Shown one piece after another: positions 1-64,000 of a stretch of 64,000 bases of DNA (position 1 is the first letter of the stretch; each line of letters opens with the position of its first letter). Made by a program: the position numbers and the translations under genes. The notes below the pieces were generated by a model that was not told the DNA's origin, did not search any database, and saw nothing but the letters and a program-made list of their open reading frames with translations. Source of the stretch: Phymorhynchus buccinoides (taxonomy: Eukaryota; Mollusca; Gastropoda; Neogastropoda; Raphitomidae); NCBI GenBank assembly GCA_017654935.2, contig CM065682.1, forward strand, positions 82,618,024 to 82,682,023, in the 5' to 3' direction.

Positions 1-104
1 GCAGAGCACGGCACGACTGTCACCGACATTGGCCACGACCAACTCTGAGCTGTCCTTGATCAAACACACTGTAGCTGTAGTGCCTGTAGAGAGTGCGTCT
101 GTGT
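1..104 (-). CDS. PPM1K: PPM1K-like mitochondrial PP2C phosphatase, internal exon (runs off window)
   Basis: Read on the minus strand, the acceptor TTGCAG (110-105) opens an exon encoding [12 protein letters not shown], then [14 protein letters not shown], and continuing past base 1. SGTTATV followed by ELVVASVGDSRAILC is the core of the PP2C fold in PPM1K, and the VGDSRAV motif carries a metal-coordinating Asp region. The exon begins with two bases (AC) that complete the G left by the exon ending at 2788 to give GAC (Asp), so the two exons join in phase. PPM1K dephosphorylates the branched-chain ketoacid dehydrogenase complex in the mitochondrial matrix (family knowledge). The rest of the catalytic domain lies off the left edge. 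Confidence 0.85.
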
Positions 105-139
105 CTGCAACACAATGAATATTCATGATATGATAATGA

Positions 140-248
140 GACTGTCAGTATCACCGATATTGGCAATGACCAGCTCTGGCTAATACTAACCCTAAATCAA
201 ACAGACTGTGGCAGTAGTAGTGAAACTGAAAGTGTCTGTTTCTGCAAC
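140..248 (-). pseudogene. Diverged ghost copy of the PPM1K exon at 1-104
   Basis: Read on the minus strand, this segment copies the neighbouring exon and its acceptor. It has TTGCAG, then TTTATVCLI followed by an in-frame TAG, then remnants of LVIANIGD. Base-level similarity to 1-110 is obvious, with several indels. The stop and indels make it non-functional, so it is an old tandem duplication of acceptor plus exon. Confidence 0.75.
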
Positions 249-274
249 TAAATTAACACAAATTATCATAATTA

Positions 275-1007
275 CAGACCTGCCAACCCTCTAACAGACC
301 AAAGAGGAATATTTGAAGCAGAAAAGAGGAATTTTAGGGAGTTAAGAGGAATTTCGGCGCGGAACTTTACCTTTCGCAAACAAACACGATTTGATGCAAT
401 TAACTCTTTGTTCTGAACAAGGGTCCAGAATGATCGGCCGCGCTCAGCGCAATGTTATGCTCCACCAAAAAATCCAGCAAAAAGAGTGTTGCCCGAATCA
501 CCTCATGAGGATCCTTAGTCTCCTCCTCTTCGGCTGACTTAGCGAATGATGCATCTGTGTGTTTTTGAGACGTAACATGGTGCTTCACATCTATCATCCC
601 TCCATGAGACACTGTAAAGTCATCCGCGCATGGTATGCATCGGGCATAATACACACCTTTACTAGAGCTCCTAATACACGGAAACTTTTCAGTGTATGCC
701 TTGCGAAATCTTTGTTCAGTTCTCTTTCTTTTCCCAACGGCCAAATCACTACAATCCCCGCCATGCTTCGCCATCTTGCAGATTTTGATTGGCGGGAAAG
801 GAAGTTGGTGAGCGGAAATACTGTTCGGGTTAGAAGATCGAATATACGCACGGCAGCTGTGCTGCTCTGCGTTCGGTTTACTTTCGTTTGTTTTTTTGTG
901 TGTGAAGATTTTTGAAAGCGGAATTTTACGGAACCGAGCGGAAGGGCGGAATAATTATCATCTGAGCGGAAGAAATTCCGCCCAAAGCGGAAAGGTTGGC
1001 AGGTCTG
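275..1007 (-). mobile_element. hAT-like DNA transposon remnant with BED-type zinc finger ORF
   Basis: Terminal inverted repeats CAGACCTGCCAACC (275) and GGTTGGCAGGTCTG (ending 1007) bound a 733-bp element; CAG...CTG ends with this sequence are typical of hAT elements. The flanks are AT-rich (TAATTA) without a clean 8-bp duplication. The minus-strand ORF 774-400 (124 aa) has the C-x2-C ... HGG ... H-x5-H pattern of a BED-like finger (YYARCIPCADDF, then SHGGMIDVKHH, then SQKH). It is followed by LVEHNIALSAADHSGPLF, typical of the start of hAT transposases. The catalytic domain and dimerisation region are missing, so the element is non-autonomous. Confidence 0.7.
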
Positions 1008-1030
1008 TAATTATAATAATGTAAAGCACT

Positions 1031-1345
1031 GTCAAGTCAAGTCAACTTTATTATGGCATAAATTGAGAGAAATTACAACCAGGATAACATAAGAAACAGC
1101 ACAATGAACACATCGTTATGAGAAAAAACAACAACATAGGCAACATCGAAACAACAAAGAAGCGCACGGACAAGACGAATGGATGGATAGGTTAAATTAC
1201 ATGACTTAGTAAATCCTACAAAAATACTTTATTATTGTTATTTTTAAACATAATCATAATCAATGATATAAAAAATCTATGAATAAAATAAAACATGATG
1301 TGAATTGAAAGGAGACAACAAAAAAGCATAAAAATACAACCATGT
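1031..1345 (-). mobile_element. 3' end of a non-LTR retrotransposon, minus orientation
   Basis: At 1034-1055 the plus strand reads GTCAAGTCAAGTCAACTTTATT. On the minus strand that is AATAAAGTTGAC followed by TTGAC repeats, a common 3' terminus of L2/CR1-type elements. The adjacent AT-rich 300 bp holds no coding match and is probably 3' UTR of the same truncated insertion. Confidence 0.4.
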
Positions 1346-1349
1346 TTGG

Positions 1350-1780
1350 GGCGGATCAGCCAGTCATGGAAGAGGGGAGGGGGCAGCCCCAAGTGGTCAG
1401 TTGGGGTGGGGTGATGGGTCTGGGGGGATTGCCTCCCAGAAGCTGATGATAATTTGAATGTAAAAGATGCAATAAAGGATTCTCGTGAGAGAATAGCATA
1501 GAACTACAATTTGTCTTCCTCTTTTTCTTTCCATTTTTTGTCTGAGGGGGTGGAACCCCTGTAACCCCCCTCAAATCCATTTGATGCAGTACCAAGTCCA
1601 TGACAGCAATGTGTAGTGAATGGGCTGAAACTCTTTCGTTTCCTTGTGTCCTTTCTGTTGTTGTTTTTGTTTTGTTTTTTGCCGTTATAAATTTTTGGGG
1701 GCAGAGAGATACGTCTGCCCCCCCTCCTCGAAGCCAGGGGGGCAACTAGCCCCCCCCCGTTCCTACGCCAGTGTGTAATT
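1350..1780. repeat. G/C-run dispersed repeat, unclassified
   Basis: Short runs of G or C (for example GAGGGGGTGGAACCCC, GCCAGGGGGGCAACTAGCC) alternate with unique sequence and end in TCCTACGCCAGTG. A similar C-run block occurs near 32365-32435, so this is probably a dispersed retroelement piece. No protein can be read. Confidence 0.3.
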
Positions 1781-1837
1781 AACTGATGGTTGTGCTGTTT
1801 GGGTGAGAAACTGTCACTAGTGTCAGTGTCTGCAACA

Positions 1838-2787
1838 CAGTACACCTTCCCCACACTAACCCATGAAGTAATGAAGTGCATCAGGTGCCATGACGTTGTG
1901 GACCTCAATGCAACACAGTACACCTTCCCCACACTAACCCATGAAGTCGTGCATCAGGTGTGTTGCCATGACGTTGTGGACCTCAATGCAACACAGTACA
2001 CCTTCCCCACACTAACCCATGAAGTCGTGCATCAGGTGTGTTGCCATGACGTTGTGGACCTCAATGCAACACAGTACACCTTCCCCACACTAACCCATGA
2101 AGTAATGCATCAGGTGCCATGACGTTGTGGACCTCAATGCAACACAGTACACCTTCCCCACACTAACCCATGAAGTAATGAAGTGCGTCAGGTGCCATGA
2201 CGTTGTGGACCTCAATGCTACACAGTACACCTTTCCCATACTAACCCATGAAGTAGTGCGCCAGGTGCCTTGAGGACCTCAATGCTATACAGTACACCTT
2301 TCCCATACTAACCCATGAAGTAGTGCGCCAGGTGCCTTGAGGACCTCAATGCTATACAGTACACCTTCCCCATACTAACCCATGAAGTAGTGCGCCAGGT
2401 GCCTTGAGGACCTCAATGCTATACAGTGCACCTTTCCCACACTAACCCATGAAGTGCATCAGGTGCCATGACGTTGTGGACCTCAATGCTATACAGTACA
2501 CCTTTCCCATACTAACCCATGAAGTAGTGCGCCAGGTGCCTTGAGGACCTCAATGCTATACAGTGCACCTTTCCCACACTAACCCATGAAGTGCATCAGG
2601 TGCCATGACGTTGTGGACCTCAATGCTATACAGTACACCTTTCCCATACTAACCCATGAAGTAGTGCGCCAGGTGCCTTGAGGACCTCAATGCTATACAG
2701 TGCACCTTCCCCATACTAACCCATGAAGTAGTGCGCCAGGTGCCTTGAGGACCTCAATGCTATACAGTGCACCTTTCCCATACTAAC
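1838..2787. repeat. Tandem array of the PPM1K exon-1 donor junction
   Basis: About 14 units of 62-78 bp contain, on the minus strand, GAGGTCCACAACGTCATGG, then the exon end near CACTTCATGG, then the donor GTTAGTGTGG. The true exon end at 2840-2786 has the same order. Each unit is therefore a copy of exon 3' end, donor and start of intron. Units fall into two length classes, with or without the ACAACGTCATGGC part. Confidence 0.85.
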
Positions 2788-3377
2788 CCATGAAATAGTG
2801 CGCCAGGTGCCTTGCCATGACGTTGTGGACCTCAACAAAGGCCCGGTCCAGCACAGTGTGAAGGTCAGAGGTCGTGGTCAGCAGGTAGCTGATGTGGTGC
2901 TCCAGGTTCTCCTCCACGTAATCGGCGGCGAAGGAGCTGCCGTGGCCGTCGAAGATGGCGACGTAGACGAGGTTAGCGGCCAGCTCCCTGAGAACGATGC
3001 GATCCTCGTTGGCCTTGCGGCGGCCGATGAGCGAGGCGCGCCCCACAATGTCCAGCGGGATCTTGGGAATGAGTTTGCCCTTCTTGATGCTCTCCTCCAT
3101 CAGGATGGACAGCGACAGCCGGTTGTTCCACGACCCCAGCGTGTCAAAGTTCACGCCCCGCTGGGGTTGACCTTTATTCTCAGGGTCGTTGTACACTTTG
3201 TGCCGCGCACCACCGGTGGAGATGGTTCTCACTGTGGGTGGCCTCCCTTTGACGCGGAGCCAGAAATTGCGGCGAAGTTTGAAACATGTCTGACAGAGGG
3301 CGAGCCAGTGGGCAGGGGACGACCGGGCAGCTGATGACATCAGCATGGTCAGTGCTCGTGGTCACCTTGCTGGGAAT
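2788..3377 (-). CDS. PPM1K: PPM1K-like mitochondrial PP2C phosphatase, first coding exon
   Basis: The exon runs from acceptor CCTAG (AG at 3379-3378) to donor G|GTTAGT (2787). Coding starts at ATG 3346-3344; 3377-3347 is 5' UTR. Residues 1-45 are rich in Arg/Ser/Leu without acidic residues, as in a mitochondrial presequence. Then come the PPM1K-like WDNR-type segment (LGSWNNRL), IPKIPLDIVGRASLIGRR, the metal-site motif NEDR, and IFDGHGSSFAADY. The classical PP2C motif is DGHGG; the second Gly is Ser here. The last residues, AFVEVHNVMARHLAHYFM, align with the helix before the SGTTATV strand encoded at 1-104. Phase 1 at the donor matches the next exon. At least one upstream non-coding exon is implied. 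Confidence 0.85.
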
Positions 3378-3379
3378 CT

Positions 3380-4030
3380 AGGACACACACAATCAGTAAT
3401 CACGTGCCTTTCAGTTTCAACTCTGTTGAGCTTTTCAACACATGAAAAATGCAAACTAGCGGGTATGTAGATTTATTCCCATCGTTGTAGCAATTTTTTA
3501 ATTCTAAGAATCGTCTTGCTTTTTAGTGTGATAACTGTGCATGCACATGCAACTCCATTTTTGCACGTGTGTCCTGAATCGAGACAAGTTCAGAGATCAA
3601 ATCCAAGGGAAGCAACTTCTTTAGCATGCCTACTACAGTACTAAACTGTACTACATTACGGATTGAAACGATTGTCCCTTCCTTCAACTGGCTTCAAGCG
3701 ACCACGATCACATTCATTCACCACTACCCTAGCATAGTATCATAGGCCTATGGCTATGCTACATGACCCAGCCAGTCAGGGACCGTGAAAGGAATGTTAG
3801 AGACCGATCAGTGGGACCTGGCTGGCTGGGCCAAGCTTTCTATTTTTCTTCTTTTCTCCTGTCCACTTTCTTCTTCTAGCTAATGTGTTGTCTTGCGCAT
3901 TCCCGTAGATCCTCCCAAATAATAATAATAATAATAATGAGGAAAATGTATAGCGCCCATCCTACTATGTAGGCTACAGGGCGCTTTACACAAAATTAAA
4001 ACGGAATAAAAACATGAAACAAAAGGAAGT
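3380..4030. other. PPM1K upstream intron or promoter side, with a non-LTR tail
   Basis: There is no coding match. At 3917-4000 a minus-oriented retroelement tail is visible: (AAT)n at 3917-3939, TATAGCGCCCATCC, and GGGCGCTTTACA. This is the same 3' family as 5103-5172, 32440-32510 and 63815-63885. Confidence 0.45.
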
Positions 4031-4039
4031 GCTTATCCC

Positions 4040-4112
4040 CACGACAGTCGTGCCCATAAGCTTTTCCTTCCGATTTCCTTATTCCCACGACTGTCGTGCC
4101 GATAATGGAAAG
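4040..4112. repeat. Two palindromic CACGACWGTCGTG units
   Basis: TTATCCCCACGACAGTCGTG and TTATTCCCACGACTGTCGTG lie about 35 bp apart. Each can fold into a hairpin with one unpaired central base. They belong to the family amplified at 5290-5570. Confidence 0.75.
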
Positions 4113-4863
4113 GGGCTGTGGACATTATGGGCAAAAGACTTCTTTCTATTTTTAGCTTCGTTTTTCACCGGAAATGGAAAGTAGCGGCTCTGTAGCCTGC
4201 ATTCCATAGAGCAAATGGCGGCTATTTAGCCATGGCCTTTGAAAAACTGGGCAAAGGACAAAAACGGCAAGAAAATAGGCCTACCGGAAATGAAATAACA
4301 GAAGCCAAACAAAAAAATGGCGTGCAGGTATTAACCCTCTCACGGCTGCATACGCCAGATCTGACCGATTTTGTCTTTACCATTGGCTCCCGTAGCCCCC
4401 GATTGCGCCCGCTGAACGCCCGGTCTAGTAGTTTCACTTTCACTTTTGCCCTACCCACAATGCAATATACTAAGTTCTTCCTGTTCCTGACTCTCAGTGG
4501 TCCGTTTTTGGTTCTTACAGCAAGGGAAAGGACCCACTAGTCTTTTTGAACGGATTTTTCGAAGTGACCCCAAATTTTTTTCTTCTTTCCACGTGATGTG
4601 CGCAGTATTGACTTTTAATTCCAATTCATGGTTTGTTGTGTGACAGTGTGTTAGCTTTGGAATGAAAATATCATCATTGCTATTCAATATGCATCTTTCA
4701 GAAATGAAATGTGAGTTAAGACTTTATTCTGTGTGTCTGTTTGCATGCGTACGTTGTGTGTGAGGGTGTTTGTGTCTGCGTGTTGGTGTATGTGGTCAGT
4801 CCATGCGGCTCAGTTGCTGTGACTTACCGAATGGGGTATGAACGAGTTGGCGTCAATAATTGT

Positions 4864-5028
<165 letters not shown>

Positions 5029-5099
5029 TTTGCATATGCACTGTTGGTGGTTGGTGTCACTCTTGAATGTTGTTTTTTGTTATCTGTTGATGAATAATT

Positions 5100-5175
5100 G
5101 ATTGTAAAGCGCTTTGGGCTCATCTGAGGTAAAGCGCTATATAAATGTACTGTTATTATTATTATTATTATTCTG
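5100..5175 (+). mobile_element. Non-LTR/SINE-type 3' tail
   Basis: ATTGTAAAGCGCTTTGGGC, then AAAGCGCTATATAAATG, then (ATT)n. It is the plus-strand version of the tails at 3917-4000 and 32440-32510. Confidence 0.55.
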
Positions 5176-5289
5176 GGTGATTTTTTTAAATAAAAGATTT
5201 GGTGTGACGTTCGGAGTTACTTCCCATCACTTGGTATTCAATATAGATTATCGGTTCGATTGATCAGAGTGAGAGGGTTAAACGTCTTT

Positions 5290-5575
5290 CGTGGCGATAA
5301 GGTTTTTCACCCGTTTTCATTATCCCCACGACTGTCATGGCCATAAGGTTTTTCACCCGTTTTCATTATTCCCACGACTGTCGTGGCCATAAGGTTTTCA
5401 TTATCCCCACGACTGTCGTGGCGATAAGGTTTTCATTATCCCCACGACTGTCGTGGCCATAAGGTTTTCATTATCCCCACGACTGTCGTGGCCATAAGGT
5501 TTTCATGATCCCCACGACTGTCGTGGCCATAAGGTTTTCATTATCCCCACGACTGTCGTGGCCATAAGGTCGGCC
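5290..5575. repeat. Palindromic 35-bp minisatellite (CACGACTGTCGTG hairpins)
   Basis: About eight units of the form TTTTCATTATCCCCACGACT followed by GTCGTGGCCATAAGG. The dyad extends to roughly TTATC...GATAA in the GGCGATAA variants. Two early units carry an extra TTTCACCCG insert. Confidence 0.85.
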
Positions 5576-5579
5576 GAAA

Positions 5580-6355
5580 CAAAAAATCCAATAACATCAG
5601 CAGACAAAACAATACATGTATCAATCAGTAACAACAACTACTGTGACTACTAGTACTAGTACTACTACATGTTTACAGCGACATGATAATAGTCAGTAGT
5701 GACTGTGATGGAACGTGATAGTGATCCCAAAATTAATGTATTTAAATACAATTATGATTGCTCAAAAAGCGTCCCACTCACAGCTATGGTATGGTATCAG
5801 GTATGCCAATCTAATTGCTAAACAAAACCACTACAAACAATCAAAAGGGCACATCAATGATCAAGAGGCCGCGAGGCCTGGCTGCCCTGACCTGTGACTG
5901 CCGCTAGTCTGCAACCTTTCCAACCGACCCTGTTGACCAGTTTACCTATTATAGACCTTCGCTGGACAGCTGAACAAATATCCAACCTTCCCACAGTAAA
6001 CAGTTCGATACTGACATTGACGCTTCAGCAGTCTGCAAACGACCATTCGTCTCTCCACAAACAGAGGCAATGTGGGAGAGTTCAACAAGGGGGAGAATAA
6101 AATGACGTGGGAGGGGTTGTTTATGAATCTCGACATTCCATTTATGCGTAACCTATTAACAAAACAACAAAGTTTGTAGCCTTAGGTATGCAATGTAAAG
6201 TTATATATCAATACAGATAGATATTAACGCAGTGTATCTTCTAAAATAACCATAGAAGGCAATAAAAATATACGCAAGAAACTAGATCAAAACAAAACCG
6301 GCAGCAAAAAAAACACAAAAGCCTAGCAGACGACAAGATGATAGTTTAGAGAGTA
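5580..6355. other. Unassigned AT-rich sequence
   Basis: I see only short TAGTAC repeats (5646-5668) and no coding match or RNA gene. The open frames are short and have no recognisable motifs. Confidence 0.5.
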
Positions 6356-6359
6356 ACAT

Positions 6360-6371
6360 TGCGCATGCGCA
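6360..6371. promoter_or_regulatory. NRF-1-like palindrome TGCGCATGCGCA
   Basis: A perfect 12-bp palindrome matches the animal NRF-1 consensus (YGCGCAYGCGCR), common at promoters of mitochondrial and housekeeping genes. It lies between the divergently transcribed PPM1K (minus) and HP1BP3-like (plus) genes, about 110 bp before a strong donor at 6479. A shared promoter is inference. Confidence 0.4.
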
Positions 6372-6379
6372 CATAATGA

Positions 6380-6478
6380 TTACCGGACCTAGATAGGCTA
6401 GCGTCAGTCTAGCTTTGGGCTTGCTACAATTGACCCAGTCGGCATTTCATCTGCAGAAATTGAAGACTTGTTGTGCAG
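6380..6478 (+). other. Possible 5' UTR exon of the HP1BP3-like gene
   Basis: GTTGTGCAG|GTTAGT at 6478/6479 is a good donor just downstream of the NRF-1-like site. The first coding exon at 13808 has an acceptor before its ATG, so a non-coding exon upstream is required. This is the best candidate seen. The left limit is arbitrary, as no TATA box or initiator is clear. Confidence 0.3.
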
Positions 6479-6479
6479 G

Positions 6480-7050
6480 TTAGTATGGTATGTAATGTGC
6501 TTAGCACATCTCTCTCTGAACTTTCGTTTTTCGTTTTAAGAAATTTTGCACATGGTAAAAGTCCGAAAGCTGTGCGACCTTTGATTATGATTGCACGTTG
6601 CATGCAAGCGATGCCACGATTGTTTGCAAACGAACGCTGCACAGCCTTGACTCTTAGTCTTACTAGCCTAGCCTACTTCAACAGAAATCCAGTCACTCGA
6701 CTCACTCGTGTCACTAGTCAAAGATGGATCGGAGTAACCTTGAACAACACTCTCAGACTTTGATTTTGTATCCACGGAGTAGACAGGTGCTCGTTATTTT
6801 CAACAGTCTTGCCTGTGGAACGTGGAAGGGAAGGGGGTGGGGTGGGAAGGGGGTTGGCCAGAAATAATGGCTGCTGGCGTGCTGCTTGTTTTGTTCCGAC
6901 ATGTCCCAAACCCTACACAAAATGCTGACAATCTGACATGCACACACCTGCAGTGTTGTTCTGTCCATGCTGCCTTAAGTTCGTCTCTATTTTATATTTT
7001 TGTGCCCCCCCCCCCCCTTTTTGTTATTAGTATATTTTCCCTATGCACCA
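6480..7050 (+). other. Unassigned sequence (probable HP1BP3 first intron)
   Basis: No coding match; a poly-C run lies at 7007-7017. Open frames on both strands look random. Confidence 0.4.
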
Positions 7051-7590
7051 TCCCCATTCCATCCCCTCGCATTTTAAAGAACATCAAGTTTGCACCCCTC
7101 GACCCCTCGCATTTTAAAGAAGGCTTCATCAAGTACCATAGGCCCAACAGGAGGCTATCAGTACCATTGCCCAACAGGAGGCTATCAGTACCATAGAACC
7201 AACAGGAGGCTATCAGTACCATAGGCCCTAATAATACCATTGCCAACAGGAGGTTATCAGTACCATCGACCCCCAACGCATTTTAAAGAACATCAAGTTT
7301 GCACCTAATAATACCATTAAAAATCTTTTGGATTCCAGTCAGAATTTTCAGTCTTTAATGAATTTGACTGATTCAATGTGATTGTCCTTCAAAAACTTGC
7401 TCAGACCCAAAATATTTATGCAATGTCGTTGCCAAAGAGGGGACGTTGTATAGGTCGCGAGGCCTAGGCTTAAGAAGCCTGTCCCTACTACTACTACTAC
7501 TTTGAGACATTGCCCATCTTTGTAAGTATTATGCATTTTCGGAGCAGTCATGTGTAACATGCACGGTAATAAAAAACTTCTGCCGACAAC
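7050..7590. repeat. Degenerate edge of the 28-bp array
   Basis: Scattered copies of CAACAGGAGGCTATCAGTAC (7145-7265) mix with repeats of CGCATTTTAAAGAACATCAA (7068, 7275) and unrelated unique DNA (7320-7590). Confidence 0.6.
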
Positions 7591-10500
7591 CATAGAACCA
7601 ACAGGAGGTCATCAGTACCATAGAACCAACAAGAGGCCATCAGTACCATAGGCCCAACAGGAGGTTATCAGTACCATAGGCCCAACAGGAGGCTATCAGT
7701 ACCATAGGCTCAACAGGAGGCTATCAGTACCATAGGCCCAACAGGAGGCTATCAGTACCATAGGCTCAACAGGAGGCTATCAGTACCATAGGCTCAACAG
7801 GAGGCTATCAGTACCATAGGCCCAACAGGAGGCTATCAGTACCATAGGCTCAACAGGAGGCTATCAGTACCATAGGCCCAACAGGAGGCTATCAGTACCA
7901 TAGGCCCAACAGGAGGCTATCAGTACCATAGGCCCAACAGGAGGCTATCAGTACCATAGGCCCAACAGGAGGCTATCAGTACCATAGGCCCAACAGGAGG
8001 CTATCAGTACCATAGGCCCAACAGGAGGCTATCAGTACCATAGGCCCAACAGGAGGCTATCAGTACCATAGGCCCAACAGGAGGCTATCAGTACCATAGG
8101 TCCAACAGGAGGCTATCAGTACCATAGGCCCAACAGGAGGCTATCAGTACCATAGGCCCAACAGGAGGCTATCAGTACCATAGGTCCAACAGGAGGCTAT
8201 CAGTACCATAGGCTCAACAGGAGGCTATCAGTACCATAGGCCCAACAGGAGGCTATCAGTACCATAGGCCCAACAGGAGGCTATCAGTACCATAGGCCCA
8301 ACAGGAGGCTATCAGTACCATAGGCCCAACAGGAGGCTATCAGTACCATAGGCTCAACAGGAGGCTATCAGTACCATAGGCCCAACAGGAGGCTATCAGT
8401 ACCATAGGCCCAACAGGAGGCTATCAGTACCATAGGCCCAACAGGAGGCTATCAGTACCATAGGCCCAACAGGAGGCTATCAGTACCATAGGCTCAACAG
8501 GAGGCTATCAGTACCATAGGCCCAACAGGAGGCTATCAGTACCATAGGCCCAACAGGAGGCTATCAGTACCATAGGCCCAACAGGAGGCTATCAGTACCA
8601 TAGGCCCAACAGGAGGCTATCAGTACCATAGGCCCAACAGGAGGCTATCAGTACCATAGGCCCAACAGGAGGCTATCAGTACCATAGGCCCAACAGGAGG
8701 CTATCAGTACCATAGGCCCAACAGGAGGCTATCAGTACCATAGGCCCAACAGGAGGCTATCAGTACCATAGGCCCAACAGGAGGCTATCAGTACCATAGG
8801 CCCAACAGGAGGCTATCAGTACCATAGGCCCAACAGGAGGCTATCAGTACCATAGGCCCAACAGGAGGCTATCAGTACCATAGGCCCAACAGGAGGCTAT
8901 CAGTACCATAGAACCAACAGGAGGCTATCAGTACCATAGGCCCAACAGGAGGCTATCAGTACCATAGGCCCAACAGCAGGCTATCAGTACCATAGAACCA
9001 ACAGGAGGCTATCAGTACCATAGAACCAACAGGAGGCTATCAGTACCATAGGCCCAACAGCAGGCTATCAGTACCATAGAACCAACAGGAGGCTATCAGT
9101 ACCATAGAACCAACAGGAGGCTATCAGTACCATAGGCCCAACAGGAGGCTATCAGTACCATAGGCCCAACAGGAGGCTATCAGTACCATATAACCAACAG
9201 GAGGCTATCAGTACCATAGGCCCAACAGGAGGCTATCAGTACCATAGGCCCAACAGGAGGCTATCAGTACCATAGGCCCAACAGGAGGCCATCAGTACCA
9301 TAGAACCAACAGGAGGCTATCAGTACCATATAGCCAACAGGAGGCTATCAGTACCATAGGTCCAACAGGAGGCTATCAGTACCATAGGCCCAACAGGAGG
9401 CTATCAGTACCATAGGCCCAACAGGAGGCTATCAGTACCATAGGTCCAACAGGAGGCTATCAGTACCATAGGCCCAACAGGAGGCTATCAGTACCATAGG
9501 CCCAACAGGAGGCTATCAGTACCATAGGCCCAACAGGAGGCTATCAGTACCATAGGCCCAACAGGAGGCTATCAGTACCATAGGCTCAACAGGAGGCTAT
9601 CAGTACCATAGGCCCAACAGGAGGCTATCAGTACCATAGGCCCAACAGGAGGCTATCAGTACCATAGGCCCAACAGGAGGCTATCAGTACCATAGGCCCA
9701 ACAGGAGGCTATCAGTACCATAGAACCAACAGGAGGCTATCAGTACCATATAACCAACAGGAGGCTATCAGTACCATAGGTCCAACAGGAGGCTATCAGT
9801 ACCATAGGCCCAACAGGAGGCTATCAGTACCATAGGCCCAACAGGAGGCTATCAGTACCATAGGTCCAACAGGAGGCTATCAGTACCATAGGCCCAACAG
9901 GAGGCTATCAGTACCATAGGCCCAACAGGAGGCTATCAGTACCATAGGCCCAACAGGAGGCTATCAGTACCATAGGCCCAACAGGAGGCTATCAGTACCA
10001 TAGGCTCAACAGGAGGCTATCAGTACCATAGGCCCAACAGGAGGCTATCAGTACCATAGGCCCAACAGGAGGCTATCAGTACCATAGGCCCAACAGGAGG
10101 CTATCAGTACCATAGGCCCAACAGGAGGCTATCAGTACCATAGGCCCAACAGGAGGCTATCAGTACCATAGGCCCAACAGGAGGCTATCAGTACCATAGG
10201 CCCAACAGGAGGCTATCAGTACCATAGGCCCAACAGGAGGCTATCAGTACCATAGGCCCAACAGGAGGCTATCAGTACCATAGGCCCAACAGGAGGCTAT
10301 CAGTACCATAGGCCCAACAGGAGGCTATCAGTACCATAGGCCCAACAGGAGGCTATCAGTACCATAGGCCCAACAGGAGGCTATCAGTACCATAGGCCCA
10401 ACAGGAGGCTATCAGTACCATAGGCCCAACAGGAGGCTATCAGTACCATAGGCCCAACAGGAGGCTATCAGTACCATAGAACCAACAGGAGGCTATCAGT

Positions 10501-11205
10501 ACCATATAACCAACAGGAGGCTATCAGTACCATAGGTCCAACAGGAGGCTATCAGTACCATAGGCCCAACAGGAGGCTATCAGTACCATAGGCCCAACAG
10601 GAGGCTATCAGTACCATAGGTCCAACAGGAGGCTATCAGTACCATAGGCTCAACAGGAGGCTATCAGTACCATAGGCCCAACAGGAGGCTATCAGTACCA
10701 TAGGCCCAACAGGAGGCTATCAGTACCATAGAACCAACAGTAGGCTATCAGTACCATAGGCCCAACAGCAGGCTATCAGTACCATAGGCCCAACAGGAGG
10801 CTATCAGTACCATAGGCCCAACAGGAGGCTATCAGTACCATAGGCCCAACAGCAGGCTATCAGTACCATAGGCTCAACAGCAGGCTATCAGTACCATAGA
10901 ACCAACAGGAGGCTATCAGTACCATAGGCTATCAACAGGAGGCTATCAGTACCATAGGCCCAACAGGAGGCTATCAGTACCATAGGCCCAACAGGAGGCT
11001 ATCAGTACCATAGGCCCAACAGCAGGCTATCAGTACCATAGGCTCAACAGCAGGCTATCAGTACCATAGAACCAACAGGAGGCTATCAGTACCATAGAAC
11101 CAACAGGAGGCTATCAGTACCATAGGCTCAACAGCAAGCTATCAGTACCATAGGCCCAACAGGAGGCTTATCAGTACCATAGAACCAACAGGAGGCTATC
11201 AGTAC
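7590..11205. repeat. 28-bp minisatellite, about 129 copies
   Basis: The unit is CAGTACCATAGGCCCAACAG followed by GAGGCTAT, period exactly 28. Variants replace GGCCC with GGCTC, GGTCC, GAA, TAA or TAG, or GGAGG with GCAGG. Blocks of variants recur in the same order 420 bp (15 units) apart at 9301 and 9721, showing higher-order amplification. The right end (10720-11205) is more diverged. No spacers are present. Confidence 0.95.
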
Positions 11206-11224
11206 TCGGCTGTAGGCCGGACTC

Positions 11225-11660
11225 AAGACAAGCAGTGAAGCAGTGCGTCATGTGCATTCATGACTAATATTAACTGCTTGCCTCAAGACAAGCAGTGCGT
11301 CATGTGCATTCATGACTAATATTAACTGCTTGCCTCAAGACAAGCAGTGCGTCATGTGCATTCATGACTAATATTAACTGCTTGCCTCAAGACAAGCAGT
11401 GCGTCATGTGCATTCATGACTAATATTAACTGCTTGACTCAAGACAAGCACTGAAGCAGTGCGTCATGTGCATTCATGACTAGTAATATTAACTGCTTGC
11501 CTCAAGACAAGCAGTGCCTCATGTACATTCATGACTAATATTAACTGCTTGACTCAAGACAAGCAGTGCGTCATGTGCATTCATGACTAATATTAACTGC
11601 TTGACTCAAGACAAGCAGTGCCTCATGTGCATTCATGACTAATATTAACTGCTTGCCTAA
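11225..11660. repeat. 52-bp minisatellite, about 8 copies
   Basis: The unit contains CTCAAGACAAGCAGTGCGTC, ATGTGCATTCATGAC and TAATATTAACTGCTTG. Some units carry a 9-bp GAAGCAGTG extension. Confidence 0.9.
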
Positions 11661-12606
11661 TTGCGAATTCACACACAACACAAGGCCTCGTGACGTTTTT
11701 GTGCTGTGGGAATTCTGGACCAGTTTCTCAAGAACAAGCGCTTTGAGCACTAGTGGAAAGTTGGCGAAAAGTGTCAAAAACGCATTTCTTGTTGTTGAGA
11801 TTTGCATTGAGATTTAGTTGAAATAATTTTGTTTGACCAATCAGATAAGAGCCTGTAATATCTTTCCGCTTAACTTTTGTAAAGATCGTTTCTTAGACAT
11901 CGTTTGTCAAAAACGTTTGCAAAGTGCAGTGCGCTCTCGTGAAATTTCCCCTGGTTTAGGTCATTGCCGGCTTGCTTGATTAAGAACACACTAGACCTCC
12001 ACCCGTGTGACACACTGATGGGAAATGAATGGTCATGGGCAGGCACAAAAACTTGGTTTGATCAACAGGGCTTGTGACGTATGTGAGTGGTGATGTAAGC
12101 ATAAAAAACAGGTGGTTATGTGTGCCTAAAGCATGCATGCTTTGTATTTTTACATCAGTTTATATTGTTATGATCAGACGCAATTTTTACCCTAATTTAT
12201 GCTTTTTCAGGCCGACTTTGCGTAAGCCAAACGCATTTTGAAAAACTAGCGCGATGCCTGTTCCACTGTAGTAGTATTCTAATTATGCAAGGGAAACAGT
12301 CAGTGCTTTTCTTAATATATCTCTATATAGTCTATGTCAGTATACATTGTTCTGTGTATGTGGTCAACTTTTTGTTAGACCCTCTACTAGTACTGGTAGT
12401 AGTAGTACTTCCTGAACAATTGAGCCAATCATAATGAAACTCGCAGATGTATTACTGATGCCCGATGGTGATGCCATTTTGTCAGCTTAGCCAAATACCA
12501 AGCTTTTATAAACGTAACAATCCCAGTTGTCGTATATGATGTTATTATTTTTCTTAACCAGTCACACTGAAAATTGGCCTATAAATGATGTTTCCTGTCA
12601 CCCTAA
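11661..12606 (+). other. Unique intronic or upstream sequence, nothing recognised
   Basis: About 950 bp without tandem structure, transposon ends or coding similarity. It could hold a non-coding exon of the HP1BP3-like gene, but I cannot point to one. Confidence 0.4.
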
Positions 12607-13089
12607 CAGCCCTGAAAGTGGAAAATGTTGTCCACCAGCGTTTGGCTGGTAACATGTTTTTTTGCCAGCCAAACCAAAAGTTTTACCAGCCAAACCGTTT
12701 TGCCAATCAGTGACGAGTTTCGAGAACAGATTGAACACTTCATTTTGTTGGCCTTGTCGTCGAAGAGAAGCCATGAAAATTATTTCTTTCATTTTGGTAG
12801 AAAAGTTCGTGTTTCACTCTTAGCCTTTTTGGGTGATGGCTGCGATGCCTTTGAACTTGAAGTTGAAGCCGAAGAACGTTTCATTTCGAACCTGCACTGG
12901 CTGGCGAGCACACAAATTGCATATCGTATTTCTGGTGCGTGGGAAAACATGGATTGGGAAAGGAATCTCGCGCGAGAAAGAACATCGTTTTTTGCTCACT
13001 CGCATTTGGTGGGTGAAGTTAATTATATAAACTCGCCATTCCCCCCCCCCCCCCCCCCCCCCCCCCCCCACTCGCCACTTTCAGGGCTG
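12607..13089. mobile_element. MITE copy 1 with CAGCCCTGAAAGTGG ends
   Basis: The inverted ends CAGCCCTGAAAGTGG and CCACTTTCAGGGCTG bound 483 bp, flanked by CCTAA on both sides. The interior is about 90% identical to copy 2 (13244-13727). It includes a poly-C run of about 31 bp (13040-13070) absent from copy 2. There is no intact transposase. The CAG...CTG ends suggest a hAT relative, though the 5-bp flank does not fit hAT well. Confidence 0.75.
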
Positions 13090-13128
13090 CCTAATGTGCA
13101 CCTTTGATATTTAACTATTCAGTGTCAC

Positions 13129-13243
13129 TAGTTTTTTTGCTTTCTACTTGCAGTCATTCTGGCAATTTACTTAAGATATAATAACTGATTATATTATAGA
13201 AGCGCATCAAGGAAGAGTATTTGGAGGAGTTCACTCTGTATAA
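13129..13243 (+). pseudogene. Ghost copy of HP1BP3 coding exon 1 start
   Basis: TTGCTTTCTACTTGCAGTCA resembles the true acceptor at 13791-13810 (TTGCTTTCTCCCTGCAGTCA). GAAGCGCATCAAGGAAGAGT and ATTTGGAGGAG then match the exon's coding start (KKRIKAEYLEE). About 36 bp of unrelated AT-rich DNA separates the two parts, and MITE copy 2 begins right after. It is an old, broken duplication of acceptor plus exon start. Confidence 0.6.
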
Positions 13244-13727
13244 CAGCCCTGAAAGTGGAAAATGTTGTCCACCAGCCTTTGGCTGGTAACTTTTTTTTGT
13301 TTACTAGCCAAACCAAAAGTTTTACCAGCCAAACCAAAATCCGTTTTGCCAATCAGTGACGAGTTTCGAGAACAGATTGAACACTTCATTTTGTTGGCCT
13401 TGTCGTCGAAGAGAAGCCACGAAAATTATTTCTTCCATTTTGGTAGAAAAGTTTGTTTCACTCTTACCCTTTTTGGGTGAAGGCTGCGATGCCTTTGAAC
13501 TTGAAATTGAAGCCGAAGAACGTTTCATTTAGAACATGCACTGGCTGGCGAGCACGCAAATTGCGTATCGTATTTCCGGTGCGTGGGAAAACATGGATTG
13601 GAAAACATGGATTGGGAAAGGAATCTTGCGCAAAAAAGAACATCGTTTTTTTGCCCACTCGCATTTGGCAGGTGAAGTGAATTATAAACTCACCAATTTT
13701 ATTTTTCACTCGCCACTTTCAGGGCTG
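13244..13727. mobile_element. MITE copy 2 with CAGCCCTGAAAGTGG ends
   Basis: Same family and orientation as 12607-13089, 484 bp, with both terminal inverted repeats intact. It carries a small internal duplication (AACATGGATTGG twice, 13590-13614) and lacks the poly-C run. Confidence 0.75.
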
Positions 13728-13807
13728 TATTATTTCCTTGCTGTATTATTTGGATTAATAATTAGTATTACACTAATTCACACTAGACACTTGCTTTCTC
13801 CCTGCAG

Positions 13808-14060
13808 TCACCATGCCGGCCGTCAAGAAACGCATCAAGGCAGAGTACTTGGAAGAGCAGCAACGCTCTGACCAGAACGGAAAGGGAGGGGGGGAGGGGG
13901 AGCGGGAGGAGGCCCCGCCCCCAGTGACCTTGACCTTGACGGGGGCCATGAAGAGAAAGGCGCCCCCTGGGGGCAACCTGCTGAAGGGGCTGGACGGAGA
14001 GGTGCTGATTGAGAAACGGAAAAGGATGGTTCCACCAGCGGAGTACAGACTGGATGCCTG
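13808..14060 (+). CDS. HP1BP3: HP1BP3-like protein, coding exon 1 (residues 1-83)
   Basis: The acceptor CTCCCTGCAG ends at 13807; ATG is at 13813 in the context TCACCATG. The exon encodes MPAVKKRIKAEYLEEQQ, a Gly/Glu-rich stretch, PPVTL at residues 36-40, then VLIEKRKRMVPPAEYRLDA. The donor is G|GTCTGT, weak, but the 248 coding bases leave phase 2 and exon 2 supplies the G for Trp 83, so the join is supported by frame. Whether this ATG is the true start is not certain, since an in-frame upstream exon cannot be excluded. All ten exons 13813-41300 sum to 2817 nt (938 aa plus stop). HP1BP3 is a nuclear linker-histone-like protein that binds nucleosomes and HP1 in heterochromatin (family knowledge). 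Confidence 0.75.
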
Positions 14061-14167
14061 GTCTGTGTGTGTATGTTTGTGACTGTCTGTGTGTGTGTGT
14101 GATTGTCTCTGTGTGTGTATGTTTGTCATTGTGTGTGTGTGTGTGTGATTGTCTCTGTGTGTGTGTG

Positions 14168-14206
<39 letters not shown>

Positions 14207-15125
14207 TTGTCTCTGTGTGTGTGTGTGTGTGATTGTCTCTGTGTGTGTATGTTTGTCACTGTGTGTGTGTGTGTGTGTGATTGTCTCTGTGTGTGTGTGT
14301 GTGTGATTGTCTCTGTGTGTGTATGTTTGTCATTGTGTGTGTGTGTGTGTGATTGTCTCTGTGTGTGTATGTTTGTCATTGTGTGTGTGTGTGTGTGTGA
14401 TTGTCTCTGTGTGTGTATGTTTGTGTGTATGTTTTGTGTGTGTGTGTGTGTGATTGTCTCTGTGTGTGTGTGTGTGATTGTCTCTGTGTGTGTATGTTTG
14501 TCATTGTGTGTGTGTGTGTGTGATTGTCTCTGTGTGTGTATGTTTGTCATTGTGTGTGTGTGTGTGTGATTGTCTCTGTGTGTGTGTGTGTGATTGTCTC
14601 TGTGTGTGTATGTTTGTCATTGTGTGTGTGTGTGTGTGATTGTCTCTGTGTGTGTATGTTTGTCACTGTGTGTGTGTGTGTGTGTGATTGTCTCTGTGTG
14701 TGTATGTTTGTCACTGTGTGTGTGTGTGTGTGATTGTCTCTGTGTGTGTATGTTTGTCATTGTGTGTGTGTGTGTGTGTGATTGTCTCTGTGTGTGTATG
14801 TTTGTCACTGTGTGTGTGTGTGTGTGATTGTCTCTGTGTGTGTGTGTGTTTGTCACTGTCTGTGTGTGTGTGTGATTGTCTCTGTGTGTGTATGTTTGTC
14901 ACTGTGTGTGTGTGTGTGTGTGATGTGTCTCTGTGTGTGTATGTTTGTCACTGTCTGTGTGTGTGTGTGATTGTCTCTGTGTGTGTATGTTTGTCACTGT
15001 CTGTGTGTGTGTGTGATTGTCTCTGTGTGTGTATGTTTGTCACTGTGTGTGTGTGTGTGTGATTGTCTCTGTGTGTGTATGTTTGTCACTGTGTGTGTGT
15101 GTGTGTGATTGTCTCTGTGTGTGTA
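14061..15125. repeat. (TG)n-rich 46-bp minisatellite at the exon 1 donor
   Basis: Units such as GATTGTCTCTGTGTGTGTAT followed by GTTTGTCATTGTGTGTG repeat about 22 times, beginning at the exon 1 donor itself. Every unit carries GTATGT- or GTCTCT-like GT sites. The long His/Thr and Cys/Val frames are artefacts. Confidence 0.9.
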
Positions 15126-15356
15126 TTTCCCTTGATTGATTGATTCAATGATTGATTGATTGATTCAATGATTGATTGATTCCCTTGATTGATTGATTGA
15201 TTCGATGATTGATTGATTCCCTTGATTGATTGATTCAATGATGGATTGATGATTCAGAGATTCCCGGGATTGATTGCCGTTACTTAATCACTTCATTGAT
15301 TTGATTGATTCAATGATGGATTGATTGATTCCCTTGATTGATTGATTGATTGGTCT
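15126..15356. repeat. TTGA-rich simple repeat
   Basis: Runs of TTGATTGATTGATTC with CAATGATT interruptions fill the end of intron 1. Confidence 0.85.
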
Positions 15357-15375
15357 GTGTGGTTTGTGTTGTCAG

Positions 15376-15499
15376 GCTGGAGGAGCACTTTGAGAAGAAA
15401 GCGGAGAGCACACTGTCAATGAACAAACTGTACACGCTGTACACCGACATGTGTCAGCAGGACAATACCAATGTGCTGGAGATTGACAGCTTCAAATTG
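15376..15499 (+). CDS. HP1BP3: HP1BP3-like protein, coding exon 2 (residues 83-124)
   Basis: Acceptor GTTGTCAG ends at 15375; donor TTG|GTCAGT at 15500. It encodes LEEHFEKKAESTLSMNKLYT, LYTDMCQQDNTNVLEID and SFKL. This segment with the start of exon 3 has the helix spacing of an RFX-type or primase-type winged helix (LY..Y...C......LEIDSFKLVLKNKLGKEFG). As I know the vertebrate HP1BP3, it has no such N-terminal domain. Phases: enters completing Trp 83, leaves phase 0. Confidence 0.8.
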
Positions 15500-16866
15500 G
15501 TCAGTGTGTGCTGTGTGTGTTGTCAGTGTGTACTGTGTGTGTTGTCAGTGTGTACTGTGTGTGTTGTCAGTGTGTACTGTGTGTGTTGTCAGTGTGTACT
15601 GTGTGTGGTGTCAGTGTGTGCTGTGTGTGTTGTCAGTGTGTACTGTGTGTGTTGTCAGTGTGTGTTGTCAGTGTGTACTGTGTGTGTTGTCAGTGTGTAC
15701 TGTGTGTGTTGTCAGTGTGTACTGTGTGTGTTGTCAGTGTGTACTGTGTGTGGTGTCAGTGTGTGCTGTGTGTGTTGTCAGTGTGTACTGTGTGTGTTGT
15801 CAGTGTGTACTGTGTGTGTTGTCAGTGTGTACTGTGTGTTGTCAGTGTGTACTGTGTGTGTTGTCAGTGTGTACTGTGTGTGTTGTCAGTGTGTACTGTG
15901 TGTGTTGTCAGTGTGTACTGTGTGTGTTGTCAGTGTGTACTGTGTGTGTTGTCAGTGTGTACTGTGTGTGTTGTCAGAGTGTACTGTGTGTTGTCAGTGT
16001 GTACTGTGTGTGTTGTCAGTGTGTACTGTGTGTGTTGTCAGTGTGTACTGTGTGTGTTGTCAGTGTGTACTGTGTGTGTGTGTGTGTGTGTGTGTACAGT
16101 GTGTACTGTGTGTGTTGTCAGTGTGTGCTGTGTGTGTTGTCAGTGTGTACTGTGTGTGTTGTCAGAGTGTACTGTGTGTTGTCAGTGTACTGTGTGTGTT
16201 GTCAGTGTGTACTGTGTGTGTTGTCAGTGTGTACTTTATGTGTTGTCAGTGTGTACTGTGTGTGTTGTCAGTGTGTACTGTGTGTGTTGTCAGAGTGTAC
16301 TGTGTGTTGTCAGTGTACTGTGTGTGTTGTCAGTGTGTACTGTGTGTGTTGTCAGTGTGTACTGTGTGTGTTGTCAGTGTGTACTGTGTGTGTTGTCAGT
16401 GTGTACTGTGTGTGTTGTCAGTGTGTACTGTGTGTGTTGTCAGTGTGTACTGTGTGTGTTGTCAGTGTGTACTGTGTGTGTTGTCAGTGTGTACTGTGTG
16501 TGTTGTCAGTGTGTACTGTGTGTGTTGTCAGTGTGTACTGTGTGTGTTGTCAGTGTGTACTGTGTGTGTTGTCAGTGTGTACTGTGTGTGTTGTCAGTGT
16601 GTACTGTGTGTGTTGTCAGTGTGTACTGTATGTTGTCAGTGTGTACTGTGTGTTGTCAGTGTGTACTGTGTGTGTTATCAGTGTGTACTGTGTGTGTTGT
16701 CAGTGTGTACTGTGTGTGTTGTCAGTGTGTACTGTGTATGTTGTCAGTGTGTGCTGTGTGTGTTGTCAGTGTGTACTGTGTGTGTTGTCAGTGTGTACTG
16801 TGTGTGTTGTCAGTGTGTACTGTGTGTTGTCAGTGTGTACTGTGTATGTTGTCAGTTTGTACTGTG
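15500..16866. repeat. 22-bp minisatellite, about 60 copies, each with TTGTCAG
   Basis: The unit GTCAGTGTGTACTGTGTGTG followed by TT starts directly at the exon 2 donor. Each unit reproduces TGTTGTCAG, the same bases as exon 2's acceptor (15367-15375). The ORFs of up to 526 codons here are a by-product of a 22-bp repeat open in all three forward frames. Confidence 0.95.
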
Positions 16867-16980
16867 TACAATGTCCGTCATGTCAACAACGGTTTTGCAA
16901 AACCAAAATAACCAAACCAAACCAAAATAAAACAAAGCAAAACATGATCAATGAGGGCACATTGTTGACATGTTGTTGTT

Positions 16981-17090
16981 GTTGTAGGTGCTGAAGAACA
17001 AGCTAGGCAAGGAGTTTGGGTTGAAGGAAGGCTCAGCATACAGCAGTGTGCTCAAGGAGGGCATGTTGTTAATGTCATGATGTTGTTGTT
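16981..17090 (+). repeat. 110-bp duplication of the exon 3 acceptor and exon start
   Basis: 16988-17063 is identical over 76 bp to 17098-17173, including GTTGTTGTTGTAG before it. If this first acceptor were used, the frame would run EGMLLMS then TGA, so only the second copy gives full-length protein. Complete identity implies a recent event. Confidence 0.9.
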
Positions 17091-17097
17091 GTTGTAG

Positions 17098-17262
17098 GTG
17101 CTGAAGAACAAGCTAGGCAAGGAGTTTGGGTTGAAGGAAGGCTCAGCATACAGCAGTGTGCTCAAGGAGGGCAAGGCGAAGAAGAAGGCGGTGGTGGCGC
17201 CCTCTCTGGCCTACAAGGTCAAGGACATCATCCACGAGGCTCTCAAGGCCAGCGGCAGTCCT
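17098..17262 (+). CDS. HP1BP3: HP1BP3-like protein, coding exon 3 (residues 125-179)
   Basis: Acceptor GTTGTAG ends at 17097; donor CCT|GTATCC at 17263 is weak but in phase 0. It encodes VLKNKLGKEFGLKEGSAYSS, a Lys-rich turn, then AYKVKDIIHEALKASGSP, which is the first helix of H15 domain 1 (linker-histone winged helix). The domain continues as SKGVVFAWVRKF in exon 4. Confidence 0.85.
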
Positions 17263-17553
17263 GTATCCTTGACAACCAACTGTTACCTTTACCCTCAGGG
17301 GCAAGATTGACACAAGACTGATGCAAGACTGACATGGACAGAGAGCAGGACAGACTGACACTCAGATTGAAGATGATGGTGGTGGTGATGATGGTGGTGG
17401 TGATGGTGGTGATGATGGTACTACTTCTACTAATATGGTTCCTTGACGTACCATTCAGTCGAAAAGGCGTGGTGGTTGCCTTGGTGATGATGATGATGAT
17501 GATGATGATCCTTGACGCACCATTCAGTCGAAAAGGCGTGGTGTTTGCCTTGG

Positions 17554-17587
<34 letters not shown>

Positions 17588-17717
17588 CCTTGACGCACCA
17601 TTCAGTCGAAAAGGCGTGGTGTTTGCCTTGGTGATGATGATGATGATGATGTTGATGATGATGATGATGATGATCCTTGACGCAGCATTCAGTCGAAGGG
17701 CGTGGTGTTTGCCTTGG

Positions 17718-17754
<37 letters not shown>

Positions 17755-17797
17755 CCTTGACGCAGCATTCAGTCGAAGGGCGTGGTGTTTGCCTTGG

Positions 17798-17843
<46 letters not shown>

Positions 17844-18553
17844 CCTTGACGCAGCATTCAGTCGAAGGGCGTGGTGTTTGCCTTGGTGATGATGATGATG
17901 ATGAGGTTGATAGTGATGAGGATAATAATGATGAGGATGATAGTGATGAGGATGATAGTGATGATGATGATGATGTTGATGATTCTTGACGCAGCATTCA
18001 GTCGAAGGGTGTGGTGTTTGCCTGGGTGATGATGATGATAGTGATGATGATAATGGTGATGATAGTGATGATGATGATGATGATACTTGACGCAGCATTC
18101 AGTCGAAGGGCGTGGTGGCTGCCTGGGTGATGATGATGATAGTGATGATGATGGTGATGATGATGATAATGATGATGATAATGGTGATGATAGTGATGAT
18201 GATAGTGATGATGATGATCTTTGACGCAGCATTCAGTCGAAGGGTGTGGTGTTTGCCTGGGTGATGATGATGATAGTGATGATGATAATGGTGATGATAG
18301 TGATGATGATGATAGTGATGATGATGATTCAGTCGAAGGGCGTGGTGGCTGCCTGGGTGATGATGATGATAGTGATGATGATGGTGATGATGATGATGAT
18401 CCTTGACGCAGCATTCAGTCGAAGGGTGTGGTGTTTGCCTGGGTGATGATGATGATAGTGATGATGATGATGATAGTGATGATGATGATGATCCTTGACG
18501 CAGCATTCAGTCGAAGGGCGTGGTGTTTGCCTGGGTGATGATGATGATGATAG

Positions 18554-18590
<37 letters not shown>

Positions 18591-18651
18591 CCTTGACGCA
18601 GCATTCAGTCGAAGGGCGTGGTGTTTGCCTGGGTGATGATGATGATGATAG

Positions 18652-18685
<34 letters not shown>

Positions 18686-18703
18686 CCTTGACGCAGCATT
18701 CAG
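17263..18703. repeat. Array of the exon 4 acceptor with (GAT)n, about 13 copies
   Basis: After a short leader (17263-17440), units of 80-130 bp read GATCCTTGACGCAGCATTCA, GTCGAAGGGCGTGGTGTTTG, then CCTGGGTGATGATG... The exonic part, from TCGAAGG to GCCTGG, is the first 24 nt of exon 4. The first three copies have TCGAAAAGGCG, one base longer, and so are frame-shifted relative to the functional exon. Between copies only the GAT-run length varies. Confidence 0.9.
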
Positions 18704-18835
18704 TCGAAGGGCGTGGTGTTTGCCTGGGTCAGGAAGTTCGTGTCAGCCAAGTACCCAGCACTGCAGATAGACCTGCGGCCCCACTACCTGAGAACAGCTC
18801 TGGAGAGAGAGATCAATGCAGGACGAGTGGAACTG
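18704..18835 (+). CDS. HP1BP3: HP1BP3-like protein, coding exon 4 (residues 180-223)
   Basis: The acceptor chosen is CATTCAG ending at 18703, because it keeps phase 0 with exon 3; an alternative AG at 18696 would shift frame. It encodes SKGVVFAWVRKFVSAKYP, then IDLRPHYLRTALEREINAGR and VEL, helices 2 and 3 of H15 domain 1. Compared with canonical H15 domains, the KKFV...YP and LR.AL...V..G.L spacing is kept. Donor CTG|GTATGG at 18836. Confidence 0.9.
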
Positions 18836-19340
18836 GTATGGACTGTGTGTGTGTGTGTGTGTAGACCTGCAGCCCCACTACCTGAGAACAGCTCTGGAGA
18901 GAGAGATCAACGCAGGACGAGTGGAACTGGTATGGACTATGTGTGTGTGTGTCTGTCTGTCTGTGTGTGTGTGTGTCTCTCTCTCTCTCTCTGTGTGTGT
19001 GTGTAGACCTGCGGCCCCACTACCTGAGAACAGCCATGGAGAGAGAGATCAACGCAGGACGAGTGGAACTGGTATGGACTGAGTGTGTGTGTGTGTGTGT
19101 GTCTGTCTGTCTGTGTGTGTGTCTCTGTGTGTGTGTGTAGACCTGCGGCCCCACTAACTGAGAACAGCCATGGAGAGAGATCAACGCAGGACGAGTGGAA
19201 CTGGTATGGACTGAGTGTGTGTGTCTGTCTTGTCTCTCTGTGTGTGTGTGTGTGTGTGTAGACCTGCGGCCCCACTACCTGAGAACAGCCCTGGAGAGAG
19301 AACAACACAGGACGAGTGGAACTGGTATGGACTGAGTGTG
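18836..19340. repeat. Array of the exon 4 donor end, 4 extra copies
   Basis: Each unit is (TG)n-TAG, then ACCTGCGGCCCCACTACCTG ... GTGGAACTG, then GTATGG. It copies the last 65 nt of exon 4 with its donor and creates a new acceptor-like (TG)nTAG in front. Each unit is thus a complete pseudo-exon of 65 nt, not a multiple of three. Confidence 0.9.
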
Positions 19341-19436
19341 TGTGTGTGAGATGAATAGATATTAGGAAAGTGAGCCTTTTTTCTTTTAATGGTTAGAGCA
19401 CTGAAGCTTGTTGTGTGTCTCTATAGTCTCTAGATT

Positions 19437-21285
19437 GTGGTTTATCTGTTCATGGAATGTCCACACTGTGTGGTTTATCTGCAGAGTGACACTGGGCAAT
19501 GTTCATGGAATGTCCACACTGTGTGGTTTATCTGCAGAGTGACACTGGGCAATGTTCATGGAATGTCCACACTGTGGTTTATCTGCAGTGACACTGGGCA
19601 ATGTTCATGGAATGTCCACACTGTGGTTTATCTGCAGTGACACTGGACAATGTTCATGGAATGTCCACACTGTGCGGTTTATCTGTAGAGTGACACTGCG
19701 CGATGTTCATGGAATGTCCACACTGCGGTTTATCTGCAGAGTGACACTGGGCAATGTTCATGGAATGTCCACACTGTGTGGTTTATCTGCAGTGACACTG
19801 GGCAATGTTCATGGAATGTCCACACTGTGTGGTTTATCTGCAGAGTGACACTGGGCGATGTTCATGGAATGTCCACACTGTGGTTTATCTGCAGAGTGAC
19901 ACTGGGCGATGTTCATGGAATGTCCACACTGTGGTTTATCTGCAGTGACACTGGGCAATGTTCATGGAATGTCCACACTGTGTGGTTTATCTGCAGAGTG
20001 ACACTGGGCGATGTTCATGGAATGTCCACACTGTGTGGTTTATCTGCAGAGTGACACTGGGCAATGTTCATGGAATGTCCACACTGTGTGGTTTATCTGC
20101 AGTGACACTGGGCAATGTTCATGGAATGTCCACACTGTGTGGTTTATTTGCAGAGTGACACTGGGCAATGTTCATGGAATATCCACACTGTGGTTTATCT
20201 GCAGTGACACTGGGCAATGTTCATGGAATGTCCACACTGTGTGGTTTATTTGCAGAGTGACACTGGGCAATGTTCATGGAATGTCCACACTGTGGTTTAT
20301 CTGCAGTGACACTGGGCAATGTTCATGGAATGTCCACACTGTGGTTTATCTGCAGAGTGACACTGGGCAATGTTCATGGAATGTCCACACTGTGTGGTTT
20401 ATCTGCAGAGTGACACTGGGCGATGTTCATGGAATGTCCACACTGTGTGGTTTATCTGCAGAGTGACACTGGGCAATGTTCATGGAATGTCCACACTGTG
20501 TGGTTTATCTGCAGAGTGACACTGGGCGATGTTCATGGAATGTCCACACTGTGTGGTTTATCTGCAGAGTGACACTGGGCAATGTTCATGGAATGTCCAC
20601 ACTGTGTGGTTTATCTGCAGTGACACTGGGCAATGTTCATGGAATGTCCACACTGTGGTTTATCTGCAGAGTGACACTGGGCAATGTTCATGGAATGTCC
20701 ACACTGTGTGGTTTATCTGCAGTGACACTGGGCAATGTTCATGGAATGTCCACACTGTGTGGTTTATTTGCAGAGTGACATTGGGCAATGTTCATGGAAT
20801 GTCCACACTGTGGTTTATCTGCAGTGACACTGGGCAATGTTCATGGAATGTCCACACTGTGGTTTATCTGCAGAGTGACACTGGGCAATGTTCATGGAAT
20901 GTCCACACTGTGTGGTTTATCTGCAGAGTGACACTGGGCGATGTTCATGGAATGTCCACACTGTGTGGTTTATCTGCAGAGTGACACTGGGCAATGTTCA
21001 TGGAATGTCCACACTGTGGTTTATCTGCAGAGTGACACTGGGCAATGTTCATGGAATGTCCACACTGTGTGGTTTATCTGCAGTGACACTGGGCAATGTT
21101 CATGGAATGTCCACACTGCGGTTTATCTGCAGAGTGACACTGGGCAATGTTCATGGAATGTCCACACTGTGTGGTTTATCTGCAGAGTGACACTGGGCAA
21201 TGTTCATGGAATGTCCACACTGTGGTTTATCTGCAGAGTGACACTGGGCGATGTTCATGGAATGTCCACACTGTGTGGTTTATCT
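19437..21285. repeat. 46-53-bp minisatellite, about 37 copies
   Basis: The unit is GTGACACTGGGCAATGTTCA, TGGAATGTCCACACTGTG, (TG)GTTTATCTGCAG(A). Each holds an acceptor-like TTTATCTGCAG, but no known exon piece. Length classes differ by presence of TG and AG dinucleotides. Confidence 0.95.
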
Positions 21286-21289
21286 GCAT

Positions 21290-21683
21290 TGGGTTCTTTG
21301 GGTTTTCTGTGTGATGAAATTGAATGGCGTGGCTGCATTGTCATGTAGTTGATGATTACTGTGTTATTTTTGTTGTTGTTTTGTTTTTCAGCTGAAGGGC
21401 ATTGAGTTCTGTGTGATGAAATTGAATGGCGTGGCTGCATTGTCATGTAGTTGATGATTACTGTGTTGTTACTGTGTTATTGTTGTTGTCCTTCAGCTGA
21501 AGGGCATTGGGTTCTGTGTGATGAAATTGAATGGCGTGGCTGCATTGTCATGTAGTTGATTACTGTGTTGTTACTGTGTTATTGTTGTCCTTCAGGTGAA
21601 GGGCATTGGGTTCTGTGTCATGTAGTTGATGATTACTGTGTTATTGTTGTGTTATTACTATGTTGTTATTGTTGTTGTTGCAG
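21290..21683. repeat. Array of the exon 5 acceptor and exon start, 3-4 copies
   Basis: Units of about 95 bp include TGTTTTTCAG or TCCTTCAG, then CTGAAGGGCATTGAGTTCTG or GTGAAGGGCATTGGGTTCTG. These match exon 5 (GTGAAGGGCATTGGATTCTG). Units then diverge into GTGATGAAATTGAATGGCGT. Confidence 0.85.
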
Positions 21684-21776
21684 GTGAAGGGCATTGGATT
21701 CTGTGGGTTCTACCGGCTGCCAGGACCCCCTGAGGTGGAGGAGGAACCACCCAAACCCAAGAAAAAACACAGAAAG
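21684..21776 (+). CDS. HP1BP3: HP1BP3-like protein, coding exon 5 (residues 224-254)
   Basis: Acceptor GTTGTTGCAG ends at 21683; donor AAAG|GTCTGT at 21777. It encodes VKGIGFCGFYRL, the wing and last strand of H15 domain 1 (family form VKGKGASGSF), then PGPPEVEEEPPKPKKKHRK. Phase 0 on both sides. Confidence 0.85.
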
Positions 21777-22389
21777 GTCTGTATGTCCTTCTGTCTCGGT
21801 CTCCATCTCTCTGTCTGTCTGTGTTTGTGTCACTATCAGTGCATCTGCTTATATCTGTCTGTCTGTGTTTGTGTCACTATCAGTGCATCTGCTTATGTCT
21901 GTGTGTTTGTGTCACTATCAGTGCATCTGCTTATGTCTGTCTGTCTGTGTTTGTGTCACTATCAGTGCATCTGCTTATGTCTGTCTGTGTGTGTTTGTGT
22001 CACTATCAGTGCATCTGCTTATGTCTGTCTGTGTGTGTTTGTGTCACTATCAGTGCATCTGTTTATGTCTGTCTGTGTGTGTTTGTGTCACTATCAGTGC
22101 ATCTGCTTATGTCTGTCTGTGTGTGTTTGTGTCACTATCAGTGCATCTGCTTATGTCTGTCTGTGTGTGTTTGTGTCACTATCAGTGCATCTGCTTATGT
22201 CTGTCTGTGTGTGTTTGTGTCACTATCAGTGCATCTGCTTATGTCTGTCTGTGTGTGTTTGTGTCACTATCAGTGCATCTGTTTATGTCTGTCTGTGTGT
22301 GTTTGTGTCACTATCAGTGCATCTGCTTATGTCTGTCTGTTTTGTGTCTAACTGTCCTTTTCTCTTTAGAACACTCTGCTTATGTCTCA

Positions 22390-22439
<50 letters not shown>

Positions 22440-22440
22440 C
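21777..22440. repeat. 44-bp minisatellite and (TC)n after exon 5
   Basis: About 12 units of GTGTTTGTGTCACTATCAGT, GCATCTGCTTATGTCTGTCT begin almost at the exon 5 donor, followed by a pure TC run (22393-22436). Confidence 0.9.
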
Positions 22441-22672
22441 TAATCTCCCATGAGGATCTTTTGGTGATATCTAAATGAGCACAAAACACTCTTTGCTTGT
22501 TTCAGCGTCTTTATTTATGAACAGCAATGAAGAAATAGGTCCTCAGTGGGTCTGAAAACATGACAGACAGAGATGATGATGAGATGGAGAAAATGGTACA
22601 ATGGTAGAATGCATGTGACATGAAGAGAAGATGAAATAACAATGAGACAATTTATGGATACATTGAGTGATA
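22441..22672. other. Unique stretch within intron 5
   Basis: No coding match. On the minus strand CATAAATAAAGACG (near 22515) offers an AATAAA signal, so a retroposed 3' end is possible but unsupported. Confidence 0.3.
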
Positions 22673-23695
22673 TTCCTCTAATATCTACATGAACTCTAGT
22701 GATGCTACAGAATGTTTTGGTCATATCTACATGAACTCTAGTAATGCTACAGAATGTTTTGGTGACATCTACATTAATTCTACTTTTTCTAGCGATGCTA
22801 CATAATGTTTTGGTGATATCTACATTAACTCTAGTGATGCTACAGAATGTTTTGGTCATATCTACATGAACTCTAGTAATGCTACAGAATGTTTTGGTCA
22901 TATCTACATGAACTCTAGTGATGCTACAGAATGTTTTGGTGATATCTTCATTAACTCTAGTGATGCTACAGAATGTTTTGGTGATATCTACATTAACTCT
23001 AGTGATGCTACAGAATGTTTTGGTGATATCTACATTAACTCTAGTGATGCTACAGAATGTTTTGGTCATATCTACATTAACTCTAGTGATGCTACAGAAT
23101 GTTTTGGTCATATCTACATTAACTCTAGTGATGCTACAGAATGTTTTGGTGATATCTTCATTAACTCTAGTGATGCTACAGAATGTTTTGGTCATATCTA
23201 CATTAACTCTAGTGATGCTACAGAATGTTTTGGTGATATCTACATTAACTCTAGTGATGCTACAGAATGTTTTGGTCATATCTACATTAACTAGTGATGC
23301 TACAGAATGTTTTGGTGATATCTACATTAACTCTAGTGATGCTACAGAATGTTTTGGTGATATCTACATTAACTCTAGTGATGCTACAGAATGTTTTGGT
23401 GATATCTACATTAACTCTAGTGATGCTACAGAATGTTTTGGTGATATCTACATTAACTCTAGTGATGCTACAGAATGTTTTGGTGATATCTTCATTAACT
23501 CTAGTGATGCTACAGAATGTTTAGGTCATATCTACATTAACTCTAGTGATGCTACAGAATGTTTTGGTCATATCTACATGAACTCTAGTGATGCTACAGA
23601 ATGTTTTGGTCATATATCTACATTAACTCTAGTAATGCTACAGAATGTTTTGGTCATATCTACATTAACTCTAGTAATGCTACAGAATGTTTTGT
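22673..23695. repeat. 42-bp minisatellite, about 24 copies
   Basis: The unit is CTCTAGTGATGCTACAGAAT, GTTTTGGTGATATCTACATT, AA. Because 42 is a multiple of three, long frames appear on both strands; they have no start context or family similarity. Confidence 0.95.
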
Positions 23696-23781
23696 CTGTC
23701 TGTCTGTGTGTGTCTGTCTGTGTGTGTGTGCACGTCTGTGTGTGTGTGTGTCTGTCTATCTGTGTTTGTGTGTGTGTATGT

Positions 23782-23820
<39 letters not shown>

Positions 23821-23824
23821 CCAG

Positions 23825-24137
23825 GCCAGCAAGGGAGAGGAGAGCACGGAGTCTGCTGACGACAAAGAGAACAAGGAGGGACAGGAGGCGGACAAAGAAG
23901 GCGACAAAGACGACGACAAAGAATCACCAGAGGGCAGCAAGGCAGAGAAGAAAGAGAAGAAGAGGAAGAAGGAGGAGGAGGGGAAGAAGGAGGAGGGGGG
24001 CAGTGTGGAGGGAGAGGAGGGCGAATACGGGGAGGAGAAAGACGGGGAGGAGAAAGACGGAGAGGAGAAAGACGGGGAGAAGAAAGACGGGGAGAAGACC
24101 AAGAAAAAGAGGAGAAAGTCCACCGGACCCAGACCAC
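23825..24137 (+). CDS. HP1BP3: HP1BP3-like protein, coding exon 6, acidic/basic linker (residues 255-359)
   Basis: Acceptor TGCTCCAG ends at 23824; strong donor CCAC|GTGAGT at 24138. The exon encodes a low-complexity Lys/Glu/Asp linker between H15 domains 1 and 2: KGEESTESADDKENKEGQ, then EKKEKKRKKEEE, then repeats of KDGEE, ending KKKRRKSTGPRP. The tandem KDGEE/KDGEKK pentads arise from a 15-bp codon-level repeat. Phase 1 at the end, completed by GA of exon 7 to give Arg. Confidence 0.85.
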
Positions 24138-24478
24138 GTGAGTTAACCCTTTCGTCGCCAGCCATGTTTCTGCTTAAAAATACCATTACGCCTAACTGGG
24201 TAGAGAAAATAAAAGATTTGCAATATTGCAGACCTGGGTACTTCTACGATTCTGGCGTAAAATTGATGGTTTTTGACCCCTTTGTACGATTGTTCGCCGG
24301 CTTCCGAAATTTTCACGATATTTTGGGGAAAACATCAATTTGTCCGATTTTTGTACTTTTTTGCGGTATTGAAGATTCCAGTATTTTGACAGTGGCGGAA
24401 GTGCGCCCTTATCACTTTTGAGTCTGCAATGGCCGTAGCCTAAGCGCGCGTTGTGAGATTGTTCATTAGAGGTGAACA
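24138..24478. other. Intron 6, unassigned 5' part
   Basis: No gene found. CAGACCTGGGTACTTC at 24229 resembles a hAT-type end. It may mark the start of the element carrying the BED fragment at 24479, but no matching far end was found. Confidence 0.3.
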
Positions 24479-24697
24479 ATGGCGAGCAAAATAAAACTAC
24501 ACAAAACCGACGATGAAGATAATGCAGTGCAAAGTGACAACAAAGAAAGAAAAAAGAAAGTTTATTCCCAGAAGTTTAAAGAAGACTACAAAAAGGATGA
24601 CCCTGAAGTTGACAGATCGACCAGAGGACCTCAGTATGCCTACTGTGCCTTGTGCCACCATCACATTTCCATTTCACACGGAGAAAGAAATGACTAG
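24479..24697 (+). pseudogene. BED-type zinc finger fragment of a hAT-like transposase
   Basis: A 72-codon frame from ATG: KKVYSQKFKEDYKKDD, then YAYCALCHHHISISHGERND, then stop. The Y.YC.LC......SHG..D pattern is the N-terminal half of a BED finger as in hAT and ZBED proteins. The His pair and catalytic region are missing, so it is a broken transposase in HP1BP3 intron 6. Confidence 0.6.
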
Positions 24698-24867
24698 CAT
24701 TTTTAGCATGGAAAAGTGTTAAAATGTGTTGAAAAAGTTTTTGTGTTTTGCTCAGTGTGTGTGTGTGTGTGTCACTTTATTCCGCGCAACCTTGTCAGTC
24801 TAGTTGATTCAATAAGCTTATGTTTCTTACTGAAAGCAAAGTTTAAGAGTTGTCATATTTATATATA

Positions 24868-26558
24868 TGACTGTGCCAAAAGGTGGGCATGAAAAGTGGA
24901 CATAGAGGGTAAAAAATGAAACTATTAATACCATTTAAATACATGCATATTTAGAAAGGATATAAATGAGGCAAAACATGTGCAAAGTGGCAGGACAATT
25001 TTTCAACCGATTTCTGAGAAAATAGTGATAATGTGGTGTCCCCCACCTGATGACAAACATCAATGATTACATCACAACCATGGTGTTATGTCACAGTATT
25101 TTCTCATAGCTCCAGCAAATCATGTTGTGTTAAGTTGTTTTCATTGTTTGCTATTAGTCTGTGACATTTCCTGTTGAAATTTGCTGTTAGTATGATGATT
25201 ATTATGGGTCTGTTGCGGTAACAAATGACCTTCGTCATCACTTTACATTTGAAAGTTGTATCAAATACACTAATTCTGTCTTTAAGTACTTAAGATGCCA
25301 TAAAAAAACCAATTACAAGTTAACTGAATATTTTCTACCAAACTGTTAATTGATTCATGCCATTGTTTTTGTTTTATTACACAATGTGTGAAAAATGTAT
25401 GACGAACATCAAAGTTACCTAAATCATTTATTTTCCAGTTTCTGGCCAAAATGTCTATGAATAACTGTATTTTTGTCAACTACAGTAAGCAGAATGCTTT
25501 AAAGAAAATAATAACTTGCATGAATAAAGTTTTTTTTTTTAAACTGTTGAATTATTTATCATAATTCACTATTTACACCATAGGACATGTATGACGAACA
25601 TCATAGTTACATTAATAATTTTCATTAAGCACTATTTTTTCATTTATCTTTCTATGAAGGCTGCAAAGTGCTCTAAATTAATTACTAAACCCACTGAAGT
25701 GGTGTTCATTTGTTTATTAGATGGTTAGACCAATAAAACCAGCTAAATTTGATAATTAACATGTTCTTGATGACGAACATCAAGTCCAGTAAAATGATTA
25801 CATTGAACATTTGGATTAGTGCAGAAGAAAGAAATGAACATGCTGGTGTTAAATAAGGGTAGGGGTCAACTTTATATGACAGTTTAATTGTAAAATAAAA
25901 GAGAGCAAGTTAAAAATATATATCTTGAGGATTTTATTGAGCATTATAACTTAGGTATGACGGATGTCAAGTGTTACATCTAAGTCAGAACCTTTAAGAG
26001 AAAGTGCAATATTATTTAAAATAATATATTTTGTAAGAACATTTTATACTCCTATGATAAAGTAATATCTGCTCCAACAAAGCATGACATTTTCATGTAT
26101 TTTGGATTTATATAAGTGAAAATTGTTGGGAAGTTTGATTTTGGTTAAATGATTACATCAAAAATGATGTTTGTCATCAACATTGGTTTAAGCCTAATAA
26201 CTAACAGAACTTTCATTTTTGAATGTTACAATCTTTAGCATTTACTAATGAGGTACTTTTGCATAACCTGTCCAAATTTCAAGTAATTTTACTGGAGTTT
26301 GTGTGTTCTAGCACTTGTTGAAATCATGACTATTTGCAATGTCCACTTTTGAAGACCAGATTTTGGGGCTGATTTGACATTCATTGTCACATAACTAAAT
26401 AACTACTGATCTTATAAAGCTGATATTGTCTCTAGTGTCTTTTCAGACATTTGTCTATATGTTTATAACATAAGCACAACAGTCAGAAGGTTATGTGACA
26501 ATTTATTGAGAATGTAAGTACCTGACCCTCTCCGTGCTCACCTTTTGGCACAGAGTCA
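24868..26558. mobile_element. 1.69-kb TIR element, copy 1 (TA flanks)
   Basis: The ends TGACTGTGCCAAAAGGTGGG and its complement CTCACCTTTTGGCACAGAGTCA are flanked by TA on both sides, as in Tc1/mariner-type insertions. The body is AT-rich and non-coding. A motif near TGACGAACATCA recurs at 25051, 25226 (inverted), 25400, 25592, 25771, 25958 and 26166 (inverted), about every 175-208 bp. A near-identical copy lies at 28747-30439. No transposase is present, so it is non-autonomous; superfamily uncertain. Confidence 0.75.
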
Positions 26559-26562
26559 TATA

Positions 26563-27252
26563 CTAGCGCAACTCCCCATACCGGTAACGCCTAGTACCGG
26601 TAACGCCTTGTACAGGTAACACCAAGTACCAGTACCGCTTAGTACCGGTTTCGCCAGGTACAAAATTATATTTTTACTTTTGTGGCTGAAAATACAATTT
26701 TTTGACCCCTACCACTTTCAAGGCCTCCATCTCCATGATATGACCTTGACCTTGATCGGTATGCAGTCATCAGAACAACCATAAGCTAAAGTACCTACAT
26801 GCCAAGTTTGAAGTCCCTAAGATCAACGGTGTGGACGTTATAGCCCCTTAAAGATTTTCGTTTTTCAAGGTCATACGCCAAGGTCAAGGTCATGACGCTG
26901 ATAATTTATGTGCGGATGCCTTCTCTCATGGTGACACGCCACCACACAAAACTGGAAACGATTCGGTAAAGCAGTTCGGGAGATATGCGTGGGACAGTAA
27001 AACCCAATCATTAGACCCCTACCACTTTCAAGGCATACCGATCTCCCTGACCTTGACCTTGACCTTCATTGGTACGCCATCATCAGAACGGCCATAAGCG
27101 AAAGTACATCCATGCCAAGTCTCAAGACTCTAGGACCTGCGGTGTGGAAGTTATGGCCCCAAGGATGCTTGATGCCAAATTTGGTGTCGATCGGTTGAGA
27201 ACTGTGGCCGTGCATATGGGACACACAGACAGACAGACACACAAGATATATA
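26563..27252 (-). mobile_element. Helitron-like element, divergent family member
   Basis: The left end is A|CTAGCGCAAC, the complement of a Helitron 3' end (GCGCTAG|T), followed by GGTAACGCC repeats as in 36764 and 51596. The interior has two copies of a module (about 26745-26900 and 27045-27180) with CCTTGACCTTGA, CATGCCAAGT and GTTATRGCCCC. It ends in CAGACAGACAGACACACAAG. The right terminus is not sharply defined. Confidence 0.5.
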
Positions 27253-27611
27253 CCACAAAAATTACATCATTTCTTTATGACGTCATAAATAGGACCCACT
27301 GTACTCAGAGATTAATTGAAATATCCCTTAAGCAAAGTAATAACCTTTTGAACTCGGGGATTTAAATAAATATTCCCTTAAAATGAATTAATCTAAAATT
27401 TGCATCCAATTTGTTCTAGTGACTTTTATTATAGTTTTAAGCAAAGGCAGTCACTGTGGACATAATGTGATTTTTATTATTGTGCACAAATTTGGTTGTG
27501 CTATTATTGTTCGTTTCTAATGTTGTAATGAGACAGGGACCACACACACACACGCACACGCACACACACACACACACACACACCACACACACACACACCA
27601 AACACACACAT

Positions 27612-27671
<60 letters not shown>

Positions 27672-27720
27672 AAAATCACAGTACATAGAGGAGACTTGGC
27701 TGGTCAAAATGATGATGATG
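27253..27720. repeat. (CA)n microsatellite and unique DNA, intron 6 end
   Basis: (CA)n with few interruptions runs 27540-27671. The preceding 290 bp holds nothing recognised. Confidence 0.8.
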
Positions 27721-27746
27721 ACAGTGATGATGATGATATTTTCCAG

Positions 27747-27900
27747 GACGTCGTGCCAACAGTAGTCATGGTAACCCTCAGACGATCAACGACGTTTTCC
27801 CGCTGGCTATGACCTACATGGCCGAACCCAAGGAGGCTTCCTTTGGCCGCATCAGAAAATACCTGGAGAAGTACTACGGCAAGGCCGACATTGACGCAAA
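27747..27900 (+). CDS. HP1BP3: HP1BP3-like protein, coding exon 7 (residues 359-410)
   Basis: Acceptor TTTTCCAG ends at 27746; strong donor GCAAA|GTGAGT at 27901. The frame (entering with GA) gives RRANSSHGNPQTINDVFPLA, MTYMAEPKEASFGRIRKYLE and KYYGKADIDAK, the first two helices of H15 domain 2. EPKEAS..IRKY...YY is shared with vertebrate HP1BP3. Phase 2 at the donor is completed by the G of exon 8. The donor copies that follow all read AAG TGA in this frame, so only the first donor is productive. Confidence 0.9.
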
Positions 27901-28562
27901 GTGAGTTATTGTTACACGAAGTACTACGGCAAGGCCGACATTGACGCAAAGTGAGTTATTGTTGCACGAAGTACTACGGCAAGGCCGACATTGACGCAAA
28001 GTGAGTTATTGTTGCACGAAGTACTACGGCAAGGCCGACATTGACGCAAAGTGAGTTATTGTTGCACGAAGTACTACGGCAAGGCCGACATTGACGCAAA
28101 GTGAGTTATTGTTACACGAAGTACTACGGCAAGGCCGACATTGACGCAAAGTGAGTTATTGTTGCACGAAGTACTACGGCAAGGCCGACATTGACGCAAA
28201 GTGAGTTATTGTTGCACGAAGTACTACGGCAAGGCCGACATTGACGCAAAGTGAGTTATTGTTGCACGAAGTACTACGGCAAGCCCGACATTGATGCAAA
28301 GTGAGTTATTGTTGCACGAAGTACTACGGCAAGGCCGACATTGACGCAAAGTGAGTTATTGTTGCACGAAGTACTATGGCAAGGCCGACATTGACGCAGA
28401 GTGAGTTATTGTTACACGAAGTACTACGGCAAGGCCGACATTGACGCAAAGTGAGTTATTGTTGCACGAAGTACTATGGCAAGGCCGACATTGACGCAAA
28501 GTGAGTTATTGTTGCACGAAGTACTACGGCAAGGCCGACATTGACGCAAAGTGAGTTATTGT
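27901..28562. repeat. 50-bp array of the exon 7 donor, 13 copies
   Basis: The unit is exactly 50 bp: GTGAGTTATTGTTGCAC, then GAAGTACTACGGCAAGGCCG, then ACATTGACGCAAA. Each copy has the last 33 nt of exon 7 and a full GTGAGT donor. Copies differ by few substitutions, so the array is young. Confidence 0.95.
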
Positions 28563-28746
28563 TTATTTGTTACAGTCGACATGCCAGCAGCAATGGACTT
28601 TATGTCGAGTTATGCGTCAGTCGACTTATCTGTCAGTCCGATATCTCGACTTCACAGACACTTTCAGAAGATCATGTTGACTTGTACTCTTTGTGTGTGT
28701 GTTCATGCGCGCGTGTGTAGGGGGTAGGTAGGTAGGTGTGTGTATA
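28563..28746. other. Short unique intron segment
   Basis: Nothing recognised beyond GTAGGTAGGTAG-type simple sequence near 28720. Confidence 0.4.
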
Positions 28747-30439
28747 TGACTCTGTGCCAAAAGGTGGGCATGAAAAGTGGACATAGAGGGTAAAAAATGA
28801 AACTATTAATACCATTTAAATACATGCATATTTAGAAAGGATATAAATGAGGCAAAACATGTGCAAAGTGGCAGGACAATTTTTCAACCGATTTCTGAGA
28901 AAATAGTGATAATGTGGTGTCCCCCACCTGATGACAAACATCAATGATTACATCACAACCATGGTGTTATGTCACAGTATTTTCTCATAGCTCCAGCAAA
29001 TCATGTTGTGTTAAGTTGTTTTCATTGTTTGCTATTAGTCTGTGACATTTCCTGTTGAAATTTGCTGTTAGTATGATGATTATTATGGGTCTGTTGAGGT
29101 AACAAATGACCTTTGTCATCACTTTACATTTGAAAGTTGTATCAAATAGACTAATTCTGTCTTTAAGTACTTAAGATGCCATAAAAAAACCAATTACAAC
29201 TTAACTGAATATTTTCTACCAAACTATTAATTGATTCATGTCATTGTTTTTGTTTTATTACACAATGTGTGAAAAATGTATGACAAACATCAAAGTTACC
29301 TACATAATTTATTTTCCAGTTTCTGGCCAAAATGTCTATGAATAACTTTATTTTTGTCAACTACAGTAAGCAGAATGCTTTAAAGAAAATAATAACTTGC
29401 ATGAATAAAGTTTTTTTCAAAAAACTGTTGAATTATTTATCATAATTCACTATTTACACCATAGGACATGTATGACGAACATCATAGTTACATTAGTAAC
29501 TTTCATTAAGCACTATTTTTTCATTTATCTTTCTATGAAGGCTGCAAAGTGCTCTAAATTAATTACTAAACCCACTGAAGTGGTGTTCATTTGTTTATTA
29601 GATGGTTAGACCAATAAAACCAGCTAAATTTGATAATTAACATGTTCTTGATGACGAACATCAAGTCCAGTAAAATGATTACATTGAACATTTGGATTAG
29701 TGCAGAAGAAAGAAATGAACATGCTGGTGTTAAATAAGGGTAGAGGTCAACTTTATATGACAGTTTAATTGTAAAATAAAAGAGAGCAAGTTAAAAATAT
29801 ATATCTTGAGGATTTTATTGAGCATTATAGCTTAGGTATGACGGATGTCAAGTGTTACATCTAAGTCGGAACCTTTAAGAGAAAGTGCAATATTATTTAA
29901 AATAATATATTTTGTAAAACACTTTTATACTCCTATGATAAAGTAATATCTGCTCCAACAAAGCATGACATTTTCATGTATTTTGGATTTACATAAGTGA
30001 AAATTGTTGGGAAGTTTGATTTTGGTTGAATGATTACATCAAAAATGATGTTTGTCATCAACATTGGTTTAAGCCTAATAACTAACAGAACTTTCATTTT
30101 TGAATGTTACAATCTTTAGCGTTTACTAATGAGGTACTTTTGCATAACCTGTCCAAATTTCAAGTAATTTTACTGGAGTTTGTGTGTTCTAGCACTTGTT
30201 GAAATCATGACTATTTGCAATGTCCACTTTTGAAGACCAGATTTTGGGGCTGATTTGACATTCATGTTCACATAGCTAAACAACTACTGATCTTACAAAG
30301 CTGATATTGTCTCTAGTGTCTTTTCAGACATTTGTCTATATGTTTATAACATAAGCACAACAGTCAGAAGGTTATGTGACAATTTATTGAGAATGTAAGT
30401 ACCTGACCCTCTCCGTGCTCACCTTTTGGCACAGAGTCA
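28747..30439. mobile_element. 1.69-kb TIR element, copy 2 (TA flanks)
   Basis: TGACTCTGTGCCAAAAGGTG and its inverted end at 30420-30439 are flanked by TA. It has the same orientation as 24868-26558 and differs by roughly 2% substitutions and small indels. It lies in intron 7, so the two copies flank exon 7. Confidence 0.8.
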
Positions 30440-30698
30440 TATGAGTGTGTGTACATGTATACGTGTATGTGCCTGTAAGAGAGAGAGAGAAAGAGAGAGA
30501 GAGAGAAAATATTATACAGTAAAGACGTTTCTTAAAGGGCCGGTCCGGTGGATGAAATTTTGCCAGACGTATGAACAATGCTCACTCTTTTCCATGGCAA
30601 AACAGCGAGAATGCAAGTTATGCTATGACTGGTCATCAGTGTTGAGTTGAGCCATGGTAAACTCAAAGTGTCTAAAAGAAAAGATCTCTTAACTACGT
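30440..30698. other. Intronic sequence with (GA)n
   Basis: A GA run occupies 30478-30506. No coding match. Confidence 0.4.
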
Positions 30699-31370
30699 AC
30701 CGTAAAATACAGAGTATTAGCCCATCTTGTAGTATAAGCCCACCCCCCATTTGGAGGCAAACACTATACAAAGGGTGAAATACCTTGTAAAAGGGTGAAA
30801 TCCCTTGGGCTGCAGCACTAGAAAAGACAACCTAATCCCTTTGGCTGCAGCACAAGGAAAGACAGTGCAACCTAATCCCTTTGGCTGCAGCACTAGAAAA
30901 GAACTTAATCCCTTTGGCTGCAGCACTAGAAAAGACATTACAACCTAATCCCTTTGTTTTGTCTTTCTTCTCTTACAACTGAAACAATATGTTGATTCTA
31001 ATTTGTACTGGATTCCATTTTCTACTGGCTGTCAGTACAAATCAGAATTCCAATTTCTACTAGAAAAAGTCCAGTAGAAATTATAATTCCAATTTCTACT
31101 AGTACAAATCGGAATTCCGATTTGTACTAGTAGGATTCCGAATCTTACTGGATTCCCATTTCTACTGTGACATATGTATGTGTGCGTGTGTGCCTGCGTG
31201 AATGGATTCACCGGGCATTGGGGATGTTACAGGCTGTGTATCTTTCCTTTTACAATTTTGTTTCGAGCACAAGAGCAAATACCGTGTATAAGCCCACCCC
31301 CTTTTTTGGGCCTCAAACTCTGCAAAGGATGGTGGGGGTGGGGGCTTAAACTCAGTATTTTACGGTACGC
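30699..31370. mobile_element. TACCGTAAAATAC-ended MITE-like region with nested repeats
   Basis: TACCGTAAAATACAGAGTAT (30699) and its inverse CTCAGTATTTTACGGTA (ending 31367) bound about 670 bp. The right part (31279-31367) is itself a foldback: ATAAGCCCACCCCC against GGGGGTGGGGGCTTAAAC. Inside are about five copies of AATCCCTTTGGCTGCAGCAC (30790-30955) and the palindromic block 31000-31165. It may be two opposite-facing MITEs rather than one element. Confidence 0.5.
31096..31133. repeat. Perfect 38-bp palindrome
   Basis: Centred on GGAATTCC (31111-31118), with arms CTACTAGTACAAATC matching exactly on the other side. Partial copies of TTTCTACTAG and GTACAAATC lie around it. Confidence 0.9.
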
Positions 31371-32310
<940 letters not shown>

Positions 32311-32339
32311 ATCTTGTCAGGAGATGACGAGTTTGCTTA

Positions 32340-32560
32340 TAAAAGTATAAAAATGCTTCAGCTTCAGGGGGCACAGCCCCCTGACCCCCGCTTTCTCAGA
32401 AGGGGGGCAAGCCCCCCTCCCGAACCCACCCCCCACCAGATTTCTTTATTTATTAACAAGATTTATATAGCGCATACCTTTAAGCTCTATGGCTATGCGC
32501 TTTACAATATCATTAGAACATTCAAAAAAAGAATAAAAGGCATATATCATTATACGCACA
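32340..32560 (-). mobile_element. Non-LTR/SINE-type tail, minus orientation
   Basis: GGGGGCACAGCCCCCTGACC and AAGCCCCCCTCCCGAACCC precede TTTATATAGCGCATACC and ATGCGCTTTACAATATC. The last two are the complement of the retroelement tail at 5103-5172. Confidence 0.45.
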
Positions 32561-32697
32561 CAAGCACGCGCAAGCGAAACACATGCAGAGCATAATTATA
32601 GACATTATATATACATATCATTGAAAGAAGAAAATCAAAGACGTATATGTACAGACATACCCATGCATTCATTATTTTGCTTCTCAAAGGTTCGCAG

Positions 32698-32813
32698 CTA
32701 TGTGATGATGATGATGATGGTGATGGTGATGATGATGATGGTGATGATGATGATGATATTCAGGTTGAAGCGCTGCATGGAGCACGGCTGTGAGACAGGC
32801 ATGTGGGAGAGGG

Positions 32814-32844
<31 letters not shown>

Positions 32845-32954
32845 ATTCAGGTTGAAGCGCTGCATGGAACACGGCTGTGAGACAGGCATGTGGGAGAGGG
32901 GGATGATGATGTGGGAGGTTGAAGCGCTGCAGGCACGGCTGTGAGACAGGCATG

Positions 32955-32986
<32 letters not shown>

Positions 32987-33031
32987 CAGGTTGAAGCGCT
33001 GCATGGAGCACGGCTGTGAGGCAGGCATGTG

Positions 33032-33068
<37 letters not shown>

Positions 33069-33206
33069 ATTCAGGTTGAAGCGCTGCATGGAGCACGGCT
33101 GTGAGACAGGCATGTGGGAGAGGGTGATGATGATGATGATGATGATGATGATATTCAGGTTGAAGCGCTGCATGGAGCACGGCTGTGAGACAGGCATGTG
33201 GGAGAG

Positions 33207-33258
<52 letters not shown>

Positions 33259-33325
33259 GATGATGATGATGTTCAGGTTGAAGCGCTGCATGGAGCACGG
33301 CTGTGAGACAGGCATGTGGAGAGGG

Positions 33326-33365
<40 letters not shown>

Positions 33366-33589
33366 ATTCAGGTTGAAGCGCTGCATGGAACACGGCTGTG
33401 AGACAGGCATGTGGGAGAGGGTGAAGATGATGATGATGATGATGATGTTCAGGTTGAAGCGCTGCATGGAGCACGGCTGTGAGACAGGCATGTGGGAGAG
33501 GGTGAGGATGATGATGATGATGATGATGATGATGTTCAGGTTGAAGCGCTGCATGGAGCACGGCTGTGAGACAGGCATGTGGGAGAGGG

Positions 33590-33626
<37 letters not shown>

Positions 33627-33773
33627 ATTCAGGTTGAAGCGCTGCATGGAGCACGGCTGTGAGACAGGCATGTGGGAGAGGGGGAGGATGATGATGATGA
33701 TGATGATGATGATATTCAGGTTGAAGCGCTGCATGGAGCACGGCTGTGAGACAGGCATGTGGGAGAGGGTGAA

Positions 33774-33807
<34 letters not shown>

Positions 33808-33946
33808 TTCAGGTTGAAGCGCTGCATGGAGCACGGCTGTGAGACAGGCATGTGGGAGAGGGGGAGGATGATGATGATGATGATGATGATGCAGGTTGAA
33901 GCGCTGCATGGAGCACGGCTGTGAGACAGGCATGTGGGAGAGGGGA

Positions 33947-33980
<34 letters not shown>

Positions 33981-34039
33981 TTCAGGTTGAAGCGCTGCAT
34001 GGAGCACGGCTGTGAGACAGGCATGTGGGAGAGGGTGAA

Positions 34040-34076
<37 letters not shown>

Positions 34077-34212
34077 TTCAGGTTGAAGCGCTGCATGGAG
34101 CACGGCTGTGAGACAGGCATGTGGGAGAGGATGATGATGATGATGATGATGATGATGTTCAGGTTGAAGCGCTGCATGGAGCACGGCTGTGAGACAGGCA
34201 TGTGGGAGAGGG

Positions 34213-34246
<34 letters not shown>

Positions 34247-34568
34247 ATTCAGGTTGAAGCGCTGCATGGAGCACGGCTGTGAGACAGGCATGTGGGAGAG
34301 GAGGACGATGATGATGATGATGATGATGATGATATTCAGGTTGAAGCGCTGCATGGAGCACGGCTGTGAGACAGGCATGTGGGAGAGGGTGAAGATGATG
34401 ATGATGATGATGATGATGATGATATTCAGGTTGAAGCGCTGCATGGAGCACGGCTGTGAGACAGGCATGTGGGAGAGGGGGAGGATGATGATGATGATGA
34501 TGATGATGATATTCAGGTTGAAGCGCTGCATGGAGCACGGCTGTGAGACAGGCATGTGGGAGAGGGAG

Positions 34569-34619
<51 letters not shown>

Positions 34620-34752
34620 TTCAGGTTGAAGCGCTGCATGGAGCACGGCTGTGAGACAGGCATGTGGGAGAGGATGATGATGATGATGATGATGATGTTC
34701 AGGTTGAAGCGCTGCATGGAGCACGGCTGTGAGGCAGGCATGTGGGAGAGGG

Positions 34753-34783
<31 letters not shown>

Positions 34784-35066
34784 ATTCAGGTTGAAGCGCT
34801 GCATGGAGCACGGCTGTGAGACAGGCATGTGGGGGAGAGGATGATGATGATGATGATGATGGCAGGTGAAGCGCTGCATGGAGCACAGCTGTGAGGCAGG
34901 CATGTGGGAGAGGGTGATGATGATGATGATGATGATATTCAGGTTGAAGCGCTGATGGAGCACGGCTGTGAGACAGGCATGTGGGAGAGGATGATGATGA
35001 TGATGATGATGTTGAGGTTGAAGCGCTGCATGGAGCACGGCTGTGAGGCAGGCATGTGGGAGAGGG

Positions 35067-35100
<34 letters not shown>

Positions 35101-35156
35101 ATTCAGGTTGAAGCGCTGCATGGAGCACGGCTGTGAGACAGGCATGTGGGAGAGGG

Positions 35157-35199
<43 letters not shown>

Positions 35200-35341
35200 A
35201 TTCAGGTTGAAGCGCTGCATGGAACACGGCTGTGAGACAGGCATGTGGGAGAGGGTGATGATGATGATGATGATGATGATATTCAGGTTGAAGCGCTGCA
35301 TGGAGCACGGCTGTAAGACAGGCATGTGGGAGAGGAGGATG

Positions 35342-35373
<32 letters not shown>

Positions 35374-35379
35374 ATTCAG
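32698..35379. repeat. Array of the exon 8 acceptor and exon start with (GAT)n, about 31 copies
   Basis: Units of 75-110 bp: (GAT)n, ATATTCAG or ATGTTCAG, GTTGAAGCGCTGCATGGAGC, ACGGCTGTGAGACAGGCATG, TGGGAGAGGGTGATGATG. The exonic part is the first 47 nt of exon 8. The added GAGAGG|GTGATG supplies a donor-like end, so each unit looks like a complete pseudo-exon. Most units are in frame with exon 8 because the GAT run changes by threes. Confidence 0.95.
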
Positions 35380-35492
35380 GTTGAAGCGCTGCATGGAACA
35401 CGGCTGTGAGACAGGCATGTGGGAGAGAGTGTCTGGGTCTGGTTGTTCTGGGAGGTTCCAGCTTCAAGTTGACTCCTTCGACCCAGCGAAGA
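35380..35492 (+). CDS. HP1BP3: HP1BP3-like protein, coding exon 8 (residues 410-448)
   Basis: Acceptor GATATTCAG ends at 35379; strong donor AAGA|GTAAGT at 35493. It encodes LKRCMEHGCETGMWERVSGS, GCSGRFQLQVDSFDPAK, the third helix and wing of H15 domain 2 (family form L..AL..AVERG.LEQITGKGASGTFQL). This is the only copy that runs on past WERV into SGSGCSGRFQL, so it is the functional one. Phase 1 at the end. Confidence 0.9.
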
Positions 35493-35853
35493 GTAAGTAT
35501 TGTGTGAATATTGTTGAGATACATTGAGTAGTGTGAATATTGTTGAGATGCATTAAGTAGTGTGAATATTGTTGAGATGCATTAAGTAGTGTGAATATTG
35601 TTGAGATGCATTAAGTAGTGTGAATATTGTTGAGATGCATTAAGTAGTGTGAATATTGTTCAGATATTGGTATGTTCACATTGAAGGGCTATTTATTGAG
35701 GCAGAGAAGAATAACTATAGTGTGAATATTGTTGAGATATTGGTATGTTCACATTGAAGCCATGAAGGGCTATTTATTGAGGCAGAGAAGAATAAGTATT
35801 GTGTATATAATCATTGATATTCAGTGTGTCTCACATGTTATGTTCTATTTCAG
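35493..35853. repeat. 28-bp repeats and a 75-bp duplication in intron 8
   Basis: Six units of AGTGTGAATATTGTTGAGAT, GCATTAAG are followed by two copies of TATTGGTATGTTCACATTGA ... GGGCTATTTATTGAGGCAGA. Confidence 0.85.
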
Positions 35854-36031
35854 CGGAGTCGTTGTCAGACATGGTCTGCTCTGCCATCATCGCCTGCACG
35901 GAGCCCAAGACGTCCTCCGTTAATCTGCTCAAGTCGTACATCTCTGAGTACCACCCAGAATTCAACATCGACATCCGACCATCCAAACTGAGGAACGCCC
36001 TCGAGAGAGCCGAGAAAAACAACCAGCTCAG
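35854..36031 (+). CDS. HP1BP3: HP1BP3-like protein, coding exon 9 (residues 448-507)
   Basis: Acceptor TTCTATTTCAG ends at 35853; donor CTCAG|GTGAGA at 36032. Entering as A|CG (Thr), it encodes ESLSDMVCSAIIACTEPKTS, SVNLLKSYISEYHPEFNIDI and RPSKLRNALERAEKNNQL, helices 1-3 of H15 domain 3. SAI.A..EPKT......LK.Y......HP is shared with vertebrate HP1BP3. Phase 2 at the end. Confidence 0.92.
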
Positions 36032-36763
36032 GTGAGAGGTCATAAGGTATGACGGGCATTGGTATGATGGGGGGCAGCTTCCAGCTGTCATTGTAATTCA
36101 CTAATTGTCATACATGTGTGTGATGTGTTGTGATATGTTGATGTGTTGTTATGTTAATGTGTGATGTGTTGACAGACAGACGTATGACGGGCATTGGCAT
36201 GGGTGGCAGTTTCTACCTGTTACTGTCATGTGGTATTAATGTGTGATGTGTGTTACATGTTACAGACGTATGACGGGCATTGGCATGGGTGGCAGTTTCT
36301 ACCTGTTACTGTCATGTGGTATTAATGTGTGATGTGTTATGTTACATGTTACAGACGTATGACGGGCATTGGCATGGGTGGCAGTTTCTACCTGTTACTG
36401 TCATGTGGTATTAATGTGTGATGTGTGTTACATGTTACAGACGTATGACGGGCATTGGCATGGGGGGCAGTTTCTACCTGTTACTGTCATGTGGTATTAA
36501 TGTGTGATGTGTGTTACATGTTACAGACGTATGACGGGCATTGGCATGGGGGGCAGTTTCTACCTGTTACTGTCATGTGGTATTAATGTGTGATGTGTGT
36601 TACATGTTACAGACGTATGACGGGCATTGGCATGGGGGGCAGTTTCTACCTGTTACTGTCATGTGGTATTAATGTGTGTTACATGTTACAGACGTATGAC
36701 GGGCATTGGCATGGGGGGCAGTTTCTACCTGTTACGTTACTGTCATGTGGTATTAATGTGTGA

Positions 36764-37454
36764 CTAGCGCAACGCCGAGTACCTAGTAACGCCTAGTAAC
36801 GGTAATGCCAAGTATTGGTAACGCTGAGTACAGCAAATTTGAAGCGATTTGGTAAAGAAACGGTGGAGTTATAAGGCCCCGTTTCGCGTTGGCGCTGCTG
36901 TGAGAGTGATGCGCTCTCCCTAGTAAGGGTAACGCCTAGTAACAGTAACGCCAAGTACTGGTAACGCTGAGTACAGCAACTTTGAAGCGATTTCGTTAAG
37001 AAACGGCAGAGTTATAAAGCCCCGTTTCCCGTTGGCGCTGCTCTGAGAGTGACGCGCTCTCCCGATTTTCTTCAAATTTGCTGCCAGGCTTTGCCCTGGT
37101 GACAGCAAGCCTGACAGCAAATTTGATGCGATTCGGTTGAAAACCGGCGGAGTTATAAGGCCCGTTTTGCATCATGCTGCTGTTATGCGCCTGAGTAATT
37201 GATTCGCTTCCGGTTTGTCACACGGATAGTCCCCGTCCGGTCATCTTCCTGCCAACTTCGAAGGCAATCGGCCCAGAAACGCCGGAGATACGGGCGCCGA
37301 GAGGCCGGCGGATGCGCGTTTCGCGCATTTGCAAAACCGCGCAAATGATACGACCACCTCAGTTGCCGTTGCCATCGCCCCATGAGGGCTCACAGCAAAT
37401 TTGAAGCGATTCGGTCGAAAAACGGCGGAGTTATAAGGCCCGTTTCGTGTTTCA

Positions 37455-37490
<36 letters not shown>

Positions 37491-37512
37491 CAGTTGGCTT
37501 ATTACTATATGA
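36764..37512 (-). mobile_element. Helitron-like element, 749 bp
   Basis: On the minus strand it starts TCATATAGTAATAAGCCAAC and ends GGCGTTGCGCTAG, inserted between A and T without target duplication. The host repeat reads GTGTGA|TGTATGTTACAG across the empty site. The interior has five degenerate modules around CAAATTTGAAGCGATTCGGT and CGGCGGAGTTATAAGGCCC, plus an (AC)n tract near the 5' end. There is no Rep/helicase, so it is non-autonomous. Confidence 0.7.
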
Positions 37513-38263
37513 TGTATGTTACAGACGTATGACGGGCATTGGCATGGGGGGCAGTTTCTACCTGTTACTGTCATGTGGTATTAATGTGTGTTACATGTTA
37601 CAGACGTATGACGGGCATTGGCATGGGGGGCAGTTTCTACCTGTTACTGTCATGTGGTATTAATGTGTGTTACATGTTACAGACGTATGACGGGCATTGG
37701 CATGGGTGGCAGTTTCTACCTGTTACTGTCATGTGGTATTAATGTGTGATGTGAGTTACATGTTACAGACGTATGACGGGCATTGGCATGGGTGGCAGTT
37801 TCTACCTGTTACTGTCATGTGGTATTAATGTGTGATGTGTGTTACATGTTACAGACGTATGACGGGCATTGGCATGGGTGGCAGTTTCTACCTGTTACTG
37901 TCATGTGGTATTAATGTGTGATGTGTGTTACATGTTACAGACGTATGACGGGCATTGGCATGGGGGGCAGTTTCTACCTGTTACTGTCATGTGGTATTAA
38001 TGTGTGATGTGTGTTACATGTTACAGACGTATGACGGGCATTGGCATGGGGGGCAGTTTCTACCTGTTACTGTCATGTGGTATTAATGTGTGATGTGTGT
38101 TACATGTTACAGACGTATGACGGGCATTGGCATGGGGGGCAGTTTCTACCTGTTACTGTCATGTGGTATTAATGTGTGTTACATGTTACAGACGTATGAC
38201 GGGCATTGGCATGGGGGGCAGTTTCTACCTGTTACGTTACTGTCATGTGGTATTAATGTGTGA

Positions 38264-38955
38264 CTAGCGCAACGCCGAGTACCTAGTAACGCCTAGTAAC
38301 GGTAATGCCAAGTACTGGTAACGCTGAGTACAGCAAATTTGAAGCGATTTGGTAAAGAAACGGTGGAGTTATAAGGCCCCGTTTCCGCGTTGGCGCTGCT
38401 GTGAGAGTGATGCGCTCTCCCTAGTAAGGGTAACGCCTAGTAACAGTAACGCCAAGTACTGGTAACGCTGAGTACAGCAACTTTGAAGCGATTTCGTTAA
38501 GAAACGGCAGAGTTATAAAGCCCCTTTTCCCATTGGCGCTGCTCTGAGAGTGACGTGCTCTCCCGATTTTCTTCAAATTTGCTGCCAGGCTTTGCCCTGG
38601 TGACAGCAAGCCTGACAGCAAATTTGATGCGATTCGGTTGAAAACCGGCGGAGTTATAAGGCCCGTTTTGCATCATGCTGCTGTTATGCGCCTGAGTAAT
38701 TGATTCGCTTCCGGTTTGTCACACGGATAGTCCCCGTCCGGTCATCTTCCTGCCAACTTCGAAGGCAATCGGCCCAGAAACGCCGGAGATACGGGCGCCG
38801 AGAGGCCGGCGGATGCGCGTTTCGCGCATTTGCGAAACCGCGCAAATGATACGACCACCTCAGTTGCCGTTGCCATCGCCCCATGAGGGCTCACAGCAAA
38901 TTTGAAGCGATTCGGTCGAAAAATGGCGGAGTTATAAGGCCCGTTTCGTGTTTCA

Positions 38956-38989
<34 letters not shown>

Positions 38990-39011
38990 CAGTTGGCTTA
39001 TTACTATATGA
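38264..39011 (-). mobile_element. Helitron-like element, duplicate of 36764-37512
   Basis: Almost identical to 36764-37512, offset about 1500 bp, differing by a handful of substitutions, one extra C and a shorter CA run. The surrounding 86-bp units are also duplicated, so this arose by segmental duplication, not a second insertion. Confidence 0.8.
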
Positions 39012-40003
39012 TGTATGTTACAGACGTATGACGGGCATTGGCATGGGGGGCAGTTTCTACCTGTTACTGTCATGTGGTATTAATGTGTGTTACATGTTAC
39101 AGACGTATGACGGGCATTGGCATGGGTGGCAGTTTCTACCTGTTACTGTCATGTGGTAGTAATGTGTGTTACATGTTACAGACGTATGACGGGCATTGGC
39201 ATGGGGGGCAGTTTCTACCTGTTACTGTCATGTGGTATTAATGTGTGATGTGTGTTACATGTTACAGACGTATGACGGGCATTGGCATGGGTGGCAGTTT
39301 CTACCTGTTACTGTCATGTGGTATTAATGTGTGATGTGTGTTACATGTTACAGACGTATGACGGGCATTGGCATGGGGGGCAGTTTCTACCTGTTACTGT
39401 CTGTACATGTTACAGACGTATGGTATTAATGTGTGATGTGTGTTACATGTTACAGACGTATGACGGGCATTGGCATGGGGGGCAGTTTCTACCTGTTACT
39501 GTCATGTGGTATTAATGTGTGATGTGTGTTACATGTTACAGACGTATGACGGGCATTGGTATGGGGGGCAGTTTCTACCTGTTACTGTCATGTGGTATTA
39601 ATGTGTGATGTGTGTTACATGTTACAGACGTATGACGGGCATTGGTATGGGGGGCAGTTTCTACCTGTTACTGTCATGTGGTATTAATGTGTGATGTGTG
39701 TTACATGTTACAGACGTATGACGGGCATTGGCATGGGGGGCAGTTTCTACCTGTTACTGTCATGTGGTATTAATGTGTGATGTGTGTTCCATGTCACAAA
39801 CGTATGACAGGCATTGGCATGGGGGGCAGCTTCCAGCTGTCATTGTCATGTGTGATGTGTTATGTTGATGTGTGATGTGTTGTTGTTTATGACAGACGTA
39901 TGACGGGCATTGGCATGGGGGGCAGCTTCCAGCTGTCATTATCATGTGTGATGTGTTATGTTGATGTGTTATGTTAATGTGTGATGTTTTGTTGTTATGA
40001 CAG

Positions 40004-41300
40004 ACGTATGACGGGCATTGGCATGGGGGGCAGCTTCCAGCTGGTGGAGCAATTCATCCCGTCCCCTGCTGTTCTGGCCGGTGATGATGACGACGACGAT
40101 GATGAGGGGGGTGATGAGTACATCCGGGGCACGGGCAAGGAGGAGGTGTACGTGGTCAGAAAGACCAAGTCGGGGAGGAACACGCCCCTCACCAAGATCC
40201 AGCTGGACTTCGGCTCAGACTACAAGAGGTACCCCGCCTCCGCTAACCCGTACCGCAAATCACCCAACAAAGCCACCAAAAAAACAACCCAGAAACGCAA
40301 GTACCGGGAGGCTTCCAGCGAGGAGGAAGAGTCTTCTCAGGAGAAGTCTTCCTCGGAGGAGGAGAATTCTGAGAATGAGGTCAGCTACCGGCCCAGACCC
40401 AGCAAGTCGCGCGGAGGGTCTTCGGCCGTGAAGAAAGGCGCCGGCAAGCCTCGGCCCGCTGTCAAGGGCAGACGGACCCCGCCCAAAAAGAGGCCACAGG
40501 CTAAACCCGCCAACAGGAAGGCAGCGACTCCTGCCAAAAAGCCTTCCCACAGTGCTGTGCGGTCGTCACGGAGACCAGCGGCCAGAGGAATCAGCTACAG
40601 CGAGGAGGAGGAAGAGCAGGAGGAGGAAGAGGAGAAGGAGGAAGAACCCCCTCACTCCCGCCCCCCTCCCTCCAAAAAAGCCCCTCCGGTCAAACCAGCC
40701 AGAAAAACAGCGGCCAGAAAGGGACGGGGGGCTACAGCCAGGGAGGAGGAAGAGGAGGAGGATGAGGATGATTACTACGAGGTGGAGGAGGAGAAACCAG
40801 CCAAGAAACCAGCCAAAGCCCCGCCTAAAAAAACAGCCAGCAGAAAAGGAAAGGCCACCAGGAAAGAGGAGGAGGAGGAGGAGGAGGATGAAGAGGATTA
40901 CTATGAAGTAGAAGAGGAGAGCGCCCCTAAAACCAGGACACCCGCTCCGGCCAAGAAAACATCCAGCAGGAAAGGCAGGGCCAGCAAGAAAGAGCCGGAG
41001 GAAGAAGAGGAGGAGGAAGAGGAAGAGGATTACTATGAAGTAGAGGAGGAGAGCGCCCCCAAAGCCAGGACGCCCACTCCGGCCAAGCGGGCCGGCAAAG
41101 GGCAGGCCACTCCCAGCAGCCGCAGAGCCAGCAGGATGGAGAGTGCTCCCCCTTCCCAGGACCCAGCAGCCGGCCGCACACCACGATCGGCTTCCAAATC
41201 AGCGCGGAAATCCCTGCGAGAAATGGACAGTGATGATGAGGATGACGATGAGGAGCACTACATGGCCAGGCCCACCACCTCACGAGGCAGGAAACGCTAA
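40004..41300 (+). CDS. HP1BP3: HP1BP3-like protein, terminal exon 10 (residues 507-938)
   Basis: Acceptor TTATGACAG ends at 40003; stop TAA 41298-41300. RMTGIGMGGSFQLVEQFIPS completes H15 domain 3 (family form ISGKGFSGTFQL...YPSPGVL) and runs into PAVLAGDDDDDDDEGG. The remaining ~400 residues are a Lys/Arg/Ser/Glu-rich, surely disordered tail: Ser/Glu blocks (ASSEEEESSQEKSSSEEE), histone-H1-like AK/PKK stretches (KPANRKAATPAKKPS), and three tandem modules of DYYEVEEE plus a basic TPAPAKK..SRKGRA stretch (about 40765-41090). The tail is about 250 residues longer than the vertebrate one. It probably binds linker DNA and histones in the nucleus. Confidence 0.93.
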
Positions 41301-41450
41301 GAAGGGAATGGGGTAGATGAGGATGATGAGGAGCACTATGTGACCTCACGAGGCAGGAAACGCTAAGAAGGGAATGGGGTAGATGAGGATGACGAGGATG
41401 ATGAGGAGCACTATGTGACCTCACGAGGCAGGAAACGCTAAGAAGGGATA
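41301..41450 (+). repeat. Duplicated stop-codon region in the 3' UTR
   Basis: Two further copies of GAGGAGCACTATGTGACCTC, ACGAGGCAGGAAACGCTAAG follow the real end (GAGGAGCACTACATGG...CGCTAA). Each repeats the C-terminal codons and stop, now untranslated. Confidence 0.85.
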
Positions 41451-41465
41451 GAGGAGGAACAACAA

Positions 41466-41560
41466 AATAAAACAGAGTGTGTGGAGGGAAAAAGAACAGA
41501 CAGCCAACCCAAAGAAACGGAGGATTAACATCACCCGCTAAGAAGGGAAGGGGAAATAAA
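41466..41560 (+). terminator. Candidate poly(A) signals of the HP1BP3-like gene
   Basis: AATAAA occurs at 41466-41471 and 41555-41560, 166 and 255 bp after the stop. Either could direct cleavage, although a longer 3' UTR through 42.4 kb is possible. Confidence 0.45.
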
Positions 41561-41689
41561 AGATGGGCTGAGGGTGCCGAGGAAAAAACAACCCAACCCA
41601 ACAAGGGTTTTTAACGTTTTGTTTGAATTTAATGTAAAGCAAGTTCTAATTCGCATGTGTTAACGGATTAAGATGTAGCCATGATTACG

Positions 41690-41990
41690 GTAGCTGGTGT
41701 ATTAGCAAGAAGGTTTGGTGTGCGTGTTCCTGACTCAGTCTGTGGCTCCATACAGAGCAGACGGGTCAGTATATTAGGAAGAAGGTTTGGTGTGCGTGTT
41801 CCTGACTCAGTCTGTGGCTCCATACAGAGCAGACGGGTCAGTATATTAGGAAGAAGGTTTGGTGCGCGTGTTCCTGACTCAGTCTGTGGCTCCATACAGA
41901 GCAGACGGGTCAGTATATTAGGAAGAAGGTTTGGTGCGCGTGTTCCTGACTCAGTCTGTGGCTCCATACAGAGCAGACGGGTTAGTTTAG
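41690..41990. repeat. 72-bp minisatellite, 4 copies
   Basis: The unit is AGTATATTAGGAAGAAGGTT, TGGTGTGCGTGTTCCTGACT, CAGTCTGTGGCTCCATACAG, AGCAGACGGGTC. Confidence 0.95.
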
Positions 41991-42420
41991 TGCTCAGAGT
42001 GTATCTTTTCTGTGCAGGAAAAGGGGGAGAGTTCCAAGGTTTGGTCCTTTTTTACTATCTGTATTACACAATTACTAGCAATCTTTGGCTGTAATCTGAA
42101 TGTGTGTATGTACGAGAGGGAGAGAAAGAGACAGACAGTGTGTGTGTGTGTGTGTGACTGTCCACTGTCCATGGCAGCGTTGTTGGGATCAGGTTTGTGT
42201 TGTGGTTTTGCCGTGTCATCATTTGTTGAAGAAGAATGTAATCATGATATTGCCTGGTATTAAGGTCAGCATTTTGCAACACCATGTCTTGGAATCATGT
42301 CATCTTTAGTATTTCTGATTTTGTTGTTTTCTTAAATATATTTTCTCATTGTCCATTTTTTGGGGTGTATTATATTTTTATAGGTTTTTAAAAACAAAAA
42401 TCTTAGAAAGCTTAGGAAAG
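41991..42420. other. Unassigned AT-rich sequence
   Basis: No gene is recognised. It may be distal 3' UTR of the HP1BP3-like gene. Confidence 0.4.
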
Positions 42421-42434
42421 TGATTTGTCGTAGA

Positions 42435-42640
42435 ACTCCCACCACCTTACACCCCCCTCCCCTCCCACCACCTTACACCCCCCTCCCCTTCCACCACCTT
42501 ACACCCCCCTCCCCTCCCACCACCTTACACCCCCCTCCCACCACCTTACACCCCCTCCCCTCACCTTACACCCCCTCCCCTCCCACCACCTTACACCCCC
42601 TCCCCTCCCACCACCTTACACCCCCTCCCCTCCCACCATG
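42435..42640. repeat. CCACCACCTTACACCCCCTC repeat
   Basis: About 9 units of 20-26 bp with variable C runs. Confidence 0.95.
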
Positions 42641-42724
42641 GTATGTGTATGCACAATGCTTGTTTGATTATCAACTGCCAGCAGAATGTTACGGTGTACA
42701 GTATGTGGCAGATTGGACCAAACA

Positions 42725-43940
42725 CAAGGGAGAGAACTGAAGCCCACAGTGTGTTCTAGTTGATTGTGTCCCCTGTGATGTCTGTACCCAGCATGGTGGT
42801 TGACAAGTGAGGACTGACTTACCGTTCCTGGCAATAGTAGTATGTCCTTCATCCCTTACTATGGCAAGGGAGAGAACTGAAGCCCACAGTGTGTTCTAGT
42901 TGATTGTGTCCCCTGTGATGTCTGTACCCAGCATGGTGGTTGACAAGTGAGGACTGACTTACCGTTCCTGGCAATAGTAGTATGTCCTTCATCCCTTACT
43001 ATGGCAAGGGAGAGAACTGAAGCCCACACAGTGTTCTAGTTGATTGTGTCCCCTGTGATGTCTGTACCCAGCATGGTGGTTGACAAGTGAGGACTGACTT
43101 ACCGTTCCTGGCAATAGTAGTATGTCCTTCATCCCTTACTATGGCAAGGGAGAGAACTGAAGCCCACACAGTGTTCTAGTTGATTGTGTCCCCTGTGATG
43201 TCTGTACCCAGCACGGTGGTTGACAAGTGAGGACTGACTTACCGTTCCTGGCAATAGTAGTATGTCCTTCATCCCTTACTATGGCAAGGGAGAGAACTGA
43301 AGCCCACAGTGTGTTCTAGTTGATTGTGTCCCCTGTGATGTCTGTACCCAGCACGGTGGTTGACAAGTGAGGACTGACTTACCGTTCCTGGCAATAGTAG
43401 TATGTCCTTCATCCCTTACTATGGCAAGGGAGAGAACTGAAGCCCACAGTGTTCTAGTTGATTGTGTCCCCTGTGATGTCTGTACCCAGCATGGTGGTTG
43501 ACAAGCGAGGACTGACTTACCGTTCCTGGCAATAGTAGTATGTCCTTCATCCCTTACTATGGCAAGGGAGAGAACTGAAGCCCACAGAGTGTTCTAGTTG
43601 ATTGTGTCCCCTGTGATGTCTGTACCCAGCATGGTGGTTGACAAGTGAGGACTGACTTACCGTTCCTGGCAATAGTAGTATGTCCTTCATCCCTTACTAT
43701 GGCAAGGGAGAGAACTGAAGCCCACACAGTGTTCTAGTTGATTGTGTCCCCTGTGATGTCTGTACCCAGCATGGTGGTTGACAAGCGAGGACTGACTTAC
43801 CGTTCCTGGCAATAGTAGTATGTCCTTCATCCCTTACTATGGCAAGGGAGAGAACTGAAGCCCACAGTGTTCTAGTTGATTGTGTCCCCTGTGATGTCTG
43901 TACCCAGCACGGTGGTTGACAAGCGAGGACTGACTTACCG
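42725..43940. repeat. 141-bp array carrying a minus-strand donor, 9 copies
   Basis: Units contain CAAGGGAGAGAACTGAAGCC, TTGATTGTGTCCCCTGTGAT, GACTGACTTACCGTTCCTGG. On the minus strand the last reads CCAGGAACG|GTAAGTCAGTC, a near-consensus 5' splice site, preceded by GGGATGAAGGACATACTACT. By analogy with the other arrays this may be an amplified exon end. Confidence 0.85.
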
Positions 43941-43944
43941 TTCC

Positions 43945-44037
43945 TGGCAATAGTAGTATGTCCTTCATCCCCGCACAGAAGCTGGCTGGTGAATGTAAAG
44001 TCCTTGAATTATCCGCAAAGTCGGACTGGCTGCTCAC
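43945..44037 (-). other. Possible exon (minus) ending at the donor amplified in 42725-43940
   Basis: At the right edge of the array the minus strand is open: SSQSDFADNSRTLHSPASF, then GMKDILLLPGT, then donor GTAAGT. The right-hand part is unique to this copy, as at the functional end of other junction arrays. I do not recognise the protein, and no partner exon is seen; it could be a non-coding first exon. Confidence 0.2.
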
Positions 44038-44099
44038 GTGGCGGGGTAATCAAAAACGGTCACACGCGTAATGTACTAATTGTACCATATAGCGTTTAA

Positions 44100-44640
44100 G
44101 CGCTTTAGCTGTTGGGATGATCCCTGGAGTCTTTTAGCCAGGGTACAACAACAACAAATCATTGAATTATCTGCCTTTGGTTGGTAGCTAACAGGTTGTC
44201 ACGTGGTTTTCAGTGGTCTGTTTCTCGCTGTGCTGTCATTTTCAGTGGACTGTTTTGGGCAACAGCTGAAAGGACCATCCACTAGTTGAATTGTTCTTCA
44301 TCTGCTGTTTGAAGTCAATGTCTGTTCTGAGCTGAAAGGACCATCCACTAGTTGAATTGTTCTTCATCTGCTGTTTGAAGTCAATGTCTGTTCTGAGCTG
44401 AAAGGACCATCCACTAGTTGAATTGTTCTTCATCTGCTATTTGAAGTCAATGTCTGTTCTGAGCTGAAAAGACCACCTACTAGTTGAATTGTTCTTCGTC
44501 TGCAATTTGAAGTCAATGTCTGTTCTGAGCTGAAAAGACCACCTACTAGTTGAATTGTTCTTCGTCTGCAATTTGAAGTCAATGTCTGTTCTGAGCTGAA
44601 AAGACCACCTACTACTACTAGTTGTATTGTTCTATCTACA
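44100..44640. repeat. 66-bp minisatellite, about 6 copies
   Basis: From 44266: GAGCTGAAAGGACCATCCAC, TAGTTGAATTGTTCTTCATC, TGCTGTTTGAAGTCAATGTC, TGTTCT. The right-hand units have AAGACCACCTAC variants. Confidence 0.9.
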
Positions 44641-44739
44641 TTTCAAGTCTGTATTTTGCAATTTGAAGTCAATCGCATCCTTTTAGATATTTTTTATACC
44701 CCCCCCACCCTCTCTCTCTCTTTCTCTCACAAGGAATGT

Positions 44740-45565
44740 GTGGAGTTCTAGTGGTGGTTGCTTTCTGACTGTTGTGATCCTGGGGGTGAAGGTGAAGGGG
44801 AGACACACAGCTATTGACAGATTGCTGTGAATGGATGGTTCGGTTCTGACTTGTGATCCTGGGGGTGAAGGTGAAGGGGAGACACACAGCTATTGACAGA
44901 TTGCTGTGAATGGATGGTTCGGTTCTGACTGTTGTGATCCTGGGGGTGAAGGTGAAGGGAAGACACACAGCTATTGACAGATTGCTGTGAATGGATGGTT
45001 CGGTTCTGACTGTTTCAACCTGGGGGTGAAGGTGAAGGGGGGACACACAGCTATTGACAGATTGCTGTGAATGGATGGTTCGGTTCTGACTGTTGTGATC
45101 CTGGGGGTGAAGGTGAAGGGGAGACACACAGCTATTGACAGATTGCTGTGAATGGATGGTTCGGTTCTGACTTGTGATCCTGGGGGTGAAGGTGAAGGGG
45201 AGACACACAGCTATTGACAGATTGCTGTGAATGGATGGTTCTGTTCTGACTGTTTCAACCTGGGGGTGAAGGTGAAGGGGGGACACACAGCTATTGACAG
45301 ATTGCTGTGAATGGATGGTTCGGTTCTGACTTGTGATCCTGGGGGTGAAGGTGAAGGGGAGACACACAGCTATTGACAGATTGCTGTGAATGGATGGTTC
45401 GGTTCTGACTGTTTCAACCTGGGGGTGAAGGTGAAGGGGAGACACACAGCTATTGACAGATTGCTGTGAATGGATGGTTCGGTTCTGACTGTTTCAACCT
45501 GGGGGTGAAGGTGAAGGGGAGACACACAGCTATTGACAGATTGCTGTGAATGGATGGTTCGGTTC
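44740..45565. repeat. 80-83-bp minisatellite, about 10 copies
   Basis: Units contain CCTGGGGGTGAAGGTGAAGG, GGAGACACACAGCTATTGAC, AGATTGCTGTGAATGGATGG, TTCGGTTCTGACTG. Two linker variants, TTGTGATCC and TTTCAACC, alternate. Confidence 0.95.
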
Positions 45566-46229
45566 TTACAATGATGTTATCATTTTATATCTTTCTTTGT
45601 GCGTGTGATTTTTAATAAGGATGATTTTTTTGTCATGAATTGTGTTTTTTGTGTGCCTATTAAGACATAAGTTCTTTTTATGCATTCTCTTTTAACCTTT
45701 GTTGATTTTTTTAAAATCCAAAACTTCGTTTGGTGAAGATCAGTGTATTTTTAAGTGATTAGTTTTAGTTTTGGTGTGATGATGAGTGCTATGACACTTT
45801 GTAGTGTGTGGACATCTTTGTGCCATGGTGTTATCTAAAACAGCGGCTGGTCGTCAGTTATGTCTCCCTCACTTGTTGTCGTGACAACTGTTGGATTATC
45901 AGTCTGTCTGCAGCTCACTCCATTTCACGGATATAACAATAACAATAGTGCTTCTTATTGTGCTGCGTGTTGTGCTTTTAGGGTGTTACATTTTCAAAGA
46001 ATCAAGTATCAAAGTGACGGTACTCGACTGATGTTATCTAAAAGTATGCAAGTCATGCTATGGTATTGGATGCTCCTAGGTCAGTTGTCTTTGAAATTGG
46101 ACTCACGCATTGAAGGGCAAATGTGTTCACTGTATGTTAAAAACTCAGAGGTGTTGGGCAATTCCGCCATTTTCATTTATTTCTGCATTGTGACGTTTGT
46201 TGTGAACGCCTAAAGTTATTGCCATGGTA
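45566..46229. other. Unique AT-rich sequence, nothing recognised
   Basis: It is 3'-UTR-like in composition, and its open frames lack family features. GTGCCATGGTGTTATCTAAA at 45820 faintly resembles the CCATGGCAAC-type TIRs elsewhere. Confidence 0.4.
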
Positions 46230-46975
46230 AACTGTCAACAGAGTGTGTCCTTTGTCAATCATTAACTACCTGTCATTGATTTATGGATTGTATCAGTGTG
46301 TCCTTTGTCAATCATTAACTACCTGTCATTGATTTATGGATTGTATCAATGTGTCCTTTGTCAATCATTAACTAAGGAAGGCAATGAATGAAAACGAGTC
46401 ACTACCCCTCTCTCTGTCTTCTTTGTCATGCTTTTTTTCAAAACACTAATACAGTGTATTCATCATTCATCCAGTGTCCATAGTAATATACAGTGTATTC
46501 ATCATTCATCTAGTGTTCATAGTAATCATATACACTAATACAGTGTATTCATCATTCATCCAGTGTCCATAGTAATATACAGTGTATTCATCATTCATCT
46601 AGTGTTCATAGTAATCATATACACTAATACAGTGTATTCATCATTCATCCAGTGTCCATAGTAATATACAGTGTATTCATCATTCATCTAGTGTTCATAG
46701 TAATCATATACACTAATACAGTGTATTCATCATTCATCCAGTCCATAGTAATATACAGTGTATTCATCATTGTGTTTTGTACTTTTGTTATATCTCAAGG
46801 GGCTTGCTGCTTCGTGGAGGATAGCCTCCCTTCCACCACACAGCGCTACGTGCTTCATGTATTGGTATCATTCTTCCCATCTATATGCTTCATGTATTGG
46901 TATCATTCTTCCCATCTATATGCTTCATGTATTGGCATCATTCTTCCCATCTATATGCTTCATGTATTGGTATGA
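46230..46975. repeat. Three small minisatellites
   Basis: About 54-bp units of GTGTCCTTTGTCAATCATTA (46245-46375); an 80-bp unit with CAGTGTATTCATCATTCATC (46450-46765), about 4 copies; and a 37-bp unit CTTCATGTATTGGTATCATT (46853-46970), 4 copies. Confidence 0.9.
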
Positions 46976-47049
46976 TTCTTTCCTTGCTATTCCAGCTGGT
47001 CTCCCACCAAATAAGATTGGTTCAGTCACAGAGTCAGTTGTAGATCTGA

Positions 47050-48030
47050 CACAATATAGCCTTTGTAATGTAGTGTCTGTCAGTGTTGTCCTTCATTTGG
47101 TGACAGTTGCAGCATAGTGAATGTTTTGTCATGTACAGTGTCTGTCAGTGTTGTTCATTTGGTGACAGTTACAGCATAGTGAATGTTTTGTCATGTAGTG
47201 TCTGTCAGTGTTGTTCTTCATTTGGTGACAGTTACAGCATAGTGAATGTTTTGTCATGTACAGTGTCTGTCAGTGTTGTTCTTCATTTGGTGACAGTTAC
47301 AGCATAGTGAATGTTTTGTCATGTACAGTGTCTGTCAGTGTTGTTCTTCATTTGGTGACAGTTACAGCATAGTGAATGTTTTGTCATGTACAGTGTCTGT
47401 CAGTGTTGTTCTTCATTTGGTGACAGTTGCAGCATAGTGAATGTTTTGTCATGTACAGTGTCTGTCAGTGTTGTCCTTCATTTGGTGACAGTTGCAGCAT
47501 AGTGAATGTTTTGTCATGTACAGTGTCTGTCAGTGTTGTTCTTCATTTGGTGACAGTTGCAGCATAGTGAATGTTTTGTCATGTACAGTGTCTGTCAGTG
47601 TTGTTCTTCATTTGGTGACAGTTACAGCATAGTGAATGTTTTGTCATGTACAGTGTCTGTCAGTGTTGTTCTTCATTTGGTGACAGTTGCAGCATAGTGA
47701 ATGTTTTGTCATGTACAGTGTCTGTCAGTGTTGTTCATTTGGTGACAGTTACAGCATAGTGAATGTTTTGTCATGTAGTGTCTGTCAGTGTTGTTCTTCA
47801 TTTGGTGACAGTTACAGCATAGTGAATGTTTTGTCATGTACAGTGTCTGTCAGTGTTGTCCTTCATTTGGTGACAGTTGCAGCATAGTGAATGTTTTGTC
47901 ATGTACAGTGTCTGTCAGTGTTGTCCTTCATTTGGTGACAGTTGCAGCATAGTGAATGTTTTGTCATGTATTGTCTGTCAGTGTTGTCCTTCATTTGGTG
48001 ACAGTTACAGCATAGTGAATGTTTTGTCAA
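47050..48030. repeat. 63-65-bp minisatellite, 15-16 copies
   Basis: The unit is CAGTGTCTGTCAGTGTTGTT, CTTCATTTGGTGACAGTTGC, AGCATAGTGAATGTTTTGTC, ATGTA. A block of units around 47107-47307 recurs at 47687-47887 (580 bp, 9 units), showing block amplification. Confidence 0.95.
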
Positions 48031-48764
48031 ATAACTGTTAACCCTAGCCTGGCTGAAGACAGAAACAACACAAGTAATTCCACACTTCACCACATGAGCT
48101 GCAGAGCACGCTTTGTGACAGATATAAAGATAACCCCTGCAGCCTCAAGATAATCCCTGCTGCCTGAGGCTTATCAGCCTTAAGATAATCCCTGCTGCCT
48201 GAGGCTGATTAGCCGTATTAGTCTGGCTGTTTCTGGACGTGGCATCAACAAGGCTTGTGGTCAGACTCTGGGGCGCATCATGCACGGTTAGCTTTGATCG
48301 ACACACACCCTTTACTTTTGAAGGCACGCCCCCCGCCGTTTCTATTCTTGTGCTGTTAAAATACTTGTGCTATTTCTATGCTTGTGGAGGGTGAAGTTCG
48401 TGTTTTTTCTTTGGTGAAGTTGATACTCATGTGAGTTATGTCAGCTGTTATACAGTTTTTTAAATGTCCTACCAATGTTGTATTTTGTCTACATGTTGCG
48501 GTATTAATGCAAGAGTTCCTATATCTGTAGATGTTTTTCTTTGGTTCCTCATGGCATCATCATTTAGTGTTTTCTTTCTGTCTGTTCCTGATGGCATCAT
48601 CATTTAGTGTTTTCTTTCTATATGTTCCTCATGCAGCATTCATTGGGGTGGTGTTGGCGTTGTTGGAAGGATTGAGTTTGAACATGGAAAATCATTATAA
48701 ATATAACCAGCTGTATTCTGCGCTGTGGCTCGTGTCTTCATTGACAGTGGTCGAAATACATAGT
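48031..48764. other. Unassigned sequence with two short duplications
   Basis: AGATAATCCCTGCTGCCTGA is repeated at 48150 and 48184; TGGCATCATCATTTAGTGTT at 48551 and 48592. No coding match. Confidence 0.5.
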
Positions 48765-50685
48765 GTTAGTTTCCAATATTTTCCCCATGGCAATGTCATG
48801 CGCGTTTGAGCGACGAACTATATCGAAAGATAACTCTTTTCCGGCTTAGCATGATCGATCGATTTGCTTGCGCTGACGAGCGATCCACCGATGGCGGTAA
48901 TATCGATCGATATTTGTGCCATCGGTGGATATAAAAAATAGAGCTTATAAACGTATTCAAATTGTTTTTTTTAATGATCATCGATGATGATGGCAACTTT
49001 ATTTTTGCACTTTCGTGGCTTGAAAAAATATTTATTTAAAAAATAAAATAAAAATAAAAACCAGCCGAAACGTGTTGTTGGTTAGACTATGCAAACAGCA
49101 ACCGCATGCGATTGTACTGTCGACAGCCAACTTCATTCTAGTGACGTTTTTTGCTACGTTTTCTTGGTTTCACGGGCATGAGATTTTTCAGCCTTTAGGC
49201 TGATTTCAGGCTTTTTGATGACCCCAGAGGTCAGTTATGAGATCAAAAAGAGACCAAATGAGCATGGAAATACCTCTTATAGGTGATTGAACATGAACTA
49301 AATGAGCATGGAAATACCTCTTATAGGTGATTGAACATGAACCAAATGAGCATGGAAATACCTCTTATAGGTGATTGAACATGAACCAAATGAGCATGGA
49401 AATACCTCTTATAGGTGATTGAACATGAACCAAATGAGCATGGAAATACCTCTTATAGGTGATTGAACATGAACCAAATGAGCATGGAAATACCTCTTAT
49501 AGGTGATTGAACATGAACCAAATGAGCATGGAAATACCTCTTATAGGTGATTGAACATGAACCAAATGAGCATGGAAATACCTCTTATAGGTGATTGAAC
49601 ATGAACCAAATGAGCATGGAAATACCTCTTATAGGTGATTGAACATGAACCAAATGAGCATGGAAATACCTCTTATAGGTGATTGAACATGAACCAAATG
49701 AGCATGGAAATACCTCTTATAGGTGATTGAACATGAACCAAATGAGCATGGAAATACCTCTTATAGGTGATTGAACATGAACCAAATGAGCATGGAAATA
49801 CCTCTTATAGGTGATTGAACATGAACCAAATGAGCATGGAAATACCTCTTATAGGTGATTGAAAATGAACCAAATGAGCATGGAAATACCTCTTATAGGT
49901 GATTGAACATGAACCAAATGAGCATGGAAATACCTCTTATAGGTGATTGAACATGAACCAAATGAGCATGGAAATACCTCTTATAGGTGATTGAACATGA
50001 ACCAAATGAGCATGGAAATACCTCTTATAGGTGATTGAAAATGAACCAAATGAGCATGGAAATACCTCTTATAGGTGATTGAACATGAACCAAATGAGCA
50101 TGGAAATACCTCTTATAGGTGATTGAACATGAACCAAATGTATCAATTCCACTTTCAATGCTGTTTTTAAGGCTTTGTTTACCTAAAGGCTTTAGTGTCA
50201 GGGGGCTTCAGCCTTTTTTGGATGCTATTCAGCCTAAATCACAATTTCTCAATCTCAGGCCTAAATTCAGGAATTTCTAACACGCATAAAGCCCATTGCA
50301 TAAATATGGCTGCTGTTGGTATAGTTGGTTGGTACAGCACGTTTCAACTTTTAAAATTTTTTATTTTTTTTTTAAAGCCACGAAAGTGTAAAAATAAAGT
50401 TGTCAAGTTGTCATAATGATCGATGATCATTAAAAAAACAATTAGAATATGTTTATAAGCTCTATTTTTGATATCCACCGATGACGCTAATATCGATCGA
50501 TATTTGCGCAGACGGTGGATCGCTCGGCGCAAGCAAATCGATCGATCATGCTAAGCCGCAAGTGGATATCTTTCGATATAGTTCATCGCTCAAACGCGCA
50601 GAACAGCAACACAGTGACATTGATAGACAATAATATAATTCCTGGAGAATCACTGTGTTGCCACAGGTAAAGAGTGGAAACTAAC
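48765..50685. mobile_element. Long-TIR foldback-like element with minisatellite core
   Basis: Near-complementary arms of about 250-300 bp start at 48799 (TGCGCGTTTGAGCGACGAAC) and end at 50600. They share ATCGATCGATATTTG, the CCACCGATG region and GCACTTTCGTGGCTT/AAGCCACGAAAGTG. A further outer inverted pair, GTTAGTTTCCA (48765) and TGGAAACTAAC (50675-50685), may be a second nested element or true ends. The core (49252-50141) is a 44-bp minisatellite. No transposase is visible. Confidence 0.7.
49252..50141. repeat. 44-bp minisatellite, 20 copies, inside the long-TIR element
   Basis: The unit is AGCATGGAAATACCTCTTAT, AGGTGATTGAACATGAACCA, AATG. Only about three substitutions are seen in the whole array, so it is very homogeneous. 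Confidence 0.97.
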
Positions 50686-50699
50686 AACGTGTGTGTGTC

Positions 50700-51545
50700 A
50701 GTGGGACAGACACACAGAGAGAGAGAGAATGAAAGGTGGAACTTAAGAGTGTGTGTGAGACAGACACACAGAGAGAGAGAGAATGAAAGGTGGAACTTAA
50801 GAGTGTGTGTGAGACAGACACACACACAGAGAGTATGAAAGGTGGAACTTAAGAGTGTGTGTGAGACAGACACAGAGAGAGAGAGTATGAAAGGTGGAAC
50901 TTAAGAGTGTGTGTGAGACAGACACACAGAGAGAGTATGAAAGGTGGAACTTAAGAGTGTGTGTGAGACAGACAGAGAGAGAGAGAGTATGAAAGGTGGA
51001 ACTTAAGAGTGTGTGTGAGACAGACACACACACAGAGAGTATGAAAGATGGAACTTAAGAGTGTGTGTGAGACAGACAGACAGAGAGAGAGAGAGTATGA
51101 AAGGTGGAACTTCAGAGTGTGTGTGAGACAGACAGACAGAGAGAGAGAGAGTATGAAAGGTAGAACTTAAGAGTGTGTGTGAGACAGACAGACAGAGAGA
51201 GAGAGAGTATGAAAGATGGAACTTAAGAGTGTGTGTGAGACAGACACACAGAGAGAGAGAGAGTATGAAAGGTGGAACTTAAGAGTGTGTGTGAGACAGA
51301 CAGACAGAGAGAGAGTATGAAAGGTAGAACTTAAGAGTGTGTGTGAGACAGACAGACAGAGAGAGAGTATGAAAGGTGGAACTTAAGAGTGTGTGTGAGA
51401 CAGACACACAGAGAGAGAGTATGAAAGATGGAACTTAAGAGTGTGTGCCAGACAGACAGACAGAGAGTATGAAGGATGAACCTTAAGAGTGTGTGTCAGA
51501 CAGAGTATGAAAGGTGGACCTTAAGAGTGTGTGTCAGACAGAGAG
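50700..51545. repeat. GAGAGA/GTGTGTG minisatellite, about 15 copies
   Basis: Units of 50-60 bp: GGTGGAACTTAAGAGTGTGT, GTGAGACAGACACACAGAGA, GAGAGAGTATGAAA with variable GA length. Confidence 0.95.
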
Positions 51546-51595
51546 AGCATGGAAAGGTCATTTAAAAGGGGAAACACTCCACGAGTAATGAAACA

Positions 51596-52409
51596 CTAGC
51601 ACAACGCCTAGTACTGGCAATGCACCGTACTGGTAGCGCCACGTACTGGTAGCGCTGAGTACTGGTTTCGCCGGGTCCGCGAAATATTATTATTACTTTT
51701 ATCTCTCTCCCTCCTTCCATCTTCTTCACTCATCCCGTTCTACTACCCCCCGCACCTTACTGAGTACAGCAAATTTGAAGCGATTCGGTTAAGAAAAGGC
51801 GGAGTTATAAGGCCCCATTTCCCGTTGGTGCTGCTCTGTGATGCGCTCTCCCTAGTAACGGTAACGCCAAGTACTGGTAACGCTGAGTACAGCAAATTTG
51901 AAGCGATTCGGTTAAGAAACGGCGGAGTTATAAGGCCCCGTTTCCCGTTGGCGCTGCTCTGAGAGTGACGCGCTCTCCCGATTCTCTTCAAATTTACTGC
52001 CAGGCTTTGCCCGGGCCATAGCAAGCCCGACAGCGAATTTGAAGCGATTTGGTTAAGAAACGGCGGAGTTATTCGTGAAAAGGTGAAGCGGCGTATAGCG
52101 CACGCGTTTCTGAACCAATTCGCTTCCTGTTATGCACACCGATTTGTCACCGTCCCCGGTCATGTTCCTGCCAAATTCGAAGGCAATCGGTCCAGAAACA
52201 CCGGAGATACGGGCGCCGAGAGGCCGGCGGATGCCGAACCACGCAAATGACACGGCTGCCTCGGTTGCTGTTGCCATCGCCCCGTCAGGGCTCATAGCAA
52301 ATTTGAAGCGATTCGGTCAAAAAACGGCGGAGTTATAAGGCCCGTTTTGTGTTTCAGACAGACAGACAGATACACACACACACACGGACACTTGGCTTTT
52401 ACTATATGA
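51596..52409 (-). mobile_element. Helitron-like element, 814 bp
   Basis: Same family as 36764-37512. On the minus strand it runs TCATATAGTAAAAGCCAAGT ... GGCGTTGTGCTAG, inserted between A and T (AAACA|...|TAATG). Internal CAAATTTGAAGCGATTCGGT modules and an (AC)n/(CAGA)n tract are present. No coding capacity. Confidence 0.7.
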
Positions 52410-52788
52410 TAATGATCTTTATTCCTCAAACAGCTTACAAAATATTAAACCAATAATAAACAATAATCCAAGACATAGATGTACCCTTTCAAGGCAAATA
52501 AATGAACTAAAAACTGGGCAAGCCTCAACAATCTTTGTTAATAGTATATATACCCTGATCATTGAGACAACAAATGGAATGCTTTGCTTCTTAGGAATGC
52601 TGTTGGAAGATAGTTTGATTTTTGAAGCCTTGAAGAAAAGGCAATTAAAGAAAAAAAGTTTATTAATTAAATGTTTTGATTTTAAACCATTACTGAGAAA
52701 ACACCCTGTTAAATTCAATAGTCCTTTGACATTTTCAATAACATGATTGATCTGTTTCTCATAATGCATAACTTTGCTTAAAAAAGAA
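52410..52788. other. AT-rich segment, possible minus-strand 3' end
   Basis: On the minus strand GAGGAATAAAGATCATTATC (about 52431-52412) could be the poly(A) site of the testican-like gene or the tail of another non-LTR element. No coding match. Confidence 0.3.
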
Positions 52789-53034
52789 TAGTCAAACCTC
52801 TGTTATAAGACCCTCTGTTGTAAGACCCTCTGTTATAAGACCTTCTCTCATTTAAGACTGATTTTTTTGGAACGGATTAATGTAGCTTGCTATATTTCAT
52901 GCATGAAACTGACCTCTGTTGTAAGACCTCTGTTGTAAGACCTCTGTTATAAGACCCTCTGTTGTAAGACCCCTCCGTTTTAAGACCCATTTTTTCTGAC
53001 TCGTTGGAAGCCTTAACATAGAGGTTTGACTGTA
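52789..53034. mobile_element. MITE with GTCAAACCTCT ends
   Basis: TAGTCAAACCTCTGTTATAA and its inverse AACATAGAGGTTTGACTGTA bound about 245 bp. The left part repeats CCTCTGTTATAAGACC several times. Ends of this type with TA resemble pogo/Tc1-mariner MITEs. Confidence 0.55.
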
Positions 53035-53500
53035 GTGACAACTTCTTATTTTGTAAGAAAACTAAAGGCTGAGACCTACAGTGAATGATGCAACAATAAA
53101 GTTGATTTTGTAAAGTATGTTTCATCTAAAAGTTGATGTTGGATACAGTGTGGTAAATTTAAAGCATATTACTGAAGACAACTACTAAATTTGTCATTAC
53201 AGAAATTTGTTCGTTAAATTGCTTCCAACCATGTCATATTCCTATCCAATATAGCATTTCTCTTATCTCTTACAAAAACATGACATTCTTCAAATAAAAA
53301 ATATTCCTACCACAACACAAATAAACTGACTCCTTTCTGAATTCTGCAAATAAAAAATAATTCCTAGCACAACACAAAAATAACAGACTCCGTGAATTAT
53401 AAATGTTACTTTTCCCTCTATATCTAGATTATTCTTCATCACAGAATCGATAACAATCACAACATCCAGCACACGCCACTCTCCAAAACGATGGAACGCC
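53035..53500. other. AT-rich, no gene found
   Basis: A short duplication, TTCAAATAAAAAATATTCCT / TGCAAATAAAAAATAATTCC, lies at 53290-53365. Nothing else is seen. It may be part of a long testican 3' UTR. Confidence 0.4.
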
Positions 53501-53504
53501 ATCA

Positions 53505-54230
53505 AACATCGGTTTATGTCCACCCAAATAATTAGGTCCTAGCCATCAAACATCGGTTTATGTCCACCCAAATAATTAGGTCCTATCCATCAAACATCGG
53601 TTTATGTCCACCCAAATAATTAGGTCCTAGCCATCAAACATCGGTTTATGTCCACCCAAATAATTAGGTCCTATCCATCAAACATCAGTTTATGTCCACC
53701 CAAATAATTAGGTCCTAGCCATCAAACATCGGTTTATGTCCACCCAAATAATTAGGTCCTAGGTCCTATCCATCAAACATCGGTTTATGTTCCTATGTCC
53801 ACCCAAATATTAGGTCCTTAGGTCCACCCTATCCATCAAAACATGTCCACCCAAATAATTAGGTCCTAGCCATATGGTTTATGTCCACCCAAATAATTAG
53901 GTCCTAGCCATCAAACATCGGTTTATGTCAGGACGGTTTATGTCCACCCAAATAATTAGGTCCTATCCATCAAACATCGGTTTATGTCCACCCAAATAAT
54001 TAGGTCCTATCCATCAAACATCGGTTTATGTCCACCCAAATAATTAGGTCCTATCCATCAAACATCGGTTTATGTCCACCCAAATAATTAGGTCCTAGCC
54101 ATCAAACATCGGTTTATGTCCACCCAAATAATTAGGTCCTACCACATCGGTTTATGTCCACCCAAATAATTAGGTCCTAGCAAATCAAACACAGTTTATG
54201 TCCACCCAAATAAAGGTCCTATCCATGAAT
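53505..54230. repeat. 43-bp minisatellite, about 17 copies
   Basis: The unit is CCATCAAACATCGGTTTATG, TCCACCCAAATAATTAGGTC, CTA. Several truncated or scrambled units occur at 53760-53900. Confidence 0.95.
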
Positions 54231-56905
54231 CTTAACAGGACGTACCGCAAAACCACTGAAACACAAATCCATGAATCGTAACAACGTACAAAATCTGAAG
54301 ACAAAAAATGTAGTAACAAGTCATAACATGACAATTAAACCGTAAACCGTAAGTCTAGCAAAGTGACTGAATAAGAAAACCAGGCATGACTTTGAACAAT
54401 AACGGTCAAGTATCCTAGGAACAAATATTAACTAGCTTTGTTTCCATGGATTCCACACAAACCAAACATGAACTTCAAATTCAGTCCCAGTTTTGCACTT
54501 CTTAATTTTATTTCACCCAATATCTAGAAACCAAAGTCTGAATTGTTTTTCTGCAAAATAACAGATGTTAGGATTGTTCCAGTGATACTTGCGGGAGTTT
54601 ACGTACTACACTATACAGCAACATGGCTGGAAATGGTTCTGTACTTATTAAAAATAGGGGTGGGGTGGGGGGGAGAGAGGAGGAGGGGAAGGGTTAGGGG
54701 TTAGTGTGTAGGGGGGGGGGGGGGGAGAGAAGGAGAGGGGGGGAAGGAGACGTTAGGATTGTTCCAGTGATACTTGCGGGAGTTTACGTACTACACTATA
54801 CAGCAACATAGCTGGAAATGGTTCTGAACAGTTTCACTTTACGTCAAATCGTCCAAAGATGGAAGGTCTAATCCAAAAGTTGTTTACTTTCTACATGAAT
54901 ATAACAATATGTATTTACTGGTAATTCTATACAGTAATGATGTAATCATAACACAATAAGAAAGGCAACAACCAGTACTGAGCAAACACTGCTGAAAACA
55001 TACAGAATACTAACAAATACAACGGGCAATAATATAATAACGATAGCGAACAACAGCCAACCACAACCAAAAGTGTTACAATGAGTATCACAATGTCGTA
55101 CAAAACATAGAAAGGTTCAGTTCAAAAATAGAACAAAATGAAACAATACACATTACGATTCATTCTTGCAGATATTCTTTTCTCCCTCACTCTACGGACA
55201 ACACTTTCTAACGCTGTTGGCCACGGAGTAAATGCAGTCAGATTTCAGCAAAGCCCAGATAAGTACATCAGGCACAGGTAAACCGCTATTTAGCCCAGAT
55301 CAGTACATCAGGCACAGGTAAACCGCTAAGTACATCAGGCACAGGTAAACCGCTATTTAGCCCAGATCAGTACATCAGGCACAGGTAAACCGCTATTTAG
55401 CCCACAGTACATCAGGCACAGGTAAACCGCTATTTAGCCCAGATAAGTACATCAGGCACAGGTAAACCGCTATTTCACAACAAAGAACTCGCCCAGATAC
55501 CATAGAAAAAGACAACTAATATTTGAACACCAACGAAATAAAAAGGTTATCAAGCCAATATAGAGCTTTTCTATGAAGCACAAATTGTATAAAGCAAAGA
55601 CTTCTGGGTACAATTATACATATAAATTATCAAACGAGAAAATGAACAAGAAAGGCTGGATTACAAATTGGTTCATTATAAGAAAAGCATTGACATTACT
55701 AAACAAATAACAAATGTGAATTTATCAGTTAATTTCAGAAAACATTGGGGAAAAAACAGTTATGAATTAGTTTAAATAAACTAAAACAAATAGCGTAGAA
55801 AAAATAATGTAATGTAAATTATAACAAAAATCCAAATAAATATATTTGGGATTTACATAAAGGGGCCTAATCATGAAAGAATTAAGAGGACAAATTATCA
55901 TTTTGATTCCACTGGCATTTTGATTTTTGCCTTGAATATTTCCAAAAGAACATTAGACAAAAAAAGGTTTAACAAAAATATATTCATCAAAAACAGAAAC
56001 ACAGCAAATCTCACTAAACTTCCTGAAAACGGAATCCATGAAACAAGCTCTACTTTTCACGTTGAATCTTCACTAAAGTGAACACCGGCATGTGTGTAGG
56101 GCTGTTAACAACGCTTTACCGTCAATATACACGTCGCTAGTTTTCAGTCTTTCCCTATGGCAACAGTGGTAGGTTAGTAGTACCATTACTACAGTGTCAC
56201 TGCTGCCATGGACAAAGTGTGAAGACTAACAACATGTAAGTCGACTAACCAGAGGCATGGTTTATTGACAACCATCCTATGCCACACACATCCAGTTATC
56301 AACATAATATCAGCAAACTGGGCTTTGTTTCGTCTGACCTAGTGCACATGAATCTGGCCCTTCAGATCTTGTCCTTGCACACAATTCAGTTGAACAGTAT
56401 TCTAGTCTATTCTATTCTATTGTTAGCTTTGGGAGACTCCCTATCTGGCCCTTACACACAATTCAGTTGAACAGTCTATTCTATCCTAGTCTATTCTATT
56501 GTTAGCTTTGGGAGACTCCCTATCTTGTCCTTGCACACAATTCAGTTGAACAGTCTATTCTAGTCTAGTCTATTGTTAGCTTTGGGAGACCCCCTTCAAA
56601 TCTTGTCCTTGCACACAATTCAGTTGAACAGTCTATTCTATCGTTAGCTTTGGGAGACCCCCTTCAGATCTTGTCCTTGCACACAATTCAGTTGAACAGT
56701 CTATCCTATTCTAGTCTATTCTATCGTTAGCTTTGGGAGGCTGGAGCAGACACACTACACTACACAACGCCGTGCAGCACAATACAGCTGCTCAGTACAT
56801 CCTATACTCTGGGTGATGTCAGCAGTTACAGCAGTTGTCATGGCAACAGACAGCCTACAGCAGTGGTGGGGGGGGGGGGGGGGGGGGGGGAACAGCTGAT
56901 GTCAT
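54231..56905 (-). other. Probable 3' UTR and flank of the testican-like gene
   Basis: Some 2.7 kb after the stop (minus sense) without other coding signals. It contains a duplication of ATTGTTCCAGTGATACTTGC (54574, 54759) around G-rich tracts. It also has six copies of AGTACATCAGGCACAGGTAA (55260-55460), five units of TTGTCCTTGCACACAATTCA (56366-56700) and a poly-G run (56867-56890). The transcript end was not identified. Confidence 0.4.
56136..56234. mobile_element. 100-bp foldback MITE
   Basis: GCTAGTTTTCAGTCTTTCCC / TATGGCAACAGTG on the left pairs imperfectly with the inverse of CACTGCTGCCATGGACAAAG / TGTGAAGACTAAC on the right. Its ends resemble the outer inverted repeats at 48765 and 50685. 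Confidence 0.5.
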
Positions 56906-56946
56906 TTACGATTCATTCTGGGGTTGGCCTGTGTAGTCCACTTTGC
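56906..56946 (-). CDS. SPOCK: Testican-like protein, last coding exon
   Basis: Acceptor GTTTCCAG (AG at 56948-56947). The exon begins GC, completing A|GC (Ser) from the exon at 57496, then encodes KVDYTGQPQNES and TAA (56908-56906). The tail is short and lacks the long acidic run of vertebrate testicans. Confidence 0.7.
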
Positions 56947-57244
56947 CTGGAAACAAATAAAACAAGATATGCCTATTAATCCACAGATTTATTTTTTCAA
57001 AGTCTACTAAGTATGAATTAGAAATAACCAAAACCCAAATTTATATAAGAAAATGATATCAGAAAATTCTGGCAGACTAAATTAAATATGACTGGATGTA
57101 GCAAAATATAACCATGAATGGATGTTAAAAAAAATTCAAAAATATGGTATAAGAAATCAGAAAAGAAAAAGATAACAGAAGAAGAAGAGGAAGAACAAGG
57201 AAAATAAGATGCTGCAACAAAAAGACGACGAAGAAGAAAAAAAA

Positions 57245-57495
57245 GCTCACTGCAGGGACTGTGGCCCTTCACCGTGTCCCTAGTATGGACCCCGTGGGGG
57301 TCACACACCAATAATGATAACAATAATAACTCACTGCAATGAGCGCGACCCTTGCTTTTTGTGTCCCTGGAATCTGTGACCCCGTGGGGGTCACACACCA
57401 GTAATAATAATAATAACTCACTACAATGAGCGTGTCCCTGGAATCTGTGACCCTGTGGGGTTCACACACCAGTAATGATAACAATAATAACTCAC
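57245..57495. repeat. Array of the thyroglobulin-exon donor, 3 extra copies
   Basis: Copies of GTGTGACCCCCACAGGGTCA, CAGATTCCAGGGACAC, GCTCATTGCA|GTGAGTTATT (minus sense) at about 90-bp intervals. Each carries the last third of the exon and a GTGAGT donor. Confidence 0.85.
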
Positions 57496-57639
57496 TGCAA
57501 TGAGCGCGTCCCTTGGTTTGTGTCCCTGGAATCTGTGACCCTGTGGGGGTCACACACCAACACGTCTGTCGAGCCAGTCCCCCCTGACACTGCTCCTTGT
57601 GATAGAATCCCTCCTTATCACAGCTGGGGATGTATTGCT
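57496..57639 (-). CDS. SPOCK: Testican-like protein, thyroglobulin type-1 exon
   Basis: Acceptor AATTTCAG (AG at 57641-57640); donor TTGCA|GTGAGT. Entering as G|AG (Glu), it encodes QYIPSCDKEGFYHKEQCQGG, LARQTCWCVTPTGSQIPGTQ, TKGRAHC. This has the full thyroglobulin type-1 signature: C..EG.Y...QC, CWCV, G..I.GT, final Cys. In testicans this domain follows the EF-hand module with the same QYIP.CD..G.Y lead-in. The domain can inhibit cysteine proteases in some relatives (family knowledge). Both splice sites of this exon have been tandemly amplified. Confidence 0.9.
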
Positions 57640-57641
57640 CT

Positions 57642-58915
57642 GAAATTGTACAATACATGGATAATACACTGCTCCTTGTGATAGAATCCCTCCCTGTCAT
57701 AGCTGGGGATGTATTGCTCTGAAATTGTACAATACATGGATAATACACTGCTCCTTGTGATAGAATCCCTCCCTGTCATAGCTGGGGATGTATTGCTCTG
57801 AAATTGTACAATACATGGATAATACACTGCTCCTTGTGATAGAATCCCTCCTTATCACAGCTGGGGATGTATTGCTCTGAAATTGTACAATACATGGATA
57901 ATACACTGCTCCTTGTGATAGAATCCCTCCCTGTCATAGCTGGGGATGTATTGCTCTGAAATTGTACAATACATGGATAATACACTGCTCCGTGTGATAG
58001 AATCCCTCCCTGTCACAGCTAGGGATGTATTACTCTGAAATTGTACAATACATGGATAATACACTGCTCCGTGTGATAGAATCCCTCCCTGTCACAGCTA
58101 GGGATGTATTACTCTGAAATTGTACAATACATGGATAATACACTGCTCCGTGTGATAGAATCCCTCCCTGTCACAGCTAGGGATGTATTACTCTGAAATT
58201 GTACAATACATGGATAATACACTGCTCCGTGTGATAGAATCCCTCCCTGTCACAGCTAGGGATGTATTGCTCTGAAATTGTACAATACATGGATAATACA
58301 CTGCTCCGTGTGATAGAATCCCTCCCTGTCACAGCTAGGGATGTATTGCTCTGAAATTGTACAATACATGGATAATACACTGCTCCGTGTGATAGAATCC
58401 CTCCCTGTCACAGCTAGGGATGTATTGCTCTGAAATTGTACAATACATGGATAATACACTGCTCCGTGTGATAGAATCCCTCCCTGTCACAGCTAGGGAT
58501 GTATTGCTCTGAAATTGTACAATACATGGATAATACACTGCTCCGTGTGATAGAATCCCTCCCTGTCACAGCTAGGGATGTATTGCTCTGAAATTGTACA
58601 ATACATGGATAATACACTGCTCCGTGTGATAGAATCCCTCCCTGTCACAGCTAGGGAACTCTGAAATTGTACAATACATGGATAATACACTGCTCCGTGT
58701 GATAGAATCCCTCCCTGTCACAGCTAGGGATGTATTACTCTGAAATTGTACAATACATGGATAATACACTGCTCCGTGTGATAGAATCCCTCCCTGTCAC
58801 AGCTAGGGATGTATTACTCTGAAATTGTACAATACATGGATAATACACTGCTCCGTGTGATAGAATCCCTCCCTGTCACAGCTAGGGATGTATTACTCTG
58901 AAATTGTACAATACA
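57642..58915. repeat. 79-bp array of the thyroglobulin-exon acceptor, about 16 copies
   Basis: Minus-sense units: ATGTATTGTACAATTTCAG, AGCAATACATCCCYAGCTGT, GACAGGGAGGGATTCTATCA, CAMGGAGCAGTGTATTATCC. The exonic part is the first 48 nt of the exon (EQYIPSCDREGFYHTEQC). Reading on from any upstream copy gives IIHVLYNFRAIHP and a stop, so these are poison copies. Confidence 0.95.
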
Positions 58916-58924
58916 ATACATGGA

Positions 58925-59405
58925 CAATGTACTTCACACATGTCTTCCCCATTGTAACAAGTCTTCACACCTCACACACACCAGAAGGGCAGATATTCAA
59001 CGTTACATGTGTCTTCCCCATTGTAACAAGTCTTCACACCTCACACACACCAGAAGGGCAGATATTCAACGTTACATGTGTCTTCCCCATTGTAACAAGT
59101 CTTCACACCTCACACACACCAGAAGGGCAGATATTCAACGTTACATGTGTCATTGTAACAAGTCTTCACACCTCAGAAGGGCATGTGTCTTCCCCATTGT
59201 AACAAGTCTTCACACCTCACACACACCAGAAGGGCAGATATTCAACGTTACATGTGTCTTCCCCATTGTAACAAGTCTTCACACCTCACACACACCAGAA
59301 GGGCATATATTCAACGTTATATGTGTCTTCCCCATTGTAACAAGTCTCCACATCACACACACCAGAAGGGCAGACATTCAACACACCAGAAGGGCAGACA
59401 TTCAG
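58925..59405. repeat. 70-bp array resembling the next exon's donor region, about 6-7 copies
   Basis: Minus sense: GGGGAAGACACATGTAACGT, TGAATATCTGCCCTTCTGGT. This matches the real junction AGGACACAG|GTAACACTGA, ATGTCTGCCC at 59418-59395 with substitutions. It is an older, diverged junction array. Confidence 0.7.
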
Positions 59406-59411
59406 TGTTAC

Positions 59412-59468
59412 CTGTGTCCTTGCTGTTCTCTATTTCGTCCAGTCGGGTGTAGCAGGGGGATTCCGATT
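59412..59468 (-). CDS. SPOCK: Testican-like protein, short linker exon
   Basis: Acceptor TTGTTGTAG (AG at 59470-59469); donor CACAG|GTAACA. It encodes ESESPCYTRLDEIENSKDT, matching the testican linker (PPC...L..IQK) between EF-hand and thyroglobulin domains. Phase 1 on both sides fits its neighbours. Confidence 0.8.
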
Positions 59469-59837
59469 CTACAACAAAAATATAAATCAAAACCTTTAGA
59501 ATTATAAACTAACACATTTCCAACTCTACACAAATTTAAAATTAAAGTAACACATTTCGTTTTTTAACAACAAAAAAAAGTTATTTAAATAACGCATTTG
59601 TTTTTTTACCTGAACGCATTAGCCTTGGTGTAAGCAGCACATTCATCCTTTCAGACACCACAATGATCAAAAAGCTACAATTTGAGTTGTTGATTTTGTT
59701 TTCTTTCCAAGCAGAAATGGTAGTTTAACAAACACTTAAAGATGTATTACAATGATATTGTTTGCATTGCACTCTACTGAATAATACTTTTAGAATTATG
59801 TTATGTAGAAGAGTTTGAATACACCAACATTCCTGCA
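59469..59837 (-). other. Intron, AT-rich, nothing recognised
   Basis: AT-rich unique sequence within the testican-like intron; no repeat longer than a few bases. Confidence 0.4.
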
Positions 59838-59937
59838 TCTTATATATATTTTCGAAATCATCGAAGCATCGCGAAGCGCAAGGGGGCGGAGTCAAAAGTC
59901 AAAGCCCGAAGCGCGGAGTCGACGCGCGAAGCGCTAG
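59838..59937 (+). mobile_element. 100-bp micro-Helitron-like insertion
   Basis: Exactly 100 bp, A|TCTTATATATATTTTCG ... GCGCGAAGCGCTAG|T. It has a 5' TC, a 3' CTAG before T, and a GC-rich self-complementary stretch (GCGCGAAGCGC) just before the end. Insertion is between A and T with no duplication. CGAAGCGC motifs recur inside. Confidence 0.5.
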
Positions 59938-60145
59938 TACAATATATTTCAAGGAAAGTTCATTGAAAAATGTGGAGAAGCTAAAAGAAAACCAACTTGA
60001 TGACAGAAGTATCGATAAAAACAAAAGATAAGTTACAGAGCATCACGTTATTTATGCAGCCCTGATTTGCGGACAGAGGAGTTTTAAAATTAAAAATCAG
60101 GAAAAAAGCATCAAGTACACACATAAACACACATACACCTTCCAT
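59938..60145 (-). other. Intron, nothing recognised
   Basis: AT-rich unique sequence. Confidence 0.4.
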
Positions 60146-61165
60146 AATGACACAGAGACCTCTCTTAGGGAAGCACCCGCACCACTGCTGCTGTGTCAGG
60201 CCGACATCGTGGTTCACACACACACAGACCTCTCTTAGGGAAGAACCCACACCACTGCTGCTGTGTCAGGCCGACATCGTGGTTCACACACACACAGAGA
60301 CACATCTCTTAGGGAAGCACCAGCACCACTGCTGCTGTGTCAGGCCGACATCGTGGTTCACACACACACAGACACACAGAGACACATCTCTTAGGGAAGC
60401 ACCAGCACCACTGCTGCTGTGTCAGGCCGACATCGTGGTTCACACACACACAGACAACCACACAGAGACACATCTCTTAGGGAAGCACCAGCACCACTGC
60501 TGCTATGTCAGGCCGACATCGTGGTTCACACACACACACACACACACAGAGACACATCTCTTAGGGAAGCACCAGCACCACTGCTGCTGTGTCAGGCCGA
60601 CATCGTGGTTCACACACACACAGACACACACACAGAGACACATCTCTTAGGGAAGCACCAGCACCACTGCTGCTGTATCAGGCCGACATCGTGGTTCACA
60701 CACACACAGAGACACATCTCTTAGGGAAGCACCAGCACCACTGCTGCTGTGTCAGGCCGACATCGTGGTTCACACACACACAGAGACACATCTCTTAGGG
60801 AAGCACCCGCACCACTGCTGCTGTGTCAGGCCGACATCGTGGTTCACACACACACAGACACAGACACAGACACACATCTCTTAGGGAAGCACCCGCACCA
60901 CTGCTGCTGTATCAGGCCGACATCGTGGTTCACACACACACAGAGACACATCTCTTAGGGGCAAGCACCTGCTGTGCACCACTGCTGGCTGTGACACATC
61001 TCTCAGGCCGACATGCGTGGTCAGGCCGACATCGTGGTTCACACACACACAGACACAGACACAGACACACACTTAGGGAAGCACCCGCACCACTGCTGCT
61101 GTCTCTTAGGGAAGCACCCGCACCACTGCTGCTGTGTCAGGCCGACATCGTGGTTCACACACACA
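60146..61165. repeat. Array of the EF-hand exon donor end, about 13 copies
   Basis: Minus sense: AACCACGATGTCGGCCTGAC, ACAGCAGCAGTGGTGCTGGT, GCTTCCCTAAGAGA, then TGTGTCTC or GGTCTCTG with (TG)n. It copies the end of the EF-hand exon ([18 protein letters not shown]) as NHDVGLTQQQWCGCFPKR. Most copies have lost the GT of the donor; the first two keep GAGAG|GTCTCT. Confidence 0.9.
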
Positions 61166-61592
61166 CACCACAGTGCATGAATTCCCACATTCTGGCTCCT
61201 TTTAGTTTTCCACAGAGACATTTGTTTCAAGTTATTTCCTTTAAAGGGGCAAATATTCTTATCACTGATTGTGGTTAGGGATAGGAAAAGACCTTACAAG
61301 TGCCATACCACCATAAAACAATGTAAGCCTAATGGATAAGACACTTTAAATTGGTTGATGCTGGTGACGAGTGTTAACAAAAGGCATGAACTGAAAGGAG
61401 CTGAGAATAGCTACTGTGACACATACACACATACAGTGATACACACAGACACACACAAGCAGACACAGACACACACAAGCAGACACAGACACAGAGAGAC
61501 ACACTCACACACACACACACAAGCAGACACAGACAGACAGACACACGCACATACAGTGATACACACACACACAAGCAGACACAGACACACAC
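61166..61592. other. Intron with CA/CAGA repeats
   Basis: Unique until about 61420, then CACACA and AAGCAGACACAGACACAC repeats up to the exon donor. Confidence 0.7.
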
Positions 61593-61796
61593 CTCTCTTA
61601 GGGAAGCAGCAGCACCACTCTCGCTGCGTCAGGCGGCCATCTTGGTTGAGGTCACAGGTCAGGAGGTAAGGGTGCAGGCAGGGTTCACGGTCGTTGTTGT
61701 CAATGACCTTGACCTCTGACCTGGACAGGTCGTGGCTTTTGTCCGCGTCAAGTTGATGGAACTCCCACAGAACGGAACGAAAACACTGACAGCCTT
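61593..61796 (-). CDS. SPOCK: Testican-like protein, EF-hand (SPARC-type) exon
   Basis: Acceptor GTTCACAG (AG at 61798-61797); donor AGAG|GTGTGT. It encodes [63 protein letters not shown]. Two canonical EF-hand loops are present: [12 protein letters not shown] and [12 protein letters not shown], with ligands at 1, 3, 5, 9 and 12. The Cys pair and EWC.CF signature are those of the testican/SPARC extracellular calcium-binding module. Secreted extracellular matrix role from family knowledge. Confidence 0.92.
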
Positions 61797-62076
61797 CTGT
61801 GAACACAATACACCGTAATGATATGAACACTGATAATATTAACTAGCAGACCTCAGGACTGTGAGTGATGATGACTGAAACTAAATGGCATTTCTCCTAT
61901 CAGACCTCAGGGCTGAGTGATGATAACTGAAACTAAAGGGCATTTCTCTTAGCAGACCTCAGGGCTGCAGCCAAGGGGATTAGTTGGCCTTTAGGGACAT
62001 CACCCACACCGGCTGTCCTCAGGGGACACTACCCACCCCATCCCTCCAGATAACAGAGCAACATAAGCAGACTTAC
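61797..62076 (-). other. Intron with short duplications
   Basis: Three copies of a block with CAGACCTCAGG(GCT/ACT)G, TGAGTGATGATAACTGAAAC (61850-61970); otherwise unique. Confidence 0.6.
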
Positions 62077-62230
62077 CTCCCTCTCTCAGTTCCTTCTTTA
62101 CTGACAGGTGGCGCTTCGCTGGGCGGCCATGTTGGTTGCCGTGGTGATGGAGGTGGCGCTCCCTGGTGTGCAGCAGGTGAAACCAGACAGTCAGACGTCG
62201 ACGCATCTCATCCATGCTGGCACTGTCGCA
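62077..62230 (-). CDS. SPOCK: Testican-like protein, exon before the EF-hands
   Basis: Acceptor CTCCCCTCAG (AG at 62232-62231); strong donor GGGAG|GTAAGT. It encodes CDSASMDEMRRRLTVWFHLL, HTRERHLHHHGNQHGRPAKR, HLSVKKELREG. C....(L/M)..(L/M)..RL..WF..LH is the helix that opens the testican calcium-binding module. Leaves phase 1, completed by AA of the next exon. Its start is phase 0, which does not match the phase-1 end of the exon at 62778, so a small exon between them may be unrecognised. Confidence 0.8.
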
Positions 62231-62234
62231 CTGA

Positions 62235-62575
62235 GGGGAGGCTGGGAAACAGTGATGAATATTGATGATGCTCATGAATATTAATGAGTCAGCGTCGACG
62301 CATCTCCTCCATGCTGGAACTGTCACACTGAGGGGAGGCTGGGAAACAGTGATGAATATTGATGATGCTCATGAATATTAATGAGTCAGACGTCGACGCA
62401 TCTCCTCCATGCTGGAACTGTCACACTGAGGGGAGGCTGGGAAACAGTGATGAATATTGATGATGCTCATGAATATTAATGAGTCAGACGTCGACGCATC
62501 TCCTCCATGCTGGAACTGTCGCACTGAGGGGAGGCTGGGAAACTGATGAATATTGATGATGGTCATTAATATTAA
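62235..62575. repeat. 95-97-bp array of this exon's acceptor, about 3-4 copies
   Basis: Minus sense: CAGCCTCCCCTCAG, TGTGACAGTTCCAGCATGGA, GGAGATGCGTCGACGTCTGA, CTCATTAATATTCATGAGCA. The exonic part gives CDSSSMEEMRRRLTH and then a stop. Confidence 0.9.
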
Positions 62576-62777
62576 TGACACATTGGTATAGGCTGCGTCC
62601 CACTGATTCAGAAAGACAGAAAATGCAAACTAATTCCATTTAAAAATTCTGATGATGATATATAGGCCACATGCCTTGGAGTCATTTTAATATTTTCTCA
62701 GAGAATTGTCTGCACACAAATGTGAAGAAATCTACACAAAAAGTGGAATAAGATTACGAGTCCTTGAAGAAACTCAC

Positions 62778-63016
62778 CGTGATGCTGGGTCAGGGTTTGC
62801 TTCCTCTTCTCCTCACTCTGAGGGACACCACTGGTCCTGCCCGCACTGATGTGGACGTCGTGCGGGGCACTGGGCTGGCCATGGGTGTTGTGCGGGGCAT
62901 GGTGCGGGGAGTCGTGCGGGGTATGAGGGAGGGAGGGGTGAGGAGGGGGGTCAATTTCGTTCAAGTCTTCCTCCGCTTTCTCTTTCATTTCATGGTAATG
63001 TTTGAACAGACGAGCA
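62778..63016 (-). CDS. SPOCK: Testican-like protein, upstream exon (linker region)
   Basis: Acceptor ATCATTGCAG (AG at 63018-63017); strong donor CACG|GTGAGT. It encodes ARLFKHYHEMKEKAEEDLNE, then a His/Pro-rich stretch with tandem PHDSPHHAPHNTH-like units, ending SEEKRKQTLTQHH. It has no family domain, but its strand, position and codon quality fit the linker between a Kazal domain (off window) and the calcium-binding module. Assignment to the same gene is inference. Confidence 0.55.
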
Positions 63017-63039
63017 CTGCAATGATATACGTGAACAGA

Positions 63040-63190
63040 GATCATAACAAAATCTTTTGGGCAACGTTCCTTTGCATTCCAAGGCCCAACTCTCTGGAAC
63101 AAACTACCTTTCAATATCAGGCACTCTTCATCAGTTACGCCGTTCAAATCATCCACAAAAACTAACCTCTTCAAATTTTCTTGACTTAAA
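63040..63190 (+). mobile_element. Reverse transcriptase C-terminal fragment of a non-LTR retrotransposon
   Basis: The plus strand encodes RSFAFQGPTLWNKLPFNIRH, then PFKSSTKTNLFKF. The GP.LWN.LP..IR.......FK...K..LF pattern closes many CR1/jockey/RTE-type reverse transcriptases. The element is 5'-truncated. Confidence 0.6.
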
Positions 63191-63815
63191 CTTGTCCTGT
63201 ATCCCGACCCCGATTCCCTAAATGTTGGGACACTTTTTGGATCTTCACAGCAATGTGTGTGTGAAGACTGGGCTTGCTTTGGTGCGTGGATGTCTGTGTG
63301 AAGAATGGGCTTGCTTTGGTGCGTGGATGTCTGTGTGAAGAATGGGCTTGCTTTGGTGCGTGGATGTCTGTGTGAAGAATGGGCTTGCTTTGGTGCGTGG
63401 ATGCGTGTGCTCTAGGTTTGTTTTTGTCTCTGTGTGTGTGTGTGTGTGAAGAGTGGACTTGCTTTGGTGCGTGGATGCGTGTGCTCTAGGTTTGTTTTTG
63501 TCTGTGTGTGTGTGTGTGTGTGTGTTCATGCGTCTGGGTGGGTAGGTGTGCGTGTGTGTATGTGTGTTCATGCGTATGTTCATGTGTGCAATCGCGTGTG
63601 CGCGTGTGTCCTGACAGTGTGTGGTGGTGTGTTGTGGGTGTGGGTGTGTCCTGACAGTGTGTGGTGGTGTGGTGTGGGTGTGGGTGTGTCCTGACAGTGT
63701 GTGGTGGTGTGGTGTGTTGTGGCTGTGGGTGTGCAAGGCTACTTCGCGTCAGTTCTTTGGTTGTTTGTTTTCTTGTTTAAAATTTATTGTTCAATGTTTT
63801 CTTTTTAATCAATGT
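63191..63815. repeat. 42-bp and (TG)n repeats within the retroelement 3' region
   Basis: Six units of GAAGAATGGGCTTGCTTTGG, TGCGTGGATGTCTGTGT (63258-63500) are followed by TG-rich units GTGTCCTGACAGTGTGTGGT (63605-63735). Confidence 0.85.
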
Positions 63816-63890
63816 AAATGTTTTGTAAAGTGCTTAGAGCCCTTACTGAGAATAGGCGCTATAAAAATATGCATTATTATTATAATTATT
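63816..63890 (+). mobile_element. Non-LTR 3' tail
   Basis: GTTTTGTAAAGTGCTTAGAG, GCGCTATAAAAATATGC, (ATT)n. It completes the truncated retrotransposon begun at 63040. Confidence 0.55.
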
Positions 63891-63929
63891 ATAAATATAA
63901 TAGACAATATAAGATAACTCTGTGCTCTA

Positions 63930-63972
63930 TTTCTCTTTCAGTTTGTGGTAATGTTTACAACAGGCAATGACC
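63930..63972 (-). pseudogene. Ghost copy of the start of the exon at 62778-63016
   Basis: Minus sense: GTCATTGCCTGTTGTAAACA, TTACCACAAACTGAAAGAGA, AATAG, against the exon's CATTGCAGTGCTCGTCTGTT, CAAACATTACCATGAAATGA, AAGAGAAAGC. The AG acceptor and frame are lost and a TAG follows. The retroelement 63040-63890 lies between copy and exon. Confidence 0.45.
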
Positions 63973-64000
63973 CCTTTCTTCATCTTCTGTGTTCCCAGGC

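Follow-up and report, generated by a model that had tools for sequence, protein, structure and literature searches.

The founding paper on the amphioxus Adh mirage is reportedly that of Canestro (2002). Amphioxus mirages are tandem arrays resembling minisatellites in which a 5' or 3' exon-intron border is repeated; they are described in Adh3 (units of 10-72 nt), the globins BflGb6 and BflGb9 (150-160 nt), troponin C and PGBD5, with many copies keeping the AG or GT and normal splicing reported as undisturbed (PMC3087553, PMC3902484). Short tandem duplications carrying splice-site sequence also feature in intron gain by tandem genomic duplication, where an exonic AGGT yields a new intron (PMC3443670). 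In intron 3 of an abalone TSSK1-like gene lies a minisatellite with a 27-nt unit and variable copy number, and no junction within the unit is mentioned in the available part of that report (PMC6905558).

The window, that is the whole 64,000-nt stretch of DNA analysed here, derives from a host that protein homology identifies as a caenogastropod mollusc; an amphioxus origin, suggested at first by the mirage literature, is rejected on the same grounds. As in the amphioxus mirages, its tandem units span genuine exon-intron borders (13/32 modelled junctions by BLAST, 10/32 inside TRF arrays), 5' and 3' borders are both affected and many, although not all, copies keep the AG or GT. The host, however, belongs to another phylum; among the titles and opening lines of abstracts of CC-licensed papers no mollusc mirage was found, and the printed cases found are all from amphioxus, a cephalochordate. 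This restriction reads as a history of discovery rather than a structural criterion, and the arrays are here called mirage-type. While the amphioxus mirages are backed by length polymorphism and cDNA support, the snail arrays were examined in the sequence of one haplotype. The abalone minisatellite shares the gastropod host and the intronic location (PMC6905558), and intron gain by tandem duplication makes a new intron, whereas in the snail existing introns grow (PMC3443670). The initial annotation considered the arrays a possibly undescribed, lineage-wide mode of minisatellite birth; since the structure itself is already published for amphioxus genes, what is new here is the host group and the density of the arrays, with 13 of the 32 junctions in three adjacent genes affected and up to 30 copies per array. 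Mirages are thereby extended to a mollusc, in which they involve more than one third of the junctions modelled across three neighbouring genes, and each array represents a natural experiment in the spliceosome's choice of one working site among up to 30 near-identical ones.

Gene models and anatomy of the arrays

Approximately 52% of the window (about 33,088 nt) lies in minisatellite arrays detected by TRF, in both genic and intergenic DNA. The three genes provide 32 modelled junctions, comprising 15 donors and 17 acceptors, including one that putatively belongs to the 5' UTR:

1..104 (-): PPM1K exon 2, truncated by the window end
2788..3346 (-): PPM1K exon 1, coding part; open frame in phase with exon 2, Pfam PP2C
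13813..41300 (+): HP1BP3-like gene, 10 exons; 938 aa open frame, every intron GT-AG
13813-14060, 15376-15499, 17098-17262, 18704-18835, 21684-21776 (+): HP1BP3-like exons 1-5
23825-24137, 27747-27900, 35380-35492, 35854-36031, 40004-41300 (+): HP1BP3-like exons 6-10
56906..63016 (-): testican/Cow-like proteoglycan gene, portion within the window; 282 aa, Pfam SPARC_Ca_bdg and Thyroglobulin_1
63016-62778, 62241-62077, 61796-61593, 59468-59412, 57639-57496, 56946-56906 (-): testican/Cow-like exons

The best named protein matches are from Littorina, Batillaria and Pomacea for the HP1BP3-like protein, which can be aligned to seven gastropod-like relatives, and from Littorina, Babylonia and Batillaria for the testican/Cow-like protein, which was aligned to six relatives and shows 56% identity over 100% with the Littorina 'proteoglycan Cow-like'.

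Each splice site with 60 nt on either side was searched by BLAST for same-strand copies within 6 kb (E<=1e-4), with at least 10 nt matched on each side of the site. Such copies occur at 7/17 acceptors and 6/15 donors, namely the acceptors of HP1BP3 exons 3, 4, 5, 8 and 10, the donors of HP1BP3 exons 4 and 7, the PPM1K exon 1 donor, and the testican/Cow acceptors 57639 and 62241 and donors 57496, 59412 and 61593. The arrays and duplications, with the copies other than the true edge counted as ghosts, are:

1837..2835 (-): PPM1K exon 1 donor array (TRF, BLAST); period 67, 48 nt exon, 13 ghosts
12604..13229 (+): degenerate copy of a ~0.63-kb two-copy duplication, probably including the HP1BP3 exon 1 acceptor (true site 13808)
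16970..17173 (+): HP1BP3 exon 3 acceptor, two-copy duplication; 76 nt exon, GAGGGCA near both breakpoints
17440..18729 (+): HP1BP3 exon 4 acceptor array; period ~95 with (TGA)n, 26 nt exon, 13 ghosts
18768..19348 (+): HP1BP3 exon 4 donor array; period 94 to ~142, 68 nt exon, 4 ghosts
21305..21629 (+): HP1BP3 exon 5 acceptor array; period 102, 22 nt exon, 3 ghosts; TRF end 54 nt before the true site
27868..28563 (+): HP1BP3 exon 7 donor array; period 50, 33 nt exon, 13 ghosts
32725..35431 (+): HP1BP3 exon 8 acceptor array; period ~87 with (GAT)n, 52 nt exon, 30 ghosts
36117..40043 (+): HP1BP3 exon 10 acceptor arrays; period 86, 40 nt exon, 24 ghosts
41277..41448 (+): array across the HP1BP3 stop codon, covering the coding end and 3' UTR; period 75
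57361..57513 (-): testican/Cow 57496 donor array; period 71, 18 nt exon by TRF and longer by eye, 2 ghosts
57587..58915 (-): testican/Cow 57639 acceptor array; period 79, 53 nt exon, 16 ghosts
58941..59404 (-): array adjoining the testican/Cow 59412 donor; period 69, one ghost by BLAST with 11 nt exon
60122..61160 (-): copies of the testican/Cow 61593 donor; period 74, TRF 60122-60969 and more by eye to about 61160, 10 ghosts by BLAST and 12 in the aligned set
62189..62578 (-): testican/Cow 62241 acceptor array; period 98, 53 nt exon, 3 ghosts

About 60% of HP1BP3 intron 9 consists of three TRF clusters. The initial observation of junction-bearing arrays is largely right: the units consist of a real splice site plus exon edge, one terminal copy being the true exon edge, and acceptors and donors are both involved, as are the two strands, with the HP1BP3 arrays on the forward and the PPM1K and testican/Cow arrays on the reverse strand. 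All 13 junctions detected by BLAST were already among the 16 sites it named, although the acceptor placed at 62230 is shifted by the reading phase to 11 nt upstream, at 62241. Three of the named sites remain. Upstream of the PPM1K exon 2 acceptor, within 151-320 (-), lies a single site-spanning ghost, degenerate but clear, whose local alignment score of 57 was reached by 0/500 shuffles (maximum 33). For HP1BP3 exon 1 a copied acceptor is probable: the ~0.63-kb duplication (88.9% over 459 nt, with further short fragments) has pieces on both sides of the acceptor, while the match at the site itself is weak (20 nt, E 0.002) and not exactly collinear. At 63016 the claim fell, the similarity being confined to 34 nt within the exon and stopping short of the splice site.

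Ghost copies and probable tolerance of border-crossing duplications

The reading preferred here, with a probability of about three in four, is that the mirage-type minisatellites are ordinary short tandem duplications, tolerated because their copies are spliced out. Short tandem duplications (units of about 10-140 nt) would arise frequently in this genome, within genes as well as between them, and a duplicated segment would by chance cross an exon-intron border. The outermost copy would then retain the real splice site joined to the remaining exon, while the remaining copies would land inside the intron and presumably be removed with it. Arrays may subsequently grow via unequal exchange or slippage and decay neutrally, the low cost of border-crossing duplications accounting for their survival. 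Constraint edges, namely splice sites, the stop codon and the reading frame, would in this manner shape which tandem duplications survive.

The ghosts show no coding constraint. In 12 arrays with 135 aligned ghosts, codon periodicity is absent from the ghost exon copies, with departures from the array majority of 55/1868, 46/1871 and 56/1885 by codon position. Differences between the array majority and the true exon fall mostly in the third position (7/177, 5/175, 16/175), as is expected if the real exon is under constraint. Periods divisible by three are found in 12/12 TRF rows wholly within exons, which overlap to represent about five loci and include some low-complexity acidic stretches that are triplet-periodic anyway, versus 15/66 non-exonic clusters and 3/13 junction arrays. 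No repeated edge peptides were seen at the modelled borders in the HP1BP3 (seven relatives) and Cow (six relatives) alignments; transcripts of the species itself were not found.

It had also been proposed that redundant splice signals are selected, the extra sites helping the splicing of repeat-choked introns. The AG or GT is kept at the aligned place in 125/135 ghosts, and in 9/12 ghosts of the 61593 array, where the GT is displaced (AGAGGTGTG to AGATGTG), a GT persists one base further on; when this array is left out there is one dinucleotide departure versus 17 expected (P 0.06). Over all 12 arrays, however, conservation of the dinucleotide does not significantly exceed that of other neighbouring column pairs (P 0.29). 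The alignment rule is, moreover, biased toward conserved sites, as it accepts ghosts that match across the site, and such selection is very improbable. Multiplication of the copies by the assembler is likewise highly unlikely. Tandem arrays are error-prone, and according to a supplement caption of the amphioxus globin paper a mirage appears aberrantly assembled in the genome draft (PMC3087553), but the copies in three genes differ by several percent and in length, and a degenerate ghost is present at the PPM1K exon 2 acceptor. Copy numbers could nonetheless be wrong.

Frequency of arrays at splice junctions

Pure tolerance predicts no excess of arrays at junctions, yet in a founder-unit permutation 10/32 junctions lie inside TRF arrays versus 2.3-4.0 expected, a 2.5- to 4.4-fold excess reached in 0 to 13 of 5000 permutations; the refined and units-restored controls below lean likewise. 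This excess argues for junction-targeted birth, in which duplication starts more often at splice sites or exon edges, with microsatellite-rich intron ends serving as homology, stalling, R-loops or the exon edge as an intact template as candidate causes; a microsatellite tract beside the splice site in several units is also in its favour. All junction statistics, however, derive from one window chosen post hoc for its odd look, and a plain point control on collapsed noncoding positions gives no excess, with 1021/3000 points positive overall and 717/1421 in gene spans versus 13/32 junctions. Most complex-sequence positives outside arrays in the gene spans come from a 1.7-kb repeat pair and a 0.9-kb intron 9 duplication.

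A refined point control, chosen after the result was known, limited copies to tandem distance and removed second copies; 11-12/32 junctions versus 12-16% of points are positive (nominal P 0.0006-0.008), a comparison biased toward excess as it omitted the junction arrays' own units. With these units restored and copies within 200-300 nt, 16-22% of points are positive, with P 0.037-0.074 for gene spans, which weakens the case for targeting, and P 0.004-0.010 for the whole window. The junction preference claimed in the initial annotation thus finds backing in the founder-unit permutation and less in the point controls, and the excess over chance is suggestive, not settled.

An exon-as-source similarity gradient was tried on 10 arrays and rejected, Spearman rho being negative in 6 and positive in 4, with nominal significance in both directions; the split counts against the exon as source. 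Junction-targeted birth is, on balance, unlikely. It is also unlikely that minisatellites in some animal lineages truly have hotspots of birth at exon-intron borders, with gastropods and amphioxus having acquired these independently; were it so, a large share of introns would grow outward from their own splice sites and carry dozens of decoy sites ignored by the spliceosome.

Median unit length is 86 in junction clusters (n=17) versus 35 in others (n=49), with some families counted repeatedly; size bias alone would yield longer junction units, and the founder-unit permutation allows for size. Per-site identity does not differ between junction and other clusters (P 0.58). In several units, a microsatellite tract adjoins the splice site. 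The array over the HP1BP3 stop codon is the same edge effect at another constraint edge, one without a splice site. In two of the arrays inspected by eye, those of the HP1BP3 exon 3 and exon 5 acceptors, ~7 nt are common to the exon breakpoint and the intron flank.

Gene models and their relatives

Gene structures were built for the following three loci on the basis of open frames, GT-AG borders and phase agreement:

PPM1K, minus strand: exon 1 and the beginning of exon 2 (Pfam PP2C)
HP1BP3-like gene, plus strand: 10 exons, 938 aa, without internal stop
Testican/Cow-like proteoglycan gene, minus strand: 3' part, 6 exons, 282 aa (Pfam SPARC calcium-binding and thyroglobulin domains)

The closest relative of both the HP1BP3-like and the Cow-like proteins is found in Littorina saxatilis, the former matching at 64% locally (covering 28% of the query) and 56% in the multiple alignment, and the latter at 56% across 100%. 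Batillaria and Pomacea are the next-best named species for HP1BP3, and Babylonia and Batillaria for Cow. By homology, the window belongs in Caenogastropoda. No repeated edge peptides were seen by eye at the modelled borders in the alignments with seven HP1BP3 relatives, some of which (P0004, P0005) lack whole stretches, and six Cow relatives. The relatives run across these borders, indicating that the exon models are independent of the arrays. Two of the seven HP1BP3 relatives lie on contigs of 3.4-3.6 kb that are ~70-80% coding and therefore probably transcripts. The Littorina HP1BP3-like (P0001) and Cow-like (P0026) proteins are both encoded on a contig of 104,294,781 bases, suggesting that this gene neighbourhood is probably conserved.

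Splice-junction arrays and amphioxus mirages

Tandem Repeats Finder (TRF) identified 70 minisatellite clusters totalling 33,088 nt, microsatellites excluded, which form 63 families once neighbours are joined by eye. Ten of the 32 modelled junctions lie within a TRF array that includes at least 18 nt of exon; the 32 include one site putatively in the 5' UTR, the acceptor of HP1BP3 exon 1. A uniform BLAST test found site-spanning copies at 13 of the 32 (133 copies, a number that hinges on the assembly). Among the junctions listed in the initial annotation, the PPM1K exon 2 acceptor has one, older copy, the HP1BP3 exon 1 acceptor has a probable copy that matches weakly at the site itself, and the testican acceptor at 63016 drops out, its similarity being confined to the exon.

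Mirages are minisatellite-like tandem copies of exon-intron borders published in amphioxus; they also occur there in PGBD5 and troponin C (PMC3902484). The arrays in the window resemble mirages in all three structural features tested, namely units spanning the border, involvement of both 5' and 3' borders, and many copies keeping AG or GT, and therefore belong to this known kind rather than to the undescribed mode initially proposed. In such arrays, a segment crossing one splice site would duplicate in tandem, after which one intact splice site would stay attached to the remaining exon while the other copies turn into intron. As far as the openly licensed literature searched shows, this places mirage-type arrays in a new phylum. 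The most surprising point is their density, with more than one third of the modelled junctions affected across three adjacent genes.

When the founding unit of each array was placed randomly in the collapsed sequence (whole window or gene spans), a mean of 2.3-2.6 junctions was hit using the short period and 3.5-4.0 using the longest, and ten were reached in 0/5000 and 12-13/5000 permutations, respectively. A first point control on collapsed noncoding positions showed no excess, with 34% of points (1021/3000), or 50% (717/1421) in gene spans, positive against 13/32 junctions; large duplications were the source of many of these positives. With copies restricted to 200-300 nt, 11-12 of the 32 junctions were positive versus 12-16% of control points (nominal P ~0.0006-0.0023; 0.001-0.008 at 500 and 1500 nt), in a control that omitted the junction arrays' own units. 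With these units restored, the share of positive control points at 200-300 nt was 16-17% overall (P 0.004-0.007) and 21-22% within gene spans (P 0.037-0.049), and the corresponding P values at 500-1500 nt were 0.006-0.010 and 0.043-0.074. These tests, post hoc and on a single window chosen for its odd look, suggest a junction excess within the window, while an excess for the whole genome is unproven.

Sequence features of the copies

Splice dinucleotides are in place in 125/135 ghosts, the extra copies of splice site and exon edge lying in introns, a retention not significantly above that of the remaining pairs of adjacent columns (P 0.29, or 0.06 once the array at the testican/Cow-like splice site 61593 is removed). 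In nine copies of the latter array AGAGGTGTG has become AGATGTG, so that the GT is still there, in a poorer setting. The same pattern occurs at a non-splice border, where a tandem array (41277-41448) covers the stop codon of HP1BP3 together with 3' UTR sequence. GAGGGCA near each breakpoint of the two-copy HP1BP3 exon 3 array and TTCTGTG in the exon 5 array hint at possible microhomology in these two arrays.

Ghost departures from the array majority are even across codon positions 1, 2 and 3 (55/1868, 46/1871 and 56/1885; 12 arrays, that at splice site 59412 left out), which is evidence that the ghosts are free of coding constraint. The true exons differ from the array majority at 16/175 third positions and 12/352 first and second positions, a bias that fits an exon under purifying selection adjoining an array majority that retains an older state. 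Periods are divisible by three in 12/12 TRF rows entirely inside exons (overlapping rows from about five loci), 15/66 non-exonic clusters and 3/13 junction arrays. In-frame tandem repeats also lie in HP1BP3 exons 6 (23886-24118) and 10 (40602-41087), where the encoded protein is acidic and of low complexity; all their listed periods are multiples of three.

Other repeats in the window

A 1.7-kb element occurs twice, in HP1BP3 introns 6 and 7 (24864-26561 and 28743-30442; 98.2% identity), and its inverted ends of ~29 nt suggest that it is probably a DNA transposon. The intron 9 region of the exon 10 acceptor array carries a 0.9-kb direct duplication (36701-37600 and 38201-39099; 99.0% identity), the true extent of which may be greater as the query stretches were clipped by hand. 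Sixteen-nucleotide repeats of the GTAACGCC type, their likeness judged by eye on TRF consensus units, are widely spaced at 26579-26649, 36786-37063, 38271-38468 and 51626-51666. Between PPM1K and HP1BP3, a 28-nt unit is repeated ~129 times (7589-11205; 3.6 kb). PPM1K intron 1 holds a 184-aa open frame (400-954, minus strand), which we take to resemble a transposon-type zinc-finger fragment.
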